The notes under the pieces: generated by a model | The model's database searches: none | Seen by the model: only the letters and a program-made list of their open reading frames with translations | What the model was told of the DNA's origin: nothing | Part shown: piece after piece, positions 1 through 40,818 of the stretch | Layout of the letters: every line of letters starts with the position of its first letter | Numbering within the stretch: position 1 is the first letter of the stretch | Position numbers and translations under genes: made by a program | IMG/VR virus record: IMGVR_UViG_3300037882_001635 | Location: 1-40,818 of that record | DNA: 40,818 nucleotides | Direction: 5' to 3' (one strand) | Source of the DNA: a virus

Positions 1-12
1 TGACGCAAGGCA
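1..12. repeat. Left copy of 12-bp terminal direct repeat (candidate cos overhang)
   Basis: The bases TGACGCAAGGCA open the window and are repeated exactly as its last 12 bases (40807-40818). Known: lambda-type (GpA) terminases cut cos to leave 12-nt 5' overhangs, and filling in both ends duplicates the overhang. This genome has a GpA-type large subunit and its terminase genes begin about 2.4 kb inside this end, as expected for cos. An assembly overlap is the alternative, but 12 bp is short for that. Confidence 0.55.
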
Positions 13-213
13 AGCCTCCTTTTCCTGAAAGTCTTTAAAATAATAAAAGGTGTACTTTATTCCCTCCCAGCATGGCATAAGCTACACGAGGCGTACCGTT
101 TACCGCCTAACGTGTTGACAGTACGTACAACTACGTAACGGATGTACCCGCTAAGTACACCATGCGTACACCCTTGTCAAGTACTATTTAACAAAAAGAT
201 TATATATGTAATT

Positions 214-247
214 AGTACTGGACAACATAGAGCATATTTGGTATAGT
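214..247 (+). promoter_or_regulatory. Promoter P1 with AGTACTGGAC element
   Basis: AGTACTGGAC (214-223) overlaps a -35 box TGGACA (219-224), followed by a 17-bp spacer and -10 TATAGT (242-247). The same 10-mer occurs only three more times that I can find (33348, 33950 and, on the minus strand, 25622-25631), each at the same distance from a -10. Transcription should start near 254 and meets a terminator within about 70 nt. Confidence 0.7.
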
Positions 248-253
248 ATATGT

Positions 254-321
254 AACCGTATCAAGTGTACCGTAAAACCAACATGAGCAAAATACACCCC
301 CCTTGCTTCGGGGGTTTTTTT
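254..321 (+). ncRNA. Candidate ~68-nt terminated RNA from P1
   Basis: P1 predicts a start near 254 and a strong intrinsic terminator ends at 321, with no credible reading frame between. An ATG at 282 begins a frame that runs through the terminator hairpin into the ParB-like gene and looks accidental. This could be a small RNA or an attenuated leader that reads into the ParB-like gene when antiterminated. Inferred from promoter and terminator only. Confidence 0.35.
298..321 (+). terminator. Intrinsic terminator
   Basis: Stem CCCCC (298-302) with GGGGG (310-314), loop of 7, then seven T (315-321). It separates P1 from the ParB-like gene. Confidence 0.8.
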
Positions 322-337
322 ATGCCCCAGCGTACAG

Positions 338-343
338 TATACT
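338..343 (+). promoter_or_regulatory. -10 box of leaderless promoter for the ParB-like gene
   Basis: TATACT lies 9 nt before the ATG at 353, so the transcript should begin at or next to the start codon. No Shine-Dalgarno is present. The in-frame ATG at 344 abuts the -10 and would not be transcribed. Confidence 0.65.
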
Positions 344-352
344 ATGGGTACC

Positions 353-1039
353 ATGCCAAAGCCCGCCCCGTTTGTCCCGCACTCCGCCAAAGTTAAACTA
401 GCTGCCCTAGTAGGTGCGGACTACAACCCACGTAAAATTGTACAAAAAGACTTGGACAAGTTGGCGGATAGCTTGCGCAAGTTTGGTACCCTGCAACCTA
501 TCACCGTTAATCAGCGTACGGGTAGGGTAGTAGGAGGACACCAAAGGCTAAAGGCGTACGCACAGTTAGGGTTGGACACCGTGGACGTATGGTACGTCAG
601 CCTATCAGACGTGGAAGAGAAGACCGCTAACCTTGCACTTAACAACATGGCCGGTACATGGGACGATGACCCACTAAAAGCCCTACTACTTGAGCTTAAA
701 GATGAGGGGATGAACCTAGACTTTACAGGCTTTCACAGTACCGAGCTTAACGACTTTCTAAAAGACATTCCCGAAATAGACTTCGACGCCATCGATAAGC
801 TAGCAGGGGACAGCCCCGCCTCCTCCTCCGCCCCCGTTACCCCCACCACCTCCACGGCTAACGTAGGGGAGGGCGAAGCCCAGGAGGAAGTTAAGAGTAC
901 TAAGACGTACATGATTACAGCCGTGGTAGGGCAAGAGGACTACTTGCTATGGGAGCGGATGAAAAAGCAAGTAGGGCTTACCACCGACAGGGCGATGATA
1001 CAAAGACTTATACAGCCACTGCCAACGGCTAAACCATGA
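353..1039 (+). CDS. ParB-like N-terminal-domain protein
   Basis: Roughly residues 10-110 match the ParB/Spo0J/Srx-type fold: an NPR motif in DYNPRKI, a DLDKLADSLRKFG helix, then PITVN followed by VVGGHQRL, the usual G-G-H-x-R phosphate-binding box. A Ser/Pro/Thr-rich linker follows (about 155-190) and a short C-terminal segment that could be a ribbon-helix-helix type unit. In phages such proteins near the terminase act as nucleases or as partners of DNA modification; true partition is possible too, but no ParA is seen. I start it at 353 because the -10 box sits 9 nt upstream. The radical SAM gene follows 18 nt downstream with its own -10 box. Confidence 0.85.
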   Translation: MPKPAPFVPHSAKVKLAALVGADYNPRKIVQKDLDKLADSLRKFGTLQPITVNQRTGRVVGGHQRLKAYAQLGLDTVDVWYVSLSDVEEKTANLALNNMAGTWDDDPLKALLLELKDEGMNLDFTGFHSTELNDFLKDIPEIDFDAIDKLAGDSPASSSAPVTPTTSTANVGEGEAQEEVKSTKTYMITAVVGQEDYLLWERMKKQVGLTTDRAMIQRLIQPLPTAKP

Positions 1040-1041
1040 TG

Positions 1042-1047
1042 TATACT
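1042..1047 (+). promoter_or_regulatory. -10 box of leaderless promoter for radical SAM gene
   Basis: TGTATACT with TATACT at 1042-1047, 10 nt before the ATG at 1058; no Shine-Dalgarno and no clear -35. Confidence 0.6.
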
Positions 1048-1057
1048 ACTAGGTACT

Positions 1058-2218
1058 ATGCTAAAACCCTACCTAGGCGAGTTCCTAATATCCCCTATAC
1101 CTCTAGAGCTATCATTAAACTACTGTTCTCACAAGTGCGCCTATTGCTTCGCTAACTTAAACAAGCCCGACCGCAAGGCAGACCTTACGCAAATTACAAA
1201 TCTAATTGTAGATTGCGAAAATAGGGAGACGACAGAAGCGAAGTTATTGGCGGCGAGGTACCCAGTACTAATCTCCAACAAGGTGGATGGGTTCGCACAC
1301 AGCAACTACAAAGAGACCATTAAAATACTTGAACTATTGCAAGCTAAGGGCGTACCAGTTGCGTTCCAGACAAAGGGAGGCAAAGGGATTGATGACGCCT
1401 TAAAGCTCATAGGACCGTCAGCGTGGTACATCTCTATGGGCTTTAACGATGATGAGAAGCGGAAGAAGATTGAACCAGGCGCACCCTGCATGGAGGACAG
1501 GTACAAGCTTGCAGAATTACTAATCAGCAAGGGACATTATGTATCCGTAGGTATCAACCCTATTATTCCAGAGTGGTTGCCAGATTATAAATATCTTGTA
1601 GACCGTTGCATGTCTATTGGTGTTAAATCCTTTTGGCTATCGACTTTACACCTTAATAACAACCAGACACGCAAGATGTCGCAACGTGAGAAAGATAACC
1701 TTACGCCCGAGGTTATTAGTAAGGCGTACAAGCATACAACAGATACTGTATGGCACCGCCATTGGTTAGCAGCGTGTGACTACATCCGTTCAGTTAAAGG
1801 GTCCGTTTACTATGGAGGGTACCCAACGTCAAGTACTTATTGGGACGCTTACACAGCTTTGTATCCTAAGTTATTCCCTACGCTACAGGGGTTCATTAAT
1901 AAGCTATCGGCGGCCGGTGCAACACGGGCTACGTTTAAGGACTTTCTAGACTACAACATACCTATGTTGCCTAAAATTAAAGTCAGCGGACGTGACTACC
2001 TAGGAGCATTCGACCCCGAGATGAACGCAGCTTACGACCTATCCAAGTGCGACACCTACGCCCGTGTACTTGCAATGTTCTGGGACGAAGAGGATTTCTA
2101 TAAGTGTCCCGCCCGAAACTTTGCATTTGATTACATAGATGTTGATGAGGATAATATACTACGTGACGAGCGAGACATGCCCATATTTAGTTTCAATCCA
2201 AAGTACGTGTATACTTAA
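1058..2218 (+). CDS. Radical SAM protein, SplB-like
   Basis: 386 residues. C23, C27 and C30 form the CX3CX2C cluster motif (NYCSHKCAYCF) that ligates the 4Fe-4S cluster of radical SAM enzymes. The middle of the protein follows the pattern of the spore-photoproduct-lyase-like group (COG1533): a Q-T-K-G strand, a S-M-G strand, then an EPGAP box and a VGINPIIP strand. Extra cysteines near the C-terminus (about 345-365) may bind a second cluster. The substrate is unknown. It sits between a ParB-like gene and the terminase genes, which makes a nucleic-acid substrate (modification or repair) a reasonable guess. It is distinct from QueE, whose motif spacing differs. Confidence 0.85.
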   Translation: MLKPYLGEFLISPIPLELSLNYCSHKCAYCFANLNKPDRKADLTQITNLIVDCENRETTEAKLLAARYPVLISNKVDGFAHSNYKETIKILELLQAKGVPVAFQTKGGKGIDDALKLIGPSAWYISMGFNDDEKRKKIEPGAPCMEDRYKLAELLISKGHYVSVGINPIIPEWLPDYKYLVDRCMSIGVKSFWLSTLHLNNNQTRKMSQREKDNLTPEVISKAYKHTTDTVWHRHWLAACDYIRSVKGSVYYGGYPTSSTYWDAYTALYPKLFPTLQGFINKLSAAGATRATFKDFLDYNIPMLPKIKVSGRDYLGAFDPEMNAAYDLSKCDTYARVLAMFWDEEDFYKCPARNFAFDYIDVDEDNILRDERDMPIFSFNPKYVYT

Positions 2219-2268
2219 TTTACAAACACAGCGTTTTTAGGAAACATAACAATTAACTAACTATATAT

Positions 2269-2361
2269 ATGGCAGACTCAAATCGTGGTTCAAGCAAAAG
2301 CAAATCAGGCAAAGGCAAAAAGGGCGGGAAGTCCGGCTCTAAGGGCGGCAAACGTAAGTAA
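2269..2361 (+). CDS. Tiny Lys/Gly/Ser-rich basic peptide (30 aa)
   Basis: An ATG at 2269 opens a 30-residue frame beginning MADSNRGSSK and ending GGKRK. It is almost entirely Lys, Gly and Ser, low in complexity and strongly basic, followed within 20 nt by a terminator. Codons match the neighbours. Such a peptide would bind nucleic acid or polyanions non-specifically; a role in DNA condensation or packaging is possible but unproven. The isolated placement between two well-defined transcription signals supports it being a real gene. Confidence 0.55.
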   Translation: MADSNRGSSKSKSGKGKKGGKSGSKGGKRK

Positions 2362-2380
2362 CCCCAGCCAGTAAGTTCAC

Positions 2381-2412
2381 AAACCCCTAGGCTAAACCCC
2401 TAGGGGTTTTTT
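2381..2412 (+). terminator. Intrinsic terminator
   Basis: Ten-base stem AAACCCCTAG (2381-2390) with CTAGGGGTTT (2400-2409), 9-base loop, and a run of six T at 2407-2412. It closes the short upstream transcript before the terminase operon. Confidence 0.8.
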
Positions 2413-2420
2413 ATGTACGC

Positions 2421-3035
2421 ATGACTAGGTGTATGACGCAAGTAGAATTAGCCGAGAAGCTAGGTTGCTCTAAGCAACTTATCAACAAGTACAAGAACGA
2501 GGGTATGCCCGTAGGTAGTTATGAGGCAGCGGCAGAGTGGTACAAGATAAACGTACCAAATGGAAAAGCTAACACTACGAGTGAAGCCGTGGGTACTGCA
2601 CCACATCCAGAGGCTAAGAAGATAACCGATGATCTACACGCCAGCCTACGCAAGGACGGTACAGAGGGACTGTTGGCACGTATCACGCAACGTGAGAAGT
2701 GGTTATTTAATCAGTTGGCTACAGCCATGCAAAAGGGGGAACACTCCACCGCACTGGTACTAGCCCGTGACCACGCTAACGCGGGTAAGCTACTGTTAGA
2801 GTTAGAGGAGCGGGCAAAGGCTATCATGCGAGACGATGGCAGGCTTATTGAAGTGGAGCAAGCCAAGCAGTTAATGATACAAATATTCGGCGTAGTACGT
2901 TCACAGTTCGAGTATGTACCTATCGAGTACGGGCACAAGGTTAACCCCAAAGACCCCGCAGCAGGGGAGGAGCTACTACGTGACGTAACTAATTCAGTTA
3001 TCAACGCAATATCTAAGGAGTTGGAGAAACTATGA
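2421..3035 (+). CDS. Terminase small subunit
   Basis: 204 residues. The N-terminus is a winged-helix unit of the Nu1 type: VELAEKLGCSKQLINKYKNEG followed by GMP and a helix with AAAEWY. In lambda this domain recognises cosB sites. The remainder is helical and charged and would mediate assembly and binding to the large subunit. The stop overlaps the start of the large subunit (ATGA), as is usual for this pair. A second ATG at 2433 directly before the HTH is an equally good start; neither has a clear Shine-Dalgarno. Confidence 0.85.
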   Translation: MTRCMTQVELAEKLGCSKQLINKYKNEGMPVGSYEAAAEWYKINVPNGKANTTSEAVGTAPHPEAKKITDDLHASLRKDGTEGLLARITQREKWLFNQLATAMQKGEHSTALVLARDHANAGKLLLELEERAKAIMRDDGRLIEVEQAKQLMIQIFGVVRSQFEYVPIEYGHKVNPKDPAAGEELLRDVTNSVINAISKELEKL

Positions 3036-4906
3036 AAGCTATTGATGTACTAAAGCTATTCATGGTGTCGATGTTTGCCCTACGCAAATGGCCGAAAGTC
3101 AGCGAGTGGGTTCCTAAGAATATGTGGATACCTAAGATGGCAGGACGTAAGCCAGCCTTTTGGAGCCTTGCACGTAACCCCGCCTTTGCGGAAATCTTAG
3201 ATACTTTTACTGACAGGCGTGTTAAGTACGTGTATCTTTGCTTTGGTACCCAGCTAGGTAAGACTACGTTGTTATTTGCTATCCTGCTTTATAACATCGT
3301 CTATCGAAAGTATAATTCGCTTTGGATTTTCCCTAACAAAGAAGACGGCGTGTTTCTATCCGAGACCAGGTGGCGTCCGTTGTTGGAGTCATGCAAGCCA
3401 GCGTTTGCCGAGTTGCTTAGTACACGTGGAGCTAACAACCAAGACCGCCAGCTTTTCATAGATTGCTTTATTCGCTTCGTAGGTAGCTTTGGTAAGACAG
3501 GCGTACAGTCTACCCCAGCCGAGCTATTACTATTCGATGAGGTGGATAACCTAGCTATGGGTAAGGTACGAGACGGCGAGGTTAGTACAGGTGCATTAGT
3601 GGCAGGTACTGAACGCCTAAAGGACAGTCCCGATGGTAAGGCGTACTACAGCGGTTCGCCTAAGTCGCCTAACGGTGCAATCTGGACAGGGTTAGAGTCC
3701 AGCGATTGGCGGGTATTCTACATGCCTAGCCCTCACGCACCCGATAAAGAGTGGATAACTTTCGAGTGGGGCAGCCCAGAGACTAAGGGTGGTATTAAGT
3801 GGAGTCCAGACGCTAAAGACCCAGTAACGGGGGAGTGGGATATATCCAAAGTTATTGAAACATGTTACTACGCATGCCCGCACACAGGGCTACCGATTAC
3901 GACAGCACATAAACAAGTGATGTTACGCAAGGGCAAGTGGGTATCTACTAACCCGAAAGCCGACCCAGAAAAGCGGGGGTACCAGATGAGCAGCTTATAT
4001 GCAGCCGACTACCCGTGGGAAAAGATAACCCGTGAGTACTTTAACAAGCGGTCACAGCCAGGCGGACTAATTCAGTTTATTAATGGTTGGCTAGCCGAGC
4101 CGTACCGTCCCAAAGCACAACACGTAAGCGATGAACTTTTAATCCTACGCAGCAAGGAGGAGAAAGACGGCGAGGGCAACGTGACCTTTAAGCCGTACCT
4201 ACGTGGTACGATCAAGGGCAACGCCCGTATTCTTATGGGTGTAGACGTACAGATGAATCACTTGTGGTTCGTGGTACGTGGGCATGACGCAGACTTTAAG
4301 ACCAGCTACTTAATTGATTATGGTATGGTGGGACACTTTGACGACCTTGACCCTATCTACAAAAAGTACCAAGTCAGCGGGCTAATTATAGACACGGGAC
4401 ATAGAGCCAAGGAAACGTTACGTGCGATATACGAGCGCCGCAAGTTAGGATATAACTGGTTCGGTGTTAAGGGTTACGGTGTTAAGTCGCAAGGTGCAAT
4501 GAAAGATGATGTGTTCATACGACCCAACAAAGGCGACCCGTTTATGATGACGCCTAATGCAGGCAAGGTAACCGTACCCGTGTTAGACAGCAATAACCCG
4601 CACTGGTACGAAAACTACTTTAAGCTTCGTAACGGTTCGCTACCTGGTTGGCACTTACCGCATGATGTATGCCAAGAGTACATGAAGCAAGCCATGAACG
4701 TACGCAGCGAAGAAAAGGTAGACGAGCGAGGCAACAAGTCGACAGACATAGCAATTAAGGGAGATGACCACATGCCAGATTGCGAGCGTTACGAATGCCT
4801 ACTAGCTTCGTACTTGAATATATGGGGACGCCAGTACGTACCTACCACTGAAGAGGTGGCACAAGCCCAGCCAGCCAAGAAGAAGCCACGTATACGGTTT
4901 AGCTAA
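3032..4906 (+). CDS. Terminase large subunit, GpA type
   Basis: 624 residues, the usual length for the lambda GpA family. The ATPase shows a Walker-A-like GTQLGKT at 72-78 and Walker B LLLFDE with D169 and E170. The C-terminal half carries the nuclease: an acidic strand ending GVDVQ, a second with LIIDTGH, and the family-typical helical end with D-x-x-P-D-C-E. It should cut cos and pump DNA into the prohead. The family assignment supports reading the 12-bp terminal repeat as a cohesive end. The start overlaps the small subunit stop by 4 nt. Confidence 0.93.
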   Translation: MKAIDVLKLFMVSMFALRKWPKVSEWVPKNMWIPKMAGRKPAFWSLARNPAFAEILDTFTDRRVKYVYLCFGTQLGKTTLLFAILLYNIVYRKYNSLWIFPNKEDGVFLSETRWRPLLESCKPAFAELLSTRGANNQDRQLFIDCFIRFVGSFGKTGVQSTPAELLLFDEVDNLAMGKVRDGEVSTGALVAGTERLKDSPDGKAYYSGSPKSPNGAIWTGLESSDWRVFYMPSPHAPDKEWITFEWGSPETKGGIKWSPDAKDPVTGEWDISKVIETCYYACPHTGLPITTAHKQVMLRKGKWVSTNPKADPEKRGYQMSSLYAADYPWEKITREYFNKRSQPGGLIQFINGWLAEPYRPKAQHVSDELLILRSKEEKDGEGNVTFKPYLRGTIKGNARILMGVDVQMNHLWFVVRGHDADFKTSYLIDYGMVGHFDDLDPIYKKYQVSGLIIDTGHRAKETLRAIYERRKLGYNWFGVKGYGVKSQGAMKDDVFIRPNKGDPFMMTPNAGKVTVPVLDSNNPHWYENYFKLRNGSLPGWHLPHDVCQEYMKQAMNVRSEEKVDERGNKSTDIAIKGDDHMPDCERYECLLASYLNIWGRQYVPTTEEVAQAQPAKKKPRIRFS

Positions 4907-4910
4907 TTGT

Positions 4911-5741
4911 ATGGCTAAGGTAACTATCGAGTGCAACCAACAGGGCTTTCAGCGTGCCGTCTATGGCATTGCGAAAGCTACCAAGACTAATGCCCGTACG
5001 GTTTTAAAGAAAGAAGTGGGTGCGATATTGAAAAAGACGGTGGAGTATGTACGTGTTGCCAAGGCGTCCAAAATACGTGAGACATGGCAGGGGTACAAGT
5101 ACTGGTTAGATTATGGTATATCGTCCAACGGACAGACGGGGACGCTTCGTACACGTAAGAATGAAAAGTTATTCCGTGGTCAGCAGGGAGTAGCTAAACT
5201 AGATGTAACCATTATGTCCCCGAGTGGCAGCCTACGAAACAAGGGTAGTAGTGGGTGGGGTGACAATGACTTCGCCTACGACATACGAGCTAACAAGTGG
5301 TACAAGATGACATGGCTTATGGATAATAAGTTATGGGCGCGTATTAAGAGTACTATGGCGTTACGCAGCGAGCGTAGTAAGTGGTTCACTGAACAAATGC
5401 AAGCCCGCCTAGGTGCCGTGTTCCTTGCCGCCCAAAGTTGGTACCGTATCGGGCTTAAAACAGGGCTACTACAGTCTACCGATGTTAACCCTAAGATAGC
5501 CGCAGCTGTTAGTTCTGGTAGGTTCAAGCACTATGACAGTTCGGGTGGCGTGGTGGAGTTCAGTAAGTTATTTAGCTATGGGTTCCAAATCCGATTTCAC
5601 GATGACAGGCTTATACAAAAGGCAAATGCCAGCAAAGCTTTCTGGTGGGCGCGCAATACCCGCATAAAGTACTTTCAGCAAAACCTACGCCACGGGGTGT
5701 TCAAGGATATAGCCGAAGCTAAGAAGCGGTACAAGTTATGA
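4911..5741 (+). CDS. Hypothetical virion-module protein (276 aa)
   Basis: It starts 4 nt after the large terminase, so it belongs to the same transcript, and its stop codon overlaps a perfect palindrome at 5741-5764. The sequence is basic, rich in Trp, Tyr and Arg, with no membrane segment. The N-terminal helix (ARTVLKKEVGAILKKTVEYV) recalls HK97 gp10-like minor head or tail proteins, but I cannot assign it. Position between terminase and connector suggests a minor head or head-completion role. Confidence 0.8.
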   Translation: MAKVTIECNQQGFQRAVYGIAKATKTNARTVLKKEVGAILKKTVEYVRVAKASKIRETWQGYKYWLDYGISSNGQTGTLRTRKNEKLFRGQQGVAKLDVTIMSPSGSLRNKGSSGWGDNDFAYDIRANKWYKMTWLMDNKLWARIKSTMALRSERSKWFTEQMQARLGAVFLAAQSWYRIGLKTGLLQSTDVNPKIAAAVSSGRFKHYDSSGGVVEFSKLFSYGFQIRFHDDRLIQKANASKAFWWARNTRIKYFQQNLRHGVFKDIAEAKKRYKL

Positions 5742-5764
5742 AATGCGAACTCGAGTTCGCATTT
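5741..5764 (+). terminator. Perfect 24-bp palindrome, likely weak terminator
   Basis: AAATGCGAAC (5741-5750), TCGA, GTTCGCATTT (5755-5764) form a perfect inverted repeat able to make a 10-bp hairpin, with only three to four T at the end. It may be a leaky terminator or RNA-processing site inside the late operon. It could equally be a protein-binding palindrome. Confidence 0.5.
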
Positions 5765-5782
5765 TGACATACAGCTAGGTGT

Positions 5783-6118
5783 ATGCCTATTGAAATAACA
5801 GCCCGTAAAACTCCAAGGGAGCAACTTGCCGAGTGGGAAGCAGAATTAGTAATCGTCAAGCGTGCTATAGCCATTATTGACCAAGCGGGACAAAGCTTCG
5901 GAGATGGTGCAACTAACCAAAGTTTCGCCGAGTTAGAGAAGTACGCCCAGCGTAGGGAGCAACTAGAGATGTTTATTGATAACTACAAGTCCCGCATTGA
6001 GGCAGGGGAAACAGGTACAACTACCCGCACCCGCAGGCAGAACAAGCAGACCATACGATTAGTAACGTCCGATAGTGAGACAAACCAAGGAGGATACAGC
6101 AATGGCTACCTCTACTAA
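5783..6118 (+). CDS. gpW-like head-tail connector (putative)
   Basis: 111 residues. The first ~75 form two helices (EQLAEWEAELVIVKRAIAII and FAELEKYAQRREQLEMFID) joined by a short Gly-rich turn with S-F-x-x-x, the layout of lambda gpW, which closes the portal and joins the tail. The remaining tail is Thr/Arg-rich. Lambda has the same order, large terminase then W then portal, which supports the call more than the weak sequence likeness does. A Shine-Dalgarno for the portal lies within its 3' end. Confidence 0.55.
   Translation: MPIEITARKTPREQLAEWEAELVIVKRAIAIIDQAGQSFGDGATNQSFAELEKYAQRREQLEMFIDNYKSRIEAGETGTTTRTRRQNKQTIRLVTSDSETNQGGYSNGYLY
6087..6093 (+). promoter_or_regulatory. Strong Shine-Dalgarno deciding the portal start
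   Basis: AAGGAGG lies 8 nt before the ATG at 6102. It shows that the host ribosome carries a normal anti-Shine-Dalgarno, although most operon-first genes here lack one. Confidence 0.75.
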
Positions 6119-7682
6119 TTACGGACGCCTAAGCCGAGCACGCCCGCCCGAGGTGTACGATACAAAGGGCTTTATGGAGTTTGTCGGCGGGAGTGGTAAC
6201 GGTACCAGCTTTTCCGCAGGGGCAGCCAAGTCTAGTTCTACTAACGACAAGTCACGTGATTGGGCAGACGCAGATAGCTATTCATTCCTAGGTAACTCTA
6301 CCTTTCAGCGTTCCCGTATCGTCCGCCGTTGTCGTTGGTTCGAGTTAAACAGTGCCTTTTGTGCCGCTATTGTTGAGGGGTACGCAGCCGAGATAGGCAC
6401 CCCCGTATTGTCCGTACAGACAGATGACGAAGCGTACAATGACGCCGCCGAAATTGGATGGTATAAGTTTAAGGATAACGCCGAGAAAACAGGGTTAACA
6501 TTAGACGAAGACTTATACAACAAGTCGAAAGAGAACTTAAAAGCAGGAGGCAGTTTCAGCGTACTCTATGCCGACACGCTACAGTACCTTTCTATTCCGT
6601 CAGAATTTTGCGGGAGTGTATTTTCCCCGGAAAACCCTAACGAGAGTAACGGCGTAATCAAGGACAACTCAGGGCGGGTAACTCATTATCGTTTCTGCAT
6701 GCCGGACAAATCGGGTTACCTAGACTTTGCTAATAACTCCGTACTAGTGCCAGCCGACATAGTGCTACACGTACTAGACCGTACCCGCATGTTAGGCAAC
6801 CGTGAACGTTCATGGCTTACCCAAGCCTTGCCAGTAATTAAAGACCATGATGACGTAGAGCAAGCTAAGGTTATCAAGGTTAAGCAGGCTACGTTTCTTT
6901 GCATAGTCAAATCCCCACCGCCCAGCGTACTATCTCATGACTTAGGGAGCACGAAACTACCGAGTACCCCTATCATGAATCCAGACAAGCCTTTGGATGA
7001 TGACGAAAACGCAGATAGCGAAGATGATGTAGACGTAATCGTTCCAGGCGAACAGCGTATTGTTCATGCCGAGGGTAAGTACGAAATGTTTGAGCCTAGC
7101 CACAACATTACCGACTACAAAGAGTTCAAGAACTTACTGGTTGATAGTGCCCTTTCCACTATTCAGCTACCCCCGCAGGTAGTCATTACCACGTTCCGTG
7201 AGGACAATTATTCGTCCGCCCGTGCAACCCGTAACACATGGGAGATTCGCCGCCGCCGTGACCACCAAATACTTCGTACACGTTTCTTGTACCCGCTATT
7301 CAAGTGGTTCCGTGAGAACGCCGAGAAGCTAGGTATAATTCCAAAATGTCCAAAAGGGCAAGAGGATAACTTCGAGTTTATATATCCTATTGCCCCAGCT
7401 ATCGACCCACAAAAGGACACAGCTACGTCTATTGCCCGTCTAGCAGGTGGTATCAGTTCCATTCAAGAAGAACATGCACTACTAGGCAAAGACACCCGTG
7501 TAGTTTGGCGTCTACGAGCACAGGCACTAGCCCTAGCACGTGACCTAGGCATAGAGTACAACGTTAACCCGGACGCTATCCGCAGCGAGTCTACTCCTAA
7601 CGGTGTTGTACCGTTACTTGCACCCGACCCAAAGGCTACGAAGCCAGGGAAACCAGCGTACAAACCAGACGAAGCAACTTAA
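6102..7682 (+). CDS. Portal protein, lambda gpB type
   Basis: 526 residues from the ATG preceded by AAGGAGG. The motif run RCRWFELNSAFCAAIVEGYAAE is the conserved N-terminal part of lambda-type portals (R-x-L-x-x-N-x-x-x-x-x-I), followed by the GGSFSVLY strand, a DIVLHV strand, LPVIKDHDD, and late an RDHQILRTRFLYPL helix. It forms the dodecameric vertex through which DNA enters. It overlaps the connector gene by 17 nt and is followed by the protease 15 nt downstream. Confidence 0.88.
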   Translation: MATSTNYGRLSRARPPEVYDTKGFMEFVGGSGNGTSFSAGAAKSSSTNDKSRDWADADSYSFLGNSTFQRSRIVRRCRWFELNSAFCAAIVEGYAAEIGTPVLSVQTDDEAYNDAAEIGWYKFKDNAEKTGLTLDEDLYNKSKENLKAGGSFSVLYADTLQYLSIPSEFCGSVFSPENPNESNGVIKDNSGRVTHYRFCMPDKSGYLDFANNSVLVPADIVLHVLDRTRMLGNRERSWLTQALPVIKDHDDVEQAKVIKVKQATFLCIVKSPPPSVLSHDLGSTKLPSTPIMNPDKPLDDDENADSEDDVDVIVPGEQRIVHAEGKYEMFEPSHNITDYKEFKNLLVDSALSTIQLPPQVVITTFREDNYSSARATRNTWEIRRRRDHQILRTRFLYPLFKWFRENAEKLGIIPKCPKGQEDNFEFIYPIAPAIDPQKDTATSIARLAGGISSIQEEHALLGKDTRVVWRLRAQALALARDLGIEYNVNPDAIRSESTPNGVVPLLAPDPKATKPGKPAYKPDEAT

Positions 7683-7697
7683 CCCACATCCCCTTAT

Positions 7698-8636
7698 ATG
7701 AGCAAACTATTACGATTCGCAAGCGAGCAGCCCGGCAACAAGTCTAACGTAGACCGTACCAATGGCAAACTAAACAACGTTGTTATTATCCAAGTTGGGT
7801 TAGCCAAGGGACATGAAGTTAACGTTATTCCCGAGAGCCTAACCGCCTTTATGTCCGTAGTAAAGACACAGCTTAAGTCTTTCCTTACCCACGGAGAGTA
7901 CTACGGAGCCGACCGTATCGGTGAGACCTTAGGCTGGTTCGAGAACTTCCGTATTGTAGGTACGCAGGTACTTGCAGACTTTACCTTTTACCCATCGACC
8001 ATCGTGGACATGGCAAAAGACGTAGCTAAAATCTTCGACATGGCAGAGCTAACCCCCGGACTTTTCGGTATGAGTATTTCATTTCAAGGTACCGTGGTCC
8101 CAGGCGTAGACGGTGCACTTCCCCACATTCTACCTACTGAAATTATCAGTGCCGACTTCGTTAGTGAGCCAGCGGCTACTAATTCTTTATTCTCACGTGT
8201 AAGCAAATCCATTGCAGATAAAATCTATGACTTTTCACGAGGCAACGCAGCCGACCCATTAGTTAAAGAGTACTCCGCTTTGCAGAAACAACTTAATGAA
8301 GTTAAGGCAGAGTTCACTACGCAGTTCGAGGCGTTAAAGACTTCGCATGCTACCGAGCTTTCCACACTGAAAGCTACCCATGCGACCGAAAAAACAGAGC
8401 TAGCTACCAAGGTTACCACTCTAGAAACTGAAGTTACACGCCTACGTACGGTACGTGCCGAGCTATCCGCAGCTACTATTAAAGTACCGTTGCCCGACCT
8501 AACGACTACGGTAACGAATATCAAAAATCCGTTCAGCAAGAAAGATTATAACCTTACCGAACAATCCTTGTTGTTCCTTTCCGACCGTCCCCTTGCACTG
8601 CAACTTAAGCAAGCCGCAGCATTAGAGAATAAGTAA
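7698..8636 (+). CDS. Capsid maturation protease/scaffold (putative)
   Basis: 312 residues. The N-terminal ~170 look like a prohead serine protease: a THGEYYG strand with a candidate catalytic His, GETLGWFENFR, ADFTFYPSTI, then LFGMSISF with a candidate nucleophilic Ser, and a closing EIISADFVSEPAATNSLF, the typical V-x-x-P-A-x-N end of the fold. From about 195 to 255 a long Lys/Glu/Ala coiled coil follows, as in scaffold proteins. This protease-plus-scaffold plan matches phage P2 gpO, and the gene lies between portal and capsid as expected. No Shine-Dalgarno is visible. Confidence 0.72.
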   Translation: MSKLLRFASEQPGNKSNVDRTNGKLNNVVIIQVGLAKGHEVNVIPESLTAFMSVVKTQLKSFLTHGEYYGADRIGETLGWFENFRIVGTQVLADFTFYPSTIVDMAKDVAKIFDMAELTPGLFGMSISFQGTVVPGVDGALPHILPTEIISADFVSEPAATNSLFSRVSKSIADKIYDFSRGNAADPLVKEYSALQKQLNEVKAEFTTQFEALKTSHATELSTLKATHATEKTELATKVTTLETEVTRLRTVRAELSAATIKVPLPDLTTTVTNIKNPFSKKDYNLTEQSLLFLSDRPLALQLKQAAALENK

Positions 8637-8661
8637 TCTAAGTACTAGTTTAACCTACTAC

Positions 8662-8690
8662 ACGCCCCGCATAATTTACATGCGGGGCGT
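8662..8690 (+). promoter_or_regulatory. GC-rich stem-loop directly before the capsid start
   Basis: An 11-bp stem ACGCCCCGCAT (8662-8672) with ATGCGGGGCGT (8680-8690), 7-base loop. Only TGTATT separates it from the capsid ATG at 8697. There is no T-tract, so it is unlikely to be a normal terminator. It may stabilise the 5' end of a processed capsid mRNA or mark an RNase cut site. Confidence 0.6.
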
Positions 8691-8696
8691 TGTATT

Positions 8697-9710
8697 ATGG
8701 CAACCGTAACAAGAAATGATATCGCTTCCTTATTCCAGCCCGAGACAGCAATCCCAGGCTTAGCCGAAAAGGCAATCAAGGGTTCAACCCTCTTAACATC
8801 GCCCGCAGTTGTTCGTGATGCAACCTTTGACGCAGCCCTTAACGGTGGTTCAGTTGCCATCAAGGTTCCGTTCTTCCAGTCTTTCCGTAAGACGGACCAA
8901 ATCCAAGTCGAGGATACCGCGCCTGACGTTGGCAAGGTCACGCAAGCTATCCAAATCGCACCCCGCCTCCAGCGTGTAGTCGGTGCCGGTAAGTCCTCAC
9001 TTGCCCGTGCGTACACCATGAAAGGTTCCGACCCATTGGATTACATCCTTACCCAGCTTGCAGATAACCGCAACTACAACCGCCAAGTACTATTGCTTGC
9101 AATGCTTGATGGTCTTTTTGCCACAGCGTTCTCAGCTCTCAAAGTTTCTAACTTTAGCGAGACCCTGAACACCACATCCACTAACTTTATCGACAGTGCG
9201 ATGATTACAAATGCTATCGCCCTCTTAGGAGAAGCCAGCGCACGTATCGCTACGGGTGGCGTAATCTGGATGCACCCTGATATTCAAGCCGCACTCCGCA
9301 ACCAAGACGCTAACGACTTCGTTGTTCAGTCCAGCGGTGCAGTAACCCTCTCCACCTGGCGTGGATTGACCATCTACTTGAGCGAAGACCTCAAGCGGGC
9401 TGGTACAACTTCGGGATACGTCTACACCACGTACCTCCTAGCACCTGGTGTTATCGCAGTCGGCGACATGCCACAGACCAACACCCCGGGCGACAGTGCC
9501 AGCCTCTTGGTTGAGTCCCTCGCCTCCACAAACAGCGTAGACATCTACGACCGTACCGACTTCTTCGTCCACGTCAATGGTGCAAAATGGGTAGGTACCG
9601 CCGCAGGTACAACCCCCACGAACGCAGAGCTTGCTACAGCAGGCAACTGGAACTCCGCCTTTGCTAACGTAAAGAGCGTAGGCGTAGTCTCTATCAAGAC
9701 CAACGGCTAA
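8697..9710 (+). CDS. Major capsid protein
   Basis: 337 residues, placed after protease/scaffold and before a small head protein. Features fit an HK97-fold coat: an N-terminal arm, VAIKVPFF strand, KVTQAIQIAPRLQRV, a long spine helix region (DYILTQLADNRNYNRQVLLLAML), GGVIWMHPDIQAALR (P-domain loop) and a late RTDFFVHVNGAKWVG strand. Codon use differs from its neighbours, with many C-ending codons (CTC, TTC, ATC) where flanking genes prefer CTA and GTA, as expected for the most highly expressed phage gene. The stem-loop at 8662-8690 precedes it. Confidence 0.82.
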   Translation: MATVTRNDIASLFQPETAIPGLAEKAIKGSTLLTSPAVVRDATFDAALNGGSVAIKVPFFQSFRKTDQIQVEDTAPDVGKVTQAIQIAPRLQRVVGAGKSSLARAYTMKGSDPLDYILTQLADNRNYNRQVLLLAMLDGLFATAFSALKVSNFSETLNTTSTNFIDSAMITNAIALLGEASARIATGGVIWMHPDIQAALRNQDANDFVVQSSGAVTLSTWRGLTIYLSEDLKRAGTTSGYVYTTYLLAPGVIAVGDMPQTNTPGDSASLLVESLASTNSVDIYDRTDFFVHVNGAKWVGTAAGTTPTNAELATAGNWNSAFANVKSVGVVSIKTNG

Positions 9711-9715
9711 TCAGT

Positions 9716-9777
9716 TGGCTAGGTAAACAATAAACTAACTACCCACTGGCTAGGTAAACAATAAACTAACTACCCAC
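9716..9777 (+). repeat. Perfect 31-bp tandem duplication
   Basis: Two identical 31-bp units lie head to tail at 9716-9746 and 9747-9777, each starting TGGCTAGGTAAACAA and ending CTACCCAC. The second ends 4 nt before the ATG at 9782. Such a recent duplication may change leader length between capsid and the next gene. Confidence 0.9.
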
Positions 9778-9781
9778 TACC

Positions 9782-10024
9782 ATGGCACTCAAAAAAGGTC
9801 AAGTTTCTACATCTAACGCCAATGCGGCAATTGCCGCAGCGGTGGCGGATTATCAGCCCAAGACAGGTAACACTTACACAGTGTCTACCTTGCCCGCAGC
9901 AGCTTCTAATGTAGGTCGTGTAGTGTACGTTTCCAATGGCAGTGCAGGTTCGCCTTGCGCCGCTATTAGTAACGGTACCGTCTACAAAGTAATCGCCCTA
10001 GGTGCTACCGTAGCAGCCAGCTAA
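9782..10024 (+). CDS. Small head protein, putative capsid decoration
   Basis: 80 residues, Ala/Ser/Thr/Val-rich. The C-terminal half (YTVSTLPAAASNVGRVVYVSNG then an S-P-C-A motif and YKVIAL) resembles the short beta-structured trimer or tail-tip modules that report sample names such as decoration or head-fibre domains in other phages, but the match is by pattern only. Its place straight after the capsid gene and before a terminator fits an abundant decoration protein. Confidence 0.6.
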   Translation: MALKKGQVSTSNANAAIAAAVADYQPKTGNTYTVSTLPAAASNVGRVVYVSNGSAGSPCAAISNGTVYKVIALGATVAAS

Positions 10025-10048
10025 CTAACAGGTTTCATAACGTAACTA

Positions 10049-10077
10049 AACACTACTCGCAAGGGTGGTGTTTTTTT
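10049..10077 (+). terminator. Intrinsic terminator after head genes
   Basis: AACACTACTC (10049-10058) pairs with GGGTGGTGTT (10063-10072), two G-T pairs, GCAA tetraloop, then seven T. It separates the head transcript from the next promoter. Confidence 0.8.
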
Positions 10078-10094
10078 ACGCCCTGTTTATTGTG

Positions 10095-10100
10095 TATACT
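10095..10100 (+). promoter_or_regulatory. -10 box of leaderless promoter for the connector/tail genes
   Basis: TGTATACT with TATACT at 10095-10100, 10 nt before the ATG at 10111. No Shine-Dalgarno. It directly follows the terminator, so the tail operon has its own start. Confidence 0.65.
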
Positions 10101-10110
10101 AGTACTACCT

Positions 10111-10422
10111 ATGAAGAAAACGCAATCACTTCCCGCCACTATTAAAGTACCAGCCGTTACGCAGTCCGCCCCTGATGACCTAGTACCCATGACCCCCGCA
10201 CCCGTAGAAGTACCCACCAAATCCGCCGCAGAGCTACACAACGAAGCTATGTTAGCTATCCGTACAGCCCAGAAACAAAAGCAAGATGAAGTACGACTTC
10301 GTAGAATGGTACAATCACGTAAGCCTTTCCACATGGTAGTATCCACAGAGGACGCCGTTAAGTTTGCCGAGTCTTTGGTTAAGGCAGGCAGCCACGCTAA
10401 CATCACTATTAAGCAAGCCTAA
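10111..10422 (+). CDS. Hypothetical protein, first of tail operon (103 aa)
   Basis: Pro/Thr/Val-rich N-terminal third, then a charged helix (AAELHNEAMLAIRTAQKQKQDEVRLRRMV) and a short VVSTEDAVKFAESLVKAG helix near the end. No known domain recognised. The start at 10111 is set by the -10 box 10 nt upstream. The stop overlaps the next start (TAATG), so the two are co-translated. A small head-completion or head-tail joining factor is possible from position. Confidence 0.75.
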   Translation: MKKTQSLPATIKVPAVTQSAPDDLVPMTPAPVEVPTKSAAELHNEAMLAIRTAQKQKQDEVRLRRMVQSRKPFHMVVSTEDAVKFAESLVKAGSHANITIKQA

Positions 10423-10805
10423 TGCCTTTCACGTACACAAGTTTAGACCGTACCGCAGCTACCGAAGCACGTAGGGGTATGATACACCTACGTCCCTTAA
10501 CGGTGCGGTTTATGGACCGTGATTTAGTCGATGATGAGTACGTAACGTGCACAGGTAAGACAGGTGCGATAAGCAAGCAGTCAGCGTTTAACCAACAAGG
10601 TGAAATGCTACAGTCGCAGTTCGACCTTGACCTCATTGACTTAACAAATGGACCCGTGCTTAATGAGGATATCGAGATAGAACACACAGCTAACGTATGG
10701 ACCCCGTACCGTATCATAGACGTTAAGCCTGGTAACCTAGGCGACTACTGGACGGTTACTGTAACTATCAGAAACCCTAGTGAAGACCTAGTAGAACCCC
10801 TATGA
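10422..10805 (+). CDS. Putative head-closure/head-tail joining protein (127 aa)
   Basis: Mostly beta-strand pattern, ending with the run YRIIDVKPGNLGDYWTVTVTIRN, which resembles neck proteins of siphoviruses. It lies between the capsid block and a putative tail terminator, where head-closure proteins are normally found. Assignment is from position and secondary-structure pattern, not from a recognised domain. Overlaps both neighbours by a few bases. Confidence 0.6.
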   Translation: MPFTYTSLDRTAATEARRGMIHLRPLTVRFMDRDLVDDEYVTCTGKTGAISKQSAFNQQGEMLQSQFDLDLIDLTNGPVLNEDIEIEHTANVWTPYRIIDVKPGNLGDYWTVTVTIRNPSEDLVEPL

Positions 10806-11320
10806 GCCAAGCACCCACAGAACTAGTACTACTTAACTTTGAGCATAACTTAGAGGCAGCGTTAAAGCGTCTACTGGTTGCCAAGGGCTTACCGGTTTTT
10901 ATCACTACGGACAACGCTACACTACCAGACAGCCACATAGAAGTATCTGTTACAGTCAACGAAGCGGCAGAGCAGGGGTACGATAACGTAGCAGGGTTAG
11001 AGTGGACTACGTATAACGCTAACCTACAGGTGCAGATACAGACCGACCGCAAGGCGGACGCAGTACTAACCGCCCACGAGTTAGCCAGCCGTCACAACGA
11101 GTGGAAAGCCAAGGTACGCCAGACACTTCTAATACGTAACCTAGGCGATTGGGGTGACTCTAGCAAGGGCAACCTTAAATACTACGAAGTGGTTATGATT
11201 AAACCAGAGGGTACGCCTAGGCAGATTATCAGCAATGAGAAAAAGGCTATTGAAGTCAGTACGCTCACGTACCGTATTCTATTCACGTACGACAAGGACG
11301 CTTTACCAGCGTTAGCATAA
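10802..11320 (+). CDS. Putative tail terminator/completion protein (172 aa)
   Basis: An N-terminal helix (LNFEHNLEAALKRLLVAKG) then strands with long helix AHELASRHNEWKAKVRQTLL and a terminal strand LTYRILFTYDK. This alpha/beta plan and the position just before the putative tail tube gene fit a tail terminator of the gpU kind. No diagnostic motif is visible. The start overlaps the previous stop (ATGA). Confidence 0.6.
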   Translation: MSQAPTELVLLNFEHNLEAALKRLLVAKGLPVFITTDNATLPDSHIEVSVTVNEAAEQGYDNVAGLEWTTYNANLQVQIQTDRKADAVLTAHELASRHNEWKAKVRQTLLIRNLGDWGDSSKGNLKYYEVVMIKPEGTPRQIISNEKKAIEVSTLTYRILFTYDKDALPALA

Positions 11321-11342
11321 TTTACCTTGCCATGTTTGTACT

Positions 11343-11711
11343 ATGGCAACTACTAAAGGCAAATTAGCTTACGGCGGGATTTTAGCAACTATCAACAGCG
11401 TGGCAGGATACGTCCTGCAAAACATCTCCCACAAGGACGATGCCGACACAATGAAAGGTTATGATGAAGCGGGCAAACTTAACGGCGTAATCATTGCCGA
11501 AAAAGAAAAATCACTTTCGTGCGACTGCGTAACCAATGACGCTACTAACGTACGTCCTCCATTAGGTTCTACCGTTGCCTTTGCCTACGAGGGATACAAC
11601 GTTAAGTACCTTGTTACCAGCGTTGGTACCGACCAAAGCGGGGACAAGCTTGTTACCCGTAAGCTAGACTTGATTATAGACCCGACGTGGACACCCACAG
11701 CCGTGACATAA
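11343..11711 (+). CDS. Putative major tail tube protein (122 aa)
   Basis: A small beta-rich protein (GGILATINSVAGYVLQNISH; NVKYLVTSVGTDQ) placed two genes before the tape measure and followed by a terminator-like hairpin, as abundant tail tube genes often are. It is shorter than most siphovirus tube proteins, so a tail tube identity is inferred from context. Confidence 0.6.
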   Translation: MATTKGKLAYGGILATINSVAGYVLQNISHKDDADTMKGYDEAGKLNGVIIAEKEKSLSCDCVTNDATNVRPPLGSTVAFAYEGYNVKYLVTSVGTDQSGDKLVTRKLDLIIDPTWTPTAVT

Positions 11712-11738
11712 TCGCTTAAATAAAAGAAATACGTTTCT

Positions 11739-11780
11739 AAGCCCGTAACCTCTAAATGGGGTGTACGGGCTTTCTTTTGC
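11739..11780 (+). terminator. Hairpin with T-rich tail after the tail tube gene
   Basis: AAGCCCGTA (11739-11747) pairs with TACGGGCTT (11764-11772), loop 16, followed by TCTTTTGC. It ends 8 nt before the ATG at 11781. Probably a leaky terminator that lowers expression of the chaperone and tape measure relative to the tube protein. Confidence 0.6.
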
Positions 11781-12455
11781 ATGGATTTAACAAAGTTCAC
11801 TACCTTAGAGGAGTTTGATACAGCCTTAATGGAAGCTAAGCAGAGCGAATACGTAGCCCGTGAGGACTGTTACACTATAGACCGCAAGGACATTGGGGGT
11901 ATATGGGTGAAGCCTTTGACCCTACGCATGTACACAACCTTACAGCGTACTAACAACATTATACTTAAAGGCAGGTACACACCTGCCGACCTCATAAACT
12001 TTCTCTTTATTTGCCATGTAGACAGCGGTGTATCGCTAAACAAAGCCGAGCATGAACGCATTATTAACCAGGTACGTAATCAGGTTAAGAACTGGTTAGA
12101 AGTGAAGACTGATTTAGCTATGGCTAAACTATGCCTGCAACACTACCACGAGGCTATGTTAGATTCAGGGTACAGCCTGCAAGCTAGCAAAGATAATGTG
12201 ACTAACGTAGTACCTAAGGTTAACGTTTCCTCTACCGCCCGTATAGTCTTTGCCCTTGCCAAGGAGTTTGGTTGGTCCACCGAGTATATCTTAGAACGTC
12301 CACTATCCGAGGTATGGCAGTACATGAGGCAGATTGCCTACGAAGCTTCGTGCAGTTCAGCCGACCTAGCCTATTCCGAGGAGAACGAAAGCGATGAAAT
12401 ACTATCCGCCTTGTTGGCTTTCGTAAAGGCACAAAGTACACCACCCACCTCTTGA
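11781..12455 (+). CDS. Putative tail assembly chaperone (224 aa)
   Basis: It lies immediately before the tape measure (1-nt gap), the standard place for lambda G/T-type chaperones. Mostly helical and charged, with an acidic end (YSEENESDEILSALLAFV). I see no obvious slippery site leading into a second frame, so a G/GT-like frameshift product is not claimed. Function is inferred from position. Confidence 0.6.
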   Translation: MDLTKFTTLEEFDTALMEAKQSEYVAREDCYTIDRKDIGGIWVKPLTLRMYTTLQRTNNIILKGRYTPADLINFLFICHVDSGVSLNKAEHERIINQVRNQVKNWLEVKTDLAMAKLCLQHYHEAMLDSGYSLQASKDNVTNVVPKVNVSSTARIVFALAKEFGWSTEYILERPLSEVWQYMRQIAYEASCSSADLAYSEENESDEILSALLAFVKAQSTPPTS

Positions 12456-12456
12456 T

Positions 12457-14319
12457 ATGGCAGACGATGGCAAAATTAATACGGTAATATCCCTAGATTC
12501 CGCAGCGTTCATGAAGGAGACGGAGCGTGTTGTGCAGGATACCATGGCTAAGGCACGCCGTATCGAGGCGGTACAGAAGCTTATGGGTGCCGAGCAGGCA
12601 GCCCGCCAGGAGAAAAGCAAGTCATGGTTACAAAAGGGTATGGGTTCTATTGGCTCCATGGTAGGCGGGTTAACGGCTTTTTCAGCCATGCAAACCGCCA
12701 TAGCCGTAGTACGTGAGCAGTTAGAAAAGGCGTTAGAGTTTGCAAATGTCATTAACGATACCGTGGATAACTTAAAGGTTGGTTCAGGGTTCGTGCAAAA
12801 GTTCAGCGGGTACATGAAAGAGTTTGGCGTATCGAGTGAAGAAAGTACTGGTATGATGTACAAATTTAACGATGCCATAGGTGACGCCGCCAAGGACAGT
12901 AACAGCGAGGCAGCCAAAACGTTTGCAAAGCTAGGTGTTAGTATTCGTGACGCTTCGGGTGAAGTACGTTCCATGGAGGATGTCATGCCCGAGTTCCAGA
13001 ACGCACTAAGTGGTATAGAAAGCCCCGCAGAGCGACAAGCAGCTGTACTAATGGCATTTGGCAAAGCGGGCAGGGGTGCGATTGATGGACTGTCGCAGTC
13101 TTTCGAGAACTTAAAGGAGAAACAAAGTAAGGTTACGTTACTAGATGACGGACAGCTACAGGCATTAGACCGTGTTAAGAAAGCCAAGGATTTAGCCATG
13201 GGGCAGACCTCCGCACGCCTTGCGGGTATGATGGGTAACCTGGTTAACTTCGTTACCGACCCTATGGCACTCATAGGCATTAAAGGTATTACAGGACAAG
13301 ACAACAGCGTAGCGGGTATGAACAAGCGTATAGCCGATAATATCGCTAAATCCGAAGCCAAGGACGCACGAGAGGCAGCGTACAAGGCTACCCGTGGTTC
13401 GTTTTTAACCGACCTTACGAGCATTACTGCAAGCCCCGATATGCCCAAGATGGAGGCTACACGTAAGAAGCTAACTGAAGACCTAGCTAAGTACCACAAG
13501 GAAGTGAAAGGCATGTACGAAGCAGGAGCCAGCGAGGCAGAGTATGGCAAGAAGCGTGCGGAGTTGGCACCAAAGATATTGGCGACACAGAACGCAATAG
13601 CCGAGAACGACCGTGAGTACATTAAGTCACAGCGTGACCTTACTAAGAACGTTAACAAATGGGTTAAGGACCAAGCAGAAGTCTTTACAAAGAATAAACG
13701 TGAGCATGACCGCCACCTAGACGACTTGAAGGAAAGCAACCGACTATCCGAGCGTGCAGCCAAGAAAGAAAACTTAAGTTCCACCCTAGAACGTGATAAG
13801 CTATTGTCCAAAGCCAAAGACCTAGGCGTAGGTACAGGCAATGCGGGGTATGGTTCAGCCTTAAAGGATAAGACCGTAGCCGAGTTGGACGGCATGCTAG
13901 AGACCATGCGTAACACACTACCAGAGTCCGAGCGTTGGAAAATACTAGACGATGAGAGGTACCAGACGTTGCAGAGCTTACGAGATGTACAAGAGAAATT
14001 GCTTGAGACAGCCACCGCTAAAACACGTACCGAACAAAAACAACTACAGGAAGATGAGGCGTATAAAGAACAACTAGCTAAAAGCAAAGAAACATCGCTA
14101 GAACAAGCCATGGAGTTTGCCAAGACAGCCAAGGAAAACGGGCTATCATTGGGCGGTACACGCCTTGCGAACTATGCCGACCGCTTAGCACAAGCTTCGA
14201 TGACACGGGAGAACTCATACGGTACTGATAAACAATTATTAGAACAACGTGGTACTAACAAGTTACTAGAAGTAGTAGCGACAGCCACCACACAACTAGC
14301 GGAGGCTACGAAAGAATAA
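12457..14319 (+). CDS. Tape measure protein
   Basis: 620 residues. A Gly/Met-rich hydrophobic stretch near 55-85 (GSIGSMVGGLTAFSAMQTAI) is followed by a domain typical of phage tail tape measures (GVSSEESTGMMYKFNDAIGDAAKD; FAKLGVSIRDASGEVRS; MEDVMPEFQNALSGI). From ~290 on it is a long Lys/Glu/Ala coiled coil. At about 1.5 angstrom per residue it predicts a tail of roughly 90 nm. No peptidase or lysozyme domain is seen in it. The stop overlaps the next start (TAATG). Confidence 0.85.
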   Translation: MADDGKINTVISLDSAAFMKETERVVQDTMAKARRIEAVQKLMGAEQAARQEKSKSWLQKGMGSIGSMVGGLTAFSAMQTAIAVVREQLEKALEFANVINDTVDNLKVGSGFVQKFSGYMKEFGVSSEESTGMMYKFNDAIGDAAKDSNSEAAKTFAKLGVSIRDASGEVRSMEDVMPEFQNALSGIESPAERQAAVLMAFGKAGRGAIDGLSQSFENLKEKQSKVTLLDDGQLQALDRVKKAKDLAMGQTSARLAGMMGNLVNFVTDPMALIGIKGITGQDNSVAGMNKRIADNIAKSEAKDAREAAYKATRGSFLTDLTSITASPDMPKMEATRKKLTEDLAKYHKEVKGMYEAGASEAEYGKKRAELAPKILATQNAIAENDREYIKSQRDLTKNVNKWVKDQAEVFTKNKREHDRHLDDLKESNRLSERAAKKENLSSTLERDKLLSKAKDLGVGTGNAGYGSALKDKTVAELDGMLETMRNTLPESERWKILDDERYQTLQSLRDVQEKLLETATAKTRTEQKQLQEDEAYKEQLAKSKETSLEQAMEFAKTAKENGLSLGGTRLANYADRLAQASMTRENSYGTDKQLLEQRGTNKLLEVVATATTQLAEATKE

Positions 14320-15128
14320 TGATATTATATTCAACACTGGATTATTCCACCCCACAACGTCACGGACCCTTGCAGTACCGCCGTCCGTTCCCCGAGGAAC
14401 TACCTAACCTATGCGTAGCCATTGAAACCGTATGGGTTAAATGGGAGAACTTCCCCGAGGCTATGCTTCGCCCAGGCACTACGCTAGATGGCATTACATC
14501 GAGTTATGGACCATATTACCTACTTTATGAGGGTGAGCCTACCCCCCTAGGTTCGGGTATATGCAGTTACGAGCGTTGGTACATGCCACGTCCGCCTACT
14601 TTCGTACAAGATACGAGCTATAACTTCGACTTGCCAGGTATCAGTTCCAGCCTAGGAGACGCCTACACGGTGCAAACCACGGCGACAAACCTAGTGTATT
14701 ACAAGAACTTTAACGATGGTTCCATACTATCCGCCCCGCAGATGACAGCCTTAGTGCAATCTATGCAACGTCTAGCACGTGACCCGATGACAGACTTAGT
14801 AAGCGGGTTCTTACGTCATGAATTTTGGGTAGTAGAAGTAAACGAGTTTCAAGGTGACCCGTTCAACGGCACCACCCCAGACCCAGTACTAGTACGCAGC
14901 GTGCAAGATGTGGACGTATGCCCAAAGTTTCGTATTAAGGATAGCACAGGAAAGATAACTACGAGCCTTACGCCTACTACCGTACCGACACAAGCCCAGT
15001 ACGCTACTTACATTAACGATGGTACGCCTTTGGTTGCCGAGCAGTCGAAGCGTTCATATGCTAACATATTAGGTAAGACTTGCCCCAGCCTAGTAACCCG
15101 ACAAACTATATTCGTACCTGCACAATGA
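14319..15128 (+). CDS. Hypothetical distal tail protein (269 aa)
   Basis: Follows the tape measure directly, where distal-tail proteins lie. The sequence is beta-rich with many Tyr, Trp and Pro (RPPTFVQDTSYNFDLPG; GFLRHEFWVVEVNEFQGDPF). No conserved domain recognised. The stop overlaps the next start (ATGA). A baseplate or hub component is likely from context. Confidence 0.7.
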   Translation: MILYSTLDYSTPQRHGPLQYRRPFPEELPNLCVAIETVWVKWENFPEAMLRPGTTLDGITSSYGPYYLLYEGEPTPLGSGICSYERWYMPRPPTFVQDTSYNFDLPGISSSLGDAYTVQTTATNLVYYKNFNDGSILSAPQMTALVQSMQRLARDPMTDLVSGFLRHEFWVVEVNEFQGDPFNGTTPDPVLVRSVQDVDVCPKFRIKDSTGKITTSLTPTTVPTQAQYATYINDGTPLVAEQSKRSYANILGKTCPSLVTRQTIFVPAQ

Positions 15129-15316
15129 TTAATCTAGAGAAACTACGTGCCCACCGTGGCGAATACATATTCGTTAAGAAATCCGACTGGTTGGAAATCG
15201 TGGAGCGGTACGAGCAGTTACGTAACGCACTCATTGTAGACAGCACGGGCAAGGTAATTGGCAAGGTAGTAGCGAGTGACAGTAACATAACCTTAGTACT
15301 AAACCCAGATGTATGA
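15125..15316 (+). CDS. Small hypothetical tail-operon protein (63 aa)
   Basis: Starts inside the previous stop (ATGA) and its own stop overlaps the next start, so it is translationally coupled on both sides. N-terminal helix with SDWLEIVERYEQLRNAL, then two strands (KVIGKVVASDSNITLVL). A small tail-assembly or fibre-linked factor is possible. Confidence 0.7.
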   Translation: MINLEKLRAHRGEYIFVKKSDWLEIVERYEQLRNALIVDSTGKVIGKVVASDSNITLVLNPDV

Positions 15317-17001
15317 TAGCCAAAACACGCGACTTATTGAAACTTGCGAGGCAGTACAGCCTTTGGGATAACTTTTCGGCGAAGCAAAACGGCGTTAGTG
15401 TAGGTAAGCTAGTGTTTGCAAGTGCCAAGGCTACCTTTATATTAGACCTTGCCAAGGCGATTGTGGAAAGCTTTGGTCCATGGAAATGGAATCCGACAGA
15501 CCTATGGGTACGAGTTAAACAGGCACGCATTGAGCGGATAGGTGACCTGCTGTATATCACTGGACTTTGGAAAAACTTTACAGGAGCTAACTACGCTTAC
15601 CAAGCGATTACAAACCTAGACGGTGCGTTACAGGCAGGTACATTAACTAACACGAGCTTTAAGAACATATACAGCGTACCAGCCTACTACCCTACAACCG
15701 CCGAGGTTAATAAGCTAGCACTACGTACCGTTAAGATTGGCACCCAGCGGTACGGTTACTTGCTGAAAGACACCCAGTATGTGCTACGTTACAACTATGT
15801 CGGTTCCCGCATAGCCCCTTTTTTCCCATGCAATGACAATGGAGTACCTACTTCCATGGGCAATATCGCAGCGTGGTACGACTACACACTACCCCCACGG
15901 CAGGAGGACTTTTACGATGAGTACGCCGTGAACTTTCCGAAGCTACCCAGTGATTTTGGCATGCATGTGCTAGGCGAGTATGCGTACTACTCCACGAGTG
16001 CAGGCGTAGCGTACAAGATTGGCAGTGATGGAGCACCTACAACTAATCCCACTCACACTTACGTTATCAGTGGTTACGTTACATCTTTGTTTCCTAACCA
16101 GCCTACTATCGTTGGTGTAAGTGGCAGTTATTTAGTGGGTACATTACTTTCTACTAATACGCATACGGCGAGCATAACCGCAGGTAGTGGAGTACGCACC
16201 GAGTCCGCTTTCTTGCAGGTATTGGGACTTTTTAACGCTGACATGTCGCTACATAAAGTTATCAGTACGTGCCATTACAACGCTAGCGGTGCGATTGGAA
16301 GCAATTTTAACAAGGTAATTGTGAGCAGCAAGGGTAACATCTATTGGCTCACGAATACGTGGAAGTACAGAGTGCAAGAGGTATGGGTACTGGCTACCGT
16401 TGGCTGGCGTCCTAGCGACTTTCCTAACCCGCCTGTAGGCTATTACACAAGTAGCATTAAAGACCGTATCGACTCGGGCGAGCTAGTGGAGTACAACCAA
16501 GGTGTTTGGCGATGGGGTATGCAGCAAGGAGCAGACGCCTACGTACTACAACCGTACAGCGTAATTAAAGGTTTTAATGGTGCAGGGGACGCGATACCTA
16601 GCTTCGTTTCTCCGAGCTTTGAGTACGACTACACAACGTACCCCTTCAACATTGTGACACTCGCGCCAAATGGTACAGCTAGACGTGCGGGGAGGGTAGT
16701 ACTTTCAACTCTAGACGATGACGAGGCGGGCAACTTGTACATTGCCGCCTACGGGGTGGACTTTGCCCTTTACGGGCGTTGGTATAGTAACGGTAGTGTA
16801 ATGTACCCTTATCTTGCCAAATACGCCAGAAACGGGGTACCTTTAGCGTTTGACCATGGTATTACAGGTGCTTTAACAGTGGATAGCGTGTTATGCATAG
16901 GTGACAAGGTGTACGTAGGCGGTACCCCCACGAGTGGCGAGGCGTCCCCGTTGCGTAGGCTTAACGCTGCAACTGGCGAGATAGACCCGTACGTACCTTG
17001 A
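15313..17001 (+). CDS. Tail protein with beta-propeller-like (delta-60-like) repeats
   Basis: 562 residues, rich in Tyr, Gly, Thr and Val, no membrane segment after the first helix. The last ~70 residues (LTVDSVLCIGDKVYVGG then LRRLNAATGEIDPYV) match the pattern of delta-60/DUF5122 repeats, in which a value strand is followed by a V-G-G turn and a R-L-N-x-x-G-x-x-D strand. Earlier strands such as GEYAYYSTSAGVAYKIG could be diverged blades. It is probably part of the tail tip or receptor-binding structure and precedes the fibre gene. Confidence 0.7.
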   Translation: MIAKTRDLLKLARQYSLWDNFSAKQNGVSVGKLVFASAKATFILDLAKAIVESFGPWKWNPTDLWVRVKQARIERIGDLLYITGLWKNFTGANYAYQAITNLDGALQAGTLTNTSFKNIYSVPAYYPTTAEVNKLALRTVKIGTQRYGYLLKDTQYVLRYNYVGSRIAPFFPCNDNGVPTSMGNIAAWYDYTLPPRQEDFYDEYAVNFPKLPSDFGMHVLGEYAYYSTSAGVAYKIGSDGAPTTNPTHTYVISGYVTSLFPNQPTIVGVSGSYLVGTLLSTNTHTASITAGSGVRTESAFLQVLGLFNADMSLHKVISTCHYNASGAIGSNFNKVIVSSKGNIYWLTNTWKYRVQEVWVLATVGWRPSDFPNPPVGYYTSSIKDRIDSGELVEYNQGVWRWGMQQGADAYVLQPYSVIKGFNGAGDAIPSFVSPSFEYDYTTYPFNIVTLAPNGTARRAGRVVLSTLDDDEAGNLYIAAYGVDFALYGRWYSNGSVMYPYLAKYARNGVPLAFDHGITGALTVDSVLCIGDKVYVGGTPTSGEASPLRRLNAATGEIDPYVP

Positions 17002-17017
17002 CAGTTGCAAGGTTAGT

Positions 17018-20000
17018 ATGAAGCAACAGTGGTACATCGACCCGTCCAAGAAACTATTCGTAACCAGCGAGAAAAACCCCGCCCCCGTTACTGTAAATCG
17101 TATCCCCTTTGGCAGCGTCATAGACTTAGAGTTGTTTTTCGTATCGGCTTCTAGTCCTATCTATGACTTTTTGGATTGGTCCGCTAATTTGGGTTACGAT
17201 GTTATTATCTCCGCAGGTATTATCAATGGACGTGCCACAGGTGGTACAGCTACTTTAGGTGGTTCTAGTGCGGTTAACTGCGCCGCCACGGCAGGAGAAG
17301 TACAGACAGCCTTAAACGCCGTACTTACCCCGCACGTTGTAACTGTTCGCCAAGCGGACGGCGGGTACTACGTTAAGCACAATGCCATGGGCGTACGTGC
17401 CATGCTCACGGGAGATGGTGCTAATTTAACCCCAGCGAGCGAAGTAGTAGTTCGCCCCGTTACTACGGGTGCCGTAGACGCCTACGAAGAAGTATTTATT
17501 AGCTACGAGCGTAAGCCGCTAGTCGTTGCAACTACTTTTACCAGCATTGACAATGGACGCAGGGGTACTCTTGCTTTCAATAATACGCCCCTCTACACCT
17601 ATTTAGGTACTAACAGTAGCGTAACGCTTGCGTTAACCGTTACCGTTGAAACTCCAGACGGATATGTAGACGTACCGATAAACCAAAATATTACTATTAC
17701 AGCGGGTATCTCCACAAACCCTGGTACTTCGGGTCCCTCTTACCCCTCCGCTTTGACGCTTGAGACAGCCAATAAGAACTTTATACAAAACCGTAGCGAC
17801 ATTACGGGGTTTAGCGGTACAGGTGATGAGTATTTAGATGGTATCGCAACCGTAGCCCTACAGCTTAACACTAAGCTATCTTTCGCCACGGTGGACGGTA
17901 CCGAGTACCTAGCAACGTTAAAGTTTGGCACAAATACTGAATCACTAGTCGCACCTATAATCGTCTTACCCGATGATTATAACGCCTCCACAAATGCCAA
18001 GTATTGGAAAGTTAACACCACTAAAGGTGACACAGGTGCCACAGGTGCAGCGGGTGCTGATGGCATAGACGGTGACGATGGTGCGAATGGTGCAAACGGT
18101 ACCAACGGTGATGACGGCAAGACGCTCACAGCCTCCGCAATAGACCCTGTAGGAGGAGACGGCGTAGACGGTGACGTACATATTAATACCGATACAAAAG
18201 ATGTGTTTAAGAAGACAGCTGGTACATGGGTTTTACTCGACAATATCAGTGGGGGTCCCGCAGGTGCGGCAGCCTTATTCACATCTGGGTCCACAGCACC
18301 CGCAGATATCGATGGTGAGGATGGTTACGCTTACCTACGCACAACTAACAACGACTTTTACATTAAGGTTAGCGGTTCATGGGGTAGCCCAATAGGCAAC
18401 CTCACAGGTGGCACAGGTCCCACAGGTACACGAGGTAGCAAGTGGTACAGCGGAAGCGGTGCACCTGGCACTATCAGTGGAAGTGCAGACGGCGACTTAT
18501 ATTTACGCACAAGTAACAACGCATTGTACGAAAAGGCTTCTGGTTCATGGGGCAGCCCTATTGCCAACATCAGCGGTGCAAGCGGTAACCAAATTCGCGT
18601 AGGTACTGGCGTTCCAAGTGACCTAATAGGCAGCGATGGCGACATATACATTAACGACGCAAACGGTGCGATGTACAAAAAGGCTAGTTCCACATGGGGC
18701 AGTCCGTTTTTCACAATGTCGATGAGTGGCGGGACCTGGGGAAGTATCACAGGTACACTATCCGCACAAACCGACTTACAGTCAGCCTTAAACGCAAAGG
18801 CTGCAACCTCACACACGCACGTTATGGCAGACGTTACAGACGCTGGCAATGCAGCCACGAAGAATGTGGGTACAACAGCGGGTACCGTAGCCGCTGGCGA
18901 TGACTCCCGTTTTAGTACAACGGCGGGTGACATCTCCACGCACATTGCCGACACCGCAAACCCACATGCAGTAACTAAAACACACGTCGGACTAAGCAAC
19001 GTTACAAATGACGCACAGCTTAAGTTAGCTGACGCTGGCAATGCCGCTACGAAAAACGTAGGTACAACAGCAGGCACCGTAGCCGCTGGCGATGACGGAC
19101 GTTTCACGGACACACGTACGCCCACGGATAACACGGTATCCACGGCTAAGGTAGTCGCTAACGCTATTACTAATGCCAAGCTTGCACAGATGGCTAACTA
19201 CACGATTAAGGGACGTTACACAGCCTCCACGGGTGACGCAGAGGACCTTACACCCGCACAAGCGCGTGCCGTACTGTCGCTTGATATTGAGTGGTTATCC
19301 GCAAACCGTACCGTATACGTTGCCACTACGGGTAACGATACAACGGGTGACGGCACCGTAGGTACACCATGGCTGACGATTCAATACGCACTAAATAAAC
19401 TTTCTAAAATCCATCTTAACGGATATACATATACCGTATCGATTGCAAATGGTACCTACACCACGCAGGCTATTACACTTGTTGACCCTGTAGGTTACGG
19501 GGCAGGCGGACGTACGGTGATTAAAGGCGGTAGTGGTACAGCGTCCGATGTTATACTTACAGGAGATAACGTTTCTACGGCGATTTATTCTTACTTCGTA
19601 AATAATTACACGATACAAGACGTAACGATTCGTCAAACAGGTACTACGGCTGATTGCATACAGATTGTTTCAAGCTTCGGTATTTGGTACTCAAATATAC
19701 GCTTCGGGCAGGGTAACGTACAACTACGCGTTACGCAAAACAGCGTGGCACAACAAACCGGCAATTGTGAGAGTTATGAAAACGCACAACGTTGGGTGTA
19801 CGTAGACGCCCGCTCTTACCTAGTACTTGCCTACCTCACAGCTTTCGGTACACGCACGTACTCCTCACCTGTTGTAGGTGCTAACGATGGAAGCCGCATT
19901 TGGGCTGGCTCTATGACTAAGAGCGGTACTGTCACAGGTGCAAGGTACATTGCTACTGGACTAGCCATGATAGACACGAACGGTGGCGGGGCAAGCTTCT

Positions 20001-20056
20001 TACCGGGTGGAAGTGCGGGCAGCGTAGGTACAACTCCCCCTGGTTACTATTTCTAA
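17018..20056 (+). CDS. Tail fibre/tailspike with collagen-like and beta-helix regions
   Basis: 1012 residues. The first ~110 resemble the N-terminal attachment region of BppU-type fibres. A Gly-X-Y collagen-like run lies near 331-363 (TGATGAAGADGIDGDDGANG). Then come four copies of a ~50-residue unit built on Y-L-R-T-x-N-x-x-Y-x-K-x-S-G-S-W-G-S-P (about 385-570), two copies of DAGNAATKNVGTTAGTVAAG (about 607 and 672), and from ~770 a right-handed beta-helix start (TVYVATTGNDTTGDGTVGTP) as in pectate-lyase-like tailspikes. The C-terminal part may bind or cleave a surface polysaccharide; catalytic residues are not identified. Confidence 0.88.
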   Translation: MKQQWYIDPSKKLFVTSEKNPAPVTVNRIPFGSVIDLELFFVSASSPIYDFLDWSANLGYDVIISAGIINGRATGGTATLGGSSAVNCAATAGEVQTALNAVLTPHVVTVRQADGGYYVKHNAMGVRAMLTGDGANLTPASEVVVRPVTTGAVDAYEEVFISYERKPLVVATTFTSIDNGRRGTLAFNNTPLYTYLGTNSSVTLALTVTVETPDGYVDVPINQNITITAGISTNPGTSGPSYPSALTLETANKNFIQNRSDITGFSGTGDEYLDGIATVALQLNTKLSFATVDGTEYLATLKFGTNTESLVAPIIVLPDDYNASTNAKYWKVNTTKGDTGATGAAGADGIDGDDGANGANGTNGDDGKTLTASAIDPVGGDGVDGDVHINTDTKDVFKKTAGTWVLLDNISGGPAGAAALFTSGSTAPADIDGEDGYAYLRTTNNDFYIKVSGSWGSPIGNLTGGTGPTGTRGSKWYSGSGAPGTISGSADGDLYLRTSNNALYEKASGSWGSPIANISGASGNQIRVGTGVPSDLIGSDGDIYINDANGAMYKKASSTWGSPFFTMSMSGGTWGSITGTLSAQTDLQSALNAKAATSHTHVMADVTDAGNAATKNVGTTAGTVAAGDDSRFSTTAGDISTHIADTANPHAVTKTHVGLSNVTNDAQLKLADAGNAATKNVGTTAGTVAAGDDGRFTDTRTPTDNTVSTAKVVANAITNAKLAQMANYTIKGRYTASTGDAEDLTPAQARAVLSLDIEWLSANRTVYVATTGNDTTGDGTVGTPWLTIQYALNKLSKIHLNGYTYTVSIANGTYTTQAITLVDPVGYGAGGRTVIKGGSGTASDVILTGDNVSTAIYSYFVNNYTIQDVTIRQTGTTADCIQIVSSFGIWYSNIRFGQGNVQLRVTQNSVAQQTGNCESYENAQRWVYVDARSYLVLAYLTAFGTRTYSSPVVGANDGSRIWAGSMTKSGTVTGARYIATGLAMIDTNGGGASFLPGGSAGSVGTTPPGYYF

Positions 20057-20061
20057 ACTTT

Positions 20062-20328
20062 ATGGACTACTTAGCATACATAACATCACTTGCACCTGGC
20101 GTAACTTTCGAGGGACGAGACTTAGTCGCAGCTTTCCCCACAGACTGCTTCGAGTACGCCTCCACAGACTCACATATTGTCGAGCTACGTGCAGCCCGTA
20201 CAGCCGTTGCCACTGCACTGGACACGGGGTTAATTGATGAGGGACAAGGAGTCATATATGGACTATGCGACCCTGCACAAACTCACTGGGTAAACATATT
20301 CGCGGGGAGGACATTCGTACGCATTTGA
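20062..20328 (+). CDS. Hypothetical protein after the fibre gene (88 aa)
   Basis: Starts 5 nt after the fibre stop. Contains a helix ELRAARTAVATALDTGL and a C-terminal strand HWVNIFAGRTFVRI. No signal or membrane segment. Position suggests a fibre-assembly chaperone or a lysis-region gene; nothing in it looks like a muralytic enzyme. Confidence 0.7.
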   Translation: MDYLAYITSLAPGVTFEGRDLVAAFPTDCFEYASTDSHIVELRAARTAVATALDTGLIDEGQGVIYGLCDPAQTHWVNIFAGRTFVRI

Positions 20329-20343
20329 CGTACGTGATTTTAT

Positions 20344-20562
20344 ATGCACCAGATAAAGATACTAGCCGCGTCTATTACAGCCGTCTCGTCCAGCAGTTAC
20401 ACACTTTTTGAATTAGCCATTAAAGGTACTACAGGCATGCTGGGCTTAGGTGCAGGCGTGTTGGGATTCGCCGCAGGGTACTATGCTTTTCGCTCCGCAA
20501 AAAAGCGTGACGCTAATGAGGATTTACAGCGTGAGATACTGTTAAAGCAGTTAAACAAATGA
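20344..20562 (+). CDS. Holin-like small membrane protein (72 aa)
   Basis: One clear hydrophobic segment (GMLGLGAGVLGFAAGYYAF, about 31-50) preceded by a weaker Ser-rich N-terminal hydrophobic stretch and followed by a charged cytoplasmic tail (RSAKKRDANEDLQREILLKQL). Size, topology and position just before a spanin-like gene fit a holin. The stop overlaps the spanin start by 4 nt. No dual-start motif is obvious. Confidence 0.6.
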   Translation: MHQIKILAASITAVSSSSYTLFELAIKGTTGMLGLGAGVLGFAAGYYAFRSAKKRDANEDLQREILLKQLNK

Positions 20563-21278
20563 AGCTTAACTTACTACTAATCTGTACTTTATTTTTACTT
20601 ACGGGCTGCGTGAGTACAGGCGTTACGGGTACTAAGTGGTACAACCCGTCTACGTGGTTTACCTCGTCAGTTGCGCGCAAGGTTGAAAAGTTAGAAGTAC
20701 GTGAGGAGAAGCAAGAAGACGGATTATTGAAAGCTGCACAGACAGAGTCCCACAAAACACAAATCGCGTTGACCAAAGCGAAATACGGCGACCCTGCCGT
20801 GGATGTTGCACGGCGTACAAATAACAACGCTGTATCCGCACTAGACGCTGCACTAGGCGTCCCCACCACAGGCGAGACCAGAGCGAACGTTGCACTTGTC
20901 GAGGGACTAATTGCAAAGACAGTGGAAGCGGAGAAAGCCCAAGCTAAAGCCGAGGGTAAGTTGGATGTTTTAAGCGAGCAATTAAAAGCCACGCAGGCTG
21001 CACTTGTCGCAATGAGTGACGACCGCAAAGCCGAAGCTGCGAAAAATGCGAGCCTTGCAAATGAGTTAAAAAATCTGTACTTTGGAGTGTACGCACTTGT
21101 ACTACTGGCAATCATTGCAGCGGTGCTGTACGTAGTCTATTGGATTCGATTTAAAGGACTTCTAGGCGTAATGGGTACACTCGTCAAGGATCGCCCAGAT
21201 GTGGTCACAGATTTAGACGGTGCCATTGCTAGCAGTACTGGCGTTGCAAGGATTATACGTACATTAAGGCACAAATGA
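20559..21278 (+). CDS. Lipobox protein with C-terminal membrane helix: unimolecular spanin candidate
   Basis: 239 residues. Signal peptide with lipobox LTGC, acylated Cys at 17, so the N-terminus should sit in the outer membrane. Residues ~40-170 are an Ala/Glu/Lys-rich coiled coil. A strong transmembrane helix at about 173-196 (YFGVYALVLLAIIAAVLYVVYW) would be in the inner membrane, leaving ~43 residues in the cytoplasm. Lipobox at one end and transmembrane helix at the other is the architecture of T1 gp11-type u-spanins, which fuse the two membranes at lysis. The long coiled coil and the cytoplasmic tail are larger than in T1. It implies a host with an outer membrane. Confidence 0.7.
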   Translation: MKLNLLLICTLFLLTGCVSTGVTGTKWYNPSTWFTSSVARKVEKLEVREEKQEDGLLKAAQTESHKTQIALTKAKYGDPAVDVARRTNNNAVSALDAALGVPTTGETRANVALVEGLIAKTVEAEKAQAKAEGKLDVLSEQLKATQAALVAMSDDRKAEAAKNASLANELKNLYFGVYALVLLAIIAAVLYVVYWIRFKGLLGVMGTLVKDRPDVVTDLDGAIASSTGVARIIRTLRHK

Positions 21279-21391
21279 AAACGGCAACGCTACTAGTACT
21301 CATGCTAGTATGCCATCCGCTAGCCTCTCTAATCGCTTTCTACCTATGGTGGCGGTGGGTTTTTAGACCAGCTCACTTAGCCAGTCATTGA
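21275..21391 (+). CDS. Small membrane peptide (38 aa)
   Basis: An ATG inside the spanin stop (ATGA at 21275-21278) opens MKTATLLVLM and a hydrophobic segment up to about residue 28, with W-W-R-W at its end and a short basic tail. It runs 29 nt into the 3' end of the convergent gene at 21363. The coupling supports it being real. It could be an accessory lysis peptide (antiholin or Rz1-like without a lipobox). Confidence 0.5.
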   Translation: MKTATLLVLMLVCHPLASLIAFYLWWRWVFRPAHLASH

Positions 21392-21635
21392 AGTTCTTGT
21401 CCCATGGTCCCAGCGGTTCGCCATTTGGTGCGGTTAGGGGTACGTTGTCTTTTACGTAGGGTAACGCCTCGTTGAAGAAATCGCCAAATCTCGTGGAGAA
21501 TACACGCCCGCCCTGGTAGTGCCTGCAAAAATCCATCTTTGCGTCACAGTACGCTTTCGCCTTATTATCAGCTGAATTAATTGCAAGCTGCGTACGCTCC
21601 ATGTGGGCTATTACATCTATACGTTTGTGTCTCAT
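21363..21635 (-). CDS. Hypothetical protein, third gene of small minus operon (90 aa)
   Basis: Begins MRHKRIDVIAHMERTQLA, soluble and charged, with Cys at the YCDAKMDFCRHY stretch. One nt separates it from the stop of the two-helix membrane gene upstream. Convergent with the lysis genes and overlapping the 38-aa peptide. Function unknown. A TTG-initiated longer form from 21644 is possible but the ATG is better placed. Confidence 0.65.
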   Translation of the reverse strand: MRHKRIDVIAHMERTQLAINSADNKAKAYCDAKMDFCRHYQGGRVFSTRFGDFFNEALPYVKDNVPLTAPNGEPLGPWDKNFNDWLSELV

Positions 21636-21636
21636 G

Positions 21637-21804
21637 TTATCCAAAAAGTCCCACGGCTACCACGATTACCACGTTGATGGCTGTACACACTAGCAGTCCT
21701 TTCAGGTTGCGGTCTATTGCGTAGCAGATAAAGCGAAATGACGACAAGGCGAGTACTAGCAGTACTGCAAGCTGTAGGGCTTCGGTGGGATTAAGAGTGT
21801 TCAT
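21637..21804 (-). CDS. Small two-helix membrane protein (55 aa)
   Basis: Starts MNTLNPTEALQLAVLLVLAL at 21804, inside the stop of the preceding gene (ATGA), and ends ...VVIVVAVGLFG. Two hydrophobic helices (about 10-27 and 37-53) are joined by a basic loop with RNLKG. Tight coupling on both sides supports it. With its neighbours it could form a membrane-acting accessory such as superinfection exclusion, which is a guess. Confidence 0.6.
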   Translation of the reverse strand: MNTLNPTEALQLAVLLVLALSSFRFICYAIDRNLKGLLVCTAINVVIVVAVGLFG

Positions 21805-21977
21805 GGTTCAATTTGTTCGCAGCATGTGCAATGTAACTTTCCGTCTTCGCCCCAAGTTGCGTTCTTGTGCCGTGACGCCATGTCGGATAGTACTAGCTGA
21901 CCATATAAGGCAAGACACATGGATACAATTAGAAAGGCTAGCAAGAGTTCAGGTGCCCTGCTTGTTGGTTGTTGCAT
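21801..21977 (-). CDS. Small membrane protein with C-terminal Cys cluster (58 aa)
   Basis: Starts MQQPTSRAPELLLAFLIVSM at 21977, set by a TATAAT box 6 nt upstream. One membrane helix (about 11-33), then a soluble tail ending with K-L-H-C-T-C-C, a possible metal or heme site. First gene of a three-gene minus operon that faces the lysis genes and is divergent from 22035. Confidence 0.6.
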   Translation of the reverse strand: MQQPTSRAPELLLAFLIVSMCLALYGQLVLSDMASRHKNATWGEDGKLHCTCCEQIEP

Positions 21978-21983
21978 GTACCT

Positions 21984-22025
21984 ATTATACCACACGTACG
22001 CCGCATGCTGTACATCGTGTATAAT
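21984..22025. promoter_or_regulatory. Divergent leaderless promoter pair
   Basis: On minus, TATAAT (21984-21989, read as ATTATA on plus) is 6 nt from the start at 21977. On plus, TATAAT (22020-22025) is 9 nt from the start at 22035. Thirty bases separate the two -10 boxes, so polymerases would compete. No TTGACA-like -35 is seen for either. Confidence 0.65.
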
Positions 22026-22034
22026 ATGGGTACT

Positions 22035-22229
22035 ATGCTAACCTTACTTGCCGTCACTATCACATGCCCAGCGTGGGTGCTACTCCTCCTGCTCACCGTA
22101 CTAATAATGGGGCGTGTCGTATGGTGTGCCAGCGAAGACAACAGTGTAATAGGAGACTATTTTACTTTCTTACTTGGAATTATTTTGTGTTTGTTACTGT
22201 GGGTTGTGTACTTTGCATTTTTCAAGTAA
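22035..22229 (+). CDS. Small two-helix membrane protein (64 aa)
   Basis: From MLTLLAVTITCPAWVLLLLL, hydrophobic helix about 3-28, a charged loop (CASEDNSVIGDY), and a second helix (FTFLLGIILCLLLWVVYFAFF). Start placed at 22035 by the -10 box 9 nt upstream; the in-frame ATG at 22026 overlaps that promoter. The stop lies within the left arm of a large inverted repeat. Divergent from the three-gene minus operon, so the two units may be co-regulated. Function unknown. Confidence 0.65.
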   Translation: MLTLLAVTITCPAWVLLLLLTVLIMGRVVWCASEDNSVIGDYFTFLLGIILCLLLWVVYFAFFK

Positions 22230-22313
22230 CGGCGACCTAGCGTAGACAGCTGTGTACGTCTATCTATTCGATTTAGAGACGTACCATTTGGCAATAGTGA
22301 CGCGTCGCCGTTA
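22227..22313. repeat. Nested inverted repeat
   Basis: Outer arms TAACGGCGAC (22227-22236) and GTCGCCGTTA (22304-22313) pair over 10 bp. Inside, GTACGTCT (22254-22261) pairs with AGACGTAC (22277-22284). There is no T-tract, so it is not an ordinary terminator. It lies between convergent genes and could be a structured RNA end or a protein-binding cruciform. Confidence 0.7.
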
Positions 22314-22314
22314 A

Positions 22315-22491
22315 ACAGCGGTGGGCGTTCACGGACGCTTCCGCTACTCGCCTTCGTTTCGTTCGCAGCTCTCTACACTGCGTCTCCGTTGCTCACCGAC
22401 CGTTCACGTCACGTTCGTCACGCAGACGTTTCCGTGGCTACGCTACTCAACGACTGCAAAGCTTCCTCACGTACCACACCAATAAAGGTTT
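22315..22491. other. Non-coding quasi-repetitive, CG-step-rich stretch
   Basis: About 175 bases with no gene, built from recurring short words such as CGTTCAC, CGTTCG, CGCTACTC and CGTCACG, unlike the rest of the genome. CGGTGGGC (near 22320) can pair with GCTCACCG (near 22393) with one G-U, enclosing GACGC/GCGTC. Together with the nested repeat at 22227 it gives 260 bases of structured DNA between convergent genes. Confidence 0.55.
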
Positions 22492-23013
22492 TTAGATATC
22501 GTCCGCTACGCTCTTTGCTTCTTCTAAATCTATCTGCTGTATAACTTGCTTAACCATATACTTCTCCACATCGCTACGTGGCTCTATACCTGCTTTCGTG
22601 GCAAGTACTAGTACTTTATGTAGGTCCGCAAGCTCGCAGTAGTACTCGCCATCGTGTTCGCTGCAAGCCACTAGCAGTTTTAGTTGTTTATATATTCTAA
22701 AAAGTAGTCCTTTTCTAGCGCTCATAATTACCCAGTCTCTCGCTGGCACGTAATACTTTGGCTCTTTCATCTCGTGCGAAAGTACTAACGCTACGAAGTC
22801 TTTCTCGTCCAGCGTTTGTGCACGTACGCCTTTAAGTTCACATGCACGTATCAGTCTTATTAAATCTTCCGTGTCTAGCTCCAAGCCTCCATCTGCTCCA
22901 CGTCCCTGTACAAGTGAGTTCTTGACGTAGTGTTCGACAGTAGCCATGCGCTCAAGTAAAGGTTCTAGCACATCCAGTGCGTCACCTGGAACATATATAA
23001 CGTTTCTTAGCAT
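22492..23013 (-). CDS. Hypothetical protein co-transcribed with integrase (173 aa)
   Basis: The ATG at 23013 overlaps the integrase stop (ATGCTAA), so it is coupled to int. Mostly helical; contains LEPLLERMATVEHYVKNSL, DLIRLIRACELKG and near the end MVKQVIQQIDLEEAKSV. No HTH or membrane segment evident. Coupling to int suggests a role in recombination or lysogeny, but no homologue is recognised. Confidence 0.75.
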   Translation of the reverse strand: MLRNVIYVPGDALDVLEPLLERMATVEHYVKNSLVQGRGADGGLELDTEDLIRLIRACELKGVRAQTLDEKDFVALVLSHEMKEPKYYVPARDWVIMSARKGLLFRIYKQLKLLVACSEHDGEYYCELADLHKVLVLATKAGIEPRSDVEKYMVKQVIQQIDLEEAKSVADDI

Positions 23014-24308
23014 AGATAAAGCATTTTGCAAAGCTGCGGTTTATCGTACGTCACGGGTACGCTGCTATCTGCCCACGGTAACTCGATTTTGCAAGCCTCA
23101 AGTACCTCTTCCAGTGGCTTACGTACGCCCTCGGTGCCAAGCGTGAAGTACCGTTCCCATGGCTGGTCCGTTAAGTTCAGGTAATGTTTTAAACTCGTCT
23201 TAGGCGTAGAGTGTCCCATGCGTAACTGTAGCGATATCATGGATTGCGTAGCCTGATAGTAGTACGTTGCGAATGAGTGCCTCATGGCGTCTTTTGGCCA
23301 GCGTTTAATACCTGCACGCCTGTATATGCGGTAGAACTCACGTCTCAACTTGTCATATTCAAGAGGTACAATCTTATCGGTAGGCGTAGGCTCGGCTACG
23401 TCTACACTTTCTTTGTACGTCTTATCTATCCATGCCCTCAATAGCAGCCGTGCGTTAAGCGGTAGCGGTATTACACGCATGTCATTAGTCTTCGACTTAC
23501 TAGCAGGTAGCCGTATTACTGTACCTCCTTCCCGCAAATCCTCCCAACGTAGGCGGCATAGTTCATGTGGTCGTACACCACAAAACAAACCTATGACTAC
23601 GTACGTGAAACACACACCCTCCAGTTCCTCCCACGCTGATTTAAGCAACGCACCCGCTTCTTCGATAGTTAGAATTACAGGGTCAAACTTTTTCGGGTCG
23701 GGGCGGCGTACTTGAAACATAATGTCACGGTGCATGTACTCCCTCTTAGTGGCGTACCGAAATAACATCTTTAAATAGTTGTAGTACTGTAGCAGGCTGT
23801 ACTCGCCTAACGGTCTACTGTATAGCCAATCCTCAATTTCCACGGGCTTGATGTCATGTAGCCAACGTTGCCCTAAAGTCTCGGCTAGCTGCTCAAATCG
23901 GTGAAGTGAACGTAGGTACACAGGGGTGTACTTTGGCTGTGTATCCTCTTTGCTTATCTTGCGTGTTGCTAACCTCTTCTTACCTACAAACTCATCGACT
24001 AATTTTCCCAAAGTCATCTGGCCACCAGCGGGGTACTTGTGACGTAGCATGTAGGTTACCGCTTCCGTTAAGCTATCCGTTACGCCCTCTTTGGCTAGCA
24101 GGTCGTACGCATGGCTGGCGTCGTTCCGCTGTGCCTGCGTAAACGTGTGGTTAGACCCGCCGTCCTCCAGCTCCTCCCGTAGCCGTTTTACCAGGGCGTC
24201 ACGTGCCGCTACGGTCTCGACAATGTGGCGTTGCCGTGTTGCCATGCGCCGTCCCGTATCAACGTGCCATTTACCTCCTACCAGTTTCACCGTTGGGAAA
24301 GATTTCAT
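23007..24308 (-). CDS. int: Tyrosine recombinase (integrase)
   Basis: 433 residues. SAM-like core-binding domain about 100-200 (LGKLVDEFVGKK ... LLQYYNYLKMLFRYATKR), catalytic domain from ~210. Catalytic residues visible: R246 in CGVRPHELCRLRW, K273, R343 and H344 in AMRHSFATYYY, H366 in MGHSTPKTSLKHY, and nucleophile Y376. The first His of the usual H-x-x-R box is Asp (D340), a variant seen in integrases with an N/D-A-L/M-R-H-S-F box. The N-terminal ~60 residues (KLVGGKWHVDTGRR) resemble an arm-binding three-strand sheet. It should integrate the phage at attP, for which a candidate lies just upstream. Confidence 0.93.
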   Translation of the reverse strand: MKSFPTVKLVGGKWHVDTGRRMATRQRHIVETVAARDALVKRLREELEDGGSNHTFTQAQRNDASHAYDLLAKEGVTDSLTEAVTYMLRHKYPAGGQMTLGKLVDEFVGKKRLATRKISKEDTQPKYTPVYLRSLHRFEQLAETLGQRWLHDIKPVEIEDWLYSRPLGEYSLLQYYNYLKMLFRYATKREYMHRDIMFQVRRPDPKKFDPVILTIEEAGALLKSAWEELEGVCFTYVVIGLFCGVRPHELCRLRWEDLREGGTVIRLPASKSKTNDMRVIPLPLNARLLLRAWIDKTYKESVDVAEPTPTDKIVPLEYDKLRREFYRIYRRAGIKRWPKDAMRHSFATYYYQATQSMISLQLRMGHSTPKTSLKHYLNLTDQPWERYFTLGTEGVRKPLEEVLEACKIELPWADSSVPVTYDKPQLCKMLYLC

Positions 24309-24318
24309 GGGCTGGGTT

Positions 24319-24456
24319 GTGGCAATAATGTGTCAACGTGTCAACTAGCCCCGTAAACTTATGAAAATCGTTTATCGCCCAATGTTGGTTATCAACGGTT
24401 TAAGTTTTAAGATTTTGACGCTTGCTGGGGACAGGTTGTGTCAACGGTGTGGCAAT
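24319..24456. other. Candidate attP/integrase arm-site cluster
   Basis: Five direct copies of an 8-mer GTGKCAAY flank a ~90-bp interval: GTGGCAAT 24319, GTGTCAAC 24330 and 24338, then GTGTCAAC 24438 and GTGGCAAT 24449. Pairs are 11 bp apart on both sides. Direct repeats flanking a core beside int are the usual layout of arm-type sites. They also overlap the int 5' region, so they could regulate int. The crossover core within 24346-24437 cannot be placed without the host site. Confidence 0.5.
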
Positions 24457-24501
24457 GATTTTGGCGGGGCTTTTCACTCGTGACAGCCTAGCTGCGTCCA
24501 C

Positions 24502-24530
24502 AAAAAAGCCCAGCTTTTTAAGGGCTGGAC
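24502..24530 (-). terminator. Intrinsic terminator ending the ncRNA
   Basis: On minus, GTCCAGC (24530-24524) pairs with GCTGGGC (24514-24508) with one G-U, 9-base loop, followed by six T (24507-24502). The plus strand lacks a T-run here, so direction is clear. Confidence 0.75.
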
Positions 24531-24893
24531 TTCTTGTTGCGGTGCGTGTGGCGTTTCCCGAAGGATAGACCATGTAAAGCCTTCAAGCGCTAGTTGTACA
24601 TCCCTACATGCTGCGGTTCACACGTCGGCAGGATTAACGGTAGCTACTCCGTTTTACTGCACGGGTCTCGACTCCCGTAAGGTGGTGGTATAGCAAGGGT
24701 GGTGAATACACATACATCACTGCATATGCTGCTTGCTGTCAAAATGGTGGTACGTCCACTTTACCCCGCAGGGTGCGAAACCTCCAACAAACGGTGCACC
24801 GTGTGGGTGTGCGATTTACACTACGTACCGTAAATGTCAAAAGAACTAAGAGGAGTTGAGAGCGTAATAGCCTTTATACGATAACGTCCTGTA
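24502..24893 (-). ncRNA. Candidate ~390-nt structured non-coding RNA
   Basis: A -35/-10 pair (24927-24900 on minus) and a terminator at 24530-24502 frame a transcript of about 390 nt with no reading frame above ~16 codons. Local stems are plentiful: AACGG/CCGTT (24653-24649 with 24640-24636) and ACGGG/CCCGT (24678-24674 with 24665-24661), both with 8-base loops; AGCAAG/CTTGCT (24737-24732 with 24697-24692) enclosing a branched region; CATGTA/TACATG (24610-24605 with 24576-24571); short hairpins with UNCG-type loops. I compared it with tmRNA, RNase P, 6S and group I introns and found no match. It lies directly upstream of int. Confidence 0.6.
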
Positions 24894-24899
24894 CATACA

Positions 24900-24927
24900 A
24901 GTATACCACATGTATAGTTTTTTGCAA
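24900..24927 (-). promoter_or_regulatory. Promoter of the ncRNA
   Basis: On minus, -35 TTGCAA (24927-24922), 16-bp spacer, -10 TATACT (24905-24900). A start is expected near 24893. An ATG 3 nt after the -10 opens only a 16-codon frame. Confidence 0.6.
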
Positions 24928-24937
24928 TTAAAAGCAC

Positions 24938-24970
24938 AAAAAACCCGCCCCCATGAATAAAAAGGGCGGG
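24938..24970 (-). terminator. Intrinsic terminator after the 188-aa gene
   Basis: Stem CCCGCCC/GGGCGGG (24944-24950 with 24964-24970), 13-base loop, six T on minus (24943-24938). It ends transcription from 25588 just before the ncRNA promoter. Confidence 0.85.
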
Positions 24971-25021
24971 CATTTGTGAGAGCCTGCAAAACCAAATGCA
25001 GGGTGTTATGTCCCAAAGTGT

Positions 25022-25588
25022 TTACTCCATGTCTCGGTGGGCTGACTGGGCTAGTGAGTCACGTCCAAAGTGGATTGCATTAAATAAGTCGTCCATAGCT
25101 GCACCTAACTTGTTCTGGTCTTTCTTGGCAATGTCCGCAATGGCTACGTGGCATGCACGTATAAAGTGTTGTATGGCTGTTTTCTTTTTGGGCAACCTGC
25201 CCGCATTGACGTAGTCCATAAGTATTTGGTAATTCTTAGGGTCATTTGTAAAACTCTTGATAATCTCATCGTACCTGCCATTGCCCGCTGTACCTCCTAC
25301 AGTTAGATACGGTTTTAGCTTTTCTGCAAGACCTGCAACTAGTGTATCCTCTACCAAAATGTCGTTTTTGGATGGCTGTACATGTTCGTCCCACGTACCC
25401 CCATTTAGCATATGGTCAAAGAATCGGTCTTCCCATAGCTGCAAAATAGCTTCCTCACGTTCCTTTCGGGATTTACCAGATACCTGGTTAACCTTAAGAT
25501 ACTCGGGTGTCCAGTCGATTACGGGGGCTGGTAGCCCCATACATGGAAATATAAACGCTTCGGCTACACTTGATGGGTTAGGATTCAT
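25022..25588 (-). CDS. Hypothetical AGTACTGGAC-regulon protein (188 aa)
   Basis: Soluble, helical, Lys/Asp-rich, beginning MNPNPSSVAEAFIFPCMGLP. A long C-terminal helix region includes KKTAIQHFIRACHVAIADIA. No domain recognised. It is a single-gene transcript, with its own promoter of the AGTACTGGAC class and a strong terminator. That isolated placement between int/ncRNA and the mob-side genes would suit a regulator or lysogeny gene, but no HTH is evident. Confidence 0.8.
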   Translation of the reverse strand: MNPNPSSVAEAFIFPCMGLPAPVIDWTPEYLKVNQVSGKSRKEREEAILQLWEDRFFDHMLNGGTWDEHVQPSKNDILVEDTLVAGLAEKLKPYLTVGGTAGNGRYDEIIKSFTNDPKNYQILMDYVNAGRLPKKKTAIQHFIRACHVAIADIAKKDQNKLGAAMDDLFNAIHFGRDSLAQSAHRDME

Positions 25589-25597
25589 AACATATAT

Positions 25598-25631
25598 ATA
25601 CTACCATACGAACGGCTGTACGTCCAGTACT
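25598..25631 (-). promoter_or_regulatory. Promoter P4 with AGTACTGGAC element
   Basis: On minus, AGTACTGGAC (25631-25622) with -35 TGGACG (25626-25621), 17-bp spacer, -10 TAGTAT (25603-25598), then 9 nt to the ATG at 25588. Same geometry as P3 at 33348, and the -10 to ATG distance predicts a leaderless mRNA. Confidence 0.75.
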
Positions 25632-25647
25632 ATTTGTGTATGTACAC

Positions 25648-25669
25648 AAAAAAACCCTCACGAGGAGGG
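25648..25669 (-). terminator. Intrinsic terminator of the four-gene operon
   Basis: CCCTC/GAGGG stem (25655-25659 with 25665-25669), 5-base loop, seven T on minus (25654-25648). Confidence 0.8.
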
Positions 25670-25698
25670 CAATTTTGGTAATGGCTACGTGGTAGTGG

Positions 25699-25935
25699 CT
25701 AGTTGTCTTCTTCCTCGTCTTTTCTGTCCACCGCTACGCTGTACTCCCGTTCTGCGTCACTACGTGCCTTACTCCGTGCATGCTCTACGCTGTCTAGAAC
25801 TATGTCGTCTGCGTGGCAACAACGCCAGATAATCAACTCGATTTCTCTGTTTGATAACAGGAGCCCATATTCCGCATTTTGAACGTGGAGCTCCATATCG
25901 TACGTTTGCTTGTAAGCTGTAATCTTAGGTGTCAT
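25699..25935 (-). CDS. Hypothetical acidic protein (78 aa)
   Basis: Last gene of a four-gene overlapping operon. Starts in the stop of the previous gene (ATGA). Mixed N-terminal half with LSNREIELIIWRCCHADDIV, then a charged helix ending RKDEEEDN. No known domain. Confidence 0.7.
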   Translation of the reverse strand: MTPKITAYKQTYDMELHVQNAEYGLLLSNREIELIIWRCCHADDIVLDSVEHARSKARSDAEREYSVAVDRKDEEEDN

Positions 25936-26123
25936 AGTCGTACTACTCCTTTTAATTCCTGCTGCGTGAAAAATCCCTCTTTTATGTACTGCTGCACCTC
26001 GGGGCGGTCTTTGTAGACGGCAAGTACCACGCTGGCGGGTGCGTAGTTGCGTACAACATCACCAGACACTAGCTGCACCTGTACACGGTGAGAGGGGAGG
26101 CGGTGGAGGATAAGCGTACTCAT
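25932..26123 (-). CDS. Small hypothetical protein (63 aa)
   Basis: Begins MSTLILHRLPSHRVQVQLVS at 26123. GGAGG lies 8 nt upstream, so this ATG is favoured over a TTG five codons earlier. Beta-type start, then a helix PEVQQYIKEGFF and a Q-Q-E-L-K end. Overlaps both neighbours by 4 nt. Confidence 0.7.
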   Translation of the reverse strand: MSTLILHRLPSHRVQVQLVSGDVVRNYAPASVVLAVYKDRPEVQQYIKEGFFTQQELKGVVRL

Positions 26124-26278
26124 TTCTGCTTCCTCCAAGTCCGGTACTCGTCACGGCTGGCGAACACGGCGTAACCTCCGTCTACCTTTGCAATAACCTC
26201 CACTTGCGGGTTATTACGCTTAATTAAGCGGCGCATTGTGGTTACGGACAATCCATTTAGGTGATTTAGTATTTTCAT
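26120..26278 (-). CDS. Small basic HTH-like protein (52 aa)
   Basis: MKILNHLNGLSVTTMRRLIK opens a basic protein whose first 25 residues suit a helix-turn-helix (GLSVTTMRRLIKR) and whose second half is a two-strand hairpin plus helix (YAVFASRDEYRTWRKQK). Size and charge recall phage excisionase- or Cox-like winged helices. ATGA overlaps at both ends place it firmly in the operon 26568 to 25699. An excision or regulatory role would suit its position upstream of int, but this is inference. Confidence 0.65.
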   Translation of the reverse strand: MKILNHLNGLSVTTMRRLIKRNNPQVEVIAKVDGGYAVFASRDEYRTWRKQK

Positions 26279-26568
26279 AGCGGCATACCCTCCAGTGCTG
26301 ACTTACTTAGTGGGTTGCCTGCGTCCGCCACACGGTCTACTATCATGGCGTACAGGTTGTTCATGTACTCCCCCTCAAAGCCCCCTAGCTCGTTGGCTAG
26401 TTCGTGTACAAGTTTAACTGGCTCTACTTTGTCACTGTAACCCATGGTATGGGCTATATCGCCCGCAAAGGCGGTTAAATTGGCAAAGGCTTGACCCTCG
26501 CCATGAATAGACAATTCCTTGTCCCATGTACGCCCGATGGACGTGTTTATATTTTTGGTTGTTGACAT
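26275..26568 (-). CDS. Hypothetical protein, first of four-gene operon (97 aa)
   Basis: Starts MSTTKNINTSIGRTWDKELS, soluble and mildly acidic. Helices around FANLTAFAGDIAHTMGY and VKLVHELANELGGFEGEYMNNLYAMIVD. No domain recognised. The start is set by TATAGT 6 nt upstream, another leaderless promoter. The stop overlaps the next start by 4 nt. Confidence 0.75.
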   Translation of the reverse strand: MSTTKNINTSIGRTWDKELSIHGEGQAFANLTAFAGDIAHTMGYSDKVEPVKLVHELANELGGFEGEYMNNLYAMIVDRVADAGNPLSKSALEGMPL

Positions 26569-26574
26569 AACACC

Positions 26575-26580
26575 ACTATA
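26575..26580 (-). promoter_or_regulatory. -10 box of leaderless promoter
   Basis: TATAGT on minus (26580-26575), 6 nt before the ATG at 26568. No Shine-Dalgarno. Confidence 0.6.
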
Positions 26581-26658
26581 TTAGCAAGTATCCATACGCA
26601 TGGTAACTTTATTTACTAAATAGTAACTATCGCTTGACAAATGCCAAATATGGTGTAC

Positions 26659-26973
26659 CTAGACGGTGGCGTACGTATCTAGAGGTAACGTTCTAATCAC
26701 TGTCGGTAGGTACGCATTAATAGCCAAATTAGACCATTTGAATATATACTTGCTGTTTTCGTCAAAGCCCTTACGTGCAAACGTTATGGCGTGCTCGTCT
26801 ATGTTAAGAATGTCATGGTAGTAACTTGCTGTTGTCTTCTTTCCAATTTTAGGATTGTAGGCCTCGTACTCTTGTGTACACTTGCCCAACATGCCCATAA
26901 TTTCGTGGTGGGATAGCCCTAGTAGCTCGTTATGCTGGCAAAGTATGGCGATGTGGTTTTCGTCTAGTCTCAT
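26659..26973 (-). CDS. LGLSxHE-family protein, member A (104 aa)
   Basis: N-terminal ~35 residues carry the family signature: HIAILCQHNELLGLSHHEIM followed by GMLG. The spacing of L-G-L-S-x-x-E and L-G is like a Cro/C1-type helix-turn-helix (scanning helix then recognition helix), though diverged. The rest looks beta-rich (YYHDILNIDEHAITFARKG) with a late W-x-x-L. Four other proteins of this window share the signature (29489, 38909, 39266, 39746). It follows 26980 after 6 nt, in one transcript. Confidence 0.75.
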   Translation of the reverse strand: MRLDENHIAILCQHNELLGLSHHEIMGMLGKCTQEYEAYNPKIGKKTTASYYHDILNIDEHAITFARKGFDENSKYIFKWSNLAINAYLPTVIRTLPLDTYATV

Positions 26974-26979
26974 GGTGGG

Positions 26980-27216
26980 TTAAAAATCTACGGGCGTTGC
27001 AGGTGGTAACTCGATAGGCTTAGGTGGCAAGTACAGATAGCTTAAGTCTTTTGCTGGTTCTGGTTCAGTTGGAATATCCATTCCCCAGGGTATCCTCGTG
27101 TGCCCATCAACCGCTTTTCCAAGCAGAAGGGCTTCTTGCTCTCGGTACCACTTAAGTTCCCTTGCACGTTCAGCAAGTACTTCGCCAAAGCCACTGATTG
27201 ACATTTTCTTCTTCAT
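26980..27216 (-). CDS. Hypothetical protein (78 aa)
   Basis: Starts MKKKMSISGFGEVLAERARE, an amphipathic basic helix to about residue 30, then a Pro-rich tail (LYLPPKPIELPPATPVDF). No domain recognised. Promoter TATAAT 6 nt upstream fixes the start. Co-transcribed with LGLSxHE member A. Confidence 0.7.
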   Translation of the reverse strand: MKKKMSISGFGEVLAERARELKWYREQEALLLGKAVDGHTRIPWGMDIPTEPEPAKDLSYLYLPPKPIELPPATPVDF

Positions 27217-27222
27217 CTACCT

Positions 27223-27228
27223 ATTATA
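27223..27228 (-). promoter_or_regulatory. -10 box of leaderless promoter
   Basis: TATAAT on minus (27228-27223) then AGGTAG and the ATG at 27216. The same TATAATAGGTA-x-ATG layout is found at 21977. Confidence 0.65.
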
Positions 27229-27232
27229 CTAC

Positions 27233-28525
27233 TTACAGTACGTTATCAAATCCCTCCATGGCTGGGTTGCTCAATAAGTGGGCGCAACTAGCGAAAGGTA
27301 CACCTGCCATCCACGCACAAATTACGCATATAAACGCTGCTACGGAGCCTCTGGGGGGCATAGACTTAACTTTGGTACTACCGCCTATAATGCCCTCAAT
27401 TATGCCTAAAACGGGCTTTAAAGCAGGGTCTAATCCTGTGCCAAAGCTACCAAATCGACTACGCTTAAAGATGGCTGTACGCATTTGCCGGCGGAACCCT
27501 TTATCCCATGGCATTACACCATGGATAATGTCGTACGACTGTCTAGGCGTGAGCTTAAACGCTGGTACGTCCTGGTACTGCTCGTACTCCTCAAGTGTCG
27601 CCGTGTTATTCTCACTTGATACTATCTGCTTATCGTAATAGTGCTGACGCTGTAACTCCGTACGCATTTTCAAGGGCATTTCCACTAGCTCCAAATCGTC
27701 ATTAAGTATCGCACCACGATTTTCACGTAGTAAGTAGTTAATTTGGTCTAGGCGTACCCTCCTCCCCTTATACATCCAGCACATCCGCCCGCCCGTTGTA
27801 CGCATACGTTTAGCGAGCTGTAACCGTTCAAGCTCCATAATTTTTTCTTTGGGAGATTGCTTTATGACCTCGTAAAAGTGGTTAAACGCCGTCTTAGCGT
27901 CAGGGCGGCAATCAGGGCGTACTTCGCACTTCTCACGAATATAAAGGGCGGCACCAGGCTGTATCACGCCTTTGTACCAACGTAGGCTATTCATCTCGAT
28001 AACCTTTCCACGTTTCCATGTGTAGTCCAAAAGTCGCTGGTTTTTCTCGTCCCAGTTTGTACCTATGATGTGCATGTGCAGATTGTTCTTGTCGCCATGT
28101 ATCCCCCAGTAAACCGCCGGTGAGTGCTTGTAGTACGCTTCGATGTACTGCATACCTGCATTCTCTAAGTATGGCTGTGCCTTAGCGTACTCGTCAGGGT
28201 CCAAAATATCCCGCATGGACAGTACGGTATGGCGGTGTTTGTAGCTGCTACGCCGACCGCCTTTGTACGCACCGTCAATGATTTTACTGATAAACTTGTG
28301 GTCTAGTAATTCGGCACTAAGCCCCTGGAACGCTGTACCATAAAAGCCACGTTTAAGTACACGGTGGTCCGTATCCAAGAGTTCAGTTTCGACAACCTTG
28401 TTACGTGCCCTGAAACTATCTATGTGTTTAACGATTGCCGCACAGCCCTTTTTATTAAGTTTCGGGAGTATGACGGTTAGAAACCATGCGTACTTAAAGT
28501 TTTCTTGTTCGGTGGTGTAGTTCAT
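27233..28525 (-). CDS. HUH-type relaxase with C-terminal membrane segment
   Basis: 430 residues. The core motif is GIHGDKNNLHMHIIGTNWD: H143, D145, H150 and H152 give the H-x-D-x4-H-x-H signature of mobilisation relaxases (metal-binding motif III). Upstream, KHRHTVLSMRDILDPDEY matches the preceding strand and helix of the family. The catalytic Tyr is not certain; Y3, Y13 and Y62 are candidates. Residues ~230-300 are basic and helical. A hydrophobic helix at about 393-415 (VAAFICVICAWMAGVPFA) would anchor it to the membrane. Third gene of a coupled operon with a DNA-binding-type partner and a small membrane protein, as in plasmid mob loci. An alternative role is nicking for rolling-circle replication. 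Confidence 0.8.
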   Translation of the reverse strand: MNYTTEQENFKYAWFLTVILPKLNKKGCAAIVKHIDSFRARNKVVETELLDTDHRVLKRGFYGTAFQGLSAELLDHKFISKIIDGAYKGGRRSSYKHRHTVLSMRDILDPDEYAKAQPYLENAGMQYIEAYYKHSPAVYWGIHGDKNNLHMHIIGTNWDEKNQRLLDYTWKRGKVIEMNSLRWYKGVIQPGAALYIREKCEVRPDCRPDAKTAFNHFYEVIKQSPKEKIMELERLQLAKRMRTTGGRMCWMYKGRRVRLDQINYLLRENRGAILNDDLELVEMPLKMRTELQRQHYYDKQIVSSENNTATLEEYEQYQDVPAFKLTPRQSYDIIHGVMPWDKGFRRQMRTAIFKRSRFGSFGTGLDPALKPVLGIIEGIIGGSTKVKSMPPRGSVAAFICVICAWMAGVPFASCAHLLSNPAMEGFDNVL

Positions 28526-29115
28526 ACGAAATTGTGTTTGTCTATTTCTTCGATTACGTTGTTAACTTCTGCCCATGCGATGTTGCTGTTTATGTGGGCG
28601 AATACGTTGACTTTTGCGTCTACAATGCGTTTACGTAGTGGTATGCGGTCGGGGCGGGATAAATATAGGTACAGGTCTTGAAACTTAGCATAATCGATTA
28701 CGAGGCGTTCACGTTTCCAAGGGTCAAGCTGTACCATCCAAATGTCATGGCAACGGTGAGGTAGCTGAATATGGATGGGTGTTTGCTTTAGATGGAGTTT
28801 AATAGCTCTTACAACCCGCATGGCAAATTGCTGTACGGGGACGGTTGCATGGGCTGTACCTAATTCCTCAATTCCCGTGCAGAGCTGGTAAAGTGTTTGG
28901 GCGAAGTTTATGTGTTCTAAGGCAAACTCATTCGGGGTTAGGGTGGGGTAGTCTTTTATGCGGTCAACGATGGTAGATATTAGATGGGCTGTACGTTTAT
29001 TGGGACTGTCGGGGTGGTAACCTTTGTCGTACTCTTTTTTCCAGGTGTTGTGTAGTTTCGTGGACACCTGTAGTTCTATCTGGTGGGCTGGTGGGGTAGG
29101 GGTAATGGGGTTCAT
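28522..29115 (-). CDS. Putative relaxase accessory protein (197 aa)
   Basis: Start MNPITPTPPAHQIELQVSTK at 29115 overlaps the stop of the upstream gene; its stop overlaps the relaxase start (both ATGA). Basic and helical, with KLHNTWKKEYDKGYHPD and, near the end, a region with WKRERLVIDYAKFQDLYLYL. No assigned domain. Plasmid relaxases are usually encoded with a MobC/MbeB-like accessory that binds oriT, and coupling suggests that role here. Inference from context. Confidence 0.7.
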   Translation of the reverse strand: MNPITPTPPAHQIELQVSTKLHNTWKKEYDKGYHPDSPNKRTAHLISTIVDRIKDYPTLTPNEFALEHINFAQTLYQLCTGIEELGTAHATVPVQQFAMRVVRAIKLHLKQTPIHIQLPHRCHDIWMVQLDPWKRERLVIDYAKFQDLYLYLSRPDRIPLRKRIVDAKVNVFAHINSNIAWAEVNNVIEEIDKHNFV

Positions 29116-29348
29116 AGAAAGTTGTACTTGAATAGGTAGCCTGCGACTGTACCTAAGAGACAGCCGAAAGAGAAAGCCCTTGCATGTGAAGTGCGTATCC
29201 AGCACCACATAACTATGGCGAACAGTACTGAAGTTTTACCTATGCTGCGGTTGAATATTACGTGAGCGGGTGGTTGCTGTTGTACTATCTCGTTAAGTTT
29301 TTTAGCGTAATTCTCGTTGGCTATGTCCACTGTTTTTGTGAGTTTCAT
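29112..29348 (-). CDS. Small membrane protein of the mob operon (78 aa)
   Basis: MKLTKTVDIANENYAKKLNE, soluble N-terminal ~35 residues, then one or two hydrophobic helices (KTSVLFAIVMWCWI; FSFGCLLGTVAGYLF). Promoter TACAAT 6 nt upstream sets the start at 29348. First gene of the operon with the relaxase. Membrane partners are known in mob systems (for example RSF1010 MobB has a membrane segment). Confidence 0.65.
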   Translation of the reverse strand: MKLTKTVDIANENYAKKLNEIVQQQPPAHVIFNRSIGKTSVLFAIVMWCWIRTSHARAFSFGCLLGTVAGYLFKYNFL

Positions 29349-29354
29349 AAGACT

Positions 29355-29360
29355 ATTGTA
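29355..29360 (-). promoter_or_regulatory. -10 box of leaderless promoter for the mob operon
   Basis: TGTACAAT on minus with TACAAT at 29360-29355, 6 nt before the ATG at 29348. Confidence 0.6.
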
Positions 29361-29405
29361 CAGCATGCAAAGCAGAGTTTCGGAGTAAGCATAATACATG
29401 TGCCA

Positions 29406-29452
29406 GATAGCTATCTCCTCCGAGATAGCGGAAATACGTTTCGCCTACGGCG
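29406..29452. other. Hairpin pair beside the mob operon, oriT candidate
   Basis: GCTATCTC (29410-29417) pairs with GAGATAGC (29422-29429), 4-base loop, and CGCC (29442-29445) with GGCG (29449-29452). They lie in the 129-bp non-coding gap between the mob operon and the 29489 gene. oriT inverted repeats are commonly next to relaxase operons. A terminator is unlikely as no T-tract follows. Confidence 0.4.
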
Positions 29453-29477
29453 ATGATTTTAAGGCATTTCTATGCTG

Positions 29478-29483
29478 TACACT
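29478..29483 (+). promoter_or_regulatory. -10 box, leaderless promoter
   Basis: TGTACACT with TACACT at 29478-29483, only 5 nt before the ATG at 29489, the shortest spacing in the set. Confidence 0.45.
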
Positions 29484-29488
29484 AGCCC

Positions 29489-29914
29489 ATGAATTACAAA
29501 GGCAAAATCACTGAAGACCACATCGAGCTTCTATCCGAAAACAAAGACGGACTGGGCTTATCGTTCCACGAAATTGTACTACTCAAAGACACTCAACCTG
29601 GAGCCGTCAAAATTGAACGCTGGATTAATCGGCTGGACGAGTTTTACAACGTGGCGTGGATTGGTTCAATCAATCCACTAGGCGTAAACTTAGTGTACGA
29701 AATCGAAGAACTAAACGAACGCACAACGTCCTTTTTCACGTGGAAAGAAATATCACTCCAAATGTTCGCAGAAGACTTGAAAGATTTTAAACGCATGCTC
29801 TTTGAGGGTGTCGTACGAGACCAACGGTGCAGCTCTATTGAGTCTTCCCTGGAGCGTCTAAAGGCTCAAAATACATGCGTGCTGGCGTATCGTGTACACT
29901 GTAACTTAACATGA
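29489..29914 (+). CDS. LGLSxHE-family protein, member B (141 aa)
   Basis: Family signature near the start: HIELLSENKDGLGLSFHEIV. The rest includes WIGSINPLGVNLVYEIEEL and a W-K-E-I-S-L helix, a pattern also seen after the signature in the other members. Probable degenerate HTH plus beta-rich domain; function unknown. First gene of a plus-strand pair; stop overlaps the next start (ATGA). Divergent from the mob operon. Confidence 0.75.
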   Translation: MNYKGKITEDHIELLSENKDGLGLSFHEIVLLKDTQPGAVKIERWINRLDEFYNVAWIGSINPLGVNLVYEIEELNERTTSFFTWKEISLQMFAEDLKDFKRMLFEGVVRDQRCSSIESSLERLKAQNTCVLAYRVHCNLT

Positions 29915-30198
29915 CACTGCCGCCCTCCACGCTTAAGTTTGGGGCGTACAAAACCTACACCGTAGCCCGTGCCACCCATTGCCCAATAGGTAGGCTGGAG
30001 GGGCTTACAATCGATTTAGAGGCTGGCAAAACGCCCCCCGCCATCTCCACCCTCCTTGTCGATAATCACGCCCAATTATGGCAAGTAACGGGCTGTACGT
30101 CCACTGGGCGTATCCACCTGCTAGAGTACCGCCCGCCAAAAGTGGTACCTGTAAAATTGGTGAAGTTCGGGCTGGTGGGTAGACTTATAGACATCTAG
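29911..30198 (+). CDS. Hypothetical protein (95 aa)
   Basis: Coupled to 29489 by ATGA. Beta-rich, with LKFGAYKTYTVARATHCP, AQLWQVTGCTSTGRIHLLEY and a basic end VPVKLVKFGLVGRLIDI. It looks like a small SH3-like or OB-like fold, though no family is recognised. Confidence 0.7.
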   Translation: MTLPPSTLKFGAYKTYTVARATHCPIGRLEGLTIDLEAGKTPPAISTLLVDNHAQLWQVTGCTSTGRIHLLEYRPPKVVPVKLVKFGLVGRLIDI

Positions 30199-30203
30199 TG
30201 CTG

Positions 30204-30209
30204 TATAAT
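30204..30209 (+). promoter_or_regulatory. -10 box of leaderless promoter
   Basis: TGTATAAT with TATAAT at 30204-30209, 9 nt before the ATG at 30219. Confidence 0.65.
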
Positions 30210-30218
30210 ATCGGTACT

Positions 30219-30416
30219 ATGGATATTACAGAAATTGACAATGAGTTGGACATATTGGGGTACGCATTAAGCAAGGCGACTGACTGGGACCACAAAGAGG
30301 GACTGCGCGCACGCTGTAACGAACTCTTGGATATGCGTAATCGCCTGACAAAGAAAAAGGTTGCGGTGCGTCCTGCGTCACGTTTATTCCGTGGCCATGC
30401 TTCCCCTCGTACTTGA
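30219..30416 (+). CDS. Small hypothetical protein (65 aa)
   Basis: MDITEIDNELDILGYALSKA then a helix with H-K-E-G-L-R-A-R-C-N-E-L-L-D and a basic tail ending HASPRT. Two helices suggest a coiled hairpin. Start fixed by the -10 box at 30204. Overlaps the next gene by 20 nt. Confidence 0.65.
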   Translation: MDITEIDNELDILGYALSKATDWDHKEGLRARCNELLDMRNRLTKKKVAVRPASRLFRGHASPRT

Positions 30417-30699
30417 ACCCACAGATAAACCCAACTTGTCACAGCTGCGTATCGGTAGCTTGATAGTCTTTTATTCTTACCATGACCCAATAGGGTTTAT
30501 GTCGGCTGGAAAGGTAGTAGTGAGTGAGCCTACTACCAAGACTTCGCTGACATCACGTAGGCACCATAACGCCTTAGAGCCTACGCATAACGCACGTATT
30601 GCACCACAGCTGTTTATGCAGTTACTGGATACGGCTATGCGTACGGCGTGCCGAGAGGTCGCAAAAAATCCCGCACCTTTTCCGGTGCGGGACTTGTGA
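30397..30699 (+). CDS. Hypothetical protein (100 aa)
   Basis: From MLPLVLEPTDKPNLSQLRIG. A strand pair (GSLIVFYSYHDPIGFMSAGKVV) is followed by a basic stretch and helix (APQLFMQLLDTAMRTACREV). Its last codons coincide with a minus-strand terminator hairpin, so the C-terminal sequence is constrained by that. No domain recognised. Confidence 0.6.
   Translation: MLPLVLEPTDKPNLSQLRIGSLIVFYSYHDPIGFMSAGKVVVSEPTTKTSLTSRRHHNALEPTHNARIAPQLFMQLLDTAMRTACREVAKNPAPFPVRDL
30663..30692 (-). terminator. Intrinsic terminator embedded in the 3' end of a plus-strand gene
   Basis: TCCCGCACC (30669-30677) pairs with GGTGCGGGA (30684-30692), 6-base loop. Six T follow on minus (30668-30663). It ends the HTH gene at 30714. 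Confidence 0.85.
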
Positions 30700-30713
30700 T
30701 AGGCTGACTAAGC

Positions 30714-31073
30714 TTACTTAGCGTCAGGCTTCTTGTTGGGCTTAACCAGACCTAACGCCTTTTTGTCGCTGTTAATCGTACCCACCACTACACCGCAATA
30801 ATCGGCTGTAGCTTTAATCGTCTTTTTCTCCGCCAGTGCCTGTTTCACGTACTCCCTGCGTTTGGTGATATCGTCAAATCGTGGTACCAGTTTAGGCTTG
30901 CTGGGTTTAGGTACCGTGACGAAAGCTGCGTTCAGCTTAGCGTCAAAGTCTTCCAGTCCCTCGTACCCGTGTTTTTTTACCAGTTCATCCACCGCCCGTT
31001 TCGTATCAATAAGCTTCTTTTTTGCAGCCAAAGCAGCTTGTTCTTGTGCAAATAATTCTTCAATGTTTGTCAT
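30714..31073 (-). CDS. HTH-type regulator candidate (119 aa)
   Basis: From MTNIEELFAQEQAALAAKKK: an N-terminal coiled helix of ~40 residues, a Pro/Lys linker (TVPKPSKPKLVPRF), then a basic C-terminal helix-turn-helix (KKTIKATADYCGVVVGTINS followed by DKKALGL). The coil-linker-DNA-binding plan is like small oligomeric regulators, including H-NS-like proteins, without their specific motif. A TGTACATC sequence 10 nt upstream of this ATG is a possible weak -10; an ATG ten codons earlier (31103) is less likely. Faces the plus-strand genes and has its own terminator. Confidence 0.7.
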   Translation of the reverse strand: MTNIEELFAQEQAALAAKKKLIDTKRAVDELVKKHGYEGLEDFDAKLNAAFVTVPKPSKPKLVPRFDDITKRREYVKQALAEKKTIKATADYCGVVVGTINSDKKALGLVKPNKKPDAK

Positions 31074-31115
31074 GCGAAGTAGGGATGTACAATCGTTGTG
31101 CATGTGTCAAGCAAC

Positions 31116-31146
31116 AAAAAACCCAAGGTAATCTGGTTACCCTGGG
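31116..31146 (-). terminator. Intrinsic terminator after the replication gene
   Basis: Ten-bp stem with one G-U (31122-31131 with 31137-31146), 5-base loop, six T on minus (31121-31116). It separates the helicase gene from the HTH gene. Confidence 0.85.
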
Positions 31147-31186
31147 CGTTTCGTTTACTGCTGGCGGGTACGACACCGCTGCGAAA

Positions 31187-32908
31187 TTAGATACGTGTAA
31201 TCTTGTACACCCGTCCGTCACGTGTTTTTGTTTCCTGCACCATTGCAGGCTGGGCTTCTGCTAGCTTACGTAAGCCTTTACCAAGTTTCTCGTGGGACAA
31301 ATCTTTCAAGAGTGCTTTCATTTTATCAAGACTGGACATTTCCGTAAGCAAATCCGAGGGGCGGTATATTTGGCTGTCACCTACCACCCATCCCAAGCAA
31401 TCCATGTAGTAATTAAGCAAGTCCTCGATAGTGGCATTACTTGCGTCCATGCGTCCATCGATAATAAGCGATTCGTGGGCATAAGGTGCCACTCCGAAGC
31501 GATAGGTACCCTCGGTATGCTTTGGGGGTGTCCAGTTCATTAACCACTGTAGGAATGCAGGTAGCTGCGTGATTAGGCGTTCGCTCATGCCTTCCGTGAC
31601 GTTAAACGGGGTTACCTTAAAAAGTAACATCTTACCCGCCATGTCCTCGTCATATTTAGGGATAACCGATAATCCACGTTCTGTCATGTTGCAAAAAATA
31701 ACAATGGGTGTGCAGTTGTAAGCTTTGGTTTTATCGGCACCCTTGCCCTCTACAACCTTTGCAGGCTCGCAAATAAGGTTATTGATAACGCTGGTATGCT
31801 CCTCACGCTTGTCGTACTCTACGTACAAGTCATCACAAAACCAAATGGGGGCGCACATTTCGGTACTATTAAAGTTGTCGCCTGCCAACATTTGCTTAAT
31901 GCTGAAACTATCACCACTTAAAATGGTGTCGAAAAAATGTTCGCCTAGAAAAGACTTACCAGAGTTAGGCGGACCTGCAACTACCAAGAGTTGGCAGGGT
32001 CGGGGCTTTAGGTTGTAGCGGTCCATGTACATACGTTTAACCCACGCCAAGAAGTAGTCTAGCTGCTTGTCGCCAAATAGCCCTTCTAGTAAATCCTGTA
32101 CGTCCTTGAAGTCGCCTGGAGCTGCCGAAGGCTGCATAACACGCTTGTTCGCCATGTTAAATATAACCTTGTTTACATCCTTAACACGGCTGAACGGCTG
32201 TTTGCCATCGGGACGGAAAAGCTCGTAACGTATGCTATCCACTCGATTGTAGGCGTTAATGTGACCTACAACCTCGTTACGTGTTGGGTACTCAATCTCC
32301 TCCATGGGTTCGCCGTCCTCGTTCTTTGGATTGTCCCAAGGGATACCCATTTGTGTTTCCATAAAAAGCATAAGCTGCCTGTCCGTCTCACTGACGAAGC
32401 AACCCTTGTGGTCCCGCCTCCAGTATTTCTTCCCATCGAACACAGTAGCGTCACGAAACGCAATAATCTTAGCCAGGTGTTTCATCCGCTCCTCGTTACG
32501 GGCTGCACTTGCTTCCAAGTCCGCCGTAGTTGCAAAAGGTACTGCACCCTTGTCAAGTATGGCAACAATGAGCGTGCTGGATGTAGTGTGCATACGTTTC
32601 GTCCACCGTACGTAGTGTAGCCACGCACCATAATCGATTACGTTTTTAGTCTCGATAAGCTTATTAGCCCACCACACTGCGTCACACTTAATGTGGTAGA
32701 CCATCTCCGCATAGGCTGCGGGGTTAGTAGTCTTAAGCAAAGCGAAAGCCGCCTCGCCAACTTTAGTGGAGATAGCTTCTGCTTCCTCGAAGCTAACCTC
32801 CTTAATCTTCTTTTCGACCTTTGCAGGTTTGGTTGGAGTGGTGGTTGCCGATGTTGGGACATCCACGTTCATCATATAGTCTTCTGGTTCTAGTAATTTG
32901 TCGTACAT
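31187..32908 (-). CDS. Replication protein with SF3 (D5-like) helicase domain
   Basis: 573 residues. SF3 ATPase: Walker A GPPNSGKS at 312-319, Walker B PIWFCDDLY with D359-D360, then motif C in TPIVIFCNMTE (conserved Asn), and an arginine-finger region about 430. The 150-250 part resembles the D5 N-terminal helical region seen in phage primase-helicases, but no primase catalytic motif is evident. It should unwind the adjacent iteron origin. Start at 32908 because TATAGT lies 9 nt upstream; the upstream in-frame ATG at 32947 lies before that promoter. Confidence 0.88.
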   Translation of the reverse strand: MYDKLLEPEDYMMNVDVPTSATTTPTKPAKVEKKIKEVSFEEAEAISTKVGEAAFALLKTTNPAAYAEMVYHIKCDAVWWANKLIETKNVIDYGAWLHYVRWTKRMHTTSSTLIVAILDKGAVPFATTADLEASAARNEERMKHLAKIIAFRDATVFDGKKYWRRDHKGCFVSETDRQLMLFMETQMGIPWDNPKNEDGEPMEEIEYPTRNEVVGHINAYNRVDSIRYELFRPDGKQPFSRVKDVNKVIFNMANKRVMQPSAAPGDFKDVQDLLEGLFGDKQLDYFLAWVKRMYMDRYNLKPRPCQLLVVAGPPNSGKSFLGEHFFDTILSGDSFSIKQMLAGDNFNSTEMCAPIWFCDDLYVEYDKREEHTSVINNLICEPAKVVEGKGADKTKAYNCTPIVIFCNMTERGLSVIPKYDEDMAGKMLLFKVTPFNVTEGMSERLITQLPAFLQWLMNWTPPKHTEGTYRFGVAPYAHESLIIDGRMDASNATIEDLLNYYMDCLGWVVGDSQIYRPSDLLTEMSSLDKMKALLKDLSHEKLGKGLRKLAEAQPAMVQETKTRDGRVYKITRI

Positions 32909-32917
32909 AACAATACT

Positions 32918-32923
32918 ACTATA
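32918..32923 (-). promoter_or_regulatory. -10 box of leaderless promoter for the helicase gene
   Basis: TGTATAGT on minus (TATAGT 32923-32918), 9 nt before the ATG at 32908. Confidence 0.65.
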
Positions 32924-32975
32924 CATCTTAAAATCTAAAAAGGGCATTTTATTTACAAAAATCGTACTTATACGT

Positions 32976-33345
32976 ACTTCCGCACCTTAAGTGTATATAA
33001 ATCATGTAACTTATGGCAACGTGCGGAAGTGCGGAAGGTGCCACTTTTGGAGCTTCCGCATTTTTAGGTACATATAAGTAACTATCTTTACTAGTACTTA
33101 TGACATCGTGCGGAAGTGCGGAAGGTTCTCTTATCTCAATATATAAATAAATAAATAATATATATATATAGGGAGGGGTATAGCCACGTGATGGGACGTG
33201 TGCGTATAATGGTTGGAATAAAAACACGTTTTTACTTCCGCACTTCCGCACTTTTCCACAAATATCTACTATTACAGTACTTAAACGTATGGTATTTTGC
33301 GGAGGTAGTAAATAACCACTTCCGCAAGCTTCCGCACTTCCGCAA
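32976..33345. other. Origin of replication with CTTCCGCA iterons
   Basis: No gene in 32909-33390. Eleven exact copies of CTTCCGCA occur: forward at 32977, 33053, 33235, 33243, 33319, 33329 and 33337; reverse ending at 33029, 33037, 33116 and 33124. Most are in tandem with an 8-bp period (CTTCCGCACTTCCGCAC and its complement). Reverse pairs lie left and forward pairs right of an AT-rich core at about 33125-33175 (a run of AAATAAATAAATAATATATA type), which would be the unwinding element. Next to the SF3 helicase gene this is a typical iteron origin. Confidence 0.85.
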
Positions 33346-33347
33346 AT

Positions 33348-33381
33348 AGTACTGGACGTATAGCCTGGTTGGTTGTATGCT
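33348..33381 (+). promoter_or_regulatory. Promoter P3 with AGTACTGGAC element
   Basis: AGTACTGGAC (33348-33357), -35 TGGACG (33353-33358), 17-bp spacer, -10 TATGCT (33376-33381), then 9 nt to the ATG at 33391. An AAGGAG lies 2 nt from the ATG, too close to work as a Shine-Dalgarno; the transcript is probably leaderless. The last iteron of the origin ends 3 bp before the element. Confidence 0.75.
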
Positions 33382-33390
33382 TAAGGAGTT

Positions 33391-33951
33391 ATGCCCTCAA
33401 AATTCCTCGTTAACCTAACTGTAGCCCAAAAACAGCTACTTACATCCCTTTCCCTTTGCAACGGCTTAGAGTTCTCCGCCTTTGACGTTAGCCAAGAAGC
33501 AGCCGTGCGTATCGTATGTAAGCAAAGTATCCACCTTCTAGCTAACTATAAGCACGAACAGTTTGATAAGCCCACAAACCACCAGTCTCACGAACTCGCT
33601 AGGAAAATACGTGTTGTAGCCCAGATGACAGCGAAATATCAAAAATGGAGCGATAACGGTGTTATGGGCAAGAAGCTATTTTACATTACAGAGCCTAACC
33701 TTCGACCACCAGTAGCGTTTGACGGCATGTGTAGAACTACCAAGGCAATGACAATGCACACCCTACTAGAGCTGACAAAGTGCGTATGTTGGTCGCATAA
33801 AGATAATCAGGAGATACGGCAACAGTTTAACAATCACCTTATGCGTTTGTTAATTGAAGAATTACCACTAGATAAGGCTATGGAGCTTAACGGTACGTAC
33901 GAGGTTATGAGCCTACACGAAGTACTAGCACTAAAAAAATGTATAAAATAG
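33391..33951 (+). CDS. Hypothetical AGTACTGGAC-regulon protein (186 aa)
   Basis: Soluble, basic and helical, beginning MPSKFLVNLTVAQKQLLTSL. Cys at several places (CNG, VCK, MCR, KCVCW, KKC) could bind metal but no clear zinc finger is formed. No domain recognised. First gene right of the origin, from promoter P3, so probably early. The stop codon TAG is the start of the next AGTACTGGAC element (P2). Confidence 0.78.
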   Translation: MPSKFLVNLTVAQKQLLTSLSLCNGLEFSAFDVSQEAAVRIVCKQSIHLLANYKHEQFDKPTNHQSHELARKIRVVAQMTAKYQKWSDNGVMGKKLFYITEPNLRPPVAFDGMCRTTKAMTMHTLLELTKCVCWSHKDNQEIRQQFNNHLMRLLIEELPLDKAMELNGTYEVMSLHEVLALKKCIK

Positions 33952-33983
33952 TACTGGACACGCAGGCTGAAACGGGTTAGTAT
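33950..33983 (+). promoter_or_regulatory. Promoter P2 with AGTACTGGAC element
   Basis: AGTACTGGAC (33950-33959), -35 TGGACA (33955-33960), 17-bp spacer, -10 TAGTAT (33978-33983). Start expected near 33990, giving a ~30-nt leader. The leader begins with a hairpin TATGCAC/GTGCATA (33989-33995 with 34001-34007). Confidence 0.7.
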
Positions 33984-34020
33984 ATGTATATGCACAGGTA
34001 GTGCATAAAACCAAAAAACC

Positions 34021-34506
34021 ATGAATACCAAGACCCTCACCCCCACCACTCAGACATACGATTTTAGCCACCAAGTGGAAAATCACCCTGCAAAGTACGA
34101 TGGTACCGAGTTTGGACCCTTTACAGTACAAAACCAAGCAATTAGACTAGCCAAGTTTTACGTGCCTAACCAAGAACTTAGCCAGGAAGAGACAACCCAG
34201 GCGATATGGGATTTAGCACTAGAGCAGCTAGCACCTGTCCGCCAAGCTATCGATGACGAACGTGAGGGTATGTACGTAGAATTCATTGCAGAGTCATTAC
34301 GTCAATCACTCGATGAGGTCATTAAAGAAGCTCACGTAGACCGTATTTGTGATTTAGAGATGGCAAAAGTTCCCAGCACACTTGATGGATACACTTTCTG
34401 GAACTCACAAGAACAAAACTGGGGAAAAGTCTACCCATACTTTGACGACAAGTTAGAACGTCTAGTAAGCGAAATATGCAGCAAGTATGACGCACTAGTA
34501 AAGTAA
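34021..34506 (+). CDS. Hypothetical AGTACTGGAC-regulon protein (161 aa)
   Basis: MNTKTLTPTTQTYDFSHQVE, then acidic helices (LSQEETTQAIWDLALEQLAP; MYVEFIAESLRQSLDEVIKE). No domain recognised. Read from P2 and closed by a terminator at 34532, so it is a single-gene transcript. No Shine-Dalgarno. Confidence 0.78.
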   Translation: MNTKTLTPTTQTYDFSHQVENHPAKYDGTEFGPFTVQNQAIRLAKFYVPNQELSQEETTQAIWDLALEQLAPVRQAIDDEREGMYVEFIAESLRQSLDEVIKEAHVDRICDLEMAKVPSTLDGYTFWNSQEQNWGKVYPYFDDKLERLVSEICSKYDALVK

Positions 34507-34531
34507 GTCACCTCACAGCACACCCCCAAAG

Positions 34532-34557
34532 ACCGCCCGCACACGGCGGTTTTTTTG
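34532..34557 (+). terminator. Intrinsic terminator
   Basis: ACCGCC/GGCGGT stem (34532-34537 with 34545-34550), 7-base loop, then eight T. Confidence 0.85.
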
Positions 34558-34561
34558 CGTG

Positions 34562-34567
34562 TACAAT
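34562..34567 (+). promoter_or_regulatory. -10 box of leaderless promoter
   Basis: TGTACAAT with TACAAT at 34562-34567, 6 nt before the ATG at 34574. It starts 4 bp after the preceding terminator T-run. Confidence 0.6.
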
Positions 34568-34573
34568 ACCCCC

Positions 34574-35212
34574 ATGGACTTACCCGCACAAGACGCAGCT
34601 TACAAGGAGCTTGCATGTGCGATAATCATCTCCACCGTGGATGAGCTTACAGCCTGCATTGCACGTGGACAGTACGAGGAGCCAGAGGACTACGAAATGT
34701 ACGCTAGCTTTGTGTCTACGGGATTGCCTCACCTGGTAGCCAGTATGCAGTTAGACTTTAGTACTGCGCAAGTCCATGCTGTACAATATAAATTACAAGC
34801 ACTTATGGCACAGTTACCTAAGCCGCTTGCCAGCCAAAAAATTACCATGAATACTACCACTACAGAGACCACAGCCCCTATAACCAAGCGTACCCACGCT
34901 TCTAAAGAAACACTCGCAAAGATACACCAACACATGCGTAACGCACTAGAAACGGGTACAAAACCTGACTTGCCTAGTCTATGCACAGCTTACGACATGA
35001 AGCCTGCTACCGTCTACGCCCACTGGATGAAAATTAAGAAGGAGGCTAAAGCAGTCAAAGCACCAACGCAAGCTGTATACAAGCGACGTGGACGCCCTGC
35101 TAAAGGGAATATTGTTACTAACGTCGAACTTAGGCTACCTGTAGAACGTAAGGAAACCCTTTGGCAGCGTTTTAAGCGCGGTGTGCGTGTTATACTAGGT
35201 TATGATTGCTAA
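34574..35212 (+). CDS. DNA-binding protein with HTH and AT-hook-like motif (212 aa)
   Basis: From MDLPAQDAAYKELACAIIIS. Residues ~118-155 form a helix-turn-helix (DLPSLCTAYDMKPATVYAHW). Then a basic tail with YKRRGRPAKG, the R-G-R-P core of an AT-hook, and another basic helix near the end (LWQRFKRGVRVILG). A Thr-rich linker (TTTTETTAP) separates an acidic N-terminal domain. A transcription factor or nucleoid-associated early protein is likely. Start fixed by the -10 box. Overlaps the next gene by 11 nt. Confidence 0.72.
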   Translation: MDLPAQDAAYKELACAIIISTVDELTACIARGQYEEPEDYEMYASFVSTGLPHLVASMQLDFSTAQVHAVQYKLQALMAQLPKPLASQKITMNTTTTETTAPITKRTHASKETLAKIHQHMRNALETGTKPDLPSLCTAYDMKPATVYAHWMKIKKEAKAVKAPTQAVYKRRGRPAKGNIVTNVELRLPVERKETLWQRFKRGVRVILGYDC

Positions 35213-35714
35213 ATATACAGCCGAAGAGTTGCGCCAGTACCGACAAACCTTTATGGTAATGATGGAGCTGTACCCAGCAATCAAACATTGTGGGTTTTAC
35301 TACTGGTTCCGCAAAAACGGCATGCCACTGGATAACCTTGAAGACGCCAAAGAGTGGTACGAACAGCGGGTAGCCCTGGAAGCCGAAGAAGACCAATTAC
35401 AGGCAGAACTTGAGGTAATGGACGTAGAGTACCGTACAGCGGTTAAAGAAGCGTGGAATGAGCATGTAACCGCATGCACAGACAAAGAAGAAGCCCCGTT
35501 AACGTTTAATCAGTTTGCGATGAAATTATTTGGGCTGATTATGTCCACTCCTGAATGCAAGGCAGCTAGAGGTTCACGTGAAATGCTAGCCGATGAAATG
35601 GGGGCGTTTGCATGTTGCACACGTCAAAACATAGATATTGCCGTACGTGAGGCAGTTAAGAAAGTACAGCGTAAAATACCACGTACGTACCGTGGCGAGC
35701 TTGACAAGGTGTAA
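35202..35714 (+). CDS. Protein with Nu1-like winged-helix motif (170 aa)
   Basis: Residues ~25-52 (HCGFYYWFRKNGMPLDNLED then A-K-E-W-Y) follow the same GMP-x5-8-A-x-E-W-Y pattern as the small terminase of this genome. A long coiled charged helix follows (QRVALEAEEDQLQAELEVMD). The C-terminal part has another possible HTH (ADEMGAFACCTRQNIDIAVR). It is probably DNA-binding, maybe a second site-specific factor; exact role unknown. Confidence 0.7.
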   Translation: MIAKYTAEELRQYRQTFMVMMELYPAIKHCGFYYWFRKNGMPLDNLEDAKEWYEQRVALEAEEDQLQAELEVMDVEYRTAVKEAWNEHVTACTDKEEAPLTFNQFAMKLFGLIMSTPECKAARGSREMLADEMGAFACCTRQNIDIAVREAVKKVQRKIPRTYRGELDKV

Positions 35715-35735
35715 AGTATGGTGTAGGTGTCAGCC

Positions 35736-35864
35736 ATGCTACGACTACTTGGCTTTGCCCTATTCCACGTTTTTACGGGTACTTATAAAGTACTGCACTT
35801 TGTCGCACTTGCGATATTTGTGTGCATAATCGAGACTATCAACCAGCTAGACCCTAAGGATTAG
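35736..35864 (+). CDS. Small membrane peptide (42 aa)
   Basis: MLRLLGFALFHVFTGTYKVL followed by HFVALAIFVCIIETINQLDP: one or two hydrophobic segments with a short polar end. It overlaps the 3' end of the convergent gene at 35854 by 11 nt, an arrangement like the peptide at 21275. No start signal is decisive, so it is tentative. Confidence 0.45.
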   Translation: MLRLLGFALFHVFTGTYKVLHFVALAIFVCIIETINQLDPKD

Positions 35865-36243
35865 TAAGCTTCAAAGCTTCGTCCCTGTACTTTTTACGGA
35901 GTGCAGGGTTCTCCATTTGCTCCGTGTGGCAGCGGCGTAGTAACTCCATGGTACGCTCTAAGTCGCAATCGTTATCCTTTGCCCAGTCCGCAAGCTTGTA
36001 GTACAGCTGGTGGTACTCAAAGGCTACTTTTTTAACAGGTACTTCAAGGATTACAGCTATGTCCTCGTCATGCGTTTTATCGTCCACGGTAATGGACTGG
36101 ATGACGCCCAGCAGTTGCTTTGCACGACGTAACTTCGCACGCTTTGCGTAAATCTGTTCAGCCTTTGCACCCGCCGCAGGGTCCCACTTTGGAGCAGGGG
36201 TTGCAAGTATGGCGTTAAAGTCGGTATCAAATAGTGTATTCAT
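35854..36243 (-). CDS. Hypothetical protein (129 aa)
   Basis: From MNTLFDTDFNAILATPAPKW. Basic helix KAEQIYAKRAKLRRAKQLLG, an HTH-like middle (DEDIAVILEVPVKKVAFEYH) and a charged C-terminal helix. A DNA-binding role is possible. Single gene against the direction of its neighbours, with TACGCT 10 nt upstream as a likely -10; the start at 36270 would precede that promoter. Confidence 0.7.
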   Translation of the reverse strand: MNTLFDTDFNAILATPAPKWDPAAGAKAEQIYAKRAKLRRAKQLLGVIQSITVDDKTHDEDIAVILEVPVKKVAFEYHQLYYKLADWAKDNDCDLERTMELLRRCHTEQMENPALRKKYRDEALKLTNP

Positions 36244-36253
36244 AGATACATAC

Positions 36254-36259
36254 AGCGTA
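36254..36259 (-). promoter_or_regulatory. Putative -10 box for the 129-aa gene
   Basis: TGTACGCT on minus with TACGCT at 36259-36254, 10 nt before the ATG at 36243. Weaker than the others. Confidence 0.4.
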
Positions 36260-36317
36260 CACCGAAGCAACGAGCGTGTCCATAGCTAATTGCAAAATAA
36301 ATGCAAATAACGTATGG

Positions 36318-36323
36318 TATACT
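36318..36323 (+). promoter_or_regulatory. -10 box of leaderless promoter
   Basis: TATACT, 9 nt before the ATG at 36333. It begins a long run of overlapping plus-strand genes. Confidence 0.65.
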
Positions 36324-36332
36324 TTAGGTACT

Positions 36333-36959
36333 ATGGAAAAATCACCTATTGAGCATATCGCACAAGCCAGCGTATCGCACTCCGCTATTGCATTACAAAT
36401 TCAGGAAATAACGGAACTCCACGCAGCTTTTAACGCAACCTTTCACACGGCAATGTTTGACCTAGCCGACCGCGCAGTAGTACTAGGCAAAAAGCTTATC
36501 GCACTCCGCCAAGTGGTAGACCAGGACGAGTCCCGCCAATGGGTGGCATGGGTAGAAGCCAGCTTACCTATTACAATCCGCCAAGTGCAGAAGTATATCA
36601 AGATTGCCGAGCACGAGTACGAGTTGCCAGCCATTAAAGCAAGCTACAAAGGGCTACTTACCGTAAACGTGTTAGCCAAGCTTGTAGGGGTTAAGGCGGA
36701 CGATGAAACAGCCTCCGCACCCGTTGAGAAGATTGACCCTTTCACACCCGAAAACGTAGGACGTACGTTTAAGGACTTAGATATTTTACGCCTAAAACGC
36801 AAGTACGACACCCTTGTACTTGCCGCTAATTCGTCCGCCCAACAACTGAAAACACGTGCCAGCGTGCTACGAGACGTAGCCATAGACATCGTGCAGGGTA
36901 ACCCCGTAGATGACGAGGATTACAATCAGGCGTTAGAAATTATCAATGCAACCCTATAA
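36333..36959 (+). CDS. DUF3102-like protein (208 aa)
   Basis: MEKSPIEHIAQASVSHSAIA; then LADRAVVLGKKLIALRQVVD followed by RQWVAWVEASLPITIRQVQKYIKIAE, the pattern of DUF3102 (a helix with L-x-x-x-K, then W-V-x-W-V/W-x-x-x-L-x-x-S-x-R-x-x-Q-x-Y-x-x-I-A). Such proteins are found in phages and plasmids and may bind DNA; their role is not known. Start set by the -10 box 9 nt upstream. Overlaps the next gene by 14 nt. Confidence 0.75.
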   Translation: MEKSPIEHIAQASVSHSAIALQIQEITELHAAFNATFHTAMFDLADRAVVLGKKLIALRQVVDQDESRQWVAWVEASLPITIRQVQKYIKIAEHEYELPAIKASYKGLLTVNVLAKLVGVKADDETASAPVEKIDPFTPENVGRTFKDLDILRLKRKYDTLVLAANSSAQQLKTRASVLRDVAIDIVQGNPVDDEDYNQALEIINATL

Positions 36960-37785
36960 CCCCGACTCCATACGCCCCGACCAGCAAGCTAAGCATAACG
37001 CAAACCCCCACGAAATAGGGAGCGACACAGACGAGTTCGACCCTATTGAGGGGCTTACCTATGACGACATTAACCAGCAAGGGTTAGTCGAACCTAGGTA
37101 CATTGCACTGGTAAACTTTGTGGCACAACTTGCCCAGGTTAACGAGTCACGCCCTGGATTAGGCAACGCCGCAGCGTATCGGCTCATTGACCTAGTTAAG
37201 GAGCTACCCGACCAAGTGACCCAGCTTATCGGCATACTAGAAAGCCTAAAGGAGCTACACGAAGAAGAGTGCTTACCCGTGGCAATTAAGACCCTAGACC
37301 TACTAACCACGACTAAGACCCATTATGCGTACAAAACCCTTGTAGCAGCTATTACAGGCATGTCCGCACCCTCACCGCAGGGAGAAGCCCAGTTGCGTAA
37401 GTGCAGTAGGCAAAACATATGGGGAGATATTGCCGAGGGAGTGGCAAACATCCCCGCAGAGTTTCAGCCTATTGTACAAGCGTATCGTAAAGCTTTCACC
37501 GACAAAACGCAGACAGGCAAGAAACAGCAAAAGGCACGGGTTATACGGGCAAAGAAAGCTAAGTACGTAGCCCAAATATGGACAATGGGCAAGAAAGGGG
37601 CGTCCGTTAATTCCAGCCATTACATTGTTAAATGGCGGATAGATGACGGCGAGTACATAGTTTTTAAGGACATTGAGACTAACATTATTAAGCGGTTAAA
37701 GCAAACCAGCGTACGCATTATTGAGCTAGGTACGAATATCGAAGTATTTGGGCCAAATGCGAGTGCAAACAATGTAGTACAATAA
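36946..37785 (+). CDS. Hypothetical protein (279 aa)
   Basis: Acidic N-terminal ~45 residues, a helical middle (LVNFVAQLAQVNESRPGLGN; LIGILESLKELHEEECLPVA), a basic stretch (KKQQKARVIRAKKAKYVAQI) and a beta-rich C-terminus (YIVKWRIDDGEYIVFKDIET). The last part could be a small OB- or SH3-like fold. No family recognised. Part of the 36333-38912 operon, probably replication-associated. Confidence 0.75.
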   Translation: MQPYNPDSIRPDQQAKHNANPHEIGSDTDEFDPIEGLTYDDINQQGLVEPRYIALVNFVAQLAQVNESRPGLGNAAAYRLIDLVKELPDQVTQLIGILESLKELHEEECLPVAIKTLDLLTTTKTHYAYKTLVAAITGMSAPSPQGEAQLRKCSRQNIWGDIAEGVANIPAEFQPIVQAYRKAFTDKTQTGKKQQKARVIRAKKAKYVAQIWTMGKKGASVNSSHYIVKWRIDDGEYIVFKDIETNIIKRLKQTSVRIIELGTNIEVFGPNASANNVVQ

Positions 37786-37793
37786 CAGCAGTT

Positions 37794-38195
37794 ATGAAAT
37801 CACCTACCAAAAAGAAAATTAACAAGAAGAAGCCGATACGTACCGCCAAGGGTCCAAGTATTAAGTTCAGCGAGACTATTTGGCTTATGGTATGCGGTAC
37901 CAAGTCCACGGGATACGGTGTAACCATCTCACCGCACCACGACCCGAAGCAATGCGTACCTTTCCAGCGGGTATTCGCCAAGTACCTGGAGAAGCAAGGT
38001 ATACCCGTAGATGACCCCGTAGAGGCACCGTTATTCGTATGCTTTCGTACTGCACCAGCCTACATGCCCTTTGTCGAGTCACCAAATAGTACTTTTACAT
38101 TCCTTAATGACCTGATGAGTGCAGCTATTGAGGATTACAAAAAGACCGTAGACGCAATGCCAAAGGATGATACGAGCAGTAACCCAACACAATGA
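37794..38195 (+). CDS. Hypothetical protein (133 aa)
   Basis: Very basic N-terminus (MKSPTKKKINKKKPIRTAKG), then a conserved-looking alpha/beta body (IWLMVCGTKSTGYGVTISPH; PLFVCFRTAPAYMPF) and an acidic helix near the end. The stop overlaps the next start. No domain recognised. A DNA- or RNA-binding early protein is plausible from the basic tail. Confidence 0.72.
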   Translation: MKSPTKKKINKKKPIRTAKGPSIKFSETIWLMVCGTKSTGYGVTISPHHDPKQCVPFQRVFAKYLEKQGIPVDDPVEAPLFVCFRTAPAYMPFVESPNSTFTFLNDLMSAAIEDYKKTVDAMPKDDTSSNPTQ

Positions 38196-38377
38196 GCCGT
38201 ACACGTGAACAAATCGAAGCGTACATAAAGATGTCGCACGAAATACTAAAGGAGCTTAACGAAGTAGATAGAGCCATTGCCGTAGCGTCACTTAGTACCG
38301 ACACTAACGCTACAGCCGTGTTACAAGCACTGCTAGCCCATCGCAAAGACCTATTAAGCCAAGAACTACCCTTTTAA
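38192..38377 (+). CDS. Small helical protein (61 aa)
   Basis: MSRTREQIEAYIKMSHEILK followed by ELNEVDRAIAVASLSTDTNA and a helix with L-L-A-H-R-K-D-L-L-S-Q-E-L. All helical with a short break, like a coiled-coil hairpin. Coupled upstream by ATGA; next gene begins 2 nt after its stop. Confidence 0.65.
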   Translation: MSRTREQIEAYIKMSHEILKELNEVDRAIAVASLSTDTNATAVLQALLAHRKDLLSQELPF

Positions 38378-38379
38378 CC

Positions 38380-38550
38380 ATGACTAAGAAAACCAAAACC
38401 ATAGAAAGTGGAGTAATCCCCACAGAGATACACACCAGCAATAAAGAGTTTAACGAGGAGTACGCCGCCGCCGTTAAACGTCCAAAAGACCCAACTAAAG
38501 GCAGTACAGGTCATTATCTAAGTGCATCCGAGTTGGCTAAGCTAAAATGA
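38380..38550 (+). CDS. Small hypothetical protein (56 aa)
   Basis: MTKKTKTIESGVIPTEIHTS, a helix around KEFNEEYAAAVKRPKD and a C-terminal SASELAKLK. Charged and soluble. The stop overlaps the start of the RusA-like gene (ATGA), which supports it as a real member of the operon although it is short. Confidence 0.6.
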   Translation: MTKKTKTIESGVIPTEIHTSNKEFNEEYAAAVKRPKDPTKGSTGHYLSASELAKLK

Positions 38551-38912
38551 GCCGTGGAAGACGCCTTACCACAGCCGAGTTTGCCGCCCTTTCTACCCAA
38601 TGGAGCGTATCCCGTAAAGTTGGTAGTACTATGCAAGTGCCCAAGCTGGAACGAGCTAAACAGAAAAGGGCGGTGGGGGCGTCACTCATTAAAAGAGGCT
38701 ATGAGGTCCGCCGCTTTCACATCCATTACACAGTCTATAACAGCCGACTCATGGACCAAGAGAATATCTGCACTAAGTACCTCACAGACGCCCTCATTGA
38801 CGGAGGAGTCATTGACGCAGACGAATGGGGATACCTCACAGTCAGCATTGACCAAATCAAGTGCAAAAAAGCGGAAGAACGCATAGAAGCACTAATTACA
38901 CTTAAACCATGA
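38547..38912 (+). CDS. RusA-like Holliday-junction resolvase, apparently split across two frames
   Basis: The coupled frame (121 aa) carries the RusA C-terminal half: RRFHIHYTVYNSRLMDQENI then KYLTDALIDGGVIDADEW. D-x-E-N and D-A-D-E correspond to the D70/D72 and D91 positions of E. coli RusA, with the second Asp replaced by Glu. The expected N-terminal half, with a strand and P-S-W-N-E-L-N-R, is found in the +1 frame (open 38554-38886): PVKLVVLCKCPSWNELNRKG followed by RWGRHSLKEAMRSA. A full protein would need a +1 shift near 38590-38610 and a -1 shift near 38690-38720. Two compensating indels, recoding or a sequencing fault are all possible. Confidence 0.6.
   Translation: MSRGRRLTTAEFAALSTQWSVSRKVGSTMQVPKLERAKQKRAVGASLIKRGYEVRRFHIHYTVYNSRLMDQENICTKYLTDALIDGGVIDADEWGYLTVSIDQIKCKKAEERIEALITLKP
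38884..38908 (+). repeat. 25-bp direct repeat, copy 1
   Basis: TAGAAGCACTAATTACACTT followed by AAACC; 24 of 25 bases match 39222-39246. Both copies encode the same C-terminal EALITL-x-P of successive genes. The 38909 gene is thus bounded by direct repeats. Confidence 0.85.
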
Positions 38913-39250
38913 AAATAACACAAGAAGCAATAAGCATATTTGGTATCCATGCAGATAACTTAGGGCTAAGCCTGGAAGAGTTAGCTGCCCTGCATAACAA
39001 TTTAGGTAAAAGTACAAGGCCTGTAACGTCAGCACGCAACAACATGGGCTTTGAGCTTATGTCAGTGACACCTACGCATATCACACTCAGCGTTACAAGG
39101 CGTACATATGGTTCACAGCAGATTAAGCACGTGGAAACGTGGCAAGTGCCGTTTAACACGCTTTGTTACATGTACGAACCAGACAATTACTGCCAAGTAG
39201 CTAGGTATATTAAACAAGCACTAGAAGCACTAATTACACTTGAACCGTAA
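38909..39250 (+). CDS. LGLSxHE-family protein, member C (113 aa)
   Basis: Signature AISIFGIHADNLGLSLEELA near the N-terminus (here L-E-E instead of x-H-E). Then a beta-rich stretch (NNMGFELMSVTPTHITLSVT) and W-Q-V-P-F, and a C-terminal helix ending ALEALITLEP, the same as the end of the RusA-like gene. Coupled to that gene by ATGA. Flanked by 25-bp direct repeats, so the gene may have been inserted or duplicated as a cassette. Confidence 0.75.
   Translation: MKITQEAISIFGIHADNLGLSLEELAALHNNLGKSTRPVTSARNNMGFELMSVTPTHITLSVTRRTYGSQQIKHVETWQVPFNTLCYMYEPDNYCQVARYIKQALEALITLEP
39222..39246 (+). repeat. 25-bp direct repeat, copy 2
   Basis: Second copy of the repeat at 38884-38908, with G for A at one position. 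The two are 338 bp apart, the length of one gene. Confidence 0.85.
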
Positions 39251-39252
39251 TG

Positions 39253-39258
39253 TATACT
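39253..39258 (+). promoter_or_regulatory. -10 box of leaderless promoter
   Basis: TGTATACT (TATACT 39253-39258), 7 nt before the ATG at 39266. The 27 bases from 39249 to 39275 recur nearly unchanged at 39729-39755. Confidence 0.65.
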
Positions 39259-39265
39259 AGTAGAC

Positions 39266-39730
39266 ATGATACTTACAAAAAGAGAAGTTAATATACTGAA
39301 GCGTGTTAGAGAAAAGTACAACATACAATGTGAGGGGAAGCTTAAGGAGGGCCAGCTAGTTCAAGCATTACTAGGACTAAATGACGATTACGCATATATG
39401 GCTAATCGTTCGCGCATTCTATATGATAAAAAGCCTAGAGAAAAGATGGTTTGCGTTGTCTATCCAACGGAAGAAGTGGTGCAGGCTGTCTATCTAGACG
39501 CAATAACTGACTACTTCACGTTAAACCTAAACTGGATGCCGCTACTCATACGTTACGCAGATTTTAAGGGACTGTCATATCATGAAGTCATGCAGCTTGT
39601 TGGGCTTGGACTTAAGGTACCTGCAAGTATTAAGAAGGCCACAGACGAGTATGAAATGACCAATGTGATGCACTTTATACATAGTGCCAAGCTCTACAGG
39701 GACGCACAGATAGCGTTTGACACGGCATAA
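39266..39730 (+). CDS. LGLSxHE-family protein, member D (154 aa)
   Basis: Two-part protein. First half: MILTKREVNILKRVREKYNI, then DYAYMANRSRILYDKKPREK and MVCVVYPTEEVVQAVYLDAI. Second half: LNWMPLLIRYADFKGLSYHEVMQLVGLG, the family signature, and a short helix. It is a clear paralogue of the following gene, with matching order of parts (Y-A-Y, YP-x-x-E-V, L-x-L-x-W-x-P-L/V-L). Signature placed near the C-terminal side, unlike members A-C. Own leaderless promoter. Confidence 0.78.
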   Translation: MILTKREVNILKRVREKYNIQCEGKLKEGQLVQALLGLNDDYAYMANRSRILYDKKPREKMVCVVYPTEEVVQAVYLDAITDYFTLNLNWMPLLIRYADFKGLSYHEVMQLVGLGLKVPASIKKATDEYEMTNVMHFIHSAKLYRDAQIAFDTA

Positions 39731-39732
39731 TG

Positions 39733-39738
39733 TATACT
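39733..39738 (+). promoter_or_regulatory. -10 box of leaderless promoter
   Basis: TGTATACT (TATACT 39733-39738), 7 nt before the ATG at 39746; a duplicate of the promoter at 39253. Confidence 0.65.
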
Positions 39739-39745
39739 AGTACAC

Positions 39746-40333
39746 ATGATACTTAAACAACGTCACGTGCGCATAATCCATATGCACGCACCCGTTCACG
39801 GCAAGGACAGCTACTACTATAAGGAGAACCAAGCGAACCTAGCTAAGCTTAAGGTAGGTGCAGTGGTGCCGTGGCTAATGAACATAACGCCTGCATATGC
39901 GTACCTAGCTAGAGATACGGCAGGTGACTACTATGTAAGGTACCCAGCTAACGAAGTAGCAAGCTTAATCGTAGGTAGGGTAGGGGACACCGACTACATA
40001 GAGCTAACGTTAGAGTGGTTGCCTGTACTCATGCACTATGGGGCAACACACGGGCTATCGTATCACGAGACAACCAGCTTACTAGGTCTATTCGTACCGG
40101 CAGAGACTCACAATATACGAGGGCATACGAGGAACGCACAGTACGTAATTACTGCTATAGGAAGTAATGGCATGGTTAAAGTCGAGCACACGATCCACGG
40201 AGGCAGCTTCGAGGAGGAACACCCAGCGGATGAGATGATAGGACTAATGGACCAAATAGCGGGGGCTATCAAGTTTCGTAAGCTACAAGAACAATACGAT
40301 AGCAAGTACGCACGTAACACACCACAGCAATAG
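39746..40333 (+). CDS. LGLSxHE-family protein, member E (195 aa)
   Basis: Starts MILKQRHVRIIHMHAPVHGK. N-terminal beta-type part (ITPAYAYLARDTAGDYYVRY followed by PANEVASLIVG), then LEWLPVLMHYGATHGLSYHE and TTSLLGLF, the family signature, and a second beta-type part (YVITAIGSNGMVKVEHTIHG) with P-A-D-E-M that repeats the P-A-N-E-V pattern of the first. So it looks like beta unit, HTH-like unit, beta unit. Paralogue of 39266. Last gene before the right end. Confidence 0.78.
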   Translation: MILKQRHVRIIHMHAPVHGKDSYYYKENQANLAKLKVGAVVPWLMNITPAYAYLARDTAGDYYVRYPANEVASLIVGRVGDTDYIELTLEWLPVLMHYGATHGLSYHETTSLLGLFVPAETHNIRGHTRNAQYVITAIGSNGMVKVEHTIHGGSFEEEHPADEMIGLMDQIAGAIKFRKLQEQYDSKYARNTPQQ

Positions 40334-40806
40334 AGTAATAGGAGTTTAGGGTAGATAAAATGGGCAAAACATGGCAAAAATAGCCAAAAATGCGTGTTTT
40401 ATAGCCCTTTGCATGCTGAAAAACCTTAAAATTTCCCCACGAAAGTACTATTTTATAACACATACTACACAGCATGCACACACGTGAGTAGTCAGCAACG
40501 GTAGTGATGAAAAATGCGAGAAAGTACAGAATAAAACAGTCAGTCAGCAAGTCCTCAAATATACGCAAAAAGCGGCAAAAACAGCCTAAAATGACCAAAA
40601 ACAGGGCAAAAAGGGGGTAAAATGAGCCCTTTTGGGGGGTAAATCATGCATGCAATCAGTACAGTCGTAAGCTGAATAGTTTGTTAGTACGCTGTCACTA
40701 TCAATATATCACTGCATGCAACGCAGTACGCTGTATAAGTAATTCACACGCTGCACGCCAACCCACCCCCCATCAAGGTACTTTCTAGCGAAAAACAAGC
40801 TAAGCA
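40334..40806. other. Right-end non-coding region with phased A-tracts and repeats
   Basis: No gene. Four A-tracts begin at 40357, 40366, 40376 and 40386, and five more at 40567, 40577, 40588, 40597 and 40608: spacings of 9-11 bp, one helical turn, so the DNA should be curved at both places. AGTACGCTGT occurs at 40686-40695 and 40725-40734, 39 bp apart. GCATGC recurs four times. Near cos such bends and repeats are expected for terminase or IHF-like binding. Confidence 0.65.
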
Positions 40807-40818
40807 TGACGCAAGGCA
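40807..40818. repeat. Right copy of 12-bp terminal direct repeat (candidate cos overhang)
   Basis: TGACGCAAGGCA, identical to bases 1-12. See the left copy for interpretation. Confidence 0.55.

Follow-up and report, generated by a model that had tools for sequence, protein, structure and literature searches.

Why would a phage genome of modest size carry five small proteins with the same short Gly-Leu-Ser motif, scattered over both strands, and are these proteins a family of regulators? We addressed this in a window of 40,818 nt, the whole stretch of DNA that was analysed, whose carrier we take to be a temperate tailed phage with no close known relatives. All five open reading frames that the original prediction had placed in this window are present, and they lie in its non-structural half:

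26659-26973, minus strand: P1 (P0001), 104 residues, with the shared unit N-terminal and its own coding frame scoring best
29489-29914, plus strand: P2 (P0002), 141 residues, a family member
38909-39250, plus strand: P3 (P0003), 113 residues, the weakest member
39266-39730, plus strand: P4 (P0004), 154 residues, with the unit internal; tandem paralog of P5
39746-40333, plus strand: P5 (P0005), 195 residues, closing the rightward gene run

Their neighbours include a RusA-like gene, which precedes P3, and the genes of a relaxase-like protein and a DUF5906 helicase:

38547-38912, plus strand: RusA-like Holliday-junction resolvase (phrog_1682, E 1.5e-7), directly upstream of the P3-P4-P5 array
27233-28525, minus strand: HUH relaxase-like protein, matched below cut-off by Pfam Relaxase (E 1.6e-4)
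31187-32947, minus strand: DUF5906 helicase, which looks SF3-like

The P3 start codon and the RusA-like stop codon overlap, and P1 sits 6 nt after a 78-residue ORF (26980-27216), downstream of the relaxase-like gene. When codon usage was scored with a model trained on structural genes, the annotated frame was the best for each of P1-P5; P2, P3 and P4 are among the lower-scoring genes, and so are the RusA-like gene and ORF 29911-30198.

The five proteins had been predicted to have a sequence unit in common, and leave-one-out profiles and motif counts bear this out for about 30 residues, located as follows (E values are those of the held-out member):

26881-26970, minus strand: unit in P1, residues 2-31, RLDENHIAILCQHNELLGLSHHEIMGMLGK; E 4.6e-10
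29504-29584, plus strand: unit in P2, residues 6-32, KITEDHIELLSENKDGLGLSFHEIVLL; E 1.7e-5
38912-38992, plus strand: unit in P3, residues 2-28, KITQEAISIFGIHADNLGLSLEELAAL; E 0.018
39521-39610, plus strand: unit in P4, residues 86-115, LNLNWMPLLIRYADFKGLSYHEVMQLVGLG region; E 5.2e-10
40004-40087, plus strand: unit in P5, residues 87-114, LTLEWLPVLMHYGATHGLSYHETTSLLG; E 3.1e-7

Within-window searches were made against the 414 stop-to-stop ORFs of the window. Among the non-training ORFs of this set every held-out member ranked first, with the next-best ORFs at E values of at least 0.37, and a profile made from P1-P3 only recovered P4 (E 0.0024, rank 1) and P5 (E 0.091, rank 2) ahead of the next ORF (0.21). 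By blastp against the same ORFs, P1, P2 and P3 each match other members first after themselves, and P4 matches P5 with an E value of 3e-13. Pairwise local scores of P1-P2 and P1-P4 exceeded all of 2000 shuffles; those of P3-P4 and P3-P5 were ordinary by this measure. The pattern GLS.[HE]E, a motif picked post hoc, occurs five times in 35,613 window residues versus three times in 1,384,092 residues of comparison ORFs (from some 85 loci, mostly TerL-related and nearly all from distantly related phages), and GLS.HE occurs four times versus none in the same sets.

G-L-S-x-x-E is a classical helix N-cap, and it is also present in the TatD DNases and sigma factors matched in a search with the unit profile. 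With G, L, S and E masked, P1 was still recovered (E 3e-5) and P2 ranked first but at an E value of 1.4, while the signals of P3, P4 and P5 were lost, P4 and P5 not having been trained on each other. Because masking leaves only P1 significant, much of the unit signal is the GLSxxE helix-capping box; as far as the sequences can be read, similarity beyond the cap is limited, and P3 appears to be the weak link, its membership deriving mostly from this box. One could thus envision that only P4 and P5 are paralogs, with P1-P2 and P1-P4 possibly homologous, and that P3 and part of the rest share the turn by chance, as the masking result, the unrelated remainders of the proteins (see below) and the ordinary scores of P3-P4 and P3-P5 would suggest. 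We consider such convergence unlikely because the GLSx[HE]E pattern is about 60-fold commoner here than in the ORFs of related-phage loci, because the leave-one-out ranks are all 1 (1 and 2 with P4 and P5 both left out), and because P1 is significant even when masked (3e-5). The mutual similarity thus appears to be above chance, for which the case is good for P1, P2, P4 and P5 and marginal for P3. A possible sixth member (33391-33951) gave only an HMM echo (E 0.38-3.7) with no support from shuffles, and an HExxH metalloprotease built on the HE of GLSxHE was rejected since the second H is missing in all five proteins.

The remainder of the proteins is another matter. A common beta-rich partner region had been proposed, yet the tails are no closer to one another than shuffles (joint p 0.69), and the pairwise shuffle tests fail too, with the exception of P4/P5. 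These two are full-length tandem paralogs with 39% identity, sharing an N-terminal extension that P1-P3 do not have. Whole-protein similarity, on comparison of the sequences, is confined to this pair, and common descent over the whole protein is unproven for the others. An internal repeat in P4/P5, in which the N-terminal half would be a further unit, was too weak to claim (hhalign E 0.07).

The unit had been likened to a worn helix-turn-helix (HTH) of the Cro/C1 type, a reading that our searches do not establish. No Pfam HTH family was matched at E≤10 by any of P1-P5, and the echoes obtained otherwise were all sub-threshold: P4 aligned by tblastn across phages with the N-terminal HTH_3 region of a Mu-B-like protein at an E value of 0.5; the five-unit profile scored the MuB-like protein at 0.0039 in a local set already holding that tblastn match; P4 scored 0.014, far below the curated cut-off, against the SigM sigma-factor model in the NCBIfam search; and the unit profile scored 0.63 against sigma-E region 4 (2h27). 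The AF2 model of P5 is unusable (pLDDT 42). That of P1, from an alignment of three rows (P1, P2 and P3), is of moderate confidence (pLDDT 65) and has helices at residues 5-13, 15-18, 22-27, 82-87 and 89-95 and strands at 34-40, 45-58, 62-68 and 75-79, in the order alpha-alpha-beta4-alpha; helices thus flank the GLS and strands follow where a recognition helix would be, an arrangement unlike a Cro-type HTH, although with three aligned rows and this pLDDT the model counts as weak evidence. Fold searches with the P1 model (Foldseek and VIA, against the PDB and viral folds) gave no match above noise.

Nevertheless, one could regard the unit as helices 1 and 2 of an HTH like that of sigma region 4 or Cro/C1, with a diverged recognition helix, in which case the five proteins would be DNA-binding transcription factors. 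The alignments of P4 with the MuB-like HTH_3 region and the SigM model and of the unit profile with sigma-E region 4 lean in this direction, as does the continuation of P2 with TQPGAVKIERWINRLDEF, which by eye resembles a third helix; moreover, the searches made did not identify a CI/Cro repressor gene in the window. However, a third helix is not conserved across P1-P5, no member matches a Pfam HTH family at E≤10, the P1 model (at its moderate confidence) puts strands after the GLS helix, and GLSxxE is a generic helix N-cap that is found in unrelated proteins such as the TatD DNases. We therefore find it possible, but doubtful, that these are degenerate HTH regulators. The five genes form a real but modest lineage-specific family, for which a role as DNA-binding regulators is not demonstrated.

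The proposal that the family is an expanded one without a known description agrees with what we found: five members, with no family match in Pfam, PHROGs, PADLOC or NCBIfam. A sequence search of the PDB gave no significant relative of the family, tblastn of all five proteins against INPHARED gave no relative, and a plasmid tblastn with P4 gave no match. As to other phages, in which the original prediction proposed looking for the family, none was found to carry it; scans of IMG/VR and GTDB contigs, which reach mainly close relatives, gave no relative. The same holds for the phage itself, in that capsid, helicase and single-terminase queries against the contig scans yielded no kin, a terminase alignment retrieved distant kin only (about 22-33% identity), and a terminase alignment had no relative among genome contigs. 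The 34-37 records of these TerL-based kin that were searched contain no family member, while the family alignment used for that search recovers each of P1-P5 from the window, having been built from those five. The DUF5906 helicase had no tblastn match in INPHARED, nor did the relaxase-like protein have one among PLSDB plasmids. A match to Paradiddles gp112 falls on a DUF3307 protein and was judged to be chance.

How the copies may have accumulated is suggested by the DNA around P3, P4 and P5, where two pairs of direct repeats are found:

38884-38908, plus strand: the 25-nt direct repeat that brackets P3, left copy, at the 3' end of the RusA-like ORF (EALITLKP)
39222-39246, plus strand: right copy of the 25-nt repeat (96%), at the 3' end of P3 (EALITLEP)
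39248-39280, plus strand: the 33-nt direct repeat, left copy, where P4 starts
39728-39760, plus strand: the 33-nt direct repeat, right copy (91%), where P5 starts

Direct repeats of this quality (at least 23/25 identity, copies within 700 nt) number only five in the 40.8 kb of the window; two of the five bracket P3 and P4, and their copies fall exactly on gene boundaries. A -10-like box, TAYACT, stands before four of the five genes, in three cases inside these repeats:

29478-29483, plus strand: TACACT box of P2, 5 nt before the ATG
38897-38902, plus strand: TACACT box of P3, 6 nt before the ATG, inside the left 25-nt repeat
39253-39258, plus strand: TATACT box of P4, 7 nt before the ATG, inside the left 33-nt repeat
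39733-39738, plus strand: TATACT box of P5, 7 nt before the ATG, inside the right 33-nt repeat

Of 46 starts, 9 (344, 1058, 10111, 29489, 29911, 35202, 38909, 39266 and 39746) have TAYACT in the 25 nt before them, versus 0.57 expected. The starts were collected by hand from ORF lists, and two were shifted to internal ATGs (6099 and 10111); because the shift at 10111 was prompted by the box seen there, the count is slightly favourable. The presence of the box in four of the five family genes (P2-P5) has a hypergeometric p of about 0.0035, worked by hand and post hoc. Shine-Dalgarno-like tetramers are not enriched (upstream of 6 of the 46 starts versus 10 expected), and no clear -35 box was seen by eye. 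Boxes that abut the starts, together with few Shine-Dalgarno sequences, suggest leaderless transcripts; that the boxes act as promoters is our guess from their position and sequence. With the start signal inside the repeats, recombination could plausibly have added or removed single genes precisely, though this is unobserved.

Several other features of the window were recorded. A 12-bp direct terminal overlap, TGACGCAAGGCA (positions 1-12 and 40807-40818), makes a closed circle the probable form of the record. At 33009-33264, just upstream of the DUF5906 helicase gene, iteron-like GTGCGGAAGTGCGGAAG repeats in direct and inverted orientation form a candidate replication origin. There is a perfect 31-bp tandem duplication at 9716-9777, just downstream of the gene at 8697-9710 (probable major capsid), and a radical-SAM-like protein (1058-2218; Pfam E 5.5e-6, just below cut-off) is encoded between a ParB-like ORF and terminase genes. 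Over the whole window GATC is strongly avoided (4 versus 74 expected from trinucleotides), as are GGCC (11 versus 129) and CGCG, CCGG and GCGC, while GTAC is frequent (490 versus 371 expected); the avoided palindromes suggest a restriction-avoidance signature.

Such restriction pressure would also fit a different account, in which the five are anti-defence or host-takeover morons, that is, small orphan effectors that came in one at a time, each under a promoter of its own. Start-proximal boxes of their own, the bracketing repeats and the atypical codon usage of P2-P4 speak for this account; however, none matches PHROGs or a named anti-defence protein (PADLOC, a defence library, says little here), and we judge this account improbable.

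We favour, with a probability of roughly 0.5, the reading that P1-P5 are lineage-specific paralogous small accessory proteins, with one shared two-helix module and a diverged remainder, that serve as early modulators. The module would consist of a helix, a Gly-Leu-Ser turn capping the next helix, and then that helix with the pattern xHExhxxL(L)G, the remainder after it having presumably diverged beyond recognition. Copies were gained by tandem duplication, as for P4/P5, and others probably came from insertion or recombination where genes meet, P3 and P4 being bracketed by direct repeats. Given the TAYACT box 5-7 nt before their ATG, P2-P5 probably also yield leaderless transcripts of their own. 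What the sequences themselves show is the common core, the P4/P5 duplication, the repeats and the boxes before the starts. Most likely, the two-helix head would serve all five as a binding surface, whether for DNA or for a host or phage molecule that they have in common, and the differing bodies would set the task of each protein, the family then comprising small modulators that act early on host or phage processes; a regulatory or host-interaction function is our inference. A stronger version, in which the family is a modular kit of one docking head with interchangeable bodies, traded as single-gene cassettes through boundary repeats that carry leaderless promoters, strikes us as quite unlikely. 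If real as read, the locus illustrates in compact form how accessory proteins of phages multiply, with a small shared head, fast-diverging bodies and gene-sized cassettes whose border repeats double as start-proximal promoters; at present the case consists of a single orphan family in a single orphan phage.

Comparable arrangements are known. Cluster K mycobacteriophages carry Start-Associated Sequences, a 13-bp AGGAG-containing element in 11-19 copies, for which a role in translation initiation has been proposed and whose extended inverted repeats are likely bound by DNA-binding proteins (PMC3203893). Like these, the boxes described here are short repeated DNA elements directly upstream of the starts of a subset of non-structural genes; unlike them, the element here is TAYACT, -10-like and without the Shine-Dalgarno AGGAG core, and it occurs in nine genes, some on the structural side and four in this protein family. 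In leaderless bacterial genes, TANNNT signals lie about 12 bp ahead of the start (PMC3160421). The window resembles that pattern in having a TA-like box at a comparable distance from the ATG and no enrichment for Shine-Dalgarno-like tetramers, whereas here the box is confined to a subset of genes and is read from the sequence. At the protein level, the succession helix, GLSY, helix over 30-50 residues recalls the MuB-like N-terminal HTH and sigma-70 region 4, from which the present unit differs in that the similarity is sub-threshold, the third helix is not conserved, and neither an ATPase nor a sigma-factor context accompanies it here.
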